A stretch of 64,000 nt of DNA from Fomitopsis serialis (Eukaryota > Basidiomycota > Agaricomycetes > Polyporales > Fomitopsidaceae). The stretch spans positions 310,001-374,000 of the forward strand of contig NW_025954966.1 in NCBI RefSeq assembly GCF_022376445.1, given 5' to 3'. Of this stretch, positions 1 through 64,000 are shown piece after piece. The notes under the pieces are model-generated. The model was given only the letters and a program-made list of their open reading frames with translations. It was not told where the DNA came from and did no database searches. A program made the translations under genes and the position numbers. How positions within the stretch are numbered: position 1 is the stretch's first letter; each line of letters opens with the position of its first letter.

Positions 1-2405
1 CCTCATTGAATGTTTCGATAGTTTTCCCTCCGGCGGACGTTGCAGCTCGTCAATGGTCTTTACGTCCTCGAAAAACCAACAGCGCTACGGGCACAGGATG
101 CAGGCGTCATTTACTCACTTTTTGAAACTGTTTTGAGCTGTTTGAGGAGCATCGAGGAAGAACCACCGCTGATCAGGTCTGATGGTAGGTTCTGCACTAG
201 GAATTCTTCAGCATAGCTGACAGAACTCTTGAAGTATAGCAACTACTGTGGAGGATGCTCGGCAGCGTGCAACACGACTTGCCAATGCGTTCAGGATGAA
301 GATGAACAGTGGAATGCAATTTGGCCACCATGGCGAGTACCGAGTGGCATTTTATGAGTCCGTGGCTGAAGGGGCCAAAAATGTGAGTACGCATCTCTCA
401 GTTGTCCGTGCTACATCTATTGGGTCCAGTTTCTGCCGGAGAATGCCAGTCCGAAGTTAAAGGGTACAGTCCGAGCATGGGACAGGAAGGTCAGCAGGCA
501 GGACAAGACAGGCCAATTAGTTCGTGCAATCCATCTGTCGTCATGTGTAAAGTGCTGAAGGAGCGCAGTCGGTCAGAACAAGCAGATAGTACGGACAGCC
601 GCAAAGGAGTTGATACAATTCCTGGGCCCCATCAAAGATGCGCCGCTCGTCATACTATGCTTCGACGAGTCTCACACGCTCACCAAACCTGAGGAGAAGA
701 GCTATACATGGACGCCATTCTCAGAGCTACGACGCGTCCTCCGCATGATTGTAGACCAGCCAATATTCAGTCTTTCCTATCGACTGTGGGCAAACTAGAA
801 CAATTTGCTCCACATCGCCAGCAGGAGACGTCGGGTCGAATTGTCATGCAAAGACTGGACTTGTTCCCGCCCATCATTATCAACCCATTCGATGTCTTGG
901 CCGAACGCATATCAGGGTCGGGATGGACCCTGCAGCAAGTCGCATCCACACATCACATGGTGCACTTAGGCCGTCCATTGTGAGTGGCAAGCCGCTATAT
1001 GTATATATATTGCACTCATGCCGAGTGTTGTAGATTCGCCGCAATGTACGATGCCGGTAACGATAAATTCCAGGAAACCATCGTCAACTTCGCCAAAATC
1101 AAGTTGTTGTGCTCGCAAGATGAGCCCGTACTCCTGACAGAAGCCCAGTCGCTGGCATGCATCGGGATACGAATTCCACTAGAATTCAAGGCCTGCGTCC
1201 CGGCCGACCTCGAGAATGAACGGATCCTAGTGGCGAAGCACCTGCGTTTGTTGCTTTATGCTGGCCGCGGGTTTGCGGGTGTGATCACCAGCTGTCCATC
1301 CGAGCCGTTACTTGCAGAGGCTGCATATATGGTCCTGGCTACCAGGCGGTGGTCAAACGGCGAGGCTGTAGAACATCCTCGTGAAGAAAAGTCAGTGTTT
1401 CTGGAGCCAATGGACGCGCTTTCGTATCATATCGGCCACTCTCACCTGGACTTGGGCACGCGGGGAGAAACGGTTGCCGCTATCCTGCTGCTTGCCGCCC
1501 GCGACCGTGCGACGACCTTCCCCCTCGCCGACGGCGAGTTGCCGCCAGGCACGGACAACATAGGAGACAACGAGAATCGCAGATACGACGGGGCTCAGAA
1601 GCGTCGAATCGTTACCGTGACGCAATTCCTACGGGCTCTACTAGCAGAACCTTACCACGACATCACTCCAGCCGAGTACCACAGGCCCGAATACTCCCAG
1701 ATGCGATTGGAAGCTGCGTTCAATAACTGTTTCATCTACTTCAACCACTTCGTCAAAGCCCACAAGTTCGATATGGTGAACCAGACGTACCTCCAAGCCG
1801 CCATCTCACGCGGCATGGCGTTCATCTGCGCGGAAAATCAGGGCGGCATCGACATCATCATCCCGTGTTTGTTCGGCACTGAGCTAGTGCGAGAGAAGGT
1901 ATCCGCCATCATGATCCAGGTGAAGAACGACAGACGGTTTAAGGCGAAGGTGGATCCTACTCTGTTTGCCTGCATGGACCCGTACAGGTGCGGCGTCTTC
2001 AAAAGCGGTGTGAAGGAACCGCCGCCGGTCCTACGCATGGTCTTCGCGCTTGCGTCGGGCAAGTCATCTGTGGAGGCCAGATCGCGAGGGCATCATCCCT
2101 CTACCCGCAGCACACAGACGGCCAAATTCACTGCGTACGACATCTGGTGCGCGGGAGCGCGTCAATCGACGTTTGGAGTCATTCAGCAGGGTGAAGAGGA
2201 TGCACTGGACAACCTTCTCACGATTCTGCGTGGCCCGCACGACATCGAGAGGCTATTCAAGGATGTCAATGTTGTGCGTATATTGCAACCAGGATTATCG
2301 ACGGGCCATGGTCACTTTGAGCAGTGGTTTGACCTCGAAGACGATATGGTTGACGAGGAGTTCGAAGTTTCGGAGCCTGAGGACGCGGTTGCGGGCGCGG
2401 AGTAA
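1..2405 (+). CDS. Crinkler-like P-loop NTPase with PD-(D/E)XK domain, 5'-partial
   Basis: The gene enters from the left edge, so its N-terminus and probably its Walker A motif lie outside. Exon pieces end near 168 and run 248-381 and about 600-979; an intron of 54 bp (980-1033) precedes the main 3' exon (1034-2405). A Walker B-like segment, LVILCFDESHTL, is read at about 634-672. In the last exon GGIDIIIP followed by IMIQVKND about 20 residues later (codons near 1840-1930) has the D...QxK spacing of a restriction-endonuclease fold. This order, NTPase then REase, is that of the Crinkler/CR-effector-like proteins abundant in basidiomycetes. The C-terminus is acidic. Two breaks are visible: a TGA in the frame leading to Walker B near 559, and a one-base shift near 765-770 that one extra T would heal. 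It may be a decaying copy or a sequence error. Confidence 0.6.
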
Positions 2406-2750
2406 ATGATGTTTCTATGTATTGGCGTTTATCGTTTATCCTTACTATGTGGCATGTATGACTATACACGTAGACCTGGGCTGTGAGGCGAAAGCAAAGC
2501 ACATTGTTGAATCACTTATCGCATCACATCTTGGACCCGTCGCGCCGAAGACGAGGCAATTCACTTGGTCCCTCTTAGGACTGACACCTGGACATCCGCC
2601 TGTTCCCTAATAACAATAGAATATTACTGCACCGATGCAGCAACATGAGATAATGTGCTATTCGAGGTTACAGAAATGACGACAAATGACGACGTTCAAT
2701 GAAGGTAGTCCAAGCCTCATAGAATCGCACTACCGCTCAGGCCTGAGGCC
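2406..2750. other. intergenic, convergent genes
   Basis: Spacer between the 3' ends of the NTPase gene (+) and the FHA gene (-). I see no further gene in it. Confidence 0.6.
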
Positions 2751-5700
2751 TCAGGACTTGCTGGCCGTAGTCACCCTCTTCCTGCTCACTCGCGTCTTCA
2801 CAGCGCCATCCGCAATAGGACCCGCAGGCCCCTCCGTCCCTCTACCCGTCTTCGCGACACTCCTGGGAACCTTCGCCTTCGAACCTGACGCAGGTGCAGA
2901 CTTTCCCTTGGTTTTCGTGGCAGGCGCGACGGCAGGCACATCGTCCTCTGTCTGCGGCTCAGGGGTGTTCTCCTTATCGCCCGCGTGACCGTCCTCTTCT
3001 TCACCTGTGGTGGGTGTGGACTTGCCAGAGCTAGGCACCTCTGGGGCTGCCTTCTTCGTGGATGTTCCTGCGCGAGAACGTGTGGCGCTCTTATTCGCGC
3101 CGGATGACGCTGCGGCTTTCGACGTTCCGGCCACCTTCCGTCCGCGCGCGGTACGAGCCGGTGGTGCTGCAGAGTCATCGTCAGATGCAGGGAGGACAGC
3201 CGGGCTATCGTCCTCCTCCTTGACAGCGCCAGCGGGTATGCGGCTTCGCCCGGTGCGGCGCACCTTGGCGGCCGCAGGCGGCGCTTCCCCTGGTGTGAGG
3301 GAGTCCAGAGGATCCTCGTCATTGTCACTGACAGCCACAGCCGTTTTGGCAGCCTTGCCTCGGGCACCACGACGAGTTGTACTGGCCTTGGGAGCAGTGA
3401 CAACTGGCTCCTCAGGGACGGGCGTCCTCGTCACACGTGTCCGACGTGCAGATGCTGCCGTGCTTGCCGGCGTCTTTCGTGCAGCTTCGGGTTCTGCGCT
3501 GGCTGCGCGAGTGCTACGACGGACGGGCTTGCTACTACCAGGACCCGCTTCATCTTCGCTAGCATCAGTCGCCGTCCCCGCTTTCTTTCGGGCAGCTGAC
3601 TTAGTCCGTGTCGGCTGCAAAGAAATATGGATACATATAAGGTGTCAAGAGCTGGCACTGCGTACCAGTTCAGGAACCTCGTCCTCTTCTTCTGTCCGCG
3701 CGTGGCCGGAGCGCGCCGCACGAGGAATGCTAGTGCCAGTACTCTCCTGAAAAGAAAGTATCACTGAGAATATGGGGTCTAACACACTCAAGTCGACCAA
3801 CCTGGTCACTCTCCACAGTGCGCGTCCTTGTCCGGCGCACGACACGTGCTGCATTGGGTCGGGCTTCAGCAGAAGTGGCTGCATCGTCCTCTGCCACTGT
3901 AGCGAGGTTACTCGCCGGTGTCGGTTTTTGAGTGGCAGCGCTTCGCGGTGTCCGTCTCGAAGCGACACCCTTGCCTTTCGCTGTGCGCGAAGGGACTGCC
4001 GGCGCTAATTCTTCCTCATGAATGTCATCATCCTCTTGCACATCGCCTTCAGCCTGATCCACGGTCCTGGGACGCCATCCCACCGGCGTAGTCATCATCT
4101 CTCCAACACCTTCTAGCGCATCGTCCGGCACACCCGCCGCACGCTTCTCGCGGTGGAACATCTCTCGCACTCCCGTCAGCTGCGGCGTCGCAGACGGACC
4201 AGGTGCCGCAAACAAGTGGCGAAGGTCGTTCATCCGCGGGGTGCCCGCTTGTCTCGGCGCCGTCGACACAGGGAGGAAATCATCGTCCGCCTGTTCGCCA
4301 TACCCGACGCCTTCACCCACCTCCTCTTGTTCCTCCATAATAGCATCCTCGCCCTGACGTTGCGCTCCTAATTCAGGCGCAAGCAGCGAGAAACCGTTGC
4401 GCTTGCGCGGGCTGAGCGACTTCCTGCGCGGCGACTCCCCGGCGCCGACCTCCATGCTCTGCCTGCGCCTGACGCCCTCCACCATCTGCCGCATGCGCGC
4501 GAGCAGCACGCTGGCGTCTTCCTCTGCCCCCGCGGTCGCACCATCTTCCGTCTTGAGGGTGGCGCCGGGGTCCTTCTTGGGCGAGGTACTCTGCGCTGTG
4601 GGGAAGAGCGCAGGGAGGGGCGCGGAGGCGGCGGTGGACGCCCGCCGGAACCCAGGTGCCTGTCCGTTGAAGAAGTTGTCGGGCGTTGTGAGGGCTGACT
4701 TCCTCCGCTCCCGGATAGCCTGTGCACATCGCGGTCAGTTCACTCTGTTCGGACGTGGTCGCATGAAGCAAACACGTACGCGTTTCTCTTCCTCGGTCAC
4801 GCGATCCCTCCTAGGCGTCCCTGTCAGGGCAGAACCCGGTGCCACGCTCTGCTCTCGCTCCTCCTTCACATTCTCCTCTTCCTTTTTGACCTCTTCCTGA
4901 GTAGTCGGCACGACGATGTCTGAGACCTTCCATGGCTCTATGAGACGCACGCGGCGCGGGCCCGCGCCGGTACCAGATACCGAACTGCTGAGATTATTGG
5001 GGGCAGGCCCACCGATCGAGTAGCGGCCCTGTGCAGCAGGGCGCGAGAATGTGGAGGACGCCTGCGGGGTCATGAACCTGCCTAGAGGCCGCACAGGCGC
5101 GGCGGAGGGCTCGGGGGTAGAGGGGCCGGCTTTGGCTTGTTCGAGTTCTTCTTGAATATTTGGGTATATGTTCTCGGAAATCTCCATATCTTCGGTAGTC
5201 ATGTAGTCTTGCTCTTCGTCATTGGCATTTTCCTGGTCGTAGTTGGGGTATGGGTCCTCAAGCTGCTCATCGGACATATCTTCGTCGTGTGTGTCATCTC
5301 GGACGTCTCCCGCAGGTTGCGGTTCTTCTTGAGGGATATCTTCAGCAGGTCCCGTCTCCGCCTGGGATCGATTGGATGAGCTCTGTCAATCAGAGCGCCA
5401 CGAAGACGGACAACCAACGCACCTCGACGCTCGCGGCTCTGAAAGCCCATCCAAGCCCGCCCTTCACCGCCTCCAAGCTCTTCCTCCACCCACTCATCGG
5501 CGTCCTTCTCCGCTGTTGCTCATCCTCCTCCTTCACCTGCACCTCCCCCTCCTCATACTCTTCCACGACGTCCTCCATCCCCCGAACGCCGCCCTCGCCT
5601 TCATCGTCGCCCATGATGCTCTCCACCTCCTCCGCGTCCAATTCCTCCTCGCGCTGCATCTCGTGCTTCAGCGCGGCCCGCTGTGCGGAGCGTATGAGGA

Positions 5701-6924
5701 CCGCGCGATGGAGCGACGCCCTAGGCATGCGGCGCGCCGGCGTGCGGGGAGGCGCCCAGTTCTGCGGGGGCACGGGCATCTGGACTGCGCGGGGTTGGCG
5801 CGCTGGCGACGCGTACGACGACGCGCGGTACGGGGAGGGGGCAGCGGACGGGGGCGGGTCGGTCACGGTGACGTGGTCGAGGATGACCAGGTCCTTCTCG
5901 GACTCCATGACGCGCGGATGGTCTGATTCGACGAGGATGATATCCTCCGGGGCCTCGGTCTCATCGTTCTGCCTGCCCTCCTCGTCGTCTTCGTGCTCAG
6001 CGTCCTCGTCGTCAGACTCTGGCTCGGGCTTGAACACCGTCTTCAGCGGGCTCTGTAAGATCTCGAGGTTGCGCCGGGGGTCCTCGAACGGGCGGGGGCT
6101 GAACACCTTCGCGCTCGTGATCATGCTCATGCGGAGGGCTCGGCGGCGTGTGCCGGGGGTCGTGATGGGGGTCGGCGGGATAGCGGCGAGGGTGGTGCGG
6201 AGGTGCTTGGGTGGGTAGGCGAAGCGGAAACGCTTCTTTTGCACCTCGAGGATGGAGTTGTTCGGGAGCGGGACGGTGGCGGGGGCGTTGCCCGCGGGGG
6301 AGGGGTATACGGGACAGTCGTCGATCAGGAGGCCGTTGGTGCCAAAAACAACTACGAAGGCCTGTGGGGTTGATGTCAGCTGGGACAAAACTGGATGTGT
6401 GCCAGAGGAGAACGTATGCGAGTAATCGAGGAATTGATGACGATGATGGGACCAGTGTCCTCCCAGTCTGTGAAGAGGCTCTTGAACGAGACCAGCTACA
6501 CTGAGTCAGTATCCAAGAGGACACGAGTGAGAGAAGCAAGATAGGCAAGTGATGTTTCTGCACGCGTCGAGGTAACCCAAAGGAGAGCACTCTGTTCAAC
6601 CGCGACGCTGCCACTCATTGACCGACAACGCACAATATCGGCAACGAGAAGAAAACATACGCGAGTTGTAAAGCAAGCAAAGCGCGACGAAGAACAGGAT
6701 TACACCTTCAGGTGCAACGGGATACGCACCTTTCCCTCGTCGTTAAAGACCACCTTACAGTGCACCGCGCTCACTTCAGCGTAGTACAGCCTGATGCTGC
6801 AGGAGGTGTCGCGCCCTAGGGTGATTTCAGGTTCATCAATGGGATAGGGTGCCACGATCGCGTCAGGCTCGTGTCGTTTCAGCAGGTACAACGTCCCATA
6901 ACGGCCGAAGTCGGAGGCGTCCAT
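2751..6924 (-). CDS. FHA-domain nuclear protein, about 1192 aa, six exons
   Basis: Exons are 6924-6730, 6361-5423, 5361-4780, 4719-3802, 3746-3666 and 3614-2751; all introns are GT/AG and keep frame (the first is 368 bp, the others about 50-60 bp). Residues about 10-90 form a forkhead-associated domain: ITLGRDTSCSIRL, then SAVHCKVVF, then VVFGTNGLLIDDCPVY across the first intron. FHA domains bind phosphothreonine. After it come very long acidic and basic low-complexity stretches with many SP/TP sites. A repeat-like segment, TPRMNDLRHLF followed by ATPQLTGVREMF, sits in exon 4. The last 300 residues are Ala/Lys/Arg-rich with several KR-type nuclear signals and end in SRKRVTTASKS. FHA at the N-terminus and disordered basic tail fit a chromatin or chromosome-associated protein; the exact role is not known to me. 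Start chosen at the ATG that places FHA at the N-terminus. Confidence 0.85.
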
Positions 6925-7175
6925 GGTCGGCGAAGCACCAGTGCAACAGCTTGAGAGAAGGCACGTAGAAGGGAGATGTCTGTTTGTCGGATAAGGTGAT
7001 GTTGAACGAGCGCGACAGCCGATGAGAGGAAGGGCTTATCGTGCCAGTGGCAGTCACCGACAATGTTCAACTTCGACGACCGAACGTTCAGTCACCGAGG
7101 CCACAGGGTCATATGACCGCGTCCTTCTTATGCTGAAACACATTGATTACATAATTGTATTGAAACTGCAATGAA

Positions 7176-7246
7176 GCATTAATGGGGTAGTGGTAACCTG
7201 GGTCGTTGCCATCGACCCGCCGGGGGTTCGATTCCCCCTTAATGCA
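7176..7246 (+). tRNA. tRNA-Gly (GCC)
   Basis: A full cloverleaf can be drawn: acceptor GCATTAA pairs with TTAATGC plus discriminator A; D-arm GGGT-AGTGGTAA-CCTG; anticodon stem GGTCG/CGACC closes the loop TTGCCAT, anticodon GCC; T-arm GGGG-TTCGATT-CCCC. Internal promoters are plain: A box TGGGGTAGTGG and B box GGTTCGATTCC. No intron is seen. Length is 71 nt without CCA, as expected for a eukaryotic nuclear gene. Confidence 0.96.
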
Positions 7247-7261
7247 TTTGGGTTCGGGACC

Positions 7262-7269
7262 TTTTCTTT
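7262..7269 (+). terminator. Pol III T-run terminator
   Basis: TTTTCTTT lies 15 bp past the 3' end of tRNA-Gly, the usual position for RNA polymerase III termination. Confidence 0.7.
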
Positions 7270-7898
7270 GCTGCGTTCTTTTTCTCCGGTCTGGCGTACA
7301 TGTGGGAACCCGCGCAGTTGCACAGGAATCTCTCCAACAAACTCAATTGAGTCAACTGCGTCTGCCCATGCAGCACCCTGGCAGCACTAGTACTTTCAGT
7401 CTCATACCAAGATCCTCCACACGGCACGAGAGGGGTTTGTGGCGAACCTAGCACTGTACTTACTTAGTAGCACCAGTAAGTAGGGTCCCGCACAAGCCCT
7501 AGCACAGGCTGGTTTGTCTGTCGCACGCTCGCATGCAATGACAATGACATTGACACCATTAAATTGATGTACCCTATTACGTCCCACTACGGGGGATTAC
7601 GAACGCGTTTGTGCGACAGACAACGTAAACAGACAGACAACAGCAGAGCCAAGACGACGGGAAGACAGTAAGGATACAATAGTGGGTGGGCAATACACGG
7701 GGGTATACTCAGAGACGAGTGCGCGAAGACGGTGCTGTACGGATATGAAGTTCTGGAGGGGCGGTGAAGATTAGCGACGAGGTGTAAACAGTCCGTGAGG
7801 TGATGACAATGCGGGAACGGTTTACGGAATTGGAACCCAAATGCAAGTGGACACTAGGGGAGACAAGAGTTTTAGACGAGGCCCGCTCGACTGGATGT
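7270..7898. other. intergenic
   Basis: Spacer between tRNA-Gly and the 3' end of the CLP1-like gene. No supported gene; presumably holds the 3' UTR of the minus-strand neighbour. Confidence 0.5.
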
Positions 7899-9119
7899 CT
7901 ACGCGCGCTCGCGCTCGGCCACCCTGGTCAGCGCAGCGAGGACGACCTCCCAGGCGACGTCCATGACGCCCCACAGCTCCGCGTCGCTGACCCCGAGTGC
8001 GCACACGTTCCTCCACAGGCCGTTGATGACCTTCACGTGCGCCATGAGCCCGCCGAGCGCACCCTGGGGCCCGGCGTGCGCCGCAGCACCGCTCGCGAGC
8101 GCGTGAGCCAGACGGAGGAGGCTCTCGTTCGAGAAGTTGCTCACGTACGCGCGCTGGTGCGAGGAGGACGAGGAGGCGCCGTGCGCGGGCGGGAGGGACG
8201 ACGCGAGGGAGGGCAGGAGCGCGGCGAGCAGCGTGTCCGGCCGGCGGGTGTGCAGGTACGCGTGGAGCAGGTGGAACGTCTCCGCGCTGGGCACCGCGAG
8301 GGGGACGAGCGGGAGGCTCACGGCCGCGTTGCCGCGCTGGCCCGTGGACCGCGGGAGCTGCGGCAGCAGGGGACAGTACGCGGCGAGGACGAGCGCGTGC
8401 GCGGGGAAGAGAGGGACGGTGCTGGTGGGCGAGTTGGACGCGAGGAAGGACGCAGCGGTGGGCGTGTTCGGCTGGGAGGGGGATCCCCGCGAAGAAGAGA
8501 CGGCGAGCATGTGCGTCGGGAAGGCGCGCGGCGGGGACGAGGCCGTCGGGCGGACCGGCACGTCAAGTGTGGGTGGCAGATGCGCCTTGGGGAGAGAGGT
8601 CGGGTAGGTCAGGAGGGAGAGCGCAGAGAGCATCCTATCGTACGAGGGTCAGAAGAGGACAGGGTAGGCATGGTAAGGACACGCACTCATTAGCCTGGCC
8701 AGCCAGGTGTTTTCTAACAAACTCGATGGGAACATTTGCGAGCTCTGGCTCGAGTGTAGCGATGGCGCTGCGGGAGACCTCGGTGAAGGCAGGGCGCGAC
8801 AGCGTCCGCGGAAGCTGGAGGTTCTGGGGCGCGTTCGGGTGCCCGTACGAGTGGGACATGGGGAGCGAGAGCTCGGGGACGGGGCGGGAGGCGACCTGGA
8901 ACATGTTGGACGCGGCGAAAGATGCTAAAACACGTAGATGACACTAGTACGCGGCTGGTACGCGGTATGCGAGGGCGTGGTGTGCTAGCTCTGGAGCACG
9001 CGGCGGGCTATGCGGCAGACAATTGCAGGCGGCGCGAGTTTTGAGCGGGCGGAGAGGTCGTGTGCGGCACGGAGCTGCAGGTGCAGGTTGATGATGGAGA
9101 GGACGAGCTGGCGAGGCAT
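7899..9119 (-). CDS. clp1: CLP1-like clamp-cell/sexual development regulator, about 370 aa
   Basis: Proposed exons are 9119-9000, 8943-8687 and 8634-7899; both introns are GT/AG (56 and 52 bp) and keep frame, giving 370 aa. The Coprinopsis Clp1 protein is of very similar size. The N-terminus MPRQLVLSIINLHLQL is followed by FQVASRPVPELSLPMSHSYG and SRPAFTEVSRSAIATLEPEL. The C-terminal half has LPLVPLAVP, HLLHAYLHTRR and the end block KVINGLWRNVCALGVSD, AELWGVMDVAWEVVLAAL. From memory these are hallmarks of the basidiomycete Clp1 family, which in Coprinopsis acts downstream of the A mating-type homeodomain pair to allow clamp formation and in Ustilago controls proliferation after mating. The family has no known catalytic motif. 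The first exon is the least certain part. Confidence 0.65.
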
Positions 9120-11749
9120 CTTTATAAACTGGATGTCGATGAGGACGAGTGCGAAGCCGCGTGGAGGGAGGAATAAGAGGATGCACAAATCCGGACGAAT
9201 GTTTGTCTCGAACCGGCAGGGGTATGTCCGCCCATCACACGTGCCGCTTCCAGCTTTGCCCGATCCGGGAGCTCTTGTCGAGCCTTCCTCCGCCCACACA
9301 CTCGCATGGTCGTACCCACATCGTTGTAGCCATCGCGACATGCCTTGTACTTCCAACCCAGTCTAGCTGGATGCCTGTCCCGGATCACGTCACAGAAGCA
9401 CTGCCAGCGGAGGCATCGTTGTAGTCGTCGCGACATTGCATATGCCACCCTCAGGCCTATCATACTACGCACAGTTCATGGAGTGAGCTCTCGTTGTTTT
9501 ATAAGTTTCGGTGCACGCGCCTTTCGTAGTCGGTCTCATCTTAGGGTTCCAGGACCAACGTAGGCGTCTCGCGGACCTTCGTCTGTAACACCCGCTCTCA
9601 GAAGTCTCGGACGACCTAAATCGGGGATCTGGATGAGATCCATCGCTGCTAGGCCCTTCTGAAGCCTAAAGGGACTTCCTCTCTCGTCCTTTCACGTGGG
9701 CTACTAAGCGTGGGCGAGGCGGCGTTGCTGGACGGTGAAGTCGAGCGACAGGTACTTGACAGGTCGTGTCAACTTTCAAGGGAAATGATTGACACTGACA
9801 GCTGTCGTATGTGGCCCGTGCACTTCTAGAGGCTCCACATGCATTGACGATACCTCTTTGGCAGGTGTGGTATAGCCGTTCAGAAGGTGCGTCGACTTGG
9901 AAGAAGTCTGATGTCGAAGACCTGACCGCGTCCTACAGGTACCGGTTGCTGTCCTATCAGCGTTTCAGCGAACACCACCAGTGGTTGTCCAGTCAGCTCA
10001 CCAATGAGTTGATCATGGCACTCGATGTGGGACGGAAAGTATTTAATGCGCTTCGCATCGAACTACTATGCGAGCTTGAGCGACTCGGGCTGGATCCAGA
10101 TGGGCACCGTACTCGTGCAACCCACCAAGCGTTTTCTCCATACAGTTTCAAGCCTCCAAATACACCGGCGCTCGCAATTCGCCACCCAAAGACAACGAGC
10201 CCCAGGAAAGAGTCAATCGTCATCGAGCCTCGAGGGGCGACCACTCGAGCAGCATGTGGTATGGGAGTAGCTCGGCAATTGATGGGGGTCCACTGTATTG
10301 CGCGCAGCAGAAATACAAGGGTAGCTAGACGCGGCTTCGTAGGTGCTTCGCTGTCAGAGAAGATTTGCACTGACTGGTAACTTAGGCGTCTCAGGTACCT
10401 CGGAATGGCACCCGGCCTTCCTGCGTCGGACGCCGCAGGTCGCCACGCTGGCTGTGGCGTGATCCTATACATGCGTGCTACTTTCCAGTCATGACAAGAT
10501 CGTTGCGCCACATGCAGGCAGTCTCAAAAGCTTCCGCATTGTATGTTGAGATATGTCAGTAAGTATATGGTGCAATGCAGGCCTTGATCTCCGCAGAGGC
10601 ACAGTGGCTCCTCTCCGCGCCAGGTTCCAACATACCAAGATCCGTGCAACGCCCCATCGAGCTTCTCTGACGAGGGCTACACGACTATAAGGATCCCGAA
10701 GGGAAGAAGCCCGCACGAAGATTGCACTGTTGCAAAACTTCACGGTGTCCCGGGCGACGACTGTCTGATCACCTTTCCGGAAGCACCACCTTGGCCTTCT
10801 CGGCGCCACGGCCGCACAGGAGGCGACACCTTGGTTTCAACACGTCAAACTTCAAGGATACCCATATCCGCGAGGCTCGAGCTGGGGTGTGCCGCCGGAC
10901 GGATTGGCTTCGTGTTATGCTCCTGCTCCTGCTCTGATGCTTCTGAACTTCGACCTGTAGATCCGCTCTGACTCGAGTCTCCTCAAGTACTCCGAACCGT
11001 GTGGTCTGAGTGGTACATGCTGAACGTGTCGTACAACATTGTCCAAATGCGGATTCGGTGTCAGTAGCGATGCCATATATGTTCTGCTGAGTGTTGTAGT
11101 CGGTGTTGAGCTTGACTAGGATCCTTAGTCCCTAGGTTTCAGTAGATGGGCCATCAGCGAGCCAGCCTTGATGCGCACTAACTACGCGTATAGTACCTAG
11201 TCAAGCTGGAACAGTCTCCTCTACTAGTAAGGGCAATACATGCTCACGTTTATACTTGCACCCGAGGATGAGGACTGTACCATACTGCAGGTGTCAGATA
11301 CATACTATATACTTGCTCGGGAAAGCAGCCTGCTCAAGTTCAATAAGGAGATGTACTTACAGCGCTAAGTATTACGAGTAGATAAGTACCATATCGGGAT
11401 CTCGGCCCGGACAGCCTAGTCGCGGCCACCCAGTGCGGCAATGGCATATTGCACAAGATTGCACAGCAACAGCTGGGTCTTTCGTGACGAAAAGAGGGTG
11501 CTATTGTATTGGGCTTGATTGAAGCTAATGATATGTACCATGAGAAATGGATGAGGAGGGATGAGGAAGTTCCATCCTAGACTCGACTGACCGAGTTCCC
11601 TAAGCCGGCTGAGTAGCCGGCATCTACACACTATCAACCTCGTCACAACTTTCAAGTTGTTGAGGCAGTTTAGGGCTTCGACCAAGGCGATTTGTACGCC
11701 GTGTTCGTGCGTACGCATGAGTGCCTCGCTGTCGTGGCGGGGTGCTCTG
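9120..11749. other. 2.6-kb gene-poor interval
   Basis: Spacer between the CLP1-like gene and the kinase. Apart from a doubtful 189-codon frame at 9811-10380 I see nothing coding. No long repeats recognised; 10,900-11,400 is irregular sequence full of stops in all frames. Confidence 0.45.
9811..10380 (+). CDS. hypothetical protein, 189 aa (doubtful)
   Basis: An uninterrupted plus-strand frame encoding a soluble, charged polypeptide. Residues about 30-100 look protein-like (DVEDLTASYRYRLLSYQRFS, then a helical stretch LGRK-like through LRIELLCELERLGL). The last 80 residues look random. No family recognised and no splice sites strongly suggested. It could be one exon of a degraded gene or a chance frame; its overlap with a frame on the opposite strand argues for caution. 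Confidence 0.2.
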   Translation: MARALLEAPHALTIPLWQVWYSRSEGASTWKKSDVEDLTASYRYRLLSYQRFSEHHQWLSSQLTNELIMALDVGRKVFNALRIELLCELERLGLDPDGHRTRATHQAFSPYSFKPPNTPALAIRHPKTTSPRKESIVIEPRGATTRAACGMGVARQLMGVHCIARSRNTRVARRGFVGASLSEKICTDW

Positions 11750-13807
11750 CTACTCGAATAGCAGGGACAGTATCTCTTTGTGATGCAGCGGGACGTTTTC
11801 ATCCCGCAGGAAAGAGACGACGTCGGCGATACGTGGGCGTCGCGACGCCTCTGCATCCCAGCACCGCTGCATCCACTCCCAGACCGAGTCTGACAGCCCA
11901 TGTCGCGCGGCGTTGGGCCGGGCAGGTCGAGCGCCTGCGAGCACGCGGTAGAGCACGTTCGCCTCGAGGGGGTATTGATGGAAGGGGACATGACCAGCGA
12001 ACACCTATGAGTTGTTGAGCAACGCTGCGGAGCCGGAAAAGGTCGGAGTGGAAGCAGAGAAAGGGCGCACCTCCCACATGACCAATCCCAACGAGTAGAC
12101 GTCGCTCGCCTTCGACGGCCGCGCCTTCTCGAGGCCGGCAGACTCGGGGTCGAGCACCTCAGGCGCGGTCCATCGTAGCGAACCGACGATCGAGAGCGGG
12201 GTGATCGCGTTGAGCGCGTGTAGGTCGTGTGTCATCGCTGTGAGGCCGAAGTCGGCCAGGCGCGCACGGTGTTCAGAGTCGATGAGGATATTCGCCTGGA
12301 AGGACGGGAGTCAGTGGCGGGATGGCGGGCGTTGTGTAATACGTTGGGCTTACGCCTTTTAGGTCACCGTGGACGATCCCGAAGGAGTGAAGGTACTCTA
12401 GACCCGTAGCTACGTCCAGCAGCTAGATGCTCTTGTGATACAGAGACAGATACGAGAGACCGGGCTACTTACTAGTTGCAGACGAGCGGCTTCTGGAAAC
12501 TTGCCCAGGTAAGCAACGATGTTTCCGTGAGGCATCCATACTGATACCATTGCGCATGGAAAGAGCTTGCGGTCGACGCCGATGAAAGGTGTTATGTTAT
12601 CGTGGCGAAGGTTCTTCCATAGAACGACTTCTTTGAAGAACATCTGTGGTCGGGAAGTTCAGACGCAGGAGTCTGGGGCGCGAACGACTCAGAAACGCGC
12701 ACCTTCTCCACTGCCTGTAATTTGTCACGCCCAGAGACACGCAGCGCCTTGACAGCGACATCTTGCGCTCTGTACTGGCCCCGCCAGATGTCCGCGAATC
12801 CGCCAAAGGCGGTGGGGTATTTGCCCATGATCTTTAGTCCGTTGCGCTCTTCAGCGGATATCATATAGGAGTCTGGCAACTTTCCGGCACTAGCGCACAG
12901 CTTGCGCAGTGTGAAAAGAGCCGTCGTGTACAGTTGGTTGGTGACACTCAGCCGGTGCATGACCTACTTGCTCGTCAGTCCGTATCCGTCACTGAATCCC
13001 ACCACGTACATGATCAAGCAGATAGATCCAATCCGCTGCCTGTGGTCCATTCAGACTGAGCACGGCTTCAACATGCACCTTGTGAGATAAGACATGATGT
13101 ACCGCGACTGTGGCATCTTCGATGAGCGAGCACACGGGGAACGAGGATACCTACCCTGCGATGAGCCAAGATCTACGTCTACGCCGACGCGCTCACCATA
13201 TTCCGCGCTTCGCGGTAGGGACACTTGCTGTACATTTCCCTGAAGCCTTCCCAAATGACTTCTCGACGCATGAGTGCCTCGACGACGGTCCAGGACGACC
13301 AACGCTCGAACAGAATGTTGATCTGCTCATACCAGCTGTGTAAAAACAATAGTCAGTACGACACCTAACAGAAGGCGCAATGCGAAACTGACCGATTGGC
13401 TGCGTCTGGAACAGTAGGCGCTAAGGGCGAGTTGTGCAAGTACGACCCATTCCACGGAAAGATGTCCCAGTATTTGATGGCGAGGCCTTCGCAGATATGG
13501 AGAATTGCTTTCGTAGATTTCTGCACATTAGAGCCATGAGGAGACCATAACACAAAAAATATGTGAGGTTTCGTACTGTGAACAAGCCCTTCTTCGTCAG
13601 TTCATCGCAATGTGTCTTGATGGAGGTAAGTGTCACGCAAAGCTCCTCCCGACGGGAGCGAGGTGTCCTAGGCAAACCATAGAGATCGACGTCTGAGCGG
13701 TTGTGACGATACAAACGGCGTATGCGGCCAATCATCGAGACCCGACAGAGTGTCGTGGTGGCGAAGAAGATAGTCCTCATAGGATGTCCACCCATGTCCA
13801 CATACAC
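11750..13807 (-). CDS. TKL-type Ser/Thr protein kinase, multi-exon
   Basis: Kinase exons are 12963-12703, 12643-12473, 12422-12354, 12295-12071 and 12004-11750, all with GT/AG introns that keep frame. Domain landmarks in order: degenerate glycine loop (GGFADIWRG), VAVKAL lysine, helix-C glutamate in FFKEVVLWKNL, catalytic loop HGDLKGANIL (HGD in place of HRD, Asp kept), DFG in LADFGLTA, APE in WTAPEVL, and DVYSLGLVMWE. This is the tyrosine-kinase-like class strongly expanded in agaricomycetes. Upstream exons, about 13807-13567, 13522-13390, 13334-13197 and 13130-13010, encode a helical N-terminal region (KSTKAILHICEGLAIKYWD; WEGFREMYSKCPYREARNM; LNGPQAADWIYLLDH) of the sort fused to these kinases. 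The exact start and the join near 13,130-13,197 are uncertain. All catalytic residues are present, so it is likely active; its substrate is unknown. Confidence 0.8.
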
Positions 13808-13982
13808 CAGTTATATAGGTTCGTTCCCCAGATCCCAGTCCGGTGTCTCGGAGTTCATCTTCTATCGCCGTAGTGATGTGCGTATGACCCGCACAGCCGC
13901 CAGTTATCATCGCATCCGAACCACTGTGGCTATGGCGCTCTGCGAGTAGTGGTGTCCCTCGCGACATATGCTCGACGTGCAT

Positions 13983-15105
13983 GATTTACACTTGACAACA
14001 TTGAGGGGAGAATGCTAAGTAGTTCTGGATTCACGAGCAATCCAAGGTAGTCGAAGTTTGCTGTCTAATCAGCGGTAAGCTCATATGGAGAAACACAGGC
14101 TAGCCGTCTTTCCGGATCGCCTGCTCAAAATGGTCTAGTCACAGGTTCGTTTGAGTGTCTGACTAGAAAGAACAGACATACATACGCGTCTGGTGTTTCC
14201 TACGAAGAGCTTCTCTAAGTGAACAAGATCACAGCCGACATGATGATTGGAGGGAAGCAAAGTCGTCATAGCGAGGCCTCGACTCGACAGTTCGCCCCCA
14301 TTGCTCCCACCGATACTAAGGGCCCTTGCTGCCTATGCACCTATAATGGCCTATTTCTTGCTCTCGGATGTTCAGAGTTAACAATGACGGCTATTCACAA
14401 AGATTGGACATACTGTAAAGGGTGCGGCCTCTCTTGCGTAGGCACCCATGCCGGAAGGAGCTCGTACCGTAGTCGGGCGGCGATGCTGATACAGGACTGA
14501 TTGACTGAGTGTATACCAGATCCGGAAATTCCTGGACTCTGGCCGCATCTCCTGGTACTTAATAGTGTGTCTTGCCTCCGTGCCCATAAGATTCTGAATG
14601 CTGGAACAGCGTGATCATGAGTAGTAGGCCATCATGCAACCCCAAAGCAATGCTACCGCAAATTGAGTAAGCATACGCAGGATTGATCTGGTGATGTACT
14701 CACCTCCGCTACAACTTGAAATGCCTCTTCATAACTTCAGGGACCTGTTCCTGCCAACTGCCATCAGTCTGCATGTGCCGCAATCGTCAAGCCTCAAGAA
14801 AGTCGTTTGGAGATACTTATGGGCAGCAATAGACCTGGTTCGAACGGACGTCAACTCGAACGAAATAAGGGCCTATGTAAGTAGAAAGCTCGACGCTGGG
14901 TTCAAGTTCCATCGAAGGCTCGAATCCACGTATGATACTAGACCGTGAGCGCTTGTAACAGCAGCCTGGGGACTCCGAGTCCCTCGGGGACAGGCGCACG
15001 TGGCTCTCACATCTTGAATCTCAACGACCACGTCCTCCCCAGTCCCCATCCTCTCACTTTCAGCCAGCCAGCCGCTGTGTCGACGACCGCACACGACGCA
15101 GCGTC
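13983..15105. other. intergenic
   Basis: Spacer between divergent genes (kinase - and SEC11 +). No supported coding exon. It must hold both promoters; I cannot identify clear core elements by eye. Confidence 0.45.
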
Positions 15106-15960
15106 ATGTTCGCAGATGAGCTCAAGGCCCTCCGCAGGCTCGGCTTCCGCCATGTGCGCTGTGCTCGTCTTGCTCGAGGTTTCGGACATTGACAAACTCG
15201 GTGGCGCAGGTCCTGCTACAAGTCCTCAACTTCATCCAAGTACTTGGGTCGGGTTTCATGATGTGGAAGGGCCTTGGGCTCGTCACGAATACAGAGTCGC
15301 CAATCGTCGTCGTTCTCAGGTATGCTTCCTCGGTCATAATCGTGTGTCGTGCTATGGTACTAAGCAGCCTGCGACGCAGTGGATCTATGGAACCTGCGTT
15401 CTACCGCGGTGACCTACTCTTTTTGACGAATCCAGTGGATCAGCGGTATGCGACAGGTGACATTACTGTGTACAAGATCCCAGGCGCGGACATCCCCATC
15501 GTCCATCGAGTACTGGAAACGCACGATGTGGTCTCGAAGCGCGCCGAGTACGTATTTTGCTCGGCTGGTGCTCGTCGCTGAATCAAGGAAATCTTTGCTT
15601 AGCTACGTGGCTGCAAGTCCATTGGCACAACCTCAGCTGCTGCTGACGAAGGGAGACAACAACCCCGTTGACGATCTTGACTTGTACCAAGGCTTGGAAT
15701 GGCTGGAGCGGAGACATATAATCGGGAAGGTGCAGGCGTGAGTACAGTCGACCTTCATTCTATGTTGGTCTAATTATGCACCCATATCAGCTTCCTTCCG
15801 TATGTCGGATATGTGACCATTGCCATGGTACGCTTCTACTTGACGCTTCATTATACCCGGCGCGGCTGATAAGACCGTCTTACTCCAGAACGACTTCCCG
15901 CAGCTCAAATACGCGCTGTTAGGGGGTCTCGGCTTGCTCGCTCTTATACAGCGCGAGTAA
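15106..15960 (+). CDS. SEC11: Signal peptidase complex catalytic subunit SEC11, 184 aa
   Basis: Six exons: 15106-15153, 15210-15319, 15380-15547, 15618-15737, 15791-15827, 15889-15960; all introns are GT/AG and phases match, giving 184 aa, normal for Sec11. Sec11 is the ER-membrane serine protease (S26 family) that removes signal peptides. After [16 protein letters not shown] comes the single N-terminal membrane segment, then [13 protein letters not shown] with the catalytic Ser (split by an intron at the Ser codon), [12 protein letters not shown] with the catalytic His that replaces the bacterial Lys, and LLTKGDNN with the Asp. The C-terminal part reads [11 protein letters not shown] and a hydrophobic segment [14 protein letters not shown], the typical end of the family. 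Intact. Confidence 0.95.
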
Positions 15961-16600
15961 GCGTGTGCCTTCGCTTTCGCTGTCGCCCTCGCTCTGTCGA
16001 TGTATTCTTGGTACTGGGTCAACTCGGATTAATTATTAGCTAATGCCTCCGCTGGTTGACCATTGTGGCGCCCGATGGCTTGACATGAGAAGATCGAAAG
16101 TTGTACTGCATGCGCCATCTGCTGAGCTGCTTTTCTCGTGACTATAGGGCCCTCTCACATTCGTGGCTTATCTTCTCAAACGCCTCAGAGCTTCTCCGAT
16201 GATAACCAACAATGCTTCTCGTCGAACTCGCCTCCGACGTCGACCAAAGCTTGCTCGCGTCCTCATCGCACGGTACCAGCACAGTGCGAGTGTATCAATG
16301 CATCGTACATGCTCACCTGGCCGGGCTTGTTCGCTTCATAAACCGAAGTGGTATGTAGTGGACGCTAACATTGCCAGGCGTTTCTGTTCTTATCTCCGTT
16401 GGCGGCGGACTGTGCTGTCGAGCTAGCTGAGGACACAGAAGGCTTCCCACCCCATCCTGGGGCGTCCGGGACCCAACGTGACAGTATCCTTCCGTGGTCC
16501 CACCAATCATTCCCCACTCGAGGTACAAAACTTCCTCGCCCGAGGAGTCGCGTGCGCCAAACCTTCTGCCTCAGTTCTCCTTGTACAACCAGACTGGGTC
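15961..16600. other. intergenic, permease promoter region
   Basis: Spacer between SEC11 and the permease. Short frames here show no family features. Confidence 0.5.
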
Positions 16601-16608
16601 TATATAAG
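16601..16608 (+). promoter_or_regulatory. TATA-like element of the permease gene
   Basis: TATATAAG lies 57 bp before the permease ATG at 16665, a reasonable place for a fungal core promoter. Confidence 0.45.
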
Positions 16609-16664
16609 ACTGGCCGTCCAGCGCCGTGATTTGCGACCTGGCCTCTGGATACCTCCCTCTGGCG

Positions 16665-18877
16665 ATGGCGGACCGTTTTGACGCGGAGATCGAGGAGCGC
16701 AGGCGGTCGAGCGGCTCGGACTCGGACTTCGAAGAGCTGAAAGCTGGACTCGATCCGGAAAAGAATGAAGTGGTCGTCGACGTCCTCCCCATAGTGGATC
16801 CCGAGGGCGGGTGTAAGACGCCACGTCTGTCGCCGTGTGGCGCTGTACAGGATGGCGTTTCCCCGACTCAGACCTGGCTGTCGAAGATCACGCGAATGCT
16901 CGCGGAATGGGGAATAGAGACGAACGGGTGCGTCCAGCTCTTCGCGCGCGAGTCGTCCGTCTGCTCACGATCGTGCGTTTCGCAGAATCGACCCTGTCCC
17001 TCCGGAGCAGCGGACGGATAAACGGCTGTACCAGCTGTTCTTCGTGTGGTTCTCCGCGAACGCGAACATCCTGACGTGAGATGAAGGTCTCCTGCGTGAA
17101 GCGCCCTTGCTAATGCTTTTCGTCGTAGGATGGCCGCTGGCACCGTAGGGCCTGTATTCTACGGGCTCGGTATCAGAGACGCTTGTCTGGTCATCGTGTT
17201 CGTGAACGTGGTGTGCGTCCGAGTGTGATCTTCCACGGTCTTCGCCAGCTGATTGTTCTGCAGCCTCAGTTCGTTTCCGGCATTCTTGTGAGTCGTGTCT
17301 GAAGTGACCTCATGACCCGCGGCTGACATCGTCGCTGCAGCGCAGTGTTTGGCCCGAAACTCGGAACGCGTTCTATGGTCCATGCGCGGTTTTCATGGGG
17401 GTGAGTGGGCACCTCAACGTCGTCAAATCACAAACCGACGTCTCGCTAGTTACTACGGCGCAATCATCCCAAGTATCCTCAACATACTATCCTGCCAAGG
17501 GTACCTTATCCTCAACACGATCATCGGCGGCCAGACCCTCGGCAGCATCTCCTCGCACCTGAACGCGACGCTCGGGATTGTCATCATCGGTCTCATCACC
17601 CTTGCGGTCTGTCTTTTCCTAGCCGTCCGAGTCAGCGCCTCGTCCTCATCGCTCAAACGACTCGTAGGTGGTCGTCAGCGGATATCGCGTCCTGCATTGG
17701 TACGAGACGTTCGTGTGGATACCGAACGTCATCGCCTTCGTCGTGATGGTTGCTGTCAGCGGGAAACACATCGTCGACGCGCCCCTCTCCGGAACGACGC
17801 CCGTGTATGGGTCTACCATCATGACCTTCGGGGCGACGCTTACGGCCACTGTCGTGAGCTGGGCTACGATCTCGGCGGACTACGGCGTCTACCACGACCA
17901 CACCGCAAGCAGGTGAGTGTGAGACGGACAATACGTATTGCGCATTGACGACGTATCGTTGAATTAGCTGGCGCATATTCATCTATACCTACCTCGGATT
18001 CGTCGTCTCCAGTGTGCGCAGAAACATCATGCTTATACAGATTTGCGGTGATTGATTTCCTCTCGCTAGATGCCAGTGCAGCTGATTGGCGCATCGCTCG
18101 CTGCCACTGCTGTCTACATGCCATCATGGCGTGCGGGCCTAGGAAACGGCAACAACATCGGAGGGCTCATTGCTGCCGTTCTTGAACCTGCGGGCGGCTT
18201 TGGCAAATTCCTCCTCGTCCCCCTGTCGCTGACTGCGCCCAGTCAGTGCGCGCCGTCGATGTATACGGTGTGCACGAGCTTCATGACTATAGGGCGGGTG
18301 TTCCAGCGCCTACCGCGGTTTGTCGTGGCGATTCTCTCTACAGTAATGTGAGTGGCTAGCATGCATCCTTGTTGCTGCGTCCTTCCCCCGGTCGCCTTGA
18401 ACTTCAGACGCTGACTGGTCCGTTCTCGCCTACAGCCTCATTCCTGTGGCAATCGTCGGCTCCACTCGGTTCTATGCTACGTTTGCCTCGATTCTCAGTA
18501 CGTCCAGACGTTTTTCCATGTCATATCACTAGTCTCATGCTCTCGCAGGCTTCATAGGCTACTGGCTCGCGCCGTTCTTTGCTATCGTCCTCGTAGAGCA
18601 CTTCTTCTATCGCAAGGGGCGCTGGTCCTCATACGACGTCTTTGAAGCGTGGGACCAGCCGGGACACCCGAACCTCCCGCGAGGATACGCTGCGGTCTTC
18701 ACGTTCGTCGTCGCCATCGGCGTCATCGTGCTCTCCATGGAGCAGGATTGGTGGACGGGACCCATTGCTGCTGCCGGGACCGGAGACGTGGGGATGTTGC
18801 TGGGATTCGTTGTTTCGATCCCAGTGTACTTTTATGCGCGATGGGCAGAGAAACGGTGGATTGAACCACGTGTATAA
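16665..18877 (+). CDS. Purine-cytosine permease (NCS1/Fcy2-like), 537 aa
   Basis: Ten exons can be joined in frame: 16665-16927, 16986-17075, 17129-17212, 17341-17400, 17450-17606, 17668-17912, 17968-18013, 18070-18347, 18436-18497 and 18549-18877. The protein reads WLSKITRMLAEWGIETNGID, then QLFFVWFSANANIL, VFGPKLGTRSMVHARFSWG, LILNTIIGGQTL, VLHWYETFVWIPNVIAFVVM, WAPF-type late segments (YWLAPFFAIVLVEHF) and ends in RWAEKRWIEPRV. These are signature stretches of the fungal nucleobase:cation symporter-1 family, plasma-membrane carriers for adenine, guanine, hypoxanthine and cytosine with about 12 membrane helices. Length is normal for the family and no break is seen. The tandem-duplication breakpoint falls in intron 5 (17607-17667), so only exons 6-10 are repeated at 35.8-37.0 kb. 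Confidence 0.92.
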
Positions 18878-20098
18878 GTGTCCTACCCCTGCAATACCTA
18901 CCCCGTCAATGCCTCCTGAACCGCGTACTGGGAGTGACCTCTATAAACACCACAGTCCACGACCTGCGCGACAGTCTCCGTTGCAGATCGTCAAGCCAGC
19001 CAGGGATGCAGCAACTCGAGGCGAACACAGCACGCGTGCACGGCTGAGTCGAGCTGAGCTGTCGTTCTGGGGTTGACGTACCAACTCTATTCTCGAGGTG
19101 AGGTCGGTGCCTCGTCGAAAACGATGTATACTGCCGGCGCGATCGATGAGGCTAAATCGGGAGCATATTGACAGAATCTCAGAAAATAGGATCCGCGGAG
19201 GCCAACAAGTTGAGTCTACGTATCGATCGATAGGAAGTCGAGCCACACTGATTTTAGTGATCGTCATTTGCATAAGAGGAAGCCTTGCAGTGAAAGCCTC
19301 GCGTCTTCCTCCTCATCGATCATCAACCAAATCGTCTACCGGCCTATTCGACATAAGTACCATTGGACCAACTCTGGACGATCTACAACTTGAATGGTGC
19401 ACATCATCGTCGATGGTCAGTCAAATTGTTCGCTTGATTCTCCATGTCACGGTGAATTTTGGCAGATGCCCTTTGTTCAGCGACCCATCCGACTTCAAGG
19501 GATCATCTCAACGACAGAGGCATGGTGTCTGTAGGTGAGTCATCTGCATACTTTGCTTGGCGCACCTTCAATCCGTCCGTTGCTGCTTTCGTCTTTATCG
19601 CAGTCGAATGCAAACCTTTCTCACTAAAAGTTACTCGCGGACGTACACTGCATCAAAGCAACTTGCAGCGACTACTCGCGCGTCGGTCGTCTCTACGTTC
19701 TCTCCTCCCTACCCTTTGTGTTACACCGTGGCTGTTTCATCAGCTTTTTACAGGCCCCTTGTGCACAATATCGTTCAGGATCGCCCCGGCAGATCGCTTA
19801 GTTTCTACTATCTTCAGGATGGCTCCGTGCCTGTTATGAGCTGCTCAAGAAAGTTGCTTTCATGGCAGCTCATACCATATGCGGAACTCAAGCCCTGTGC
19901 CTGAGGCCTGATTGACTTCCCATACCACTGTCATACCCTGCCGTAACCGTCTAACTGTTTGTAGTTAACTGTACCAAGCTCTACGCGAACTGATATACAT
20001 TATCAACGGATCCGGGATGAAACAATGTATCAAGACTCTAGAGTGGGTGTGGGTAAGATGCTAGATGCGAGGGTGATACAGGTGTGATATGTCATCAC
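18878..20098. other. spacer, empty-site allele of the Tc1-like insertion
   Basis: The first 330 bp match copy 2 up to the transposon; the match resumes after it (CGTATCGATCGATAGGAAG at 19219 equals 40419). The TA at 19217-19218 marks the unoccupied target. No gene supported. Confidence 0.65.
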
Positions 20099-21301
20099 TT
20101 ATGAGCTACTCAAGGAAGTTCCAGCCGGGGTAAGGTGGACGCGACATGCGCGCACAGCCGAGTCTACTTCATCGAGCGAGCCTCCGTCGTTTGAAGTCAC
20201 AAACTCGGCGACCGCATCCCAGAAGCCTTTGGGCAAAATTGGAGCTTGGTCACCGCGATGCACCGCGACTGACGGGGCTAGCTCTGCGAGGAACGCTCGC
20301 GCACGGATCTTCTGGATTTCCGCGAGCATGTCAACTTGCGAATGGAGGGATGGAACCTCGGCGAGCCCATCGACTATCCCAGACAACGTTGCGCGTTGTC
20401 CTAGCTGTGCATCCCATGGCCAGTTGCCGGCAGGCGAAGTTCCACCCGCAGGATACGAGGCTGCTGATGCGGAACAGTGCTTGCCAGGTTGGAATTGCGG
20501 CCCCATGTTGGTCTGGCAGTCAAGCTGCGACGATTGCTCTGGGATGTGGACCGCATTAGGCGATGGAACGTTTCTAGGTGCCGCCTCTTGTTGCTCGATG
20601 TAAGCGGAGTCGGGCGGCAGGAAAAAATGGCTAGACCATGAAGGTTGTTGGTAGGCCAGATCGTCTTCGTACGGTACCTCGTCCAGCGGAGAGGGCGCGT
20701 TTGACTGGGAGTATTGCTCTCCGATGTCACTCACCGGATACACAGCGGAGAGCGGCGCGCTCCTGCGCCAAGGTGGTATCCCGTCACCCAATAGCTGTGG
20801 AGGAGGCGACGGAACTATCGTCGCGTCCGATCGAAGGGAAGCTTGGGGAGCTTCTGAATGGCCAGCTCCCAGAGTTGATGTTGGGTCCAAGCCAATGTCT
20901 TCGACGTGCCACGACTTCAGGATCTCATTGGGAGAGGCGGCACTGACACGATGGTGAACCGAGCGTGGTTTCTTTCTTGAGTGAGCAGCAGTGTTCATTT
21001 CGGCGTTGCCCGTCTCGTCATGGACGTCCATCGCGAGTCGTTTCTTCCCCTTGACTGGCGGACAGCTTGGTATATTCTCCACATTCGGAGGGCTCAGAGA
21101 CTCTTCAGCCTTCCATAGCGTACCTCCCTTGTAGAGGTCGTATCATAGTCAGCCTCGATACGGTGTCGTTCTCGAAGTACTGCTAACCTCGGTAATGCCC
21201 GTAAAGTGCCAACCGGCCACTCCCATACCTTGACCCGGAGACTGGTTCTGTCGAGCGATAGCTCGCTCTTGTTTTTGCTTCTGCTTCTTCATTGCAGGCA
21301 T
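20099..21301 (-). CDS. ORFan nuclear protein, copy 1 (380 aa)
   Basis: Two exons: 21301-21188 and 21127-20099, intron GT/AG, in frame. The start MPAMKKQKQKQERAIARQNQ is strongly basic, followed by GVAGWHFTGITE at the splice. Exon 2 carries probable nuclear signals (VKGKKRLAMD; HSRKKPRSVHHRVSAAS), then ILKSWHVEDIG, a long Pro/Ser/Gln-rich low-complexity middle, and a conserved C-terminal block IQKIRARAFLAELAPSVAVH, FWDAVAEFVTSN, DSAVRACRVHL. I do not recognise the family and see no homeodomain, zinc finger or catalytic motif. The basic-disordered-helical layout suggests a DNA-linked or regulatory protein. The paralog at 41471-42583 shares both ends and the HHRVSAAS block but little of the middle. 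Confidence 0.65.
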
Positions 21302-22021
21302 CTTGTCCTATCTTGTCCTTCCTAGGCGAGAGGAAACGCTCAGATAGAAGTAGTTAAGGCGAGTGTTCGTGTTCAGCTTGGAAGCGGAATATAGCCAAGA
21401 GACGCATATGATTGGAGGACACAGCGTCCTACAGCCGCTCTTAAGTATGCGAGGCAGCGGCATTTGAACCATATCGCACGTATCAGCGGCGATGTAGATC
21501 GATGAGTGGCTCACCCATTGTTCGCCATAAAAGGACACCCATGATTCCGAGATCGAGGCAACGACATATGATGTTATGCAAGAGTACCGCGTCTTGACCA
21601 CGTCGGAAGTATGAGACAGCGGAGACGGACGTCGCATTACAGTCAGTAAGTGCAGCATCTGCGTGGCTTCGGTACCACAAAAGTCTCGTTCAGAGGATTC
21701 AAGCGGCTATCATCAGATAACTCACCATCTCTGATGGTGGTCCAGTGGCTTTCCGGTCTTTGGTCGATGATATGTTAATGGCTGCATTAAGTCCCCGACG
21801 AAACGTCAACAACAAGGCAGCAGCACAGTGTAGCTGGCCATTCAGGTGTACCGGATATGGTCATTGTTGCCTTGTCAATACAGAAATGACGTTCATCAAG
21901 ATCTAAGTATCAAAATCACTTCGATAAAGAGTCCTGTATACTATCAAATGCAGACTTCGAGTAAAGATCAGTATACGGTACTACCACAAGGCTTAAACAC
22001 GACCTACCAAGCCAAACACTA
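21302..22021. other. spacer
   Basis: Contains the upstream region of the ORFan and the 3' flank of alpha. Parts are shared with 42,584-43,404. No gene supported. Confidence 0.5.
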
Positions 22022-22631
22022 CTAGTAGTAGACTGAAGTCCACCATCGTACTTCTTGGTCGATTCCAGCTTTCGCGATCAGATTCTTGATGAAATCGAAT
22101 TGTTTCTGAGTAAGCCTCTTCTCGAAGTTCGTGTCTTTGCAGAGACACAAAATGTGAGCTTCCACATCTCCACAGTCTTTTGCGGCCTGTTTGACAGAGT
22201 CAGGCGCATCGTCATCGATAAGGCCGATCTTGTTCTCGAGGTAGTAGCCAATCTTGTCGGAGAGGTCGTCAAGCAGATTGACGACAACGCAGAAGAAGTT
22301 ATCAGACTCCAAGTCGTCGACTGGCACCTTCGGCCCACGGAATGCCGCCCACACCTGTGCCCACTGGTTGTCGGTGAGGGCGAATCCGAGAAGTAAGGGC
22401 CCACCACCGTTCTGGTGCGATCGAGGCGGAGGCGGGCTGACGTCAACTAGTGGGCCTCTTGCGGACCGCGGCTGCAACGATGGTGTCTCGAAGCAGGCTG
22501 GGACCCCGAGAGTCTGCACGCTGGCATCTTTGTAGCTATGCAATGTCTGATAGAGATATCAGGCTATGCAAAACCCAGGCAAGAGCAACGAATGGATTGT
22601 AACTCACCTGAACCGCAGCATCCACTGGCAT
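22022..22631 (-). CDS. Small unknown protein alpha, copy 1 (182 aa)
   Basis: Two exons: a mini-exon 22631-22608 coding MPVDAAVQ, and 22546-22022. The protein has a Pro/Ser-rich N-terminal third (VDVSPPPPRS), then LLLGFALTDNQWAQVWAAF, DDAPDSVKQAAKDCGDVEAH, LTQKQFDFIKNLIAKAGIDQ and the end RWWTSVYY. It is one of four paralogs (others at 29665, 43405, 48038) sharing the mini-exon gene structure, the LLLGFALT-xx-QW motif and the DDDAPDSVKQAA motif. There is no signal peptide or membrane segment. I do not recognise the family. It sits between the ORFan and the STS in both duplicated units. Confidence 0.7.
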
Positions 22632-23683
22632 CTTCCAATGTCGGGAAGACCGTATTGCGAAATCGTAGTATATTGAATCCAAATACGCTGAGCCTCAATA
22701 ACAAAGAGTCGCGGTAAGTTGGTTCTACTTCGCATAGTCCGTTTAGAACAGCTCATTACCGAGTCATTTGCGAACGCACTAGGTCTCCAAGTATCAAGGC
22801 ACGTTCACTTCGTGTGACAGCGTACACTGACAGTGCGCTGCGGGTCTGGCAAGTTCACAGAGGAGATTCTCTTCGTAGGTGCGTCGCTATCGCGTCGAGA
22901 GTAGTCTTAGGCTTGTTTGTTCCATTTCCCTGATGAGAGAGCAGGGGTCGACGTTGACATGAGGATCAAGACGTAATGAAGTGGCGGGCGTCCAAAATAG
23001 GCAAGTAATGATATTCGTCGAAATTAGGTCGCTGACTGCGGCTGGCAGCGCTCATCTTCATATTTCTAGCCAGCTGCGACTGTCTCCGGCAAATCGACTT
23101 TTTATTTCTACCATGATGTGTGTGATGGGTGCTTCACTGGATGTTCTCATATGGCTGGATGGCGTCTCATGGTCACAGTCATCACGTTTAGTCGACTCAG
23201 ACAGGAAGTCCGACGAAGATCTCGCGGTCACGGACATGCCTGTGAACATCGATACTGCTAGTACTTCTATCGTTCGGGATATGCATGTCTAACGGCGACA
23301 GTGCCAGTAGTGTTTACTAGGGCATGCCACGACAGCCCCATCAGCCTGAGTGCAGCTCGGATTCTAGGAAAGTACGGTTCAATTGATTCGTGGAAGCCAC
23401 TAGTACCACCCTAGTAGTACAGTGATACTTACTGTCCACTGCGTATGTGCAGCTACATCGAGGCATACGACGTCAGGACCATTCGAAGAATGGGGTTCAG
23501 TAGCCTCGTGTTGAATCGTTGAATCGTTGAAGCCCGGATGCTTCGGTCTTACCCAATTCATTGCTACCATCTCATGATCCAGTCACTGCATGACGGCGCT
23601 TGACTCTATGATGACTGGAACCTCGTCCACTGCCCCTTACTCAGATGCTAAGCGCATTTCTCGTCCCCTGCCTCTCCTGCTCA
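22632..23683. other. spacer shared with copy 2
   Basis: Upstream of alpha. Matches about 44,003-44,715 in pieces (same order, small indels). No gene supported. Confidence 0.5.
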
Positions 23684-25458
23684 GAATACTAGTCTACTCT
23701 ACAAGAGGCGTGAACGTGGGAACCGGAGACAAACGCTAAGACAAACATGGGAGACATTCTCATTGGCTGAGAGACGGACGCCCGAGCGCTGCCCGAGCCT
23801 CTCAAGCGCTCCGAGCTTGCGCAACTGGCCGCAATACCTACCGGTTACCTGGCATCCTTCATCACTCAGACTCGCGCGGGGCACTTAACTTGAGTCGACT
23901 TCTCACTCTGGCATGGGAAGGTGCGGACCAGCAGGGCAGCGGTAAGGCACAGCAATCAACGAGCAGCATGTGACAGATAATCTGGAGAAAAGCGCGAGGA
24001 GGACACGGACAAGCAAAGCGACGAGAACGAAGGGGTCAGTCAGTACTTTTACGAGTGACAGGAATTTACCGAGCGCAGCGATGGAGACGGGCGCCGTGAG
24101 TGCAGATACACACGAGCGCGCGAGCTAATTGCAGGCACAGAACGCGGCGACATGCAGCACAACGCACCACGATCGCGAGCACGCAGGGCTAATGCCCAAC
24201 GCGAAAACACGGCCGACGAATGGACCGCCGTGCCTGAGCAAAGGAGTCGGAGGTATGGGAGAATGGGCAGGCGCAAGACGCAGTCGCTGCGGCTACATGA
24301 AGCGCGACGCGCACGCAGACCGCGAGCGCGCCAAGCGAATGCCCAACACGCAGACACGGCCAACGAACGCGCGCAGAGCCAGCGGACAGGCGGGCGAGCA
24401 TGCGGGCTGATGAGCAGGTGTGGACGGGCAAGCGAGTGGATGGGCGGGAGAGCGTGCGGGCGAACAGGCGAGTGGGCAGGCGACAGCACACTGACACACC
24501 TCGACCGTGAGCGCGCCGCTGGGCGAACACCCAACGCACGCAGGCACAGTTGACGGACGCGCACGCAGCCGATATGCGGACCACGGGCGCGGCCATAGCT
24601 ACGAGCAGGGAGAGCCAGCAGATGGCGGGCGCAGACGGGAGCGAGTGGGCAGGGAAGGACGAATGACTGACAGAGACGGGTGAGGACGAGGGGATGAGAT
24701 GGGCCGGTTGAGCAAGAACGAGTGAATTTCAGGTACGACATGCGGCAACACCAAGGATGCAAGCACAACGCGCGCTCGAGTCTGCTTGAGCCCGTTGCAT
24801 CGGACGCGGTGCTGCCGGTGCATGAGAACACTCGACACCATCCCGCATCTCATGTAGGTGACGACGAATAGCGGAAAAGAAGTATGTTGCTATCAGATCC
24901 CATTTACTGAATGCTTCTACCGTGACGACCACTCGCATCACCACACCGACACGCCGACTACGACTACACAGGCATCCGTACGCTCCTCCCATCGAGCAAC
25001 GGCGCGGGCGAGTGAGAGAAGAGCGAACATGGTATGTAGAGCGAGCTTCTGGAGGCAAACAACGACTCATCAGCTTTCCAGCAATCGATAGGGTGGTCCA
25101 ACTCGGAGAGACCATGGGCATAGTTGTGCTGTACGTGACGTGTGCATATCACCCATCCTGTCTCCCTTACTGCTGCCCGGGGAGACATCTGTCAGTCGAG
25201 GTACCTCAGGTAGCTCCCGAGCAGTTGGTATCCCACAGACTGGCATAGGGCCACGAGCCGACTCCCGAAGGGAGGCGGCTGAGTGGCCTTTCAATTATCA
25301 GTCTCTTACGAAGTTGCCTACACTTGCGAATTAAACATCATTCAGCACTCTCGCCCCGCCATGAGCTCGAAGCTATAAGTAATGTAACCGGCTCGGAGAT
25401 ATCAGTAAGTTGCAATCGAACGCCGCATACCTGTAGCGGAGCACGGGCATCGGCTAGT
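23684..25458. mobile_element. 1.8-kb insertion absent from copy 2, GC-rich arrays inside
   Basis: Copy 2 is continuous here (44,709-44,726: GCTCAGGGTACCAGGAGAAC), whereas copy 1 holds about 1.77 kb between the same flanks. CTAGT occurs at both ends (23688 and 25452 regions) and may be a target duplication. About 24,120-24,620 is GC-rich with degenerate repeats of a unit containing GCGAGCGCGCC and ATGCCCAACRCG about every 150-190 bp; the same units, inverted, occur in the TIR element at 26.7-27.9 kb. The long frames across it are products of this base composition. No terminal inverted repeats or transposase found. Confidence 0.5.
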
Positions 25459-25739
25459 AGGAGAACATGCAACGCTCATGAATACTGGGCATGATGTCAT
25501 TCGTCCAGTCCGTCATAGTTCGCCGCAAGCGAACCCTTGCCGTGCCGTACCATCACTGGCAGTGGCAAACGCGTGGCAGAGCTATTGAGATAAGTAGCCG
25601 TTCGTGCCGCATCTCTCAATTTTTTTTTCTATTGAAAGCGCAGCTTCGAAAGAGCCGGAGAACGGTGAGTGCTGCATTGTACATAGCAATACGAAGGGGT
25701 GGATGAGTGGCTCGCTTCAACGAGCCCGACTTGAGGTTA

Positions 25740-26665
25740 CAGCGGTTTTCAGAACTATGCGGAATCGCGAGAAAAACGAAAACGCACCTCGGGCACTGGG
25801 CCAGCGCCCCGAGCCACGATTAGATTAGATGCAGTCCGAGTTAGGAAGCCATTAGATTGATACGACGCTGCGCGTCCCGCCTCTCCGAGCGAGCGATGTA
25901 ACAAGCTTCAGGGTGAAGTCGACTGTGAACAAAAATGGGAAGGGTATGTAAATAAGGCATGCAGAGGTCTGGTATCTTTTCCCCATCCAATGACCATTCA
26001 CTTTAGCATCGGATGGAACCACTTGATCAAATTTACTCGAAAAACCAACAGAGCTCATCTAGCAATGGTCCTCGCACTGGACCGTAATTTAGACAGCCAA
26101 AGATGTGTGTAAAGCTGTTTGTGCTCCACATTTACCCTGGTCATAACACCCAATGTGCACAACATTGCCCTTGCCATGCAACTGTATAGTATACTTACAT
26201 TAATTATCAATTCATCACAGAATGGGTCCTGCTCAACGTGCTGCTTCACTCCGGATTTCATTCATTCATGTCTGAAAGTCAAAAGATCTTGTTCGCGGAC
26301 TGAATGTATATGTACTACTTACGTTAGAGCAACTGAGTCGTTCGTACTTACTGTATGTTGTTTACATACTCAGCTACCCACACTTACTATATATGCTATA
26401 TTATATACATTGCGCGCCGCGCATTGTGAGCCCTACTTTTCCACCGTTTTTCCTGCTGCATTGGTGTGTCAGCGTAGCTCGCTGCCATCTTGTTGTCATT
26501 TACATGTAACGACTGTGATTTCGTATGCCTGCTGACCGAAATGGCCTAGCTTATCAGTTCCAGATTTGGCCACTATCTAATCTAATCGTGGCTCGGGGCG
26601 CTGGTCCAGTGCCCGAGGTGCGTTTTCGTTTTTCTCGCGATTCCGCATAGTTCTGAAAACCGCTG
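25740..26665. mobile_element. TIR element 1, 926 bp, TA target (MITE-like)
   Basis: The first about 89 bp (starting CAGCGGTTTTCAGAACTATG) are repeated inverted at 26577-26665 (ending CATAGTTCTGAAAACCGCTG) with about one mismatch. It is bounded by TA at 25738-25739 and 26666-26667, as for Tc1/mariner-type elements. The interior has no credible transposase, so it is non-autonomous. Confidence 0.8.
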
Positions 26666-26667
26666 TA

Positions 26668-27917
26668 ATCACCCAGCGGGTTTGCAGGGCACATTCAGAC
26701 TCCGCTGTGGCGCGGCCTCCCGTACGCGCACAAGTCGCGCGTCGCGCCCTCTTAGAGTCGCCAACGCCGTACGCAGCCTAGAACATACCGCGGGGGCGGG
26801 CACAGCGACGAGTGGACGGCTGGGAATGGTGCAGCTGGCGGGGGCGGGCGAGGGCGAGGGCGAGGGCGAGGGCGAGTGCTAGAGCCGTGTCAATACATAA
26901 TTCTAATATATTTGTTAATGCTCTATACACTCGCGCTATACGATCGACACTAACGTCGATCAATCAACACTCTATGGTCATTACAGAATACTTCAGTACT
27001 ATTAGTCCGACGTGCGAGTCCGCGCCGCGCGACTCGGACTCCAGCGCGTCGCGCACATCAGAGTACTACCTTCCAAGTTGTGGCCCACGACACTCTCGTC
27101 GGCTGCGTTTGCACGCGGGGCACTGGCCCTATGTGCTCGTGGTCGGCGTGTTGCGCACGCCCCGGCCCTGCTCAGCGTCGTCGTCGTCTCCCATCCTGAG
27201 CTCGCGCACGCGCTCCGTTCGTGCGCCATGATTGCGTGCTGGGCATTCGTCCAGCACGCTCGTGGTCGGCGTGTGTGTCGTCCCCTGCTTGTGTGCCCGC
27301 TGACCCGCCCGCCCACTCGCTCGTGTGCCTCCTCGTGTGCCTCCTCGCGTGCCTCCTCGCCCGCCTACTCACCCGCCTGTCAACCCGTGTGCCTGTCTGC
27401 TCACCTGCTCGACCAATCACCCATGTACTACCTGCCTGTTCACCGGCCCGCCCGCCTTCCCGCTCGCGTTGCGCGCGTTCGGTGGCTGTGTCTGCGTGCT
27501 GGACATTTGCCCAGCGCGCTCGCAGTCAGCGTGTATGCTGGCCGCCCGCGCCCGCGCGTCCGCTCGTCCAGTGGTCCAGCCGTCCGTTGGCCGTGCCTGC
27601 ACGCAGGGCAGAGGACCTGCGTTCTCGCGGTAACCGTGCGAGTCGTGCTGCACGTTGCCGCGTCCTGTACCTGCGTTAGTAGCGGGGTCGCTCGCGTGCG
27701 TTTGCGCTCACCTATGGGGACTCGCTCTCGCCCTCCCCCGCCAGCTACTCACCCTTCCCAGCCGTCCACTCTTCACTGTGCTCGCGCCCGCAGTATGTTC
27801 GTGGGCTGCGTACGGCATTGGCGACTGTCAGACTCAGAGGGCGCGACGCGACTTGCGCGCGTACCGGAGGCCGCGCCACAGCGGAGTCTGAAATGCCCTG
27901 CAAACCCGCTGGGTGAT
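26668..27917. mobile_element. TIR element 2, 1250 bp, TA target
   Basis: Begins ATCACCCAGCGGGTTTGCAG right after the TA shared with element 1 and ends with the inverted sequence CTGCAAACCCGCTGGGTGAT, then TA. Arms of about 190 bp match imperfectly. The centre (about 27,080-27,690) is GC-rich with degenerate repeats like those at 24.1-24.6 kb. No transposase; non-autonomous. Confidence 0.78.
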
Positions 27918-27989
27918 TAACCTCAAGTATTAGATATAGCAGCATGTAATGTCTACATAGGGCTTCGCCCTCAGTGACAATAACGGGAA

Positions 27990-28871
27990 TCAACAACTTT
28001 GTGAACCTCCTGTTCGTCATCGACGAGGTCAGCGACGAACAGGATAGCGCCGGTGCTCGCCGCACCGGCGACGTATTCCTGAACGCTCTGCGCACCCCAG
28101 GTTCGGACGACGGCTCCGCGTTGGCAAAGATGACCATCGAGTGAGTCTTTTGCCCGCTCAGGCCGTTCAGCCGTCGGCTGACGCGCAGAGCAGATTTGGA
28201 GCCCGGCTGCTCCAATGCGCAGGTCCGGGCTGCGTCCGACGCTTCTTCAAACACTGCGAGGACTATATCGACGCGGTAGCTCAGGAGGCCGAGCTCCGAG
28301 GACGTGGGGTTGTCCTTGACATGGCCTCCTACGAAGCGCTGCGGCGCGAGAACAGCGCGACACGCCCGTGCTTGGTCCTTACCGAGTCCTGCTTGGGAAT
28401 CGACCTTCCTGACCAAGTCTTCGACGATCCGACATTTATGTCGTTGTATTGGGCCGCGGTGGACATGATAAATTGGTCGAACGTGAGTCGGTCCTGATAT
28501 CTTTCCAAATCAAGACACCGTGACTCTGACACCTCGAGCAGGACATTTATTCGTGGAACATGGAACAGGCGGCGGGGATGAGCGGGAACAACGTCGTCAC
28601 GGTGCTCATGCACGACGAGGACGCCGATGTGCAGACCGCCGCCGATCGTGTGGGGAGTCTCTTCAAGACCCTCATGGACCGCTTCGTGCAGGCTCAGAGC
28701 CAGCTGCCGAGCTGGGGCTCCGCCGTCGACCAGATGGTCCAGAAGTATGTGAAGGCGCTGGAGTACTGGATTGTCGGGAATATCGAGTGGAGCTTCGATA
28801 CCCAGCGTTACTTCGGACCACTGCACGCGGAGATCAAGGCGTCCCTTGTCGTCTCCATCCGCCCTCGATGA
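27990..28871 (+). pseudogene. Sesquiterpene synthase copy 1, 5'-truncated
   Basis: Compared with the intact copy at 45811 this one lacks the promoter and about the first 80 codons; similarity starts abruptly at [15 protein letters not shown], some 70 bp after TIR element 2. Remaining exons: 27993-28140, 28194-28482, 28542-28871, with the same introns. The metal-binding motifs remain: DEVSD (acidic motif) and NDIYSWNMEQ (NSE triad), and the C-terminal RY in DTQRYFG. Without the N-terminus the fold should not be complete. The C-terminus ends earlier than in copy 2 (LVVSIRPR). Otherwise the sequence is about 95% or more identical to copy 2, so the truncation looks recent. Confidence 0.85.
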
Positions 28872-29664
28872 TGACTAAACCCTGGGTTAGTTCGGATGTC
28901 CTTGGTGCAGAAAGTACATGCTGGCAAAAGCTGATCGTATATCACATGCCTTAGCCTTGAAAGCCACCTCTCTCCTCCGTCGAAGAAACCCTCTTGAGAC
29001 GCCAACTATGAATACTACTCTTCGTAAGTTACGATGCACGAGAATGTTTTTGTACACTCCGATTTTGTCCCCTGCCTTCAAGATGGACCCTATCGGCATT
29101 CAGTGATGTTATTGCTACTCCTGAGACGTCATAGAGCACTAACCTGCGGCGGACTCACATACTTATTGTCACTGAGTTACATACGCGAGTTACGAGTTAC
29201 GATTGCGCTAATTATAACTCAGGTAACATGCAACCTCGTCGACGTCTACATTGCCAGTGAACGGAGGAGTTTGGAGAGCATGGACGGAAACGAAGGAGCA
29301 CATGAGACGAAAGCAGACAAGATAGTCATGATGGTATTTCCGCAGCTTCGTTTTGAACGGCTGTTCGCGTCAATTCGTACAAGGGACACAGCACACAACG
29401 GGTTATTTGGGGAAAAGGTAGCTGGAAATTGACTAGCGAGAATGATAGATATAGGGAACATGTTTGAATAAAGGAGATACTGGGGACTCGGATTTCAAGT
29501 TGGCTGTCCTAGTTCGTCGCCATACAAGAGTCTCTTAGAGAGACGGATGAGGTTGTATGCAACCCATGTGATTCCATCCTTGGTCCCGCCCACTAAACAC
29601 GTTTCAGCATCATGATACGGCTCTAATTAAAGATGACCGCCGCATAACTAACCTGCTCCATGTA
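28872..29664. other. spacer shared with copy 2
   Basis: Matches about 46,942-47,900 in pieces. Contains the 3' flank of the STS and of beta; no gene supported. Confidence 0.5.
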
Positions 29665-30232
29665 CTACGTCGCACGAATCCACCATCGCGCCTCTTGGTC
29701 AATTCCAGCCCGCGCAATGAGATTCTTGACGACATCAAATTGTTTCTGAGTAGGTCTCATCTCGAAGTCCGTGTCTTTGCAGAAATACAGAATGTGAGTT
29801 TCTAGCTCTCCGCAGTCTCTTGCGGCCTGTTTGACGGAATCAGGCGCATCGTCATCGATTAGACAGACCTCGTTCTGGAGAGGGTATTCAGTCTCTAATG
29901 AGAGCTGTATGAGCAGATTGGCGCCGGCAGCGAAGAAGTCCTGCGTCTTCTTGGCGGGTCGGTATGTCGCCCACACTTGCAACCACTGGGCTTCAGTGAG
30001 GGCAAATCCGAGTAGCAGTCGGGCTTTCTTATGTTTATCTGACGGACGTGGAGGTTGATCAATGTCGACTAGTGGCTCAGACGATGAAGTTGGTGGCTGC
30101 GAATATGAGCTGGTGCGCGCCGGCTCAGGGGAGGATTGGCCTTGCGTACTGACCTAGTATTGAAAGCAATATGTTAACGAATCGAACACGCGAAATGACT
30201 GACTAGTGACCTACTGGTGGTGAAGCATCCAT
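29665..30232 (-). CDS. Small unknown protein beta, copy 1 (168 aa)
   Basis: Two exons: mini-exon 30232-30215 (MDASPP) and 30153-29665. N-terminal Ser/Pro-rich part (STQGQSSPEPARTSSYSQPP), then LLLGFALTEAQWLQVWATYR, AKKTQDFFAAGANLLIQLS, DDAPDSVKQAARDCGELETH, TQKQFDVVKNLIARAGIDQ and RWW near the end. Same family as alpha. Its body is closest not to beta of copy 2 but to alpha of copy 2 (43405), pointing to exchange between paralogs. Function unknown. Confidence 0.7.
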
Positions 30233-31237
30233 ACTGCGATAGTTCAAGTTTAATGACAGACTTGGTACTTAAGTTGCAGATGTTACAGTGTCAGTTTGAG
30301 TGGGATGTGGTTCAGTACCGCAGCACGATGATTTTGGTGAGCGCATATTTATGCATGAGCACCAGAGCACGTGCTGGCCGCCACATCTGTTCTGGCACGC
30401 GGGCTACCGGTGGCAAGGCTTGTGTTGTTCAGAATCATGTTTCAAATCCCTGCGAAGTCGGAGTACTAGCCCAGTGCTCGACCAGTGAGTGTTTCATAGC
30501 CATCGTGATCGTTGATTGGCCTGGCACGCTACTCCGCTACGGTATGAAGATGATAACAACCTGTGCATACTAGGCAACACAAAGGTCAACCTAGCTATTG
30601 CTGGCTCCCGGGCCCCCACATCACATTCAATAGGGCCGAGATACCATAGTGACAGATCGCCGCGAGAGACAGAAAACGACCTGAGAGCATGAAACTACTA
30701 TGTGCGGCACGGGCATTGAAACATATAATTATAATCATCTTAGTGTATTCACCACTTCTCGGCGGTTATTACCGGTACCGGCGGTCATAGTATTCGACAG
30801 CCAGGACGACAAAATTGGCTTAGGCTACCAATGATATTGTTTATATTGGTTGTTGCAACAGTACGCATGATCACGAATCATGAAGCGGAAGACAAAAACA
30901 CAAGGGCCTTATTGTTGCAAGTGGAGTCAGTAGAAACAAAAATGATTGTTCAGGTAGTATTCGAGATATCCTTGAACAAGAACTACGAGGATGTGTTGTC
31001 AGGCTTCCTAGAGCTGTCGTGTGTTCAGTGCTTTGTGTGATTACGGCATGTGTAGCCTGCTGGCGTCGAACAACATGAGGAGGTCACGGTGCATCTGTGA
31101 CATGGGAGTGACGAGGCTCTACATACTTAAGGCGGCCTGTGGTCCTGAACCCAACAACACAGCACCAGGTCACGCATTTACCCACTCTCCTTCTCAACTC
31201 GAGTCTTCCAAGTTTCTGAGAGACCTGAATATCCAGC
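30233..31237. other. spacer; left edge of copy-1 cargo
   Basis: 30,233-30,500 matches 48,631-48,790. From about 30,600 the sequence is private to copy 1. No gene supported before 31238. Confidence 0.5.
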
Positions 31238-32463
31238 ATGCCACCCCGCAAACCGACAAAAGCGCTGAAAGCGCCGAAAGGCACTACGCATACTGCTCCC
31301 AAGCCTAAACGTAGACCTCCCCACTGGGCTGCTCAAATCAAGCTGGAGAACGAGTTCCCACAAATCAAGCATATGATTGTCATCATGAGTGCCGTTGATA
31401 GCAAGAACGATGTTCGTGAATCAATGCTCTATGGCCTGTATAATCTTGTCATGATGGATTTTGCTCGGAACACAACACGAGTAACATCTTTCTCTTGGCC
31501 TCAATATGCCCTCCTACGACACGTAGACACTCCAGACGCTTTGGCAGAACTTGAAGAGGAGGACGATGACGATGGGACGATGACTACTAGCCACGACTTC
31601 CATGATGAGACCAACACAGAGATAAATTCGGACGCCGAGTCCTCTTCCAATGACGACTCAGAATCAGATGTCGCAGACGTGGAAACTCGCTTCAAGACCT
31701 TGGCTATCTCTTCCGATGAAGTTGGCGAAAGCAATGTGGAAGCAGAGAAGGAAGTAAAACCCGTCCAAAGTGCGTCGACTGAAGTGCCGTTGTGACTGAG
31801 TAATGTGGTGCTGACGAGGTGCCTATACTGCGCACATCAGGCGCACTTCAGACAAAGAACAGAACTCAAATCACCGACTTCGCTTTGATTGCACATAAGC
31901 ATAACGTATACAAGGATGAAAGCACAAAACTGACCATCACGGATACAAGGTTGGCATTGATCATGGAAATCAAGAGGCCTGTAGTGGGGAAACCCCAGAC
32001 AATCAGGACTAAATTGCTTTCCAAAACCCTGCAAACAATTGTTCAGGCCACACAGCAAGCACGATGCGCGCTACACTCTAGTGACAACTTCTTCACGGTA
32101 GCTTCGCAGGGCATGCTGGGCGCAATTATCGGTGTCGGTTGGCATTGGACATACGTCGAGTTTGACATGGAAACCATAGGGACCAGTGATTCCGAGGGGT
32201 CGGACGCAGCTTACGAGTCAGAATCCGCAAAGGCAAGGCGGAAGGCACTCCAGGTGGTAACCCCACCTTTCATGTATAACTATGGAACGAGCAAGCCGGT
32301 CCTCTTGCGCTGGCTTGACCCAAAAGCCTCGTGGCTTAGCGCACTCACGGAGATTAAGAAGCGGACATACGAACTAAATGGAGATGTCTTCATGCAGGAC
32401 AAGGGTGCGATACTTTCATTGCGCGCCATTGGATGCTGTTTCTCATTTCCAATCAGACCTTAA
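31238..32463 (+). CDS. PD-(D/E)XK-like protein, paralog 1 (384 aa)
   Basis: Two exons: 31238-31769 and 31841-32463, intron GT/AG of 71 bp, in frame. N-terminus MPPRKPTKALKAPKG is basic; then HWAAQIKLENEFPQIKHMIV, ESMLYGLYNLVMM and an acidic linker. Exon 2 holds TQITDFALIAHK and, about 25 residues later, ALIMEIKRP: a D...ExK arrangement typical of PD-(D/E)XK nucleases, followed by QATQQARCALHS and LGAIIGVGWHWTYVEFD. The second gene at 55749-57054 keeps all these blocks (ITDFALV, CIVEVKR, QAKKQARHAF, AIIAVGWDFTYVEFE), so they are under selection. Family known to me only as hypothetical basidiomycete proteins; the nuclease assignment is inference from motifs. It lies in a segment absent from duplication copy 2. 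Confidence 0.7.
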
Positions 32464-34281
32464 AGAGGAACAGAAGTAGTAAGAAGAGGAAGCATCGACA
32501 CGGACTGGTCAGGAACCTTGTCGCGGTACTTACGAAGACGACACAATTCGTGACATGTATGATGCTGGACCCTGGATATTTTGTCATGGCGTAATTTGAA
32601 GATATATTGACGAATGTGCCTTATGATGATGCATTCAGAGTATTCCTGTTCAGTGATCCTAGCGTGATCGCAGTCAATTGCGGGTAATATTGAAGTCTTT
32701 GCGTACCTTCGGGATCAACATTCAGCGCTCGGCACTCATTTCTATACTGCATTTCTCATCCGTCACCCGACACGGACAGTTTGACACATGCAGCGCGGAG
32801 ACCATCACGAAGGACGAGCTCTGTCGCTCGAAGAGACCCAGAACCAGCGTGAGCACTGGCGGGGTCGCTTTGCGACCCCACTGCTCCTTCGGACCACTGT
32901 AAGCAAGACTCAGAAGTCACGTCTCGCTCCCATCAGCTCCCCCGAAGAGTTTTGAGGGATAGAAGCGAGTGCACTCATCGGTGATTGATCCATCGTGACA
33001 ACTAGTCCACAAACGGACTCTAAGTACATGATGTGATACTTTCTGTCCACGCGCGTAGGACGTTATGCTATATCTGGTTCTGGACTGAGAACCAACATGA
33101 CACTCATTAGTCTGTTTGCTTGCTTGTTCATCGATGAGACTGGACTCAACCATTATAGCTTGCCTGAGCGGTGCGAATATTCGGATTTCTGTTATTCAAT
33201 CTACCGCGGCACAAATACGTTCTATAGCTTGTTGAAACAGACCTGTCTTCCATCTGTATTGGCGGCTCGCTAGTTCTCAACTTGAAGAATCAATAGGCCA
33301 GGATGCGACGGCGAATGTCATAAATAATCAGTTGGTCTCGGCACGCTGTGAGTAGGTGACATCGTAGTGGCTCACCTCATCCTTGTCGAGCCCTCAACAT
33401 TACAACAACGGCCGACTATTCTGTCGTTCGGAATCGACTTTACGAGGAGTAATGTTCAGGTTCGAAGGTGCATATGATTCCCCAGCGTACCTTGCGCGGC
33501 GTAGTAGACACAGGCTGTCGCGAATGTTTCGTGTGGCATAGCGCACTCCATAAAGAGGGTGTAGAGTTCAAGAGCCTCCTTGTCGGTCGTAGCCAGAAGA
33601 GCTCTCGGAGTCCGGGAAACAAGAAACGAGTGGAAAGCCGAAAACCGAGAAACGAGTTGATGTCGAGCGACTACGCCACTAAGTAGAACGAGAACGACTC
33701 GGAGAACGAGACGGATTTAGCAAAATTACAGCTCAGGTCACATGTGACCTCGACCGAAACGCGCTCATACTGCCGCTCAGCGCCCAGCGCTCAGCTCTGA
33801 GCCAACCTCGATCCTCCAATAATGCCTCTACTTACCACTGTGCTGTAGCGTCTCTCAAGGTCGCGCCACAAGGCCAAAGCATACTCGAGGGCCGTCCCAT
33901 TATGACGGTGATGTATAGCACAAGTACTGGCATACGGTAACGCATACGATCCTCAATAACTCGCCTTCTCCGCCCTTCTCATCCTTCCTGAGTCCCGACC
34001 ACCGTCTCCATTCTTCTCAATTCATGGCAAGTCGCTCAAGCCTCCATTCGCCCATCTATTGTACAACAGGTACGGCGGTCGCAAACCGGAAGCATTGCAC
34101 CGTGGTATCGTATCGAACAAACACAGCCCGGACCCGTACACGACCGCGCCGAAGCTCGCGAGATCTAGAGAGAGGAGGAAATCATAGAGAATGATAAGTT
34201 ACCTATCGTACACCGTCGTCGTCCCCTCTAATCCGCGCGTCTGTCGTTCCTCGAGTCCTCAGAGCATCGCGCGACTCGGAC
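32464..34281. other. spacer
   Basis: Private to copy 1 until about 34,020, where similarity to 50,592 onward begins and leads into the bHLH 3' end. No gene supported. Confidence 0.45.
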
Positions 34282-35634
34282 TCAACGCCCCAAGCCCAGC
34301 AGCGAACTCGGCGTCTCCGCCTGGACGCCTCCGCTCCTCCTCGCGTCCTCTCCCTTCTCCATCGCGTGCCCACGTTCACTGATACGGGTCATCGACATCC
34401 TGCGCACCGGCGCAGCATCCATCGCCTTCGGGAGCGCGAACGCTGGGACGCCCGCGCTCGACGCGGAGCTGGACCGCATCGACGCCGGCGAGCCGCTCAT
34501 CTGCAGCAGGAGCGACGCCGCGTTCTCGTCCTCCGGCGTCCACGTCGGCGAGCGCGAGTGCGCACCCGCGTGGCTGTCGTCCTTCTCCGTCTGCCTCTCC
34601 GCGTTGGCGCGTTTGGTTGGCTCGATGGGGTGCGCGGGCGCGGGAAGCGTGAGCGCGGGGACGTCGCGTGCTGCGATGATGTGGGCGGCACGGAAGGGCC
34701 CGGAGGGCGGGGGCGAGGGGAGCTGCGAGGCCGTTGTGGTGCGAGAGTCCGAAATGGCAGCGATGCAGCTCGGGTCGACGTAGGGGTGCGGCAACCACGC
34801 AGCGATGGACGGGAGGCGTGGGGAGGGCGTCGGGCGGGCGGCAGCGGGGGCGGGCGAGCGCTCCGGGAGCGTGGTCGGGCCCTGTTCGGGCTCTCCGTCG
34901 CCCTTCTCGTCGTCGCCCGCATACTCGACGTCGTCGTCGTGCTCGTCGTCGACGCTGACGTCCATGTCGACGTCCCGCTCGGCCTGCACCTCCACGGCCC
35001 GCTTCCTCTTCAGGCTCGCCGCGGATCCCGCAACGCGATCACGGGAGCAATGCGGGCAGGCCCCCGCGGCAGCCTCGAGCGTGCGCACCTTCTCGAGCAG
35101 CTCCTGGACGTACGTGACGGCCTTGACGAGCACGTCCAGCTTGAACTCCTTCTCCTCCGCCGCCCTGCCCTTCGCCTTTGGTTCTCCAGGTGCTTCCCCC
35201 GCGGCCTTAGCCCTCTCCTGCTCGGCTTCGTTGACGAGGGTGCTCAGGGTGGCGAGCGTCTCGTTGATCTTGGTGCGGCGGGCCTTCTCGATGCGGGAGT
35301 GGTTGAGCTTGCGGAGGGACTCGCGGGCGGAGCGCGACATGGCTCCCGGCTTGCGGCCGCGACGGCGCTGGGCGGTGGAGCGCGTGTCGGGCTCGTAGTC
35401 GTCCTCGTCGGCAGAGTCAGAGTCGAGTGCGTCTCGCGGCGGCGAGCCCGCCCCGGAGATGGGGCTCTTGGGGAGGATGGCCGGCCGGGCACGTCTCACG
35501 GGCGCCCGCGACGACGCCGTGTCGTGTGCTGCGCTGAGGGTCGAGTCGGCGGTGTCTGTGCGCGGACGCTTTGCGCGGCGCGGCGGGTTGCAGCTGCCGG
35601 TGTACGGCGGGGGTGCGTCCTTGGCTGCGGTCAT
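34282..35634 (-). CDS. bHLH transcription factor, copy 1 (450 aa)
   Basis: Single exon. Start at MTAAKDAPPPYTGSCNPPRR; the frame stays open upstream through antisense permease sequence, but this ATG is also the start in copy 2. The basic region and helix 1 read LRKLNHSRIEKARRTKINET (His-Glu-Arg pattern for E-box contact), a 30-residue Lys/Glu/Ala loop, then helix 2 FKLDVLVKAVTYVQELLEKV. Next are PHCSRD, LKRKRAVEV (nuclear signal), an acidic run, a Pro-rich region and the C-terminal block WTPEDENAASLLLQMS, ending SLLGLGR. Nuclear DNA-binding regulator; target genes unknown. Only 168 bp of native 5' flank remain before the duplication junction. Confidence 0.85.
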   Translation of the reverse strand: MTAAKDAPPPYTGSCNPPRRAKRPRTDTADSTLSAAHDTASSRAPVRRARPAILPKSPISGAGSPPRDALDSDSADEDDYEPDTRSTAQRRRGRKPGAMSRSARESLRKLNHSRIEKARRTKINETLATLSTLVNEAEQERAKAAGEAPGEPKAKGRAAEEKEFKLDVLVKAVTYVQELLEKVRTLEAAAGACPHCSRDRVAGSAASLKRKRAVEVQAERDVDMDVSVDDEHDDDVEYAGDDEKGDGEPEQGPTTLPERSPAPAAARPTPSPRLPSIAAWLPHPYVDPSCIAAISDSRTTTASQLPSPPPSGPFRAAHIIAARDVPALTLPAPAHPIEPTKRANAERQTEKDDSHAGAHSRSPTWTPEDENAASLLLQMSGSPASMRSSSASSAGVPAFALPKAMDAAPVRRMSMTRISERGHAMEKGEDARRSGGVQAETPSSLLGLGR

Positions 35635-35821
35635 GGCGGGTCGGGGCGTGGATGGGGGAGCGGGGGCGGGTGAGTGCGCACACGACAGGGCTGAGCGAGC
35701 GGAGATGTCGTGTGGAGGGTTTATAGGCGGCTGATGGTGCGCCGGTGCGAGAAGCGCGATCCGTGGGGGCGAGCTGCGCGACGGGCATGATCGTGCCTCC
35801 GATCGCTCAAACGACTCGTAG

Positions 35822-37036
35822 GTGGTCGTCAGCGGATATCGCGTCCTGCATTGGTACGAGACGTTCGTGTGGATACCGAACGTCATCGCCTTTGTCGTGA
35901 TGCTTGCTGTCAGCGGGAAGCACATCGTCGACGCGCCCCTCTCCGGAACGACGCCGGTGTATGGGTCCACTATCATGACCTTCGGAGCGACGCTTACGGC
36001 CACTGTCGTGAGCTGGGCTACGATCTCGGCAGACTACGGCGTCTACCACGACCACACCGCCAGCAGGTGAGTGTGAGACGACAATCCGTGTCGCGTATTG
36101 ACGACGTTATGTTCAACTTGAACTAGCTGGCGCATATTCATCTATACCTACCTCGGATTCGTCGTCTCCAGTGTGCGCAGAAACATCATGCTTATACAGA
36201 TTTGCGGTGACTGATTCCCTCTCGCTAGATGCCAGCGCAGCTGATTGGTGCATCGCTTGCCGCTACTGCTGTCTACATGCCATCGTGGCGTGCGGGCCTA
36301 GGAAACGGCAACAACATCGGAGGGCTCATTGCTGCCGTTCTTGAACCTGCGGGCGGCTTTGGCAAATTCCTCCTCGTCCCCCTGTCGCTGACTGCGCCCA
36401 GTCAGTGCGCGCCGTCGATGTATACGGTGTGCACGAGCTTCATGACTATAGGGCGGGTGTTCCAGCGCCTACCGCGGTTTGTCGTGGCGATTCTCTCTAC
36501 AGTAATGTGAGTGGCTAGCATGCATCCTTGTTGCTGCGTCCTTCCCCCGGTCGCCTTGAACTTCAGACGCTGACTGGTCCGTTCTCGCCTACAGCCTCAT
36601 TCCTGTGGCAATCGTCGGCTCCACTCGGTTCTATGCTACGTTTGCCTCGATTCTCAGTACGTCCAGACGTTTTTCCATGTCATATCACTAGTCTCATGCT
36701 CTCGCAGGCTTCATAGGCTACTGGCTCGCGCCGTTCTTTGCTATCGTCCTCGTAGAGCACTTCTTCTATCGCAAGGGGCGCTGGTCCTCATACGACGTCT
36801 TTGAAGCGTGGGACCAGCCGGGACACCCGAACCTCCCGCGAGGATACGCTGCGGTCTTCACGTTCGTCGTCGCCATCGGCGTCATCGTGCTCTCCATGGA
36901 GCAGGATTGGTGGACGGGACCCATTGCTGCTGCCGGGACCGGAGACGTGGGGATGTTGCTGGGATTCGTTGTTTCGATCCCAGTGTACTTTTATGCGCGA
37001 TGGGCAGAGAAACGGTGGATTGAACCACGTGTATAA
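35822..37036 (+). pseudogene. Purine-cytosine permease fragment (exons 6-10)
   Basis: Contains exons 6-10 of the permease with all splice sites and no stop, nearly identical to 17668-18877. Exons 1-5 and the promoter are missing because the duplication began in intron 5. It cannot make a full carrier. The few differences cluster around 36229-36275. Confidence 0.9.
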
Positions 37037-37353
37037 GTGTCCTACCCCTGCAATACCTACCCCGTCAATGCCTCCTGAACCGCGTACTGGGAGTGACCTC
37101 TATAAACACCACAGTCCACGACCTGCGCGACAGTCTCCGTTGCAGACCATCAAGCCAGCCGGGGATGCAGTAACTCGAGGCGAACACAGCACGCGTGCAC
37201 GGCTGAGTCGAGCTGAGCCGTCGTTCTGGAGATGACGCACCAACTCTATTCGCGAGGGTGAGTTCGTCGAAAACAATATTTACTGCCGGCGCGATCGATG
37301 AGGCTAAATCGGGAGCATATTGAATTTCAAGAAATAGGATCCGCGGAGGCCTA

Positions 37354-40300
37354 AGATAGGCCCAACGCATTTTCGACTACATCACATGCACCGTTTTCGG
37401 CGCCTGTACACTACTTTCGCTGCGAGCGAAGCGAGAAAATAAGTCACAGAAATATAGAACGAAGATCGAACTATTCAGACACAGTCAAGCACCCAGAAAT
37501 CAGTCTTAGAATTGGTTGATGGCTCGTTTATCGCGTCTGCATCCGTAGTTGAAGTGTTGTCATCTGTTCCTTCCGACAATTGCATGTGAACTGCTTACTA
37601 TACAATTGCAATATTACAATAATCCGTAATTGGCATACAGTGCTATGAGGTCGTACCAGAAGCGCTGCTGCGACAACACCATGTCGCCTCGCAGTAAACG
37701 AGCTCGCATTGCCCTACAGAACCTTGGAGAACGAGCTGAGAAAAAAGCCCGGCTTTCTACAGATGCAGTCAAAGAAAATGTATGTCCTTGGTACATTGCT
37801 CCGAGAATCTGCTCACCTCGACCACAGCAACCAACAGTACAGGAGCCGGAGTCCGAGACAGCTCCCGACGAGCTTCCTAGAAACACAGCAGCAATCTACG
37901 AGCACATGAGACATACCTTTGCTGAGATAATACAACCTACTTGGGAAGTTCCGGGTACAACAGCCAATGAGTCGGAGGCCTCAAAGTCGGTGAGCCTTGA
38001 CTCGGAGTCGCAGAAGGCAAATGAGCTCCCTGCAGGTGAGTAGCATGTGCAGGAACTAGTACCTATACATCTTAGCCAAGTGTCGTATACCACAGGTGCC
38101 GTGGCTCAGAATGCGAGACCGCGGCCGCCTGCGGCTTCGGTATCAGACGAGCTCGAAGGCGCGCCCGACTCCGAGTCGGAGGCAGTACCGATCGCACCGA
38201 TTCCGAGTACCGTCCATGACGCACCGGCACGTCCGCAAAAGCGGCCATTATTTGAGCCACCGCCTTCCATCGAAGAAGCATCAATAGCCCTGCAAGACCT
38301 TCGCGCTCTCCTGCGGCCACGACGGAAGAGTGGCATTGGGTTCCTGCGGTTCGTGGGCGACGATCAGCTGCAGTCACGTCTAGAGCAGATGAAAATGCTG
38401 CTTGGGTTCTATACCCGATCAGACTCAGACGTACGTGGCAGTTGGATCGCAGCCTCCCTCCGTACTGCTGTGGCATGGGAGTTCGGGCCTCACCGGGCAA
38501 TGAAACTGCGCGGTTGGACGCGCAACTTCCTAGGGGATCGGCATGCACTTCCTTTTAGCCCCATGGGAGAGTGGACGACTTCACTGTTGGAGAAGCCTGA
38601 CCTCCGAGAGGCAATCAGTCAGCATCTACAGGCTGTGGGGAAATTCGTACGTGCTATGGACATCGTCGAGTTCATGTCCGACCCGGAGGTCCTCCTGAAG
38701 TACGGGCTGAAGAAGCCTATTGGGTTGTCGACTGCACAGACCTGGATGCATGTGCTTGATTATCGATGGACGAAAACACCTTCTGGACAGTATGTGGATG
38801 GGCACGAGCGTGAAGACGTCGTTGACTATCGAGATGGGATCTTCCTCCCTGCGCTGGCTGCCTTGGATCCGTACGTGCGAACGATCATCAATGGTTCCTT
38901 CGTCCATGGCCCTGTCCTGCCAGATGGAGCATTTCAGTACACGCGAGACTGGATCAATGGCATCGAGGCTCAAGGTCCCCTCTTACCCGATGGATCATTC
39001 CGTCCGAGTGGTGATGTCCGAATCACACTGTCGGATGATAGTCCCATCCGGGGCGTTGTTGTAAACGTAGCCCTTCCGGATGGCTCGAGTCCCCCAAAAC
39101 GAGTCATATTCTGGTATCACGACGAGTCGACCTTCTATGCAAATGACCGCCGTCAAATTCGCTGGGTGAAGAAGAAGGAGAAGGCTGTACCTCGTGCCAA
39201 GGGAGAGGGTCCTTCCCTGATGGTCGCCGACTTCGTCTCGGCTGAGCATGGCTGGCTTCGATCCCCTGATGGGACCGAATCAGCCCGCGAACTGTTCAAG
39301 GCTGGTAAAGACCGAGATGGGTATTTCACGAACCAGGAGATCCTCGAGCATGCAACGCTCGCAATGGACATCCTGGAGCGCCATCACCCTGACGAACAGC
39401 ATGTTCTGATCTTCGATAATGCGCCGACTCACCTCAAGCGGCCAGATGACTCGTTGTCAGCGCGCCGTATGTCGATGAAATCGACTGCACCGGGCAAGCC
39501 ACTGTTTGGGGTCGACATCGATGTCCGCGGAGATGATGGCCGGCTAGTGTATGGCACGAATGGAAAAAAGCTGAAGCAGCGTGTGCGCATGGGGGATGGA
39601 AGGTATCCAGATGGCCGGCCGCAGTCACTCTACTTCGAGGAGGGTGCAGAGAGACCAGGGGTGTTCAAGGGGATGGAGAGGATCCTCGAGGAGCGTGGCA
39701 TACAAACAACAGGCTTACGTGCACAATGCCCTAACTTCCACTGCAAGCCCCCCGCCGTCGACTGCTGTATGCGCCGCATCCTCTACAACCAGCCCGACTT
39801 CTGCGATGTTGAGTCGATTCTGGAAGGACATTGCGAGCAGCGCGGATTTCGGGTGCTATTCCTCCCGAAATTTCACTGCGAGCTGAACCCAATTGAACAG
39901 TGTTGGGGATTTGCGAAGCGTGTGTACCGGAAGTGCCCACCATCGACCCTCGAAGCGGACCTAGAACGAAACACGGTGGCTGCGCTGAACGCCGTGCCTC
40001 TTGTCTCGATCCGACGGTTCTTCGTCCGATCTCATCGATTTATGGATGCATATCGCCGGGGATTGTCGGGGAAGCAAGCAGCATGGGCGAACAAGAAGTA
40101 TCACGGCCATCGTGTTCTGCCGCACAGTATTCTTGACGAGCTCGAGAAGGCTGGTGTCGAACGCGAGTAATGAGCTCTGGGTGGCTATTCTCATTGTGTA
40201 TGTTGCTGTTCTTGGCTTCTAATTGTGTCTACAATACATAAACCGTATTATTCTGTCCCAACCAGCGACTGCCAAACATCACTCCGTCGTCGTGTCCTAG

Positions 40301-40416
40301 TAGCCCCCTAAGTAACCCAGCGTCTGAACTTATCCGCTCCTGGGTTGGGGTTTGCGCATCCGCACGTGACGTTTCTGCAGGCGCCGATAGTGGTCGAGAA
40401 TGCGTTGGGCCTATCT
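37354..40416 (+). mobile_element. Autonomous Tc1/mariner-like DNA transposon, 3063 bp
   Basis: Terminal inverted repeats of 27 bp with two mismatches: AGATAGGCCCAACGCATTTT... at 37354-37380 and its inverse ending ...GCGTTGGGCCTATCT at 40390-40416. A subterminal CGGCGCCTG is also repeated inverted. TA flanks both ends (37352-37353, 40417-40418). The one cargo gene is an intact transposase. Copy 1 of the duplication is empty at this spot. Confidence 0.92.
37681..40170 (+). CDS. DDE transposase, about 809 aa
   Basis: Two exons, 37681-38035 and 38096-40170 (intron GT/AG, 60 bp); an ATG at 37630 would add 17 residues. Basic N-terminus MSPRSKRARIALQNLG. A DNA-binding half contains KKPIGLSTAQTWMHVLDYRW. 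The catalytic core has first Asp in VIFWYHDESTFYAND, second Asp in HVLIFDNAPTHLKR and Glu in LPKFHCELNPIEQCWG, the classic order of IS630/Tc1/mariner enzymes. The second Asp and the Glu are separated by about 154 residues, far more than the 34-41 of standard members, through an insert rich in Gly/Asp and Cys. No stop or frameshift, and the inverted repeats are well kept, so it was probably active recently. Confidence 0.9.
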
Positions 40417-40418
40417 TA

Positions 40419-41470
40419 CGTATCGATCGATAGGAAGTCGAGCCACACTGATTTGGTTATCATCGTATAAGTAATGGAAAGGAAACCCTGCAGCGAAAGG
40501 TTCACATCTTCTTTCTCGTCACCGACCAGCTCGTCTACCGGCCTATTCGACATCACTGGACGATTCATAATGGTGCACAATCATCGTCGATGGTCAGTCA
40601 ACTTGCTCGCTTGAATCTCCACGTCACGGTATAACTTGGCAGATGCCCTTTATTCAGCGACTCATCCGACTTCAAGGCATCAGCTCTGCAACGGGAACTT
40701 TGATCCTACTGCCCCTCGTCGCTCTGACTCGTGGTTTGCCAGCCTGTCAAATAGGACCTGGGGGCTTCGCTGTGTGCCGTGACTACATGCAACAAGTTGC
40801 CGCCTATGCCCATCCTAATGACATGCGCTGAACAACCGAGGACATGTCATTGCTGTGTCAGTAGTCAAATCTTCGTGTCGCATCTCGGTCTATGCGTCGC
40901 TGCTTCCCTTAGTTGACTGCGAACTAGATATCTACCGCCGGTACACTGTATCGAGGCAACTGGAAGCGAACATGCGTACATAGGTCCGTATGTTGCCTTC
41001 TCAGTATGAATCTTTGCGCGACAAGTGTTTTCTATTCAGGTGTATGCGCATCGTGCCTGGCATGATGCGCTATGGTGTCGCGGTGCGTGGAATTTGAATG
41101 TACGCGTACGAATGATCCCTTCCTGCCCCGACTATTCTTGAGGCCCAGTTGTGCACCTGTTATGAGCTATTCATGATCATAGCTTTCATGATAGCTCATA
41201 ACATGAGCAAAACTCGAGCCCTCGTTAGTAAATCATGACTTCACGTATGAACCATTTGGTTGCGATGTCAACCGCACATTATGTTCGAACGTAATTATAG
41301 ATTATATTAAGTCTCCTGAGCGGCAATGCAGATCCTGGAGAAAGCAACTGTATGTACTTCTAGGTAACATGGTCCGATACATCGTAAGTACCAGCAACGA
41401 GATTATGAGCTATTCGTGATCAAAGCCGTGAAGGTGGAGGCGACACGCGTCCACAGCAGAGTCCACTTCG
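40419..41470. other. spacer shared with copy 1
   Basis: Continues the alignment to 19,219-20,098 after the transposon, with increasing divergence. No gene supported. Confidence 0.5.
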
Positions 41471-42583
41471 TCAAGTGAGCCCGGGCCCGGCATTGCTAGC
41501 CACGAATGTGGCTACCGCGTCCCAGAATTCCCTTGGTAGCGTTGGCGCTTCATCGCCACGATAGGCCGCCATTGATGGGGCTAGATTCTCGAGGAACACT
41601 TGGGCGCGGATCTTCCGGATGTCTGCGGCAAGCATATTCACACCGAATTGAACAGGTTGAGCATCGGCATAGGCGTCCGAGTCAGAGGTTCCAGACGTGG
41701 GTGGGAGCGACATCTCGCTCGCGGGGTATGTAGCCACTGTTGTCGAACGGTACGTGGATTGAGCTTGGTGCCACATATTGGTCTGGAAGCCAGGATCGTC
41801 CCGCCACGATCCTGCGACGTTCAACGCATACGGTGATGGAACGGTCACGTGAGCCATCTCTTGTGAAGGTCGTTCGAAGTAGGCGCAGTCAATCGGTACT
41901 GGAGAGTGGCTAGGCGGCACGACATGCGGGCGTGTCGTGTTGTCCCCGTAAGGCCCCGCTTCAGATTGAGGGCGAGCATCTACTGAGGAGCGTTGCTGTG
42001 TAGGGCCAATCGCGGGCGATACAGCAAGGAATGGCGCGTTCCTGCGCGAAGGCGGTATCCCGCCGGCTGGCGGCTCCATTGGCAGGTTGGCCACTGTCAA
42101 CGTGGTGTCCGTCCAAGCGGGGCGCCCAGAGGCTTCCGCAGGGCCAGCTGTGGTAGCCAGATCCGAACCAGGGTTGTCGAAGTGCCACGATTTAAGTATC
42201 GCATCGGCGGAGGCAGCGCTGACGCGATGATGGACCGTTCGGGATTTCTTGATCGGGCGAGCAACAATGTCCAATGCGCCGTTGTTGCCAACATCGTTAT
42301 CAGCATCCGTCGCGGGCCGTTTCTTCCTCTTAGCCTGCGGACGGCTCGGTACGTTCTCCCTAACTAGGATGTTTGAGGTTTCTTCGGACTTCCAGGGAAT
42401 ACCTCCCTTGATATCACGCGATCAACGACCTCGACGCGGAGTAGCTGTCAAAACACTGCTCACCTCCGTAATGCCCGTGAGGCGCCAATCGACTACTCCA
42501 ATGTGACCTTGACTCCGAGTCTGGGTCTGCCGAATGACGGCCCACTTCTGCTTCTGCTTCTGCGTCTTCAACACCGGTAGCAT
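41471..42583 (-). CDS. ORFan nuclear protein, copy 2 (351 aa)
   Basis: Two exons, 42583-42464 and 42406-41471, same intron position as copy 1 at 20099-21301. Start MLPVLKTQKQKQKW, then WRLTGITE at the splice; exon 2 has RPQAKRKKRPATD, SRTVHHRVSAASADAILKSW, a divergent Ser/Pro/Thr middle and IRKIRAQVFLENLAPSMAAY, FWDAVATFVASN. The frame ends early (GPGLT) by comparison: removing one C from the CCC at about 41485 would restore a C-terminal SLDEVDSAVDACRLHL like that of copy 1. No known domain. The middle has diverged so far from copy 1 that only the ends align by eye. Confidence 0.65.
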
Positions 42584-43404
42584 ACTGTCCTTTGTAGGGG
42601 GGAGGAAAGACGGAGTTGCGCAGCAGCTGAGATGATGAGTGCTCGTAAACAGCTTGGGAGTAGAATACAACGAATAGCTGCGAAGAGACGGATCGGAGAC
42701 TTAGCGTCCACAACTGCTCGTGTGCGAGGCGGCGGTGTTTGAAACGTATCGCTCGTATCAACAGCGGTATAGATCGATGAGTGGCTCACCCATTGTTCGC
42801 CACAAATGGACAGCTAGCCGATACAGTGCCGCCATTGTCCTCGCCAGCAAGGGACGTAATCGGCTCTGTCTGTCTGCTCTGCAATGGATAAGCAGAACAG
42901 TGAGACCTGCAGAAACCACGGTGTGACGCCGCCCTGGTCTCTACCATGCCTGCCGAGACGTCTGGGATCCCGAAAATCGAAGCAATAACACATGATATGC
43001 TAGAAAGCGGATGTATCAGACAGCTAAGTGCAGCGTTTGCATGCTGTCAGTGAAACCAATTTTTATTTAGAGGATTCGTGTATTGTTCAGATAGCTTAGC
43101 GTGTCATGCCTCCGATGGCGATCGAAGAGGCCTTGCGGTATCTTGTCGATGAAGCGTCAATGGCTGGACGTACGGGTGACCAGACGTCAACCTCAAGACG
43201 GCGGCATGATATAGCTGGCCATGGTACTAGTGATGTCACTGTTGCCTCGTCGACTCGGAAATGTCGTCAATCGAGATCTATTGGGATCACTTCGATGAGG
43301 TGTACTGTTTACACGACAGTACCCTAAACGCAGACTTCGAGTCAAAAGGATCAGTACATGAAAATACCACAAGACCTATACACGACCTACCACGCCAATT
43401 ACTA
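42584..43404. other. spacer
   Basis: Counterpart of 21,302-22,021, diverged. No gene supported. Confidence 0.5.
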
Positions 43405-44002
43405 CTAGCAGCGGACCAAAGTCCACCATCGTACCTCTTGGTCGATTCCAGCTTTCGCGATCAGATTCTTGACGACATCGAATTGTTTCTGAGTAGGTCT
43501 CTTCTCGAAGTCCGTGTCTTTGCAGAAATACAAAACGTGAGTTTCTAGCTCTCCGCAGTTTCTTGCGGCCTGTTTGACGGAATCAGGCGCATCGTCATCG
43601 ATTAGACAGACCTCGTTCTGGAGAGGGTAGCCAATCTTGGACGAGAGCTGTATGAGCAGATTGGCGCCGGCAACCAAGAAGTCCTGCGTCTTCTTGGCGG
43701 GTCGGTATGTCGCCCACACTTGCACCCACTGGGCTTCAGTGAGGGCGAATCCGAGAAGTAAGGGCCCACCACCGTTCTTATACGATCGGGGCGGAGGCGG
43801 GCTGACGTCAACTAGTGGGCCTCTTGTGGACCGCGGTTGCAACGATGTCTCGAAGCAGGCTGGAATTTCAAGAGTCTGCGCACTGGCATCTTTATGGGGA
43901 TGCGATGTCTGACAGGGATGTCCGATCATATAGCACTCAGCCTGCCATAATGACGAATGGACTTTGAAGTGGATTTTGCCTCACCTGAACCGCAGCATCC
44001 AT
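43405..44002 (-). CDS. Small unknown protein alpha, copy 2 (173 aa)
   Basis: Two exons: mini-exon 44002-43985 (MDAAVQ) and 43908-43405. The first third (HKDASAQTLEIPACFETSLQ, VDVSPPPPRS) matches alpha of copy 1, but from QWVQVWATYRPAKKTQDF through YPLQNEVCLIDDDAPDSV to TQKQFDVVKNLIAKAGIDQ it follows beta of copy 1 (29665). The end returns to the alpha type (VRWWTLVRC). This is a mosaic. Function unknown. Confidence 0.7.
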
Positions 44003-45810
44003 CTTCCAATGTCACGAAGACCGTATTGCGAGGCCGTAGTATATTGAATCCGAAGACGCTTAGCCTCAATAACGAAGAGTCGCGGTTAGTTGATCCTAGT
44101 TCACGTAGTCTGTTTAGAACAGCTCATTGCCAAGTCATTTGCGAACGTACTAGACCTCCTCCAAAAGTATCAAGACACGTTCACTTCCGAGTCGTGTGAC
44201 AGCGTGCACTGACGGTGCGCTGCGGGTCTGGCGGGCCCACAGAGAGGATTCTGTTCGTAGGTGCGTCGCTGTCGTGTTGAGAGTAGTCTTGTTTGTTCCA
44301 TTTCCCTGATGAGAGAGCAGAGGTCGACGTTGACACGAGGATCAAGACGTAATGAGGTGGCGGGCATCCCAAATAGGCAAGTAACGATATACGTCGAAAG
44401 TAGGTCGCTGACTCAGTGACTGCGCCTCGCAACGCTCATCTTCATATTTCTCGCCAGCTGTGGCTGATTTCGCAATGTCAACTCCCCCCTAGCATGATGT
44501 GCGTGGTCTGTGCTTCAGATGTAAGTATATGGCTGAATGGTATCTCATGGTCACAGTCATCACGTTTGGTTCCGCCCTCCCCACTAAACAAGGTCGTGTT
44601 TAGGGTCTGCCTACGGGAGACTAGCATGACGGCGCTTGACTCTATGATGATCCTCGTCCACTGCCCCTTGCTCAGATGCTCAGCGCATTTATCGTCGCCT
44701 GCCTCTCCTGCTCAGGGTACCAGGAGAACATGCAACGTTCACGAATACTGGTCATGATGTCATCCGTCCAGTCCGTCATGGTTCGCCGCAAGCGAACCCT
44801 TGCCGTGCCGTATGTGCCATCACTGGCAAACGCGCAGAGCTATGTGAGATAAGTAGCCGTTCGTGCCGCATCTCTCAACTTTTTTTTCTATTGAAAGCGC
44901 AGCTTCGAAAGAGCCGGAGAACGGTGAGTGCTGCATTGTACATAGCAATACGAGGGGGTGGATGAGTGGCTCGCGTCAACGAGCCCAGATTAGACTGAGA
45001 AGCCGCGGAGCATCTCTGGCTATACTGTGCGACTTCCCTCCCCAGCGTGGTGCTACGCCACATGTGGTGTCTGGGTCGGATCATCAACAGAAGTTGTAAG
45101 TGTTCCGTCAGTCTGTTCGCTGCAATGTTCGCGGGTGTACATGTATGAAATTGACATTAATCCTACTGGACGGCATGCCCTCTTGTTCGCAGGCTGCAGC
45201 ACTGCTCACTTAGCGGTACGTCTGATGAGCTGCGAACAACACTGGCAGTTCACTGCGGAGAGTTATGGCCGAATATCAATGTGCCGCTCTTCTAGGTAGA
45301 TTCATGCCGGCATGCATTTCTCGCGATTGCTGTCGGGAATTGGAGGGTATCCTACCAAAGGCCAGCGGCACACAGATTATCACTGTCCAAATGAGACTTG
45401 TCGTCCGCGCGCATGTCTAGGTACGTAGTTCAGATGTAATAATATAGCAATTGACGTCTCAAGAATGGCCATAGGTCATTGGCTGCAAGCCTTGAGCACC
45501 ATGTAGCCCGCTTCCATGCTTGGAGAAGGACGCTCGCGGAAAGACAAATATCACTGGCCAGCACTCTCTCGCGAGACTGCGCGAAGACACAACATTCGAC
45601 AGAACTGCACGGCCGCTACGCAACCCATTTGGGCCGGCCCAAACACCGGCTCGTCTGTCCTAATGGCACGATTTTCTCTCTGGAAAGTGCGCGTCTTGCT
45701 TGCACAATTGGTAGAAGGCTCACTAGTCCGCTTCAGCTCTGGTCTTCCGTCATACTCAAAATCGCATAAAAGCAGGGTCGCTGGTACCAGTATAGCAGCA
45801 CACTTGAGCC
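44003..45810. other. spacer and STS promoter region
   Basis: 44,003-44,995 matches copy 1 (with the 1.8-kb insertion missing). From 44,996 to the STS start the sequence has no counterpart in copy 1, where TIR elements replace it. No gene supported. Confidence 0.5.
45765..45772 (+). promoter_or_regulatory. TATA-like element of STS copy 2
   Basis: CATAAAAG 39 bp before the STS ATG at 45811; the only clear TATA-like box in the upstream 100 bp. Confidence 0.4.
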
Positions 45811-46941
45811 ATGTCTTCTACTCCTCGCTCTTTCGTCTTGCCTGACCTCTTGGCTCTATGCCCGTTCAAGGCTTCCATAAATCCTCACCACGCCAGTGCA
45901 GCCGCAGCTTCGTCGGCCTGGGTCGACAGCTACAGGATTTTCCCCGACAGAAAGCGCGCCGCCTTCACCCAAGAGTGCTATGAGCTACTCGTCTCGTACG
46001 TCATCCCGATGGCCGACCACGAGCACCTCAGGATGTGCTGCGACTTCGTGAACCTCCTGTTCGTCATCGACGAGGTCAGCGACGAACAGGATAGCGCCGG
46101 TGCTCGCCGCACCGGCGACGTATTCCTGAACGCCCTGCGCACCCCAGGTTCGGACGACGGTTCCGCGTTGGCGAAGATGACCATCGAGTGAGTCCTCTGC
46201 CCGCTCAGGCCGTTGAGCCGTCGGCTGATGCACCGAACAGAGTTAGAGCCCGGCTGCTCCAATGCGCAGGTCCGGGCTGCGTCCGACGCTTCTTCAAACA
46301 CTGCGAGGACTATATCGACGCAGTAGCTCAGGAGGCCGAGCTCCGAGGACGTGGGGTTGTCCTTGACATGGCCTCCTACGAAGCGTTGCGGCGCGAGAAC
46401 AGCGCGACACGCCCGTGCTTGGTCCTCACCGAGTCCTGCTTGGGCATAGAGCTCCCGGACGAAGTCCTCGACGATCCGACATTTATGTCGTTGTATTGGG
46501 CTGCGGTGGACATGATCAATTGGTCGAACGTGAGTCGCTCCTGCTGAATTTTCCGTTGCACTCTGACACCTCGAGCAGGACATCTATTCATACAATATGG
46601 AACAGGCGGCGGGGATGAGCGGTAACAACGTCGTCACGGTGCTCATGCACGATGAGAACGCCGATGTGCAGACCGCCGCCGATCGCGTGGGAAGGCTCTT
46701 CGAGACACTCATGGACCGCTTCGTGCAGGCTCAGAGCCAGCTGCCGAGCTGGGGCTCCGCCGTCGACCAGATGGTCCAGAAGTATGTGAAGGCGCTGGAG
46801 TACTGGATTGTCGGGAATATCGAGTGGAGCTTCGATACTCAACGCTACTTCGGCCCGCTGCACGCGGAGATCAAGGCGTCCCTTGTCGTCCCCATCCGCT
46901 TTTGTAAACAGACTGAGGATGATGACTCAATATTGGGTTAG
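45811..46941 (+). CDS. Sesquiterpene synthase, intact copy (342 aa)
   Basis: Three exons, 45811-46187, 46241-46529 and 46579-46941, GT/AG, phases match; 342 aa is typical for fungal class I sesquiterpene synthases, which ionise farnesyl diphosphate and cyclise it using three Mg2+. Motifs: [10 protein letters not shown] near the N-terminus; acidic motif in [14 protein letters not shown] triad in [13 protein letters not shown]-terminal RY in DTQRYFGPL. The order and spacing suit the agaricomycete enzymes. The product cannot be told from sequence. A P450 or other tailoring enzyme is not found nearby; the neighbours are the unknown alpha/beta proteins and a bHLH factor. Confidence 0.93.
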
Positions 46942-48037
46942 TGATGTCCTTATTGCAGAAAGTACATGCTGGCGATGGCTGATCGTATATCACATGCCTT
47001 AGCCTTGAAAGCCACCTCTCTCCACCGTCAAAGAGACCATCTTTAGACCCCAAACAGGGGAGACTACGCCGTATGTAGGATTCTATTGATTTCTCTTCCC
47101 CCCCCTTTTGTAGAGAATTGGGCTGTGAATGCCCTTCGTACGATGCACGATTAGGTTTTCTTGCGCTCCGAGACTGTCCCCTGCCTTGAAAAACGGATCC
47201 TATTGGCATTCGATGATGTTATTACTACTCCTTAGACGCCATAGAGCACCACCCTGCGGCAGACTCACAGTCAAATTATTACGCGATTTACGAGTTACGA
47301 GTTGATCACGGGAGAGTATGCTAATTACAGCTCGTCGACGTCTACGTTGAATATCGAACGTTGAACGTCGAAGGGGGTGGTTGAAGAGCATAGACGGAAA
47401 CGAAGGAGCGCCGCCGTATGAATGAATCTGTAGGCTTTGCGTTTATTGATCCAGCCGGATGCACAGCCCAAGTCATTCGATGCACATGGAATAAACCGGC
47501 CGAACCCGCTCTGGCCACTCCTGAACGTTGAAAAGGGTGACTCCATCTTAATCAATCACCAAAGAAGTGATTGATTCAAGACAAGTGAAGGCAGCGAGTA
47601 AGCCAGTCAATTGTACAAATTGTTCATATTCCTAGTGAGTGTAGTCGGCGCCTTTCAAGTTGAATCATCGTAACACATCGTAGTGCGTGGCGTCAGTCTA
47701 GTCAACGACAGCTGTGTGTACTAGTACTAATAATGTACGAGGGACACAACACACAACGGGTGATCTGCGGGAAAGTTAGCTGGAGATTGAGTATTGAGAA
47801 TGTCAGATATAGGGAACGTCTTTGGGTGGAGGACTCAGATACTGGGGACTCGGACTTCAAGCTTCAAGTTGGTCATTCCAATTCATCGCCATAGTACAAG
47901 AGTCTGTTAGAGAGACGGACGAGGTTGTATGCCCATGTCATTCTACCCCTGGTCCTGCCTACCCACACGTTTCAGCGTCAGAATACGGCTTCAATCAAGG
48001 TAACGCGGACGGTCGCAGTACTGACCTGCGCGATGTA
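46942..48037. other. spacer
   Basis: Counterpart of 28,872-29,664 with extra sequence near 47,290-47,700. No gene supported. Confidence 0.5.
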
Positions 48038-48630
48038 CTAAATCGCCACACGAATCCACCATCGCGGCTCTTGGTCAATTCCAGCCCGAGCAATGTGATC
48101 TTTGATGGTATCGAATTGGTACTGATCAGGCCTCGCCTCGAAGTCCGTGTCTTTGCAGATAGATAAAATGTTAGCTTCTATATCTCCACATTCTCTCGCG
48201 GCCTGTTTGACAGAGTCAGGCGCGTCGTCATCGATGACGCCAACATGATTCTCGAGGTGATATTTAATCTTGTCCGAGAGTGCATCAAGCACATCGGAGG
48301 AAACCGCCGCCACGTTATCTTCCTTCAATTCTTCGTCGGTTGGTACCCTCGACCAATGGAAATCCGTCCACAACTGCTTCCACTGGGTGTCGGTGAGGGC
48401 GAATCCGAGTAGCAGTGGGCTGTTCTTATATTTATTCGATCGAGGCGGAGGTGGATTGATGTCGGCTAGTGGCTTAGGCGATGAAGTGAGTGGCTGCGAA
48501 CTTGAGCTGGCGCGGGCTGGCCAAGAGGAGGACTGGCTTTGCGCACTGACCTATTGAAATCGTTGATATGTTAACGATTCAGAACACGCGAAAGGACTGA
48601 CTAGCGACTTACTGGTGGTGAAGCATCCAT
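48038..48630 (-). CDS. Small unknown protein beta, copy 2 (176 aa)
   Basis: Two exons: mini-exon 48630-48613 (MDASPP) and 48550-48038. N-terminal Ser/Pro-rich part, then LLLGFALTDTQWKQLWTDF, a body (VLDALSDKIKYHLENHVG) that resembles alpha of copy 1 (LLDDLSDKIGYYLENKIG) rather than beta of copy 1, then DDAPDSVKQAARECGDIEAN and RWWIRVAI. Family of four; function unknown. Confidence 0.7.
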
Positions 48631-49125
48631 ACTGCAATAGTTTGATGATAGACTTGGTACTTAAGTGGCAGATGTTCCAGCGCAAGCCTGAGTGGGACGT
48701 GCTTGAGTGCCGCAGCACAATTTCGGTCAGCGCATATTTATGCACGAGTCCCAGAGCACGTGAGGCTGACCGCCACATCTCTTCGTTCTGGCCACCAATG
48801 ATACAGTTGCAATGTTATGTGAATTGTCTTCGCATGCCTTGCATTATAACATGCAGCATGTCCTCGCCCCGGGCATGCTCAGGACAGTATTCCTCCTCGC
48901 TTAAAACGAGACAACCCGTCAACAAACCCGTCGCCGGCTATTTACAATACTCCCTGCCCCTCCAGCCGCAGACATTGGATGAGCTGAGGACTCCCCTGAG
49001 GATGTCGTTGTTACTGACTTCTCAAGATCTCACCGGTCACCTATCGCTTTACCACTGTTGGGCACTCCGATCTAGACGATGATGTAATCATGACAAGCCT
49101 TGCATACGAGTTATCCTTTGTCAAA
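48631..49125. other. spacer; left edge of copy-2 cargo
   Basis: Matches copy 1 to about 48,790, then private to copy 2. No gene supported. Confidence 0.45.
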
Positions 49126-49892
49126 CTAGTACCCGGCGTTCTCGACAATATGCTCGATAATGTGATCGCATTCGGTGTATAGCGTATCGTACCTCATGTT
49201 CGTTTGCACTACTGATTCGAGATCAATGATGCGGAATCCGTAGACACGGCCACTTCTGGGTGATGCCAGACTAGGAAGACCCTCGAGTCGTTCATCCACC
49301 CACAAAACGTTCTTGGGCCGCAGATCACGGTGATAGATCCCGAGTTCACAGAGTTCGTTGTACATGCCATAGAGGTCCTCTCTGGTTCGGACAATTATAG
49401 TGAGTCGCACTGAGGTTAGAAGCGATGCCAGAGATCATCAACTCACCGCAGGTCTTGGCCGAGACCGTAATAATCGGACACAGGACGACCTACGAACTCG
49501 AGTAGCAAGATGCTGAGGCTCGCATTATGCGTCAAGCCAACGTTCCCGAAAAGCATGAAGGGCCGTGTAAAGTACCCATAGCAGCGCGGGATGACGCTTC
49601 CTTGCAATGACATGAGATGGTCATACATTGCGGCCTCTTCAGCGAGGCTCTGACCGTCGAATTTGGATTCCGCAGAGACCTTGATGACCATGGGTGGGTA
49701 GGTGAACGCCTGAGACGACTCGTGCGACGTCCGCGGAATGACTCTGTAGACGTGGTGGCAGCCCTCTTGCTGTATCACCTCGCTCAGTTCGAGATGGAGC
49801 TCGAGATTCCCGTCCGGCGGGAGGATAGGCCGAGGGTGCATGGCAGGGGGCGAAGTGAGAAAATAAGGGTTAGACTCGTCCGTAATGTTCAT
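49126..49892 (-). CDS. Protein kinase-like (APH/PKL type) protein
   Basis: Two segments, 49892-49444 and about 49408-49126. The first starts MNITDESNPYFL and has PPMVIKVSAESK (nucleotide-site Lys), EEAAMYDHLMSL (Glu of helix C) and ILLLEFVGRPVSDY. The second has ELGIYHRDLRPKNVLWVD, a complete HRDxxxxN catalytic loop, and FRIIDLES in the DFG position. This is the shape of the small kinase-like proteins common in basidiomycete genomes. The splice between the halves (GTGAGT near 49443 to CAG near 49411) is one base out of frame, so there may be an indel or another site. Upstream extension is possible. It occupies the place that a PD-(D/E)XK-like gene has in copy 1. Confidence 0.6.
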
Positions 49893-50449
49893 GATGGAGG
49901 ACTGGAGGAGTTCGGAGGTCTGTCTGTCAAAAGCAAGAGGGTTGTCTACACCATCACACCTCCTAAGGAGACCATAAATGACGAGTGATTTCACAGTATT
50001 CAAATGCTATGATGGTCCATGGATGACTGGAATGAGACGCTAAGCCAACCACGAGTCCAATCATCACTCACTAGAACCGGGGTTTCGCTGGCAGTACAAG
50101 CCTGCATGCTGCTCAACTCTGGTCGTGAGGCAGTCTGAGCAGTCGTAAGTCGGCGGATGCCAGATCTAGTAGTACTTGAGGTCGAATTGAAGGTCGTTTG
50201 GTGTTTGAACGTTGACAAGTCACAAGTGCCAACGCCGGCCCAACGGTACAGACCCGGGCCACTGGCAGGTAAGTTAAGTACATACTGACGAAGGCGCTTG
50301 CGTTATGAGATCTGAGATCTGATCCGGGAGGAACGGCCCGGTGAACCGATGAGCGAGCGAGTGCGGGCAACGCCTCCTCCTCTCTCTCTTCCTCCTGGTA
50401 ACTTCACTAAATATTTCACCTTCCTTCCCAATATCCTCACTCATGCACT
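49893..50449. other. spacer
   Basis: Private to copy 2. No gene supported. Confidence 0.4.
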
Positions 50450-50749
50450 ATGCCTTCAAAAATGTCTTTATGGTGTACCCACCGCCTGGCACGTCGAAAT
50501 CGTGCGCATATAGTCAACAGATTGCTTGTACAGACCTTCGCGAATCGCGAGGTCCTCCGTCCTCCCAACCACGATGATTTTATGCTACCCGATTCATGGC
50601 AAGTCATCGAGGCCTCCTTTCGCCCATCTATAGTACAACAAGTACAGCAGTCGCAAACCGGAAGCATTCCACCTTGGTATCGTATCGACCAAACACAACC
50701 GGGACCCGCGCTGAAGCTCGCGAGTTCTAAAGAGAGGAGGAAATCATAG
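50450..50749 (+). CDS. hypothetical protein, 99 aa
   Basis: A plus-strand frame starting MPSKMSLWCTHRLARRNRAH and ending LKLASSKERRKS; the middle reads ANREVLRPPNHDDFMLPD and SIPPWYRIDQTQPGPALK. Composition is protein-like and the ATG follows an AAAA-free pyrimidine-rich leader. In copy 1 only the second half is present (34,020 onward) and its frame is broken, so either the copy-2 gene is real and copy 1 lost it, or neither is. No domain known. Confidence 0.3.
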   Translation: MPSKMSLWCTHRLARRNRAHIVNRLLVQTFANREVLRPPNHDDFMLPDSWQVIEASFRPSIVQQVQQSQTGSIPPWYRIDQTQPGPALKLASSKERRKS

Positions 50750-50844
50750 AGAATGATAAGTTACCTATCGTACACCGTCGTCGTCCCCTCTAATCCGCCC
50801 GTCTGTCGTTCCTCGAGTCCTCAGAAGCATCGCGCGACTCGGAC

Positions 50845-52208
50845 TCAACGCCCCAAGCCCAACAGCGAACTCGGCGTCTCCGCCTGGACGCCTCCGCTCC
50901 TCCTCGCGTCCTCCCCCTTCTCCGTCGCGTGCCCACGTTCACTGATACGGGTCATCGACATCCTGCGCACCGGCGCAGCGTCCATCGCCTTCGGGAGCGC
51001 GAACGCAGGAACGCCCGCGCTCGACGCGGAGCTGGTCGGCGCGGAGCTCGACCGCATCGACGCCGGCGAACCGCTCATCTGCAGCAGGAGCGACGCCGCG
51101 TTCTCGTCCTCCGGCGTCCACGTCGGCGAGCGCGAGTGCGCACCCGCGTGGCTGTCGTCCTTCTCTTTCTTCTCCGCGTTGGCGCGTTTGGTTGGCTCGA
51201 TGGGGTGCGCGGGCGCGGGGAGCGTGAGCGCGGGGACGTCGCGTGCTGCGATGATGTGGGCAGCACGGAAGGGCCCGGAGGGCGGGGGCGACGGGAGCTG
51301 CGAGGCCGTCGTGGTTCGGGAGTCCGAAATGGCAGCGATGCAACTCGGGTCGACGTAGGGGTGCGGCAGCCACGCGGCGATGGACGGGAGGCGCGGGAGG
51401 GCGTCGGGCGGGCGGCAGCGGGGGCGGGCGAGCGCTCCGGGAGCGTGGTCGGGCCCTGTTCGGGCTCTCCGTCGCCCTTCTCGTCGTCGCCCGCATACTC
51501 GACGTCCTCGTCGCGCTCGTCGTCGACGCTGACGTCCATGTCGACGTCCCGCTCGGCCTGCACCTCCACGGGCCGCTTCCTCTTCAGGCCCGCCGCGGAT
51601 CCCGCAACGCGATCACGGGAGCAATGCGGGCAGGCCCCCGCGGCAGCCTCGAGCGTGCGCACCTTCTCGAGGAGCTCCTGCACGTACGTGACGGTCTTGA
51701 CGAGCACGTCCAGCTTGAACTCCTTCTCCTCCGCCGCCCTGCCCTTCGCCTTTGGTTCTCCAGGTGCTTCCCCCGCGGCCTTGGCCCGCTCCTGCTCGGC
51801 TTCGTTGACGAGGGTGCTCAGGGTGGCGAGCGTCTCGTTGATCTTGGTGCGGCGGGCCTTCTCGATGCGGGAGTGGTTGAGCTTGCGGAGGGACTCGCGG
51901 GCGGAGCGCGACATGGCCCCCGGCTTGCGGCCGCGACGGCGCTGGGCGGTGGAGCGCGTGTCGGGCTCGTAGTCGTCCTCGTCGGCAGAGTCAGAGTCGA
52001 GTGCGTCTCGCGGCGGCGAGCCCGCCCCGGAGATGGGGCTCTTGGGGAGGATGGCCGGCCGGGCACGTCTCACGGGCGCCCGCGACGACGCCGTGTCGTG
52101 TGCTGCGCTGAGGGTCGAGTCAGCGGTGTCTGTGCGCGGACGCTTTGCGCGGCGCGGCGGGTTGCAGCTGCCCGTGTACGGCGGGGGTGCGTCCTTGGCT
52201 GCGGTCAT
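50845..52208 (-). CDS. bHLH transcription factor, copy 2 (frameshifted C-terminus)
   Basis: Nearly identical to 34282-35634 through the start, the basic region (NHSRIEKARRTKINET), helix 2 and the acidic run. At about 51393-51396 a GGGG of copy 1 is GGG here; as read, the frame changes after AAARPTPS and ends at 51075 in an Arg-rich tail (377 aa). The original C-terminal block (SLLLQMS to SLLGLGR) continues in the other frame to 50845, with a 12-base in-frame addition coding SAPT-like residues. The DNA-binding part is unharmed. This copy keeps its native upstream region. Confidence 0.8.
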
Positions 52209-54133
52209 GGCGGGTCGGGGCGTGGACGGGGGAGCGGGGGCGGGTGAGTGCGCACACGACAGGGCTGAGCGAGGCGGAGATGTCGTGTGGAGGGTTTAAT
52301 AGGCGGCTGATGGTGCGCCGGTGCGAGAAGCGGGATGCGTGGGGGCAGCTGCGCGACGGGCATGATCGTGCCTCCGACGATTGGTCGTGTGCGGAGGAAC
52401 GTGCGCCGGGCTGCCCAGCCGCCCTTCGCTCGCCGCCCGTCCCTCGTCGCACGACCGCCAGCGCCGGCCCCCATTGGCTCCCGCGCGATGCACGTGTCGC
52501 GTCTCCGTTCTACTCGCCTGCCTTTTCCGGAACGCAGTGTCCAGCCACTCCTCCCGGCCATGCTGCTAGCGCGGCGGTGGCGGCGCGGTGGCCCCTGTGC
52601 GACGCTCCGAGTCGGGCCTTGTCTCCTTGCTCGCCTTGCCGTGGGTCTGTGGCCCAGCTCGAGCGCGCCACTCGGAATTTTACCTGGGCCATGCCACGCG
52701 CATTATTAGCTCGCACACGATCCCCACCCATGTGCAATGCAGGCGAAGGCGCATACGTACAAGATACGCAGGGTGTTCGCGGTAGAGTCATACGCCTACA
52801 AACGTTCATCTTCACATGCTGCTCATGGTCCCGCGCCACCAAGTTTGCTCCTACGGCCGACCGCCATTCTCGCAAGGGCATAGTCTTTGGACGAGACGCT
52901 GACTGATAACGCAGCTGTTTCTGGTAGGACGCCTGCCGCAAAACGTGTTCTTCTCTTCTCTGTGCGATCCAGGCCAGCTCGTCATCGGTCTAGAAGTTGG
53001 TCGGTACAATGGTGAGCATGTCTTCGGATACCACAACATTGTCTCGTCGACGAATAACGCCCACCGTGCTGGCGCTACCCCGACGAAGCTCGCCATGTTG
53101 CAATGAGTTTCTCCGTTCTTGTGCATCGCGTGGTTCTGCCGCACATCCAGTTCCTCGCGCTCACACAGCGGTATGGGAGACGCACCTCACGAGTCACTAA
53201 GACCAGAGTCCAACCGAAGGGATTCCTCATATCTGTTGGTCACAGAACGTGGTTCCCTGCTTCAGGACGCTGCCGTGGCCTCGATATGACGTGCTCGTCC
53301 GCATCTGGTGAATTGGCAATGGTAGGCTTCGACGCATCGTGGCGAACTCATCTCTCGACGACACGCGCACACCCGCGAATGCGACCGCGCGCTCATGTGC
53401 CTCTCGCGCGACGCACTCGGAGCCTTCTTCATTTGTTCTTCAGCGTCTGTTCGAAGGACGAAGTACAGACCAGCGTCCCAGTAGACTATGAAGGGTTTGG
53501 GTCTTGCTCATCAGACGATACTACACTTGCTTGCATGCATAACGCGCTGAGATTTCACTTCATACAGATTCCTAGACTCCACCCGCGCAAGATCACGCCC
53601 TGCGTCGCGGCCGGACGATGGCATGGTCCAAGAACGGAGACCGGGTCGTAGCATTCAGTCTATTGCCCGCAGTCGACCCGGAGTGCGAAGGAGCAGCTCC
53701 ATGAGGGGCTGGGGCCGAACTGAATGTGCGTTTAGGGGTATTCTTCCCCTTGCTAGGAAGGGGAACGGAGGCATCAACTGCGCCTCACAGGGCCAGCTCT
53801 TAGTCTCTACGATAGAACGCGAATCGCATGTGCTATGACTAAAGTATGGCTTTAACTCTCGATTACCCTCGATGCGTCTGAAGTGGACGAAGGCGCGCAG
53901 GCCGGACAGCCTGAGGTATGTATTTCCATTCAATCACGGTACTGATCTATGCCGTCCGCTCATTCGAGGAGTTACATAAAGCATTAGGTCGACAGATGTC
54001 GTACAAGAACACAACAAGTATTGTCTAAAGAGTACTCTGCTCGGGATACTTATAAGAACAATGGTAGCAAACCGGGTCATTCACAGGTCAACCACCCGCC
54101 ACAAGAGATCGTCCGCGCAAGAACTTCCCCACT
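52209..54133. other. 1.9-kb interval after the duplication
   Basis: Holds the promoter of bHLH copy 2; the duplication ends at 52,377. Frames of 60-180 codons between 52,400 and 53,900 show no recognisable domain. I see no supported gene. Confidence 0.45.
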
Positions 54134-55260
54134 TTAATCCGTCTCGAACTCTTCATGGGCGCGGATGGGCACGACACGGGTCCTCTGGATTTCTGCGTGC
54201 AGCGGTCCGAAGTAGCGCTGCGTATCGAAGCTCCACTCGAGGTTGCCGATGGTCCAGTGCTCCAGCCCCTTCACGTACATTCGGACCGCCTCGTCCACGT
54301 CAGAGCCCCAGCTCGGCAGCTGGTCTCGAGCTTCCAAGAAACGATCCATGAGGGCGTCGAAAAGGTCGCCCGCAAGATTGACGGACGCCTGTACGTCCGC
54401 GTCCTGCTCATGCATGAGCACCGTGACGATGTTGTTTCCGCCGATGCCTTGCGCCTGCTCTACGCTGTATGAGTAGATGTCCTAAGGGGAATCCGGTTAG
54501 TTACACTCTTGTTTTGCCGAATGAGGACGACACTGGACCCACATTCGACCAGTTTACCATATCCGCGGTAGCCCAATACAGCACCATAAACGCCGGGTCG
54601 TCGAAGACCTCGTCCGGGAGGTCGACGCCCAGGCAATATTCGATCAGGGCAAAGCACGGGCGAACCGCACTGTTCTCGCGGCGTAGTGCCTGGTAAGATG
54701 CCGCGTCCAGGACCACCCCGCGCTCGCGGTATCCGGCCTCCTGAGCCACTGCGTCGATGTAGCCCTCGCAATCTCTCAGAAAACGTCGAACGCAGCCCGG
54801 ACCCGCGGAGTGCAGCAGCCGGGACCTGAATCTGCTCGCCGCCTCAGTGACCGTGACAGTGGGGTTGATAGTCATCATAGGATAAACAAAAGGCTCACTC
54901 CCTGGTCATCTTCGCCAACGCGGAGCCGTCGTCCCAGGCTGGGTAGCGCAGGGCGCTCAGGAACGTGTCGCCGATGCGGCGCGCGCCGGCGCCGTCCTCT
55001 TCATCGCTGATGTCGTCAAGAACGAACAGGAGGTTCACGAAGTCGCAGCACGTCCGGAGCTGCTCGGGCCCGGCGTACGGGTAGGTGTACGAGGCGAGTA
55101 GCTCGTAGCACCCTTGGACGAAAGCTGCGCGTTTGCGGTCGGAGAACAGCCGGTGGCTGTGGATCCAAGCCGAGGACGCGGCGGATGCGGGGGCGAGTGA
55201 GGGTTCTTGGAGAGCTTGAAGGGGCATGCGGCCAAGAGGTCTGGGTCGGCATGGACGCTA
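54134..55260 (-). pseudogene. Sesquiterpene synthase copy 3, probably 5'-defective
   Basis: Exons about 55260-54899, 54831-54543 and 54481-54134 with introns in the same places as copy 2. Acidic motif DDISDEED, NSE motif in [12 protein letters not shown], and RY in [13 protein letters not shown] are intact, ending EEFETD. At the N-terminus DPDLLAACPFKLSKNPH lies in one frame and ASAASSAWIHSHRLF in the next; one more C in the GCCCCCG near 55,185 would join them. No ATG lies in the PDLLAACPFK frame directly upstream. Copy 3 is clearly more diverged from copies 1 and 2 than they are from each other and lies on the other strand outside the duplication. An ATG at 55227 gives a shorter 5' end if the shift is real. 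Confidence 0.75.
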
Positions 55261-55748
55261 TACTGGGAAATGGATGGAATAACCGGTACTTGGAGTCCCG
55301 AACGAAGTGCACAGCGGCCGTCTAGCGATGAATACGGAGTGGAGCATCAAGGGTATACTCGCGCAGACTCGCAATGATAAGTCAACATGCAAGCAACGGT
55401 CAGACTCCGCCCGTCCGACGATCACTGAGAAGTCCAGTATTACAAGTGTCGTACGCTCAACTGCATGCACTAAATGTTATTCATTGATTTATGTTGTCAT
55501 CGTCATCATCACTCGCTCTCACCCTCAATGTAAGTTACATCCGTGTTACCCTGGCAGTGATGTTCTCGTGTCGCCGAGGTGGCAGCACATCAGGTATTGA
55601 TACTCAGACGGATGTTCGTTGGGCTTCACAATTGTACAGTCGTCAAGTCACACTATCAAATTGTACATTGGCCACTCGAGGCAGTGCAAAACCAGGCTAT
55701 GGATCCACTGATATACAACGGCCCGGCGGGAATGTCGTAGATCGCATA
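55261..55748. other. intergenic
   Basis: Spacer between STS copy 3 (its upstream side) and the 3' end of the PD-(D/E)XK-like gene. No gene supported. Confidence 0.5.
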
Positions 55749-57054
55749 TCACAATGTCTTATTCTGGGCATTGAATGTAAGTGACAGAGAATGAGTGGTC
55801 AGTGTATATGCACAGCTCACCATCTTAGGTTCGGGCTGTCTGAGGTTGGGGGGGCGTTCTCCTCTGAAGATGTCCTCATCATTCAGGGTATAGATACGTT
55901 CCCGGACAGCATCGAAGGCGCCAAACCACTTCCCCTTGGGGTCTAGCAACGTAATTCCCGCTCCCCTGACTGGCACGTATGGTTCAATAATTGGATGATG
56001 CTGCAGTGCCGCACTGGTCTTAGTGGACTTTGGCTTATAGGCAGCATCTGGACCATCGGAATCGCTTTCATCCGCAATTTGATCTCGCTCGAACTCGACG
56101 TACGTGAAATCCCATCCAACAGCTATAATTGCGCTGCAGACCTTTTTAGGAGTGTTGTAGAAAGTGTCGCTGTTGAATGCATGTCGAGCTTGCTTCTTTG
56201 CTTGTTTATAGGCCCTGCCAAACGAGTCGCGTGTACGTTGAAGACCATGTTGCCGCCTCTTGACCTCCACGATGCATGCAATTCGAGATCCAACCACAGT
56301 CACCCTTATAGATTTCGCCATGGGGTCGAATGCCTCATGTCGAGTCAGAACGAGCGCGAAGTCTGTGATGCGTGTTTTGACCGTGCCTTTGGGTGGATTT
56401 GCCCGGCCAGACTGGACTATGTCATGGGCACTGCTGCCAGCCTGAAGCTCGCCATGCACTGTGTCTGCTATGACTCATGGTGCATGAGTAATCGACCCTA
56501 CGCCGTTTGGTTATAGGGAATGACGGTAGCTGACCTGAGACGTGTGACTTGTCCGAGTCTTTTGCCACGAGCGACTGGGTTATTCCACTTCCCTGGTCTG
56601 GAGAATCCCGAATTCCCAGTCGTGCAACACTTTGTACAAGTTCGTCCTCCTCAGACTCCCCACTGTATGGTTCACTTCCGTCATCATCATTCCATGTTAA
56701 ATCGGCTTCATCCTCCGCATCAGGGACATCAGTGGTGCTCTGTAGAGCGAATTGAGGCCACGAATCTGCGACAAATTGTTTGCCGCTGTGGCATAATTCT
56801 CTCGTGATCAAGTTATATGCACCATAAAGCATTGATTCTCGCATATCCTTCCCGTTTTCTTGTGGGGCGCACATCATGATTACCAAGTCACGGATGCGCG
56901 GGAATTCATCCTGAAATTCCAGTATTTGCTTGCTCCAATGACTGGGTTTGTCCCCACCCTTGCGGATTGTGCGGCGAGTGGACTGACCACCACTGTGTTG
57001 TACTCTTGTGTGAGCGTCAGATTGATCGGATTTAGCAGCTTTCGGAGGCGGCAT
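55749..57054 (-). CDS. PD-(D/E)XK-like protein, paralog 2 (411 aa)
   Basis: Two exons, 57054-56535 and 56464-55749, intron GT/AG of 70 bp; 411 aa. MPPPKAAKSDQSDAH start, then HWSKQILEFQDEFPRIRDLV, ESMLYGAYNLITREL, an acidic linker, TRITDFALVLTRHE, SRIACIVEVKRRQ, QAKKQARHAFNSD and AIIAVGWDFTYVEFE. Gene structure and block order equal those of paralog 1 at 31238-32463, with moderate sequence identity. The Asp...Glu-x-Lys pattern suggests a restriction-endonuclease-like fold. The last 30 residues may hold another intron, since KM/GTGAGC occurs near 55,825. Function unproven. Confidence 0.7.
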
Positions 57055-57777
57055 GCTGCTTGAGAATGGTGTATGGCAGTGAAAATATGGTAGCTCAGGC
57101 TGTAGTAGTGATGTCCGAGTTCGTTCTGTTGGGATGAGCTGCTGGCGAGTCCGACTCAAGCCTATATATATATGTATCTATCTCTACCTATTGTGCTACG
57201 CGCGCCACTCAGCGCGGTCACATGAAACACGATATGTCGATATGTGCATTCTGGTTGGGAAGCATTCTTGTGTTGTTGTACATGCCAACGTTATCATGCA
57301 TGCCAGTGGCGATGGACACCACACAAACAAGAACAAGGCCGCGTGGTCCGATCTACCGGCCTGAGCAGTAGCGCAGGAAGTCGCACACTAGAATCAACCA
57401 TGTGGTACATACTATAAGCGTCCTTGAAGTCGAACCGCCGCCGCCGCCACTGGCAACTGACGACAGCAACGACTTCTCTGACACCTACCTTCGCAAGTTA
57501 GCAGTGCCGCAGCCTGAGTCGCCGAATGAGGGCACCAATCTCCGTGTGCTATGTAGAAGACACCAAAGCTTCATGAGTGAGAAGAGTAGGAACACCGAAG
57601 ATAAACTTCACCTCCATGGTGTAACGGGCATTATGAGTGGCGTTTTCGTGAAAAATTACTTACTAGGTAGGTCGTACTCTTGTGTACTTAGTTATAGTGA
57701 TGCGACTTACATTCGCGCGCGATGTGCGTCGCTGCTGGTCGCACTTTGCGTGTTCCACTGTACTCGTACACTGTGAC
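57055..57777. other. intergenic
   Basis: Upstream of the PD-(D/E)XK-like gene, with an AT-rich TATATATATG stretch near 57,165. A 124-codon frame at 57402 has no recognisable features. Confidence 0.45.
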
Positions 57778-58075
57778 GACTTACTCATGCACTACGACGA
57801 CTTACTCGTGCGCATACCGACTTACTCGTGCACTGCGCCAACTTACTCGTGCGCTACACCGACTTACTCGTGCACTACACCAACTTACTCGTACGCTACG
57901 CCGACTTACTCGTACGCTACGCCGACTTACTCATGCAGTATACCGACTTACTTGTGCATTACACCGACTTACTCATGCAGTATACCGACTTACTCGTGCA
58001 TTACACCGACTTACTCATGCACTGTGTTGACTTACTCGTACACTACGCCGCCTTACTCGTACAGTATATACCCAG
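57778..58075 (+). repeat. 21-bp minisatellite, about 14 copies
   Basis: Tandem units of the form GACTTACTCGTGCACTACACC, mostly 21 bp (one is 20), varying at a few fixed positions (CGT/CAT, CGC/CAC/CAG, ACC/GCC). Degenerate single units go on to about 58,215 (GACTTACTCGTAG, GCTTACTCGAG, GACTTACTCCGAG). As the unit is seven codons long, frames stay open. Confidence 0.95.
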
Positions 58076-58421
58076 TTAACTCACTTTACCCGGCGTAGTC
58101 TGTACTCGGTAGCTGACTTACTCGTAGTGAGACTTATTCGTAGCAATCATACACTTACTGTAGCTGGCTTACTCGAGCCGCGGCGATCATACACTTAGCA
58201 CTACTGACTTACTCCGAGTTGATACACTTACACCTTGCTGAATTACGCATTGATCGTACACTTACAGTCGACTTGCCAGCGGCTGCATCATAGGGTGCGT
58301 CCGACAGGTGCTTGCCCACTGTTAATCCGATCTCTGATGGTGCCGCAGCTTTCACTGGCAGACAACGAACCCCAGCATCCTCCGAGTCCTTCAGGCTTGC
58401 CCTTCCGTTTTGCCGACCAGT

Positions 58422-60448
58422 ATGGATCACAACACCCGCGGAATCGATTCTTCTCGGGACCAGCAGCTCTTGAACGAGTTTCGTCTGCGGTATCATCAGT
58501 ATGTGCGGAATGTTGAAGATATCACGGTGACTTCGTCCGACCCTACTGTCATTGCTCGTCTTGGCGATGACATTATGCAATTCAGCCAGCTTGTTGAACA
58601 GGTAAGCCTTCTTATACCTAACATACTGCAAGCTGACGATTACCTTGATCTTTCTCCAGAATGCCAGTGTATTCGATGCTTCGGAGCTTACGATCATGCG
58701 GGATAGTCTTGGACTCCTTCGTCATGATGTCCACCTCCTCCACAGTGACAGCCTCGATCAATCTCATCATGGCAGGCCTGTCATCCTCACCCAGGTCCAT
58801 GGTGGTGGGCGTGGCCGACCAAGGCTTGTCATCGACCCGACGTGGCTCCGCTGGGCATATGGCCACAAGTCTATCGCGGATATAGCGCGTTTTTTAAACA
58901 TACACCGATCTACTGTACGAGCTGCTCTCATTGAGTATGGCATCAGCGAGTGCCGGTCTGATCCATTCGCTGGACGCGAAGGTGAACCGAGCTACGACGA
59001 TGGCAGGAGCAGTATGGAAGAGGTGGAGAACAACCCAGGCGATGGCACACATGATGGATATGCTTCCGAATCTTCGGATGAGCATAACCAGGACTCCGAG
59101 ACCAGGTATGCAAGTCTTTGCCGAGAGATACAGAGGAATCACGACTTCTTTCAGGGTTTCCGAGGCAGACAATCTGGCTGCAGATACTAGCTCCCGGGTC
59201 ACCTCCTATACCCGACCTCTCACCGACATCAGTGACGACGACCTTGACACCGCTGTCCGGGAGCTCCGGGTACATTACCGCCGCGCCGGGGCTACCATGA
59301 TGGTTGGCTTTTTGCGGGGGACTCTGGGCATCCATGTCTCGAAAGCGCGGGTGAGGCAATCCCTGCTTCGAATCGACCCTGTGCGGCGCGTGTTCGATCG
59401 CATCCGCATTGAACGCCGCAAGTACCAGGTAGCTGGTCCGAACGCTCTCTGGCACCATGACGGCCAACATGGTATGTCTGTTTCGGTGTAGGTCGCAGCG
59501 ATTGCCTTCTGACGCACGCGGTGCAGGTCTTATTCGCTGGCGCATCGTCATACATGGATTCATTGATGGCTACTCAAGGCTTATTGTGGGTCTGCGCGCG
59601 AGCAACAACAACCGAGGCTCAACTGTTCTTGATGTCTTTCTCAACGCCTGCCGAGTTTTTGGAGTACCGTCTCGTCTTCGTGGAGACCATGGCACGGAGA
59701 ACATCGAGACAGCATGCTGGATGGACGATCATGTAGGGGCTGGAAGAGGCTCGTACATCTGGGGGCGGTGGGCCTATTCATGTGCCTCTACTACACACTG
59801 TACTTATTCTCGTCGCTTGCATACAGGAGCATCCACAATGTTCGAATCGAGCGCCTATGGGTCGATGTCACAGCGCAAGTAACATCAAAATGGGCCGACT
59901 TCTTCACGGACCTCGAGCTCCGCCATGGGCTGAACATCAACAACATCGACCACATTCACCTCCTGCACTATCTCTTCCTACCCCTGATCAACACAGAACT
60001 GCTGTATTTCGTCTCAGGCTGGAACCACCACACTATTTCTGGTGTAAATCGTACACCTTCCGATATGTTCGGTTGGGACATGTATGTCCACGGTATCCGT
60101 GGTGGCCAACTTCCTCCACATCAGCAGCTGTTGACAGACGAAGAACTCGAGTATTATGGGGTCGACTTCGAGGGTCTCGGAGAGGATGCCCTATTGGGCT
60201 CTCGCGAGGCGAACAACCCAGAAGACGAAGGTGTCTCATCATTTCTAGGCCGCATACCACCTGCCGAGCGCCTTAACACCATCGCAGTTGAGACTGGCGA
60301 CACGAACTGGCCAGAGGAGCTGATTCAGGGTTTGCAGGGCCTGAAGTATGCAGTGCAAGGCCGCGCAGACGACGAGTCCCTGACTGGATTATGGACAGCT
60401 TCTCTCGTCCTCATGTGTACTTACTTTGGTGATGTTATGACGAATTGA
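58422..60448 (+). CDS. Integrase-core (rve/DDE) domain protein, 601 aa
   Basis: Five exons: 58422-58601, 58660-59105, 59155-59471, 59527-59767, 59827-60448; every intron is GT/AG and all phases match, with no stop. After a helical N-terminus comes an HTH-like stretch HKSIADIARFLNIHRSTVRA, an acidic linker, then the catalytic core: LWHHDGQHGLIRWRIVIHGF (first Asp), VPSRLRGDHGTEN (second Asp) and SIHNVRIERLWVDVTAQV (Glu about 36-37 residues later). The C-terminal half has FFTDLELRHGLNINNIDHIH and NRTPSDMFGWDMYVHG. It is the agaricomycete integrase-core family related to retroviral/Ginger-type integrases. I find no terminal repeats or LTRs around it, which favours a domesticated or solitary gene over an active element. 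Confidence 0.88.
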
Positions 60449-61484
60449 AAACAACTACCATACAGAATGCAGGCTAAGAGGCCAATGGAAAGGCAAAACC
60501 ATGCCACTACGAAGACAAGGCAAGTACAATGCTAACATAGACTGGTGCGCGCAAACACGCACCCTGTCCCTGTATCTCCCTCCTTCACACTCTCGCCCTC
60601 ATCCGCGCCATGGCACACCCGACTTGCATCTCCTCTTTGATCTATCATGCCGTGTTCGTGGCACTCTACCCGCTGCCTAACTTCACCTTTGCTGGTCCTC
60701 CGACACGCGCCTTCGCTCTCACCGAAACATGCCGTGCACCCGGCAGCGCCCATTCTGTCTACCACTGCCCATTCTCCCTTTCCTCTGCGCACAGCCGAAA
60801 TTCTGCATCTGCACGCCCGCCCGGTCTCGTCTTCTCCATGCGTGCCCTCTCGCACACCGCACCCGCTCTACTTCACTCGCTCTGAGCATGCGCACTTGGC
60901 CTTGTGCGGGACCCGCCGCGCCGGCGCCCGCCCGCCTCTCGTTCACCTCGCTAACGCATCCTGCACCGCCAAACCCGCCGACTGCCGCCTCTCCGACCTC
61001 ACGCAGCGTCGCATGTTTCGCACTCTTGTCCAGCGCCCCGGCCCCCGAACCGCCCTCCTGTGTGCGTATAGCCACCCTGGCCCCGCGCTCGTCCGCCCCG
61101 CACTCACCTGCCCTGCGCGAGCCTACGCGCCGCCATGGATTCTACCATCTGCCTCCCGCGGGCCGGCCACGCATCTGGCATCGTTAATATCTCGTCCTTC
61201 GACGCCCGCGCAGTCTCCCTCGCCCTGTTCACCCTCGCCCTCACCTTCTCCTGCACCAACTCGAACGACCATCCACCCATCTGCCTCAGTTCCATCGCCC
61301 GCGCACGAGCACGTCTTGCGCGACCGCACGCGCCACGGCGGTGTATCCGAGGCCGAGAATCTCCGCGAGCGAGCCCGCGCCGCATCAGGCGCTCAGCGCA
61401 AACATCGTGCCGCCTCCGCACGCAGCAGCCTTGCCCTTCCCGCCGTCCGCAGCGTAACGCGCATGCGAGGAGACCATCGCCAGA
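60449..61484. other. pyrimidine-rich/GC-rich interval
   Basis: Strongly CT- and GC-rich plus strand with long overlapping frames on both strands whose translations are low-complexity. No splice-supported gene seen. It may contain the 3' end of the minus-strand gene to the right. Confidence 0.4.
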
Positions 61485-63472
61485 CTAGACTTGCCGTTGT
61501 CGTGTGCAGCTGACGTCGCGGGCGCCGAACGGAGCATCAAGTCCGCGGTACCCTTGGACTTGCCTGGCCAGGTGATCAATTCGCAGCCGCAGGCGCATTC
61601 GGACGGCGCATCTACGGAGGTGACGGGGTCCGCCTGGTGGGAAGATGGCGTGGCCGCCGGCTGACTGCTCGAGGTGGAAGCAACAAGTGGCGCAGGGAGC
61701 ACGGCCACGGCGAAATCCTTCAGAGACGACCGAACGAGTCCCGATGCCGCCGGGTTCAGACTCAGTTGCGGGGTTGAATGGTTGATGGACACGCTGACCG
61801 GCGGGAAGGCGAATGTGGGCGTCGCCTGTTGAGGCTGCGAGGATACGACTGTGATGAGGGGTGGAGGAGCCCTTGATCGCGTAGCCGAGGACGGCGGACA
61901 GAATCGCGAGACTGACAATGGGTGTGGGCACCGGCGTCAGCTGGAAGAGTATTTTCCATGACGTGCATCGTGAAAGCATGCTTCGAAGCGATCCGTTGCG
62001 TGAAGCGGGGAGATTGCTGCACCTCTCCTGCAAACAGCGGGTGCAAGGCGCGAGCAAGCTGCTCGGGTGCGACGCGTTTACATCGACGACAGAGGACGAG
62101 CAACGAGACGCTGGCACAACCTTGCACTGTGAGATGTTGAATGTATCCCATTGCTGCTCGGCGCCGAGGAGTACCGGGGTGAACGAGGATGGCTGGTTGT
62201 CCCGAGCGAAGCTGATGGATGGAGACCGCACGTCGCTTGTTGGTAGTCGGGTACGGGTCGTATCGATCATCCGCTGAACGTAACACCAGTTATGAATGAT
62301 AGAGCAAACTCTTAGGCGCAGCGCCCTCTTCCGCTTGCTCGTCCTAATGGCACTTGGCGTTGGAGGTGGAGTATACCGCCGTGAGGATGCAGCGGGAGAG
62401 CCGACCGCAGATGATGGCTGTCTCACTCCAGTGTCAGTCCAAGGATCAGGGAGACAACAAAGTGATGGAACATACGACATCGACATCCATCGCTGGACTA
62501 TCCAGCATGCTCATGTCCTCCCCCTCCCCATTCACACTCGCAGCGGGTGTCAATAGGATCCACGAACAAGGACGGCGCTGCTTCCTCTAGTTCACTGTCG
62601 CCGCTCGGCGTATCCGGCCTGCGAGGTTCCTCAGTGCCTGCCTCCTCGGGATACCTGCCCTGATCTGGCGGCGGACGCTGCACTCGGTGTGGCGAAGGTA
62701 GCTCGCAGAATGATGCGACGAGCCGCTGGAACTGCGCTTCCGATCGCATTTCGTCTTCTGGCGCTCACCTGCACTGCGCGCCGGCAGCCTCAGGCGCTGG
62801 ATGATGCTTGAACTCGGCCGCGCGCATAGCCGTCGCGGTGGGCAAGTCGTGCTTGCGCATACGCTCGCGCCGCCGCCGAAGGATCGTCTGAAGTGTCCAT
62901 ATCCATACCCATATCGCCGCGCGAGGGGGGCAGGAGGGCCTTGGCTGCGGCACGCACGAGCTCAGCCAGCTTGGCTTCTGCGCTCCGGGCGGCGCGTTCA
63001 GCAGGCAGCGCACGGCGGCGGACGGCGCGCAGCTGGAGGAACTCGTCAACTTCGAGGTTGGTTGACGCCGGGCCCAGCTGGAGGTCGAGGAACTGGAGAT
63101 CGTCGCCGTCTGGCGGCGGAGAGGATCTCTGACGATCGTTGCGAGGAGTCGTCCGGTAAGGGATCGAGTGGAAGGGTTGGTGAAGAGGGCGAAGGTGGAC
63201 ATTCAGTCGGTGCATCCGCACTGGGAGATGCGAGTAGCTGACGAGGCGGACGTGGAATAGGGGTAACACACAAGGGGTCATTTGTATGAATTCCGAAGGT
63301 CCGAGTATGCGGCGGAGGATAGCAATGTGGACCAAGGGTCGCCTTCAGGTGATATTGCAGTGTCGCAGAACGAGCTATCGGAGTCGCCGCCTCGGCAGAA
63401 GTAAAGCCAACGGGGGTCGTGGCGAGTCCAGTGGTGGAGGATCCCCGTCGGTGTCCATTAAGGGTCATGCAG
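61485..63472 (-). CDS. Proline-rich putative regulatory protein, model unresolved
   Basis: Several minus-strand pieces look protein-like but I could not join them with certainty. From the 5' side: MTLNGHRRGSSTTGLATTPV (near 63468), DLQFLDLQLGPASTNLEVDE to LPAERAARSAEAKLAELVRA (about 63110-62940), MRSEAQFQRLVASFCELPSP (near 62750), PSAIRTSKRKRAL (nuclear-type basic patch, near 62340), ADDRYDPYPTTNKRRAVS (near 62270) followed one frame away by PSISFARDN, and a Ser/Thr/Pro-rich C-terminal part to about 61490. Missing one C near 62,220 would explain the last shift. Basic patches and disorder suggest a nuclear regulator, but no DNA-binding domain is visible. Unknown. Confidence 0.35.
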
Positions 63473-63492
63473 AATCTTGCAATGCAGCAGCT

Positions 63493-64000
63493 CTAGGTGC
63501 ACGCTGAGCGGGGAGCGTAGCGCCCAGAAAGCGCCAGCTCGATCTTCGTGGATCCGCCGCCAGGCTCTTCCGGGAGGCTCGGAAGGCTACCTAGGCTGGA
63601 TTTGTCCTGCGGGAGACATTCCTCGAAGCCGGAATCACGACGCGCCGGCAGCCTGAGTATGCGGGGAGGCCGCGGCCAGACCCGGAGGGACCGCATTCAA
63701 GTCAATCCACGAGCCTTCGAAACTCCATCCCCGCAAGGTGGCATGATGCACCATCCAAACACAACGGTGCGACGAGGCGGCTCTTGACTTGCTCTGGATC
63801 TCAGCCACCTTCGCCCGGGGTGCGGCAGCGTTGGTGCGGCCACCGCCAGCAAGCTCGGCGCGGCATCCAGCCTCCAGGGCGGCGCCGACGAAAGCAGCCT
63901 TGGCGGGAGTGGGCGCGAGACCAGCCGGCACGATTGGCGGCTTGCGGAGGCACGAGAGCGACGCACCGAGGCGGATTTTGTTGCGGCTGCAGGAAGGTCA
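63493..64000 (-). other. edge interval with open minus-strand frames
   Basis: Minus-strand frames run into the right edge; the most protein-like reads GLAPTPAKAAFVGAALEAGC, AELAGGGRTNAAAPRAKVAE (about 63925-63800). Could be the end of a neighbouring gene. Too little to assign. Confidence 0.25.

Follow-up and report, generated by a model that had tools for sequence, protein, structure and literature searches.

Organization of the locus

Within the analysed window (64,000 nucleotides of Fomitopsis serialis DNA), the locus consists of two tandem units, which were delimited by self-comparison and by the junction between them (Table 1). At the junction, the sequence that follows the bHLH gene (the equivalent of position 52377) is joined to the permease-like gene (the equivalent of position 17648), with an overlap of one base. 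The outer parts of the units are repeated: 17640–19203 matches 35791–37351 with 96.1 per cent identity on the left, and 34020–35802 matches 50592–52377 with 95.3 per cent identity on the right (blastn). The gene set comprises a permease-like gene, an ORFan, alpha, a sesquiterpene synthase, beta, a cargo gene, and a bHLH gene, and we hold with moderate confidence that it exists in one individual as two old core classes. The alpha and beta genes are putative, being read from six open frames, and the reading frame across the breakpoint suggests that the permease-like copy of unit 2 starts inside the gene.

Table 1. Features of the two units and of the right flank (window coordinates)
Feature	Position	Strand	Remarks
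Unit 1	17648..35802	.	Self-comparison and junction
Permease-like gene, part within unit 1	17648..19205	+	18148–18876 substitution-free versus unit 2
ORFan class 1	20102..21307	-	P0001, B0H18DRAFT_1101750, 380 aa
alpha1	22025..22558	-	Small locus-specific reading frame
Two repeated inverted-repeat elements, unit 1	25735..27928	.	25735–26668 and 26666–27928
Sesquiterpene synthase 1, 5'-truncated	27994..29005	+	Unit comparison
beta1	29668..30153	-	29679–30012 92.8% identical to alpha2, conversion-like tract
PD-(D/E)XK-like cargo, unit 1	31229..32460	+	In two reading frames
bHLH copy 1	34285..35802	-	Pfam HLH; upstream part cut off by junction
Tandem junction	35802..35802	.	Read from printed sequences
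Unit 2	35802..52377	.	Self-comparison and junction
Permease-like copy, unit 2	35802..37353	+	Begins at breakpoint, apparently inside gene
Recent transposon insertion, unit 2	37351..40419	+	Absent from C430
ORFan class 2	41474..42700	-	P0002, B0H18DRAFT_1207763, 368 aa; first residues further upstream
alpha2	43408..43980	-	Small reading frame
Sesquiterpene synthase 2	45808..46938	+	Pfam Terpene_syn_C_2, E 9.1e-26; nearest solved structure AcCop4
beta2	48041..48550	-	Small reading frame
Kinase-like cargo, unit 2	48889..50038	-	Relatives on C301, C637, and others
bHLH copy 2	50592..52377	-	Split by frame difference
Third, older sesquiterpene synthase, right flank	54137..55257	-	74% DNA identity to other two
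Older PD-(D/E)XK-like relative, right flank	55752..57177	-	33–39% aa

Permease, PD-(D/E)XK-like, and kinase-like are labels for resemblances that we presume. In the frames tested, the permease-like gene had no Pfam match above the cut-off and the two cargo genes had no significant one; one frame of each cargo gene and a model of alpha gave no significant PDB match. In the protein collection, alpha has no homologue, and the ORFan has none outside the F. serialis genome (word-based sensitivity). Within the assembly, all matches of the ORFan (four), alpha (six), and the PD-like gene (four) lie on the window's contig (C556) or on a small contig, C430, with none elsewhere for the ORFan and alpha/beta at the sensitivity used. 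The terpene synthase gene by which a sesquiterpene synthase cluster is recognized is present (Terpene_syn_C_2).

The transposon in unit 2 carries a DDE_3 frame (38044–40167; Pfam DDE_3, E 3.1e-09) and has copies on C2 (100 per cent identity) and C525 (99 per cent). Several elements have copies with 99–100 per cent identity elsewhere, which points to recent insertions. Damaged-looking copies comprise the C430 ORFan (split across two frames), the end of the class 2 ORFan (shortened or shifted as a result of a 4-base difference relative to both unit 1 and C430), alpha1 (a stop within the matched stretch), PD-like copy 1, bHLH copy 2, whose counterparts in unit 1, C430, and C301 have open frames, and synthase 1, which lacks its 5' end. 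The inverted-repeat elements of unit 1 occupy the position of the 5' part of the unit 2 synthase.

Divergence between the units

A preliminary description had proposed near-identical ends around a strongly diverged core, and both the blastn edges and a profile of unit 2 identity to unit 1 (200-bp steps, unit 2 coordinates) confirm it: divergence is not uniform along the units. Identity is 91–100 per cent in the permease part, 51–86 per cent at 40402–41201, 44–74 per cent across the ORFan and its borders (41202–43201), 74–93 per cent in alpha up to 45001, 85–96 per cent in the terpene synthase, 58–84 per cent after the synthase up to the end of beta, and 90–100 per cent in the bHLH gene, while the cargo regions of the two units give no alignment. 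The dS values follow the same course, being highest in the ORFan (1.10), lower in alpha (0.33) and the terpene synthase exons (0.17 and 0.22), and below 0.1 at the ends (bHLH 0.035 between units 1 and 2 over the first 270 amino acids, and 0.076 between unit 1 and C430). All valid comparisons that yield a ratio have dN/dS below 1 (among them 0.39 for the ORFan, 0.53 for alpha, 0.50 and 0.61 for the PD-like gene, and 0.69 for the kinase-like gene), so that an average sign of diversifying selection is absent. Presumed haplotigs elsewhere in the assembly are 99.58, 99.16, 99.27, and 99.82 per cent identical (three pairs, four comparisons). The locus forms a narrow divergent island in surroundings of low diversity; its identical outer ends may partly reflect assembly.

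Some details of the preliminary description need revision. The ORFan proteins, said to align only at their ends, align throughout the main exon with 44 per cent identity, best at columns 91–120 (20/30) and 331–360 (21/30), with 8/30 to 13/27 in the blocks between. The apparent scrambling of alpha and beta comes down to one clean 334-bp tract, in which the identity of alpha2 and beta1 is 92.8 per cent compared to 46.9 and 38.7 per cent on either side.

The nearest solved structure to one synthase exon is AcCop4 (8gr5, E 1.8e-40), presumably from Antrodia cinnamomea, a fungal sesquiterpene synthase of the Cop4 type. The divergence peak here, however, is the ORFan and not the synthase, and we know of no two-class loci around Cop4-type synthase genes.

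A single-unit contig and links to other loci

C430, which belongs to the same assembly and probably represents the other nucleus of this individual, matches both flanks of the locus (14547 to 60979) and has only one unit. This unit consists of a core of the unit 2 class (98 per cent identity; 98.06 per cent with gaps left out), a PD-(D/E)XK-like cargo as in unit 1, and a third version of the permease and bHLH segments. ORFan dS between C430 and unit 2 is 0.011, against 0.96 and 1.10 across classes. Because the left flank in C430 directly adjoins a single class 2 core, the two cores act as alleles at the left-anchored position, where two deeply divergent classes are present in one assembly (one individual). 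Unit 2 nevertheless differs from the C430 haplotype by 2 per cent in the core, by a 3-kb transposase insertion that C430 lacks, and by its cargo. The cargo genes had been described as wholly different, which is true of units 1 and 2 but not of C430, whose PD-like relative has one open frame (75 per cent amino-acid identity in its second part). The DNA of this cargo is 79.9 per cent identical to unit 1 in the gene and 99.1 per cent identical from about 32390, with an abrupt edge between.

Outside the units, mismatches between the window and C430 increase toward the locus on the left, from 0/1500 (14547–16046) to 33/499 (17047–17546); the right side has 11 over its first 2.5 kb and 4 over the following 6.1 kb. 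Another contig, C657, is 100 per cent identical to 56128–57631 and diverges at 57632, where an element begins in both the window and C430. Either C430 switches phase within the flank of identical sequence, or the haplotypes number more than two.

Unit 1, unit 2, and C430 lie at roughly equal distances from one another in the opening 500 bp of the permease segment (10 sites at which the units agree, and 14 and 11 of the other patterns) and in most of the bHLH segment (18, 16, and 19 beyond its first 200 bp). Star-like ends of this kind would follow from a duplication that joined two haplotypes. At 18148–18876, in contrast, the units agree against C430 at 36 sites, with 0 of either other pattern, and this 729-bp stretch without substitutions shows later conversion at the edges too. 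Conversion of the edges, one of the origins offered by the preliminary description, is thus correct in part.

The kinase-like gene of unit 2 has 11 genome matches, with relatives on 8 contigs beyond C556, C301, and C637; the C301 and C637 copies are about 82 per cent identical to it (81–83 per cent), and one piece on C372 reaches 88 per cent. C301 and C637 also match the window in a synthase block (98.1 per cent) and in a bHLH-plus-flank block (98.3 per cent), with the less similar kinase-like gene between these blocks. The closest relative of bHLH copy 2 is on C301 (98.07 per cent), and 21 sites unite unit 2 and C301 against unit 1 and C430, while the other two splits have 4 and 1. This sharing, together with the dispersed kinase-like relatives, implies that other loci joined in the exchanges.

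Origin of the tandem

We somewhat favour the explanation that the tandem of class 1 and class 2 arose by unequal exchange between haplotypes. The divergence of the cores would predate the tandem; two distinct haplotypes would then have undergone an illegitimate, unequal exchange that joined a class 1 unit to a class 2 unit in one nucleus, the other nucleus carrying a single class 2 unit with different cargo (C430). Balancing selection over the long term, with its focus on the ORFan and the small frames beside it, would maintain the classes, while crossover and conversion would preserve the similarity of the ends and bring about a reshuffling of blocks, of which the alpha2/beta1 transfer, the combination of class 2 core and PD-like cargo in C430, and the kinase-like cargo and bHLH gene that unit 2 has in common with a second locus would be examples. 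Both this order of events and the selection are reconstructions. The dN/dS ratios below 1, the converted stretch between the permease copies, the exchanges with other loci, the departure of C657, and the damaged-looking copies weigh against this account. Among the origins offered by the preliminary description, a duplication that captured two alleles is the best supported, by the single unit-2-class core next to the same left flank in C430 and by the star-like ends. Judged from sequence, a long-lived balanced polymorphism is the most likely reading of the locus, and the divergence (ORFan dS 1.1) in the single individual sampled is compatible with a balanced multi-allelic locus.

Reshuffling of a transposon-rich terpene-synthase cluster with dispersed copies, through young-gene turnover or paralogue replacement and with no balanced alleles, is a doubtful but serious competitor. 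The similarity of the C301 and C637 blocks, the dispersed kinase-like relatives, the affinity of bHLH copy 2 to C301, and the recent insertions would all fit it, but the ORFan, alpha/beta, and PD-like genes have no match beyond C556 and C430, and the divergence peak does not come from a further detected copy. Even if recombination alone shaped the locus, it shows that what pass for 'tandem paralogues' in an assembly of two haplotypes may be old alleles. We consider it unlikely that an old tandem duplication diverged in place, with conversion preserving the ends and C430 arising later by a permease–permease crossover. Although the conversion-like tract between the permease copies and the alpha2/beta1 tract, as an exchange between non-allelic copies, conform to this scenario, similarity reaches both breakpoints at haplotype-level divergence and is star-like with C430, and a permease crossover alone leaves the PD-like cargo of C430 (20 per cent different from unit 1) unexplained.

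That two haplotypes were falsely joined in assembly, as the preliminary description had also suggested, is improbable. The assembly (66.2 Mb in 806 contigs) does have apparent haplotigs beside main contigs, and C657 allows more than two haplotypes. An overlap join, however, requires shared sequence, and the one-base junction and the existence of three unit versions make a plain two-haplotype mis-join a poor fit. Unit 2 as a whole is not matched by C430 and the ORFan search gave only C556 and C430. When unit 2 was searched against the genome, no other ORFan–alpha core stood among the matches listed, where the C430 core is also missing. If one class had entered by introgression from a related species, a diverged block between similar flanks would result, but within the block dS is about five times higher in the ORFan (1.1) than in the terpene synthase (0.2), contrary to a single time of entry, and we regard this origin as very unlikely.

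Under the favoured exchange between haplotypes, two old alleles seem to have been placed on one chromosome, which makes both edges readable from one assembly. If the classes are balanced, the locus becomes a basidiomycete candidate for a multi-allelic locus outside mating, and its orphan genes are already named.

Comparison with mating and incompatibility loci

An HD or STE3 mating locus was rejected by position. A six-frame search gave at least 3 matches to PF05920 (on C468, C596, and C112) and at least 53 to PF02076 (STE3; on C734, C370, C287, C541, and C223), none of them on C556. In Trichaptum, a mushroom-forming fungus, old allele classes are described at MATA and MATB (PMC8970355). The present locus resembles basidiomycete MATA and MATB in having such classes, but its contig has no Homeobox_KN or STE3 match.

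As a guess, the ORFan/alpha/beta set might act in recognition between strains. The fuller proposal, a non-mating multi-allelic recognition locus whose specificity would lie in the ORFan and an exchangeable alpha/beta domain, and whose tandem would be a natural chromosome with two specificities, seems improbable to us. One account calls somatic incompatibility of basidiomycetes poorly understood and puts its loci at perhaps 3–5 (PMC8229728). The het-B locus of Podospora anserina consists of adjacent genes with highly divergent allelic variants, one with a HET domain and one PII-like, of which one encodes a small protein, and is genetically proven, with trans-species polymorphism (PMC10890737). 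The locus here shares with that account the narrow divergence island between ordinary flanks and the adjacent divergent genes, including one for a small protein, but is known from the sequence of one assembly; Pfam gave no HET domain in the frames scanned. For het genes of Aspergillus fumigatus, proven function, allele frequencies that are even, and an abrupt fall in divergence over a few hundred bases beside the gene are reported (PMC11138114). A similarly abrupt drop occurs here at 32390, although in a multi-gene region with two classes in tandem.

Structure of the tandem

The two units lie head to tail in the window, which covers positions 310001–374000 of contig C556 in an assembly of 66.2 Mb and 806 contigs (Table). 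At 35802, the sequence following the bHLH gene passes into the permease-like gene with one base in common. Each unit comprises, in order, a permease-like segment, the orphan gene ORFan (−), alpha (−), a sesquiterpene synthase (+), beta (−), a cargo gene (PD-(D/E)XK-like, hereafter PD-like, in unit 1; kinase-like in unit 2), and a bHLH gene (−); one locus protein is annotated in Fomitopsis serialis (Polyporales) as B0H18DRAFT_1101750. The terpene synthase (Pfam Terpene_syn_C_2, E 9.1e-26) has AcCop4 as its nearest solved structure, and the bHLH gene matches HLH (Pfam, E 1.6e-06). The names permease, PD-(D/E)XK, and kinase are presumptive, assigned by resemblance; neither Pfam searches, which covered selected frames, nor PDB searches, which used a single frame from each cargo, supported them. 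Adjoining the tandem, at 54137–57177, is an older inverted pair of a terpene synthase and a PD-like gene, which suggests that synthase and PD-like gene form an ancestral pair.

Table. Features of the tandem and blocks shared with C430, a small contig presumed to be the second haplotype.
Feature	Window	C430	Remark
Unit 1	17648-35802		self-comparison, junction
Unit 2	35802-52377		self-comparison, junction
Insertion in unit 2	37351-40419		copies: 100% on C2, 99% on C525
Left flank and permease-like part	14547-18876	1-4329
Unit 2 block	37034-37353	4704-5024
Unit 2 block	40417-48808	5023-13444
Unit 1 block	30823-35802	13426-18364
Right block	50592-60979	16565-26952

Divergence between the units

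The preliminary description had proposed near-identical ends around a strongly diverged core with wholly different cargo genes, and an identity profile that compares unit 2 with unit 1 every 200 bp bears this out. Identity is 91–100 per cent in the permease part, after which the insertion intervenes; it is then 51–86 per cent at 40402–41201, 44–74 per cent across the ORFan and its borders (41202–43201), and 74–93 per cent from there to 45001. A gap then marks the position at which two inverted-repeat elements replace the synthase's 5' part in unit 1; beyond it, identity is 85–96 per cent in the synthase, 58–84 per cent from the synthase end to the beta end, and 90–100 per cent in the bHLH gene; nothing aligned over the cargo. 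Synonymous divergence tracks this profile: dS is 1.10 for the ORFan, 0.47 for beta, 0.33 for alpha, 0.17 and 0.22 for synthase exons, 0.035 for the first 270 aa of bHLH, and 0 for one permease exon (114 codons). Presumed haplotig pairs elsewhere (n = 3, four comparisons) are 99.2–99.8 per cent identical. The core classes (class 1 in unit 1, class 2 in unit 2) are far older than this background, and also older than the tandem ends.

A presumed second haplotype and the probable origin of the tandem

Compared over its full length (26,952 bp), C430 has only one unit, with a class-2 core and a PD-like cargo, and lacks the unit-2 transposon, around which its matched blocks abut. Its core is 98.06 per cent identical to unit 2 (gaps excluded). 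In the cargo region, its identity to unit 1 switches at about 32390, from 1183 of 1481 aligned bases to 1570 of 1584. C430 equals the window at 1500/1500 sites at the left end (14547–16046), mismatches it at 33/499 sites at 17047–17546, and on the right side at 15/8585, of which 11 lie in the first 2.5 kb; the right side also has 19 indels (9 homopolymer-like). Bubble closure by the assembler may be another cause of the identical outer ends.

Site patterns were counted among unit 1, unit 2, and C430. In the bHLH segment, 20 sites unite units 1 and 2, 41 unite unit 1 and C430, and 22 unite unit 2 and C430; 25 of the 41 fall within the first 200 bp, without which the counts are 18, 16, and 19. 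In the permease segment, the first 500 bp give 10, 14, and 11, in the same order. Over these end stretches, unit 1 and unit 2 resemble each other no more than each resembles C430, and such even patterns fit a tandem built from two haplotypes. The tract 18148–18876 gives 36, 0, and 0, which shows later conversion between the permease copies or a recent common source. The earlier suggestion that conversion homogenized the edges is borne out in part, by this tract.

One duplication would have taken in two alleles, as also suggested earlier, the edges would then have been converted between copies, and blocks would have been reshuffled among versions and loci. Together, these steps account for the observations. 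Long-term balancing selection would most naturally explain why a single individual has two classes of such age, but several of the gene copies appear broken, and the core differences may instead stem from paralogue replacement or from rapid turnover within a cluster rich in transposons.

Contig C657 (16,384 bp) matches 56128–57631 at 100 per cent and has a 4.3-kb insertion that interrupts the older PD-like gene; its positions 1–5776 are an alternative version of the right flank. It diverges from the window at 57632, where an element starts in both the window and C430, so the premise of two nuclei is not airtight. Under two nuclei, a phase switch of C430 within the identical flank explains the pattern; the alternative is a third haplotype.

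Exchange within and between loci

All six alpha/beta copies in the genome search are at this locus. The preliminary description called them scrambled; the scrambling amounts to one tract, 43422–43755, within which alpha2 and beta1 are 92.8 per cent identical, against 46.9 and 38.7 per cent on its two sides. Position-type sites number 142 outside this tract and 10 inside, and swap-type sites 3 and 28 (Fisher p 2e-21, sites taken as independent). A single domain transfer across classes and paralogues is enough to produce this. The predicted alpha model has an alpha/beta fold (moderate confidence); no significant structural match to it was found.

Contigs C301 and C637 are 99.1–99.8 per cent identical and presumably are two haplotypes of the same region. 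They carry a synthase block (98.1 per cent to the window), a bHLH-plus-third-synthase block (98.3 per cent), and a kinase-like gene (81–83 per cent to the window copy); searches of the assembly did not find the ORFan, alpha, or beta on them. The bHLH gene of unit 2 shares 21 sites with C301 (other two splits, 4 and 1). The kinase-like cargo was probably supplied or received through exchange with the locus on C301 and C637. Genome-wide, the kinase-like gene has 11 matches, including a piece at 88 per cent on C372, and the PD-like gene has 4, confined to C430 or the window's contig (C556).

Known systems

The closest parallels are het-B of Podospora, with two adjacent divergent genes (PMC10890737), Aspergillus fumigatus het genes, with narrow islands (PMC11138114), and basidiomycete mating loci (PMC8970355). 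According to a review, basidiomycete somatic incompatibility is poorly understood and likely to involve 3–5 loci (PMC8229728). Judged by contig, the locus is not the HD or STE3 mating locus: the matches to both families in a six-frame search lie on other contigs. Many matches to the pheromone receptor STE3 fall on C734, C287, and C370; these contigs probably represent haplotypes of the corresponding mating locus.

Repeated elements

A long open frame at 984–2402, with no Pfam match above its cut-off, belongs to a multi-copy family (68–76 per cent relatives on C540, C199, C256, C235, and elsewhere on C556). The first part of a large repeated element occupies 57632–64000, with short tandem repeats (57757–58083) and an integrase-like frame (59633–60445; Pfam rva_4); copies occur at C301:183120-189488 (100 per cent), on C36 (98 per cent), and on C28 (95 per cent). 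The unit-2 insertion is recent, given its copies on C2 and C525. The 934-bp element at 25735–26668 (inverted ends of about 94 bp) was recently active, since 99–100 per cent copies lie on C185, C268, and C135.
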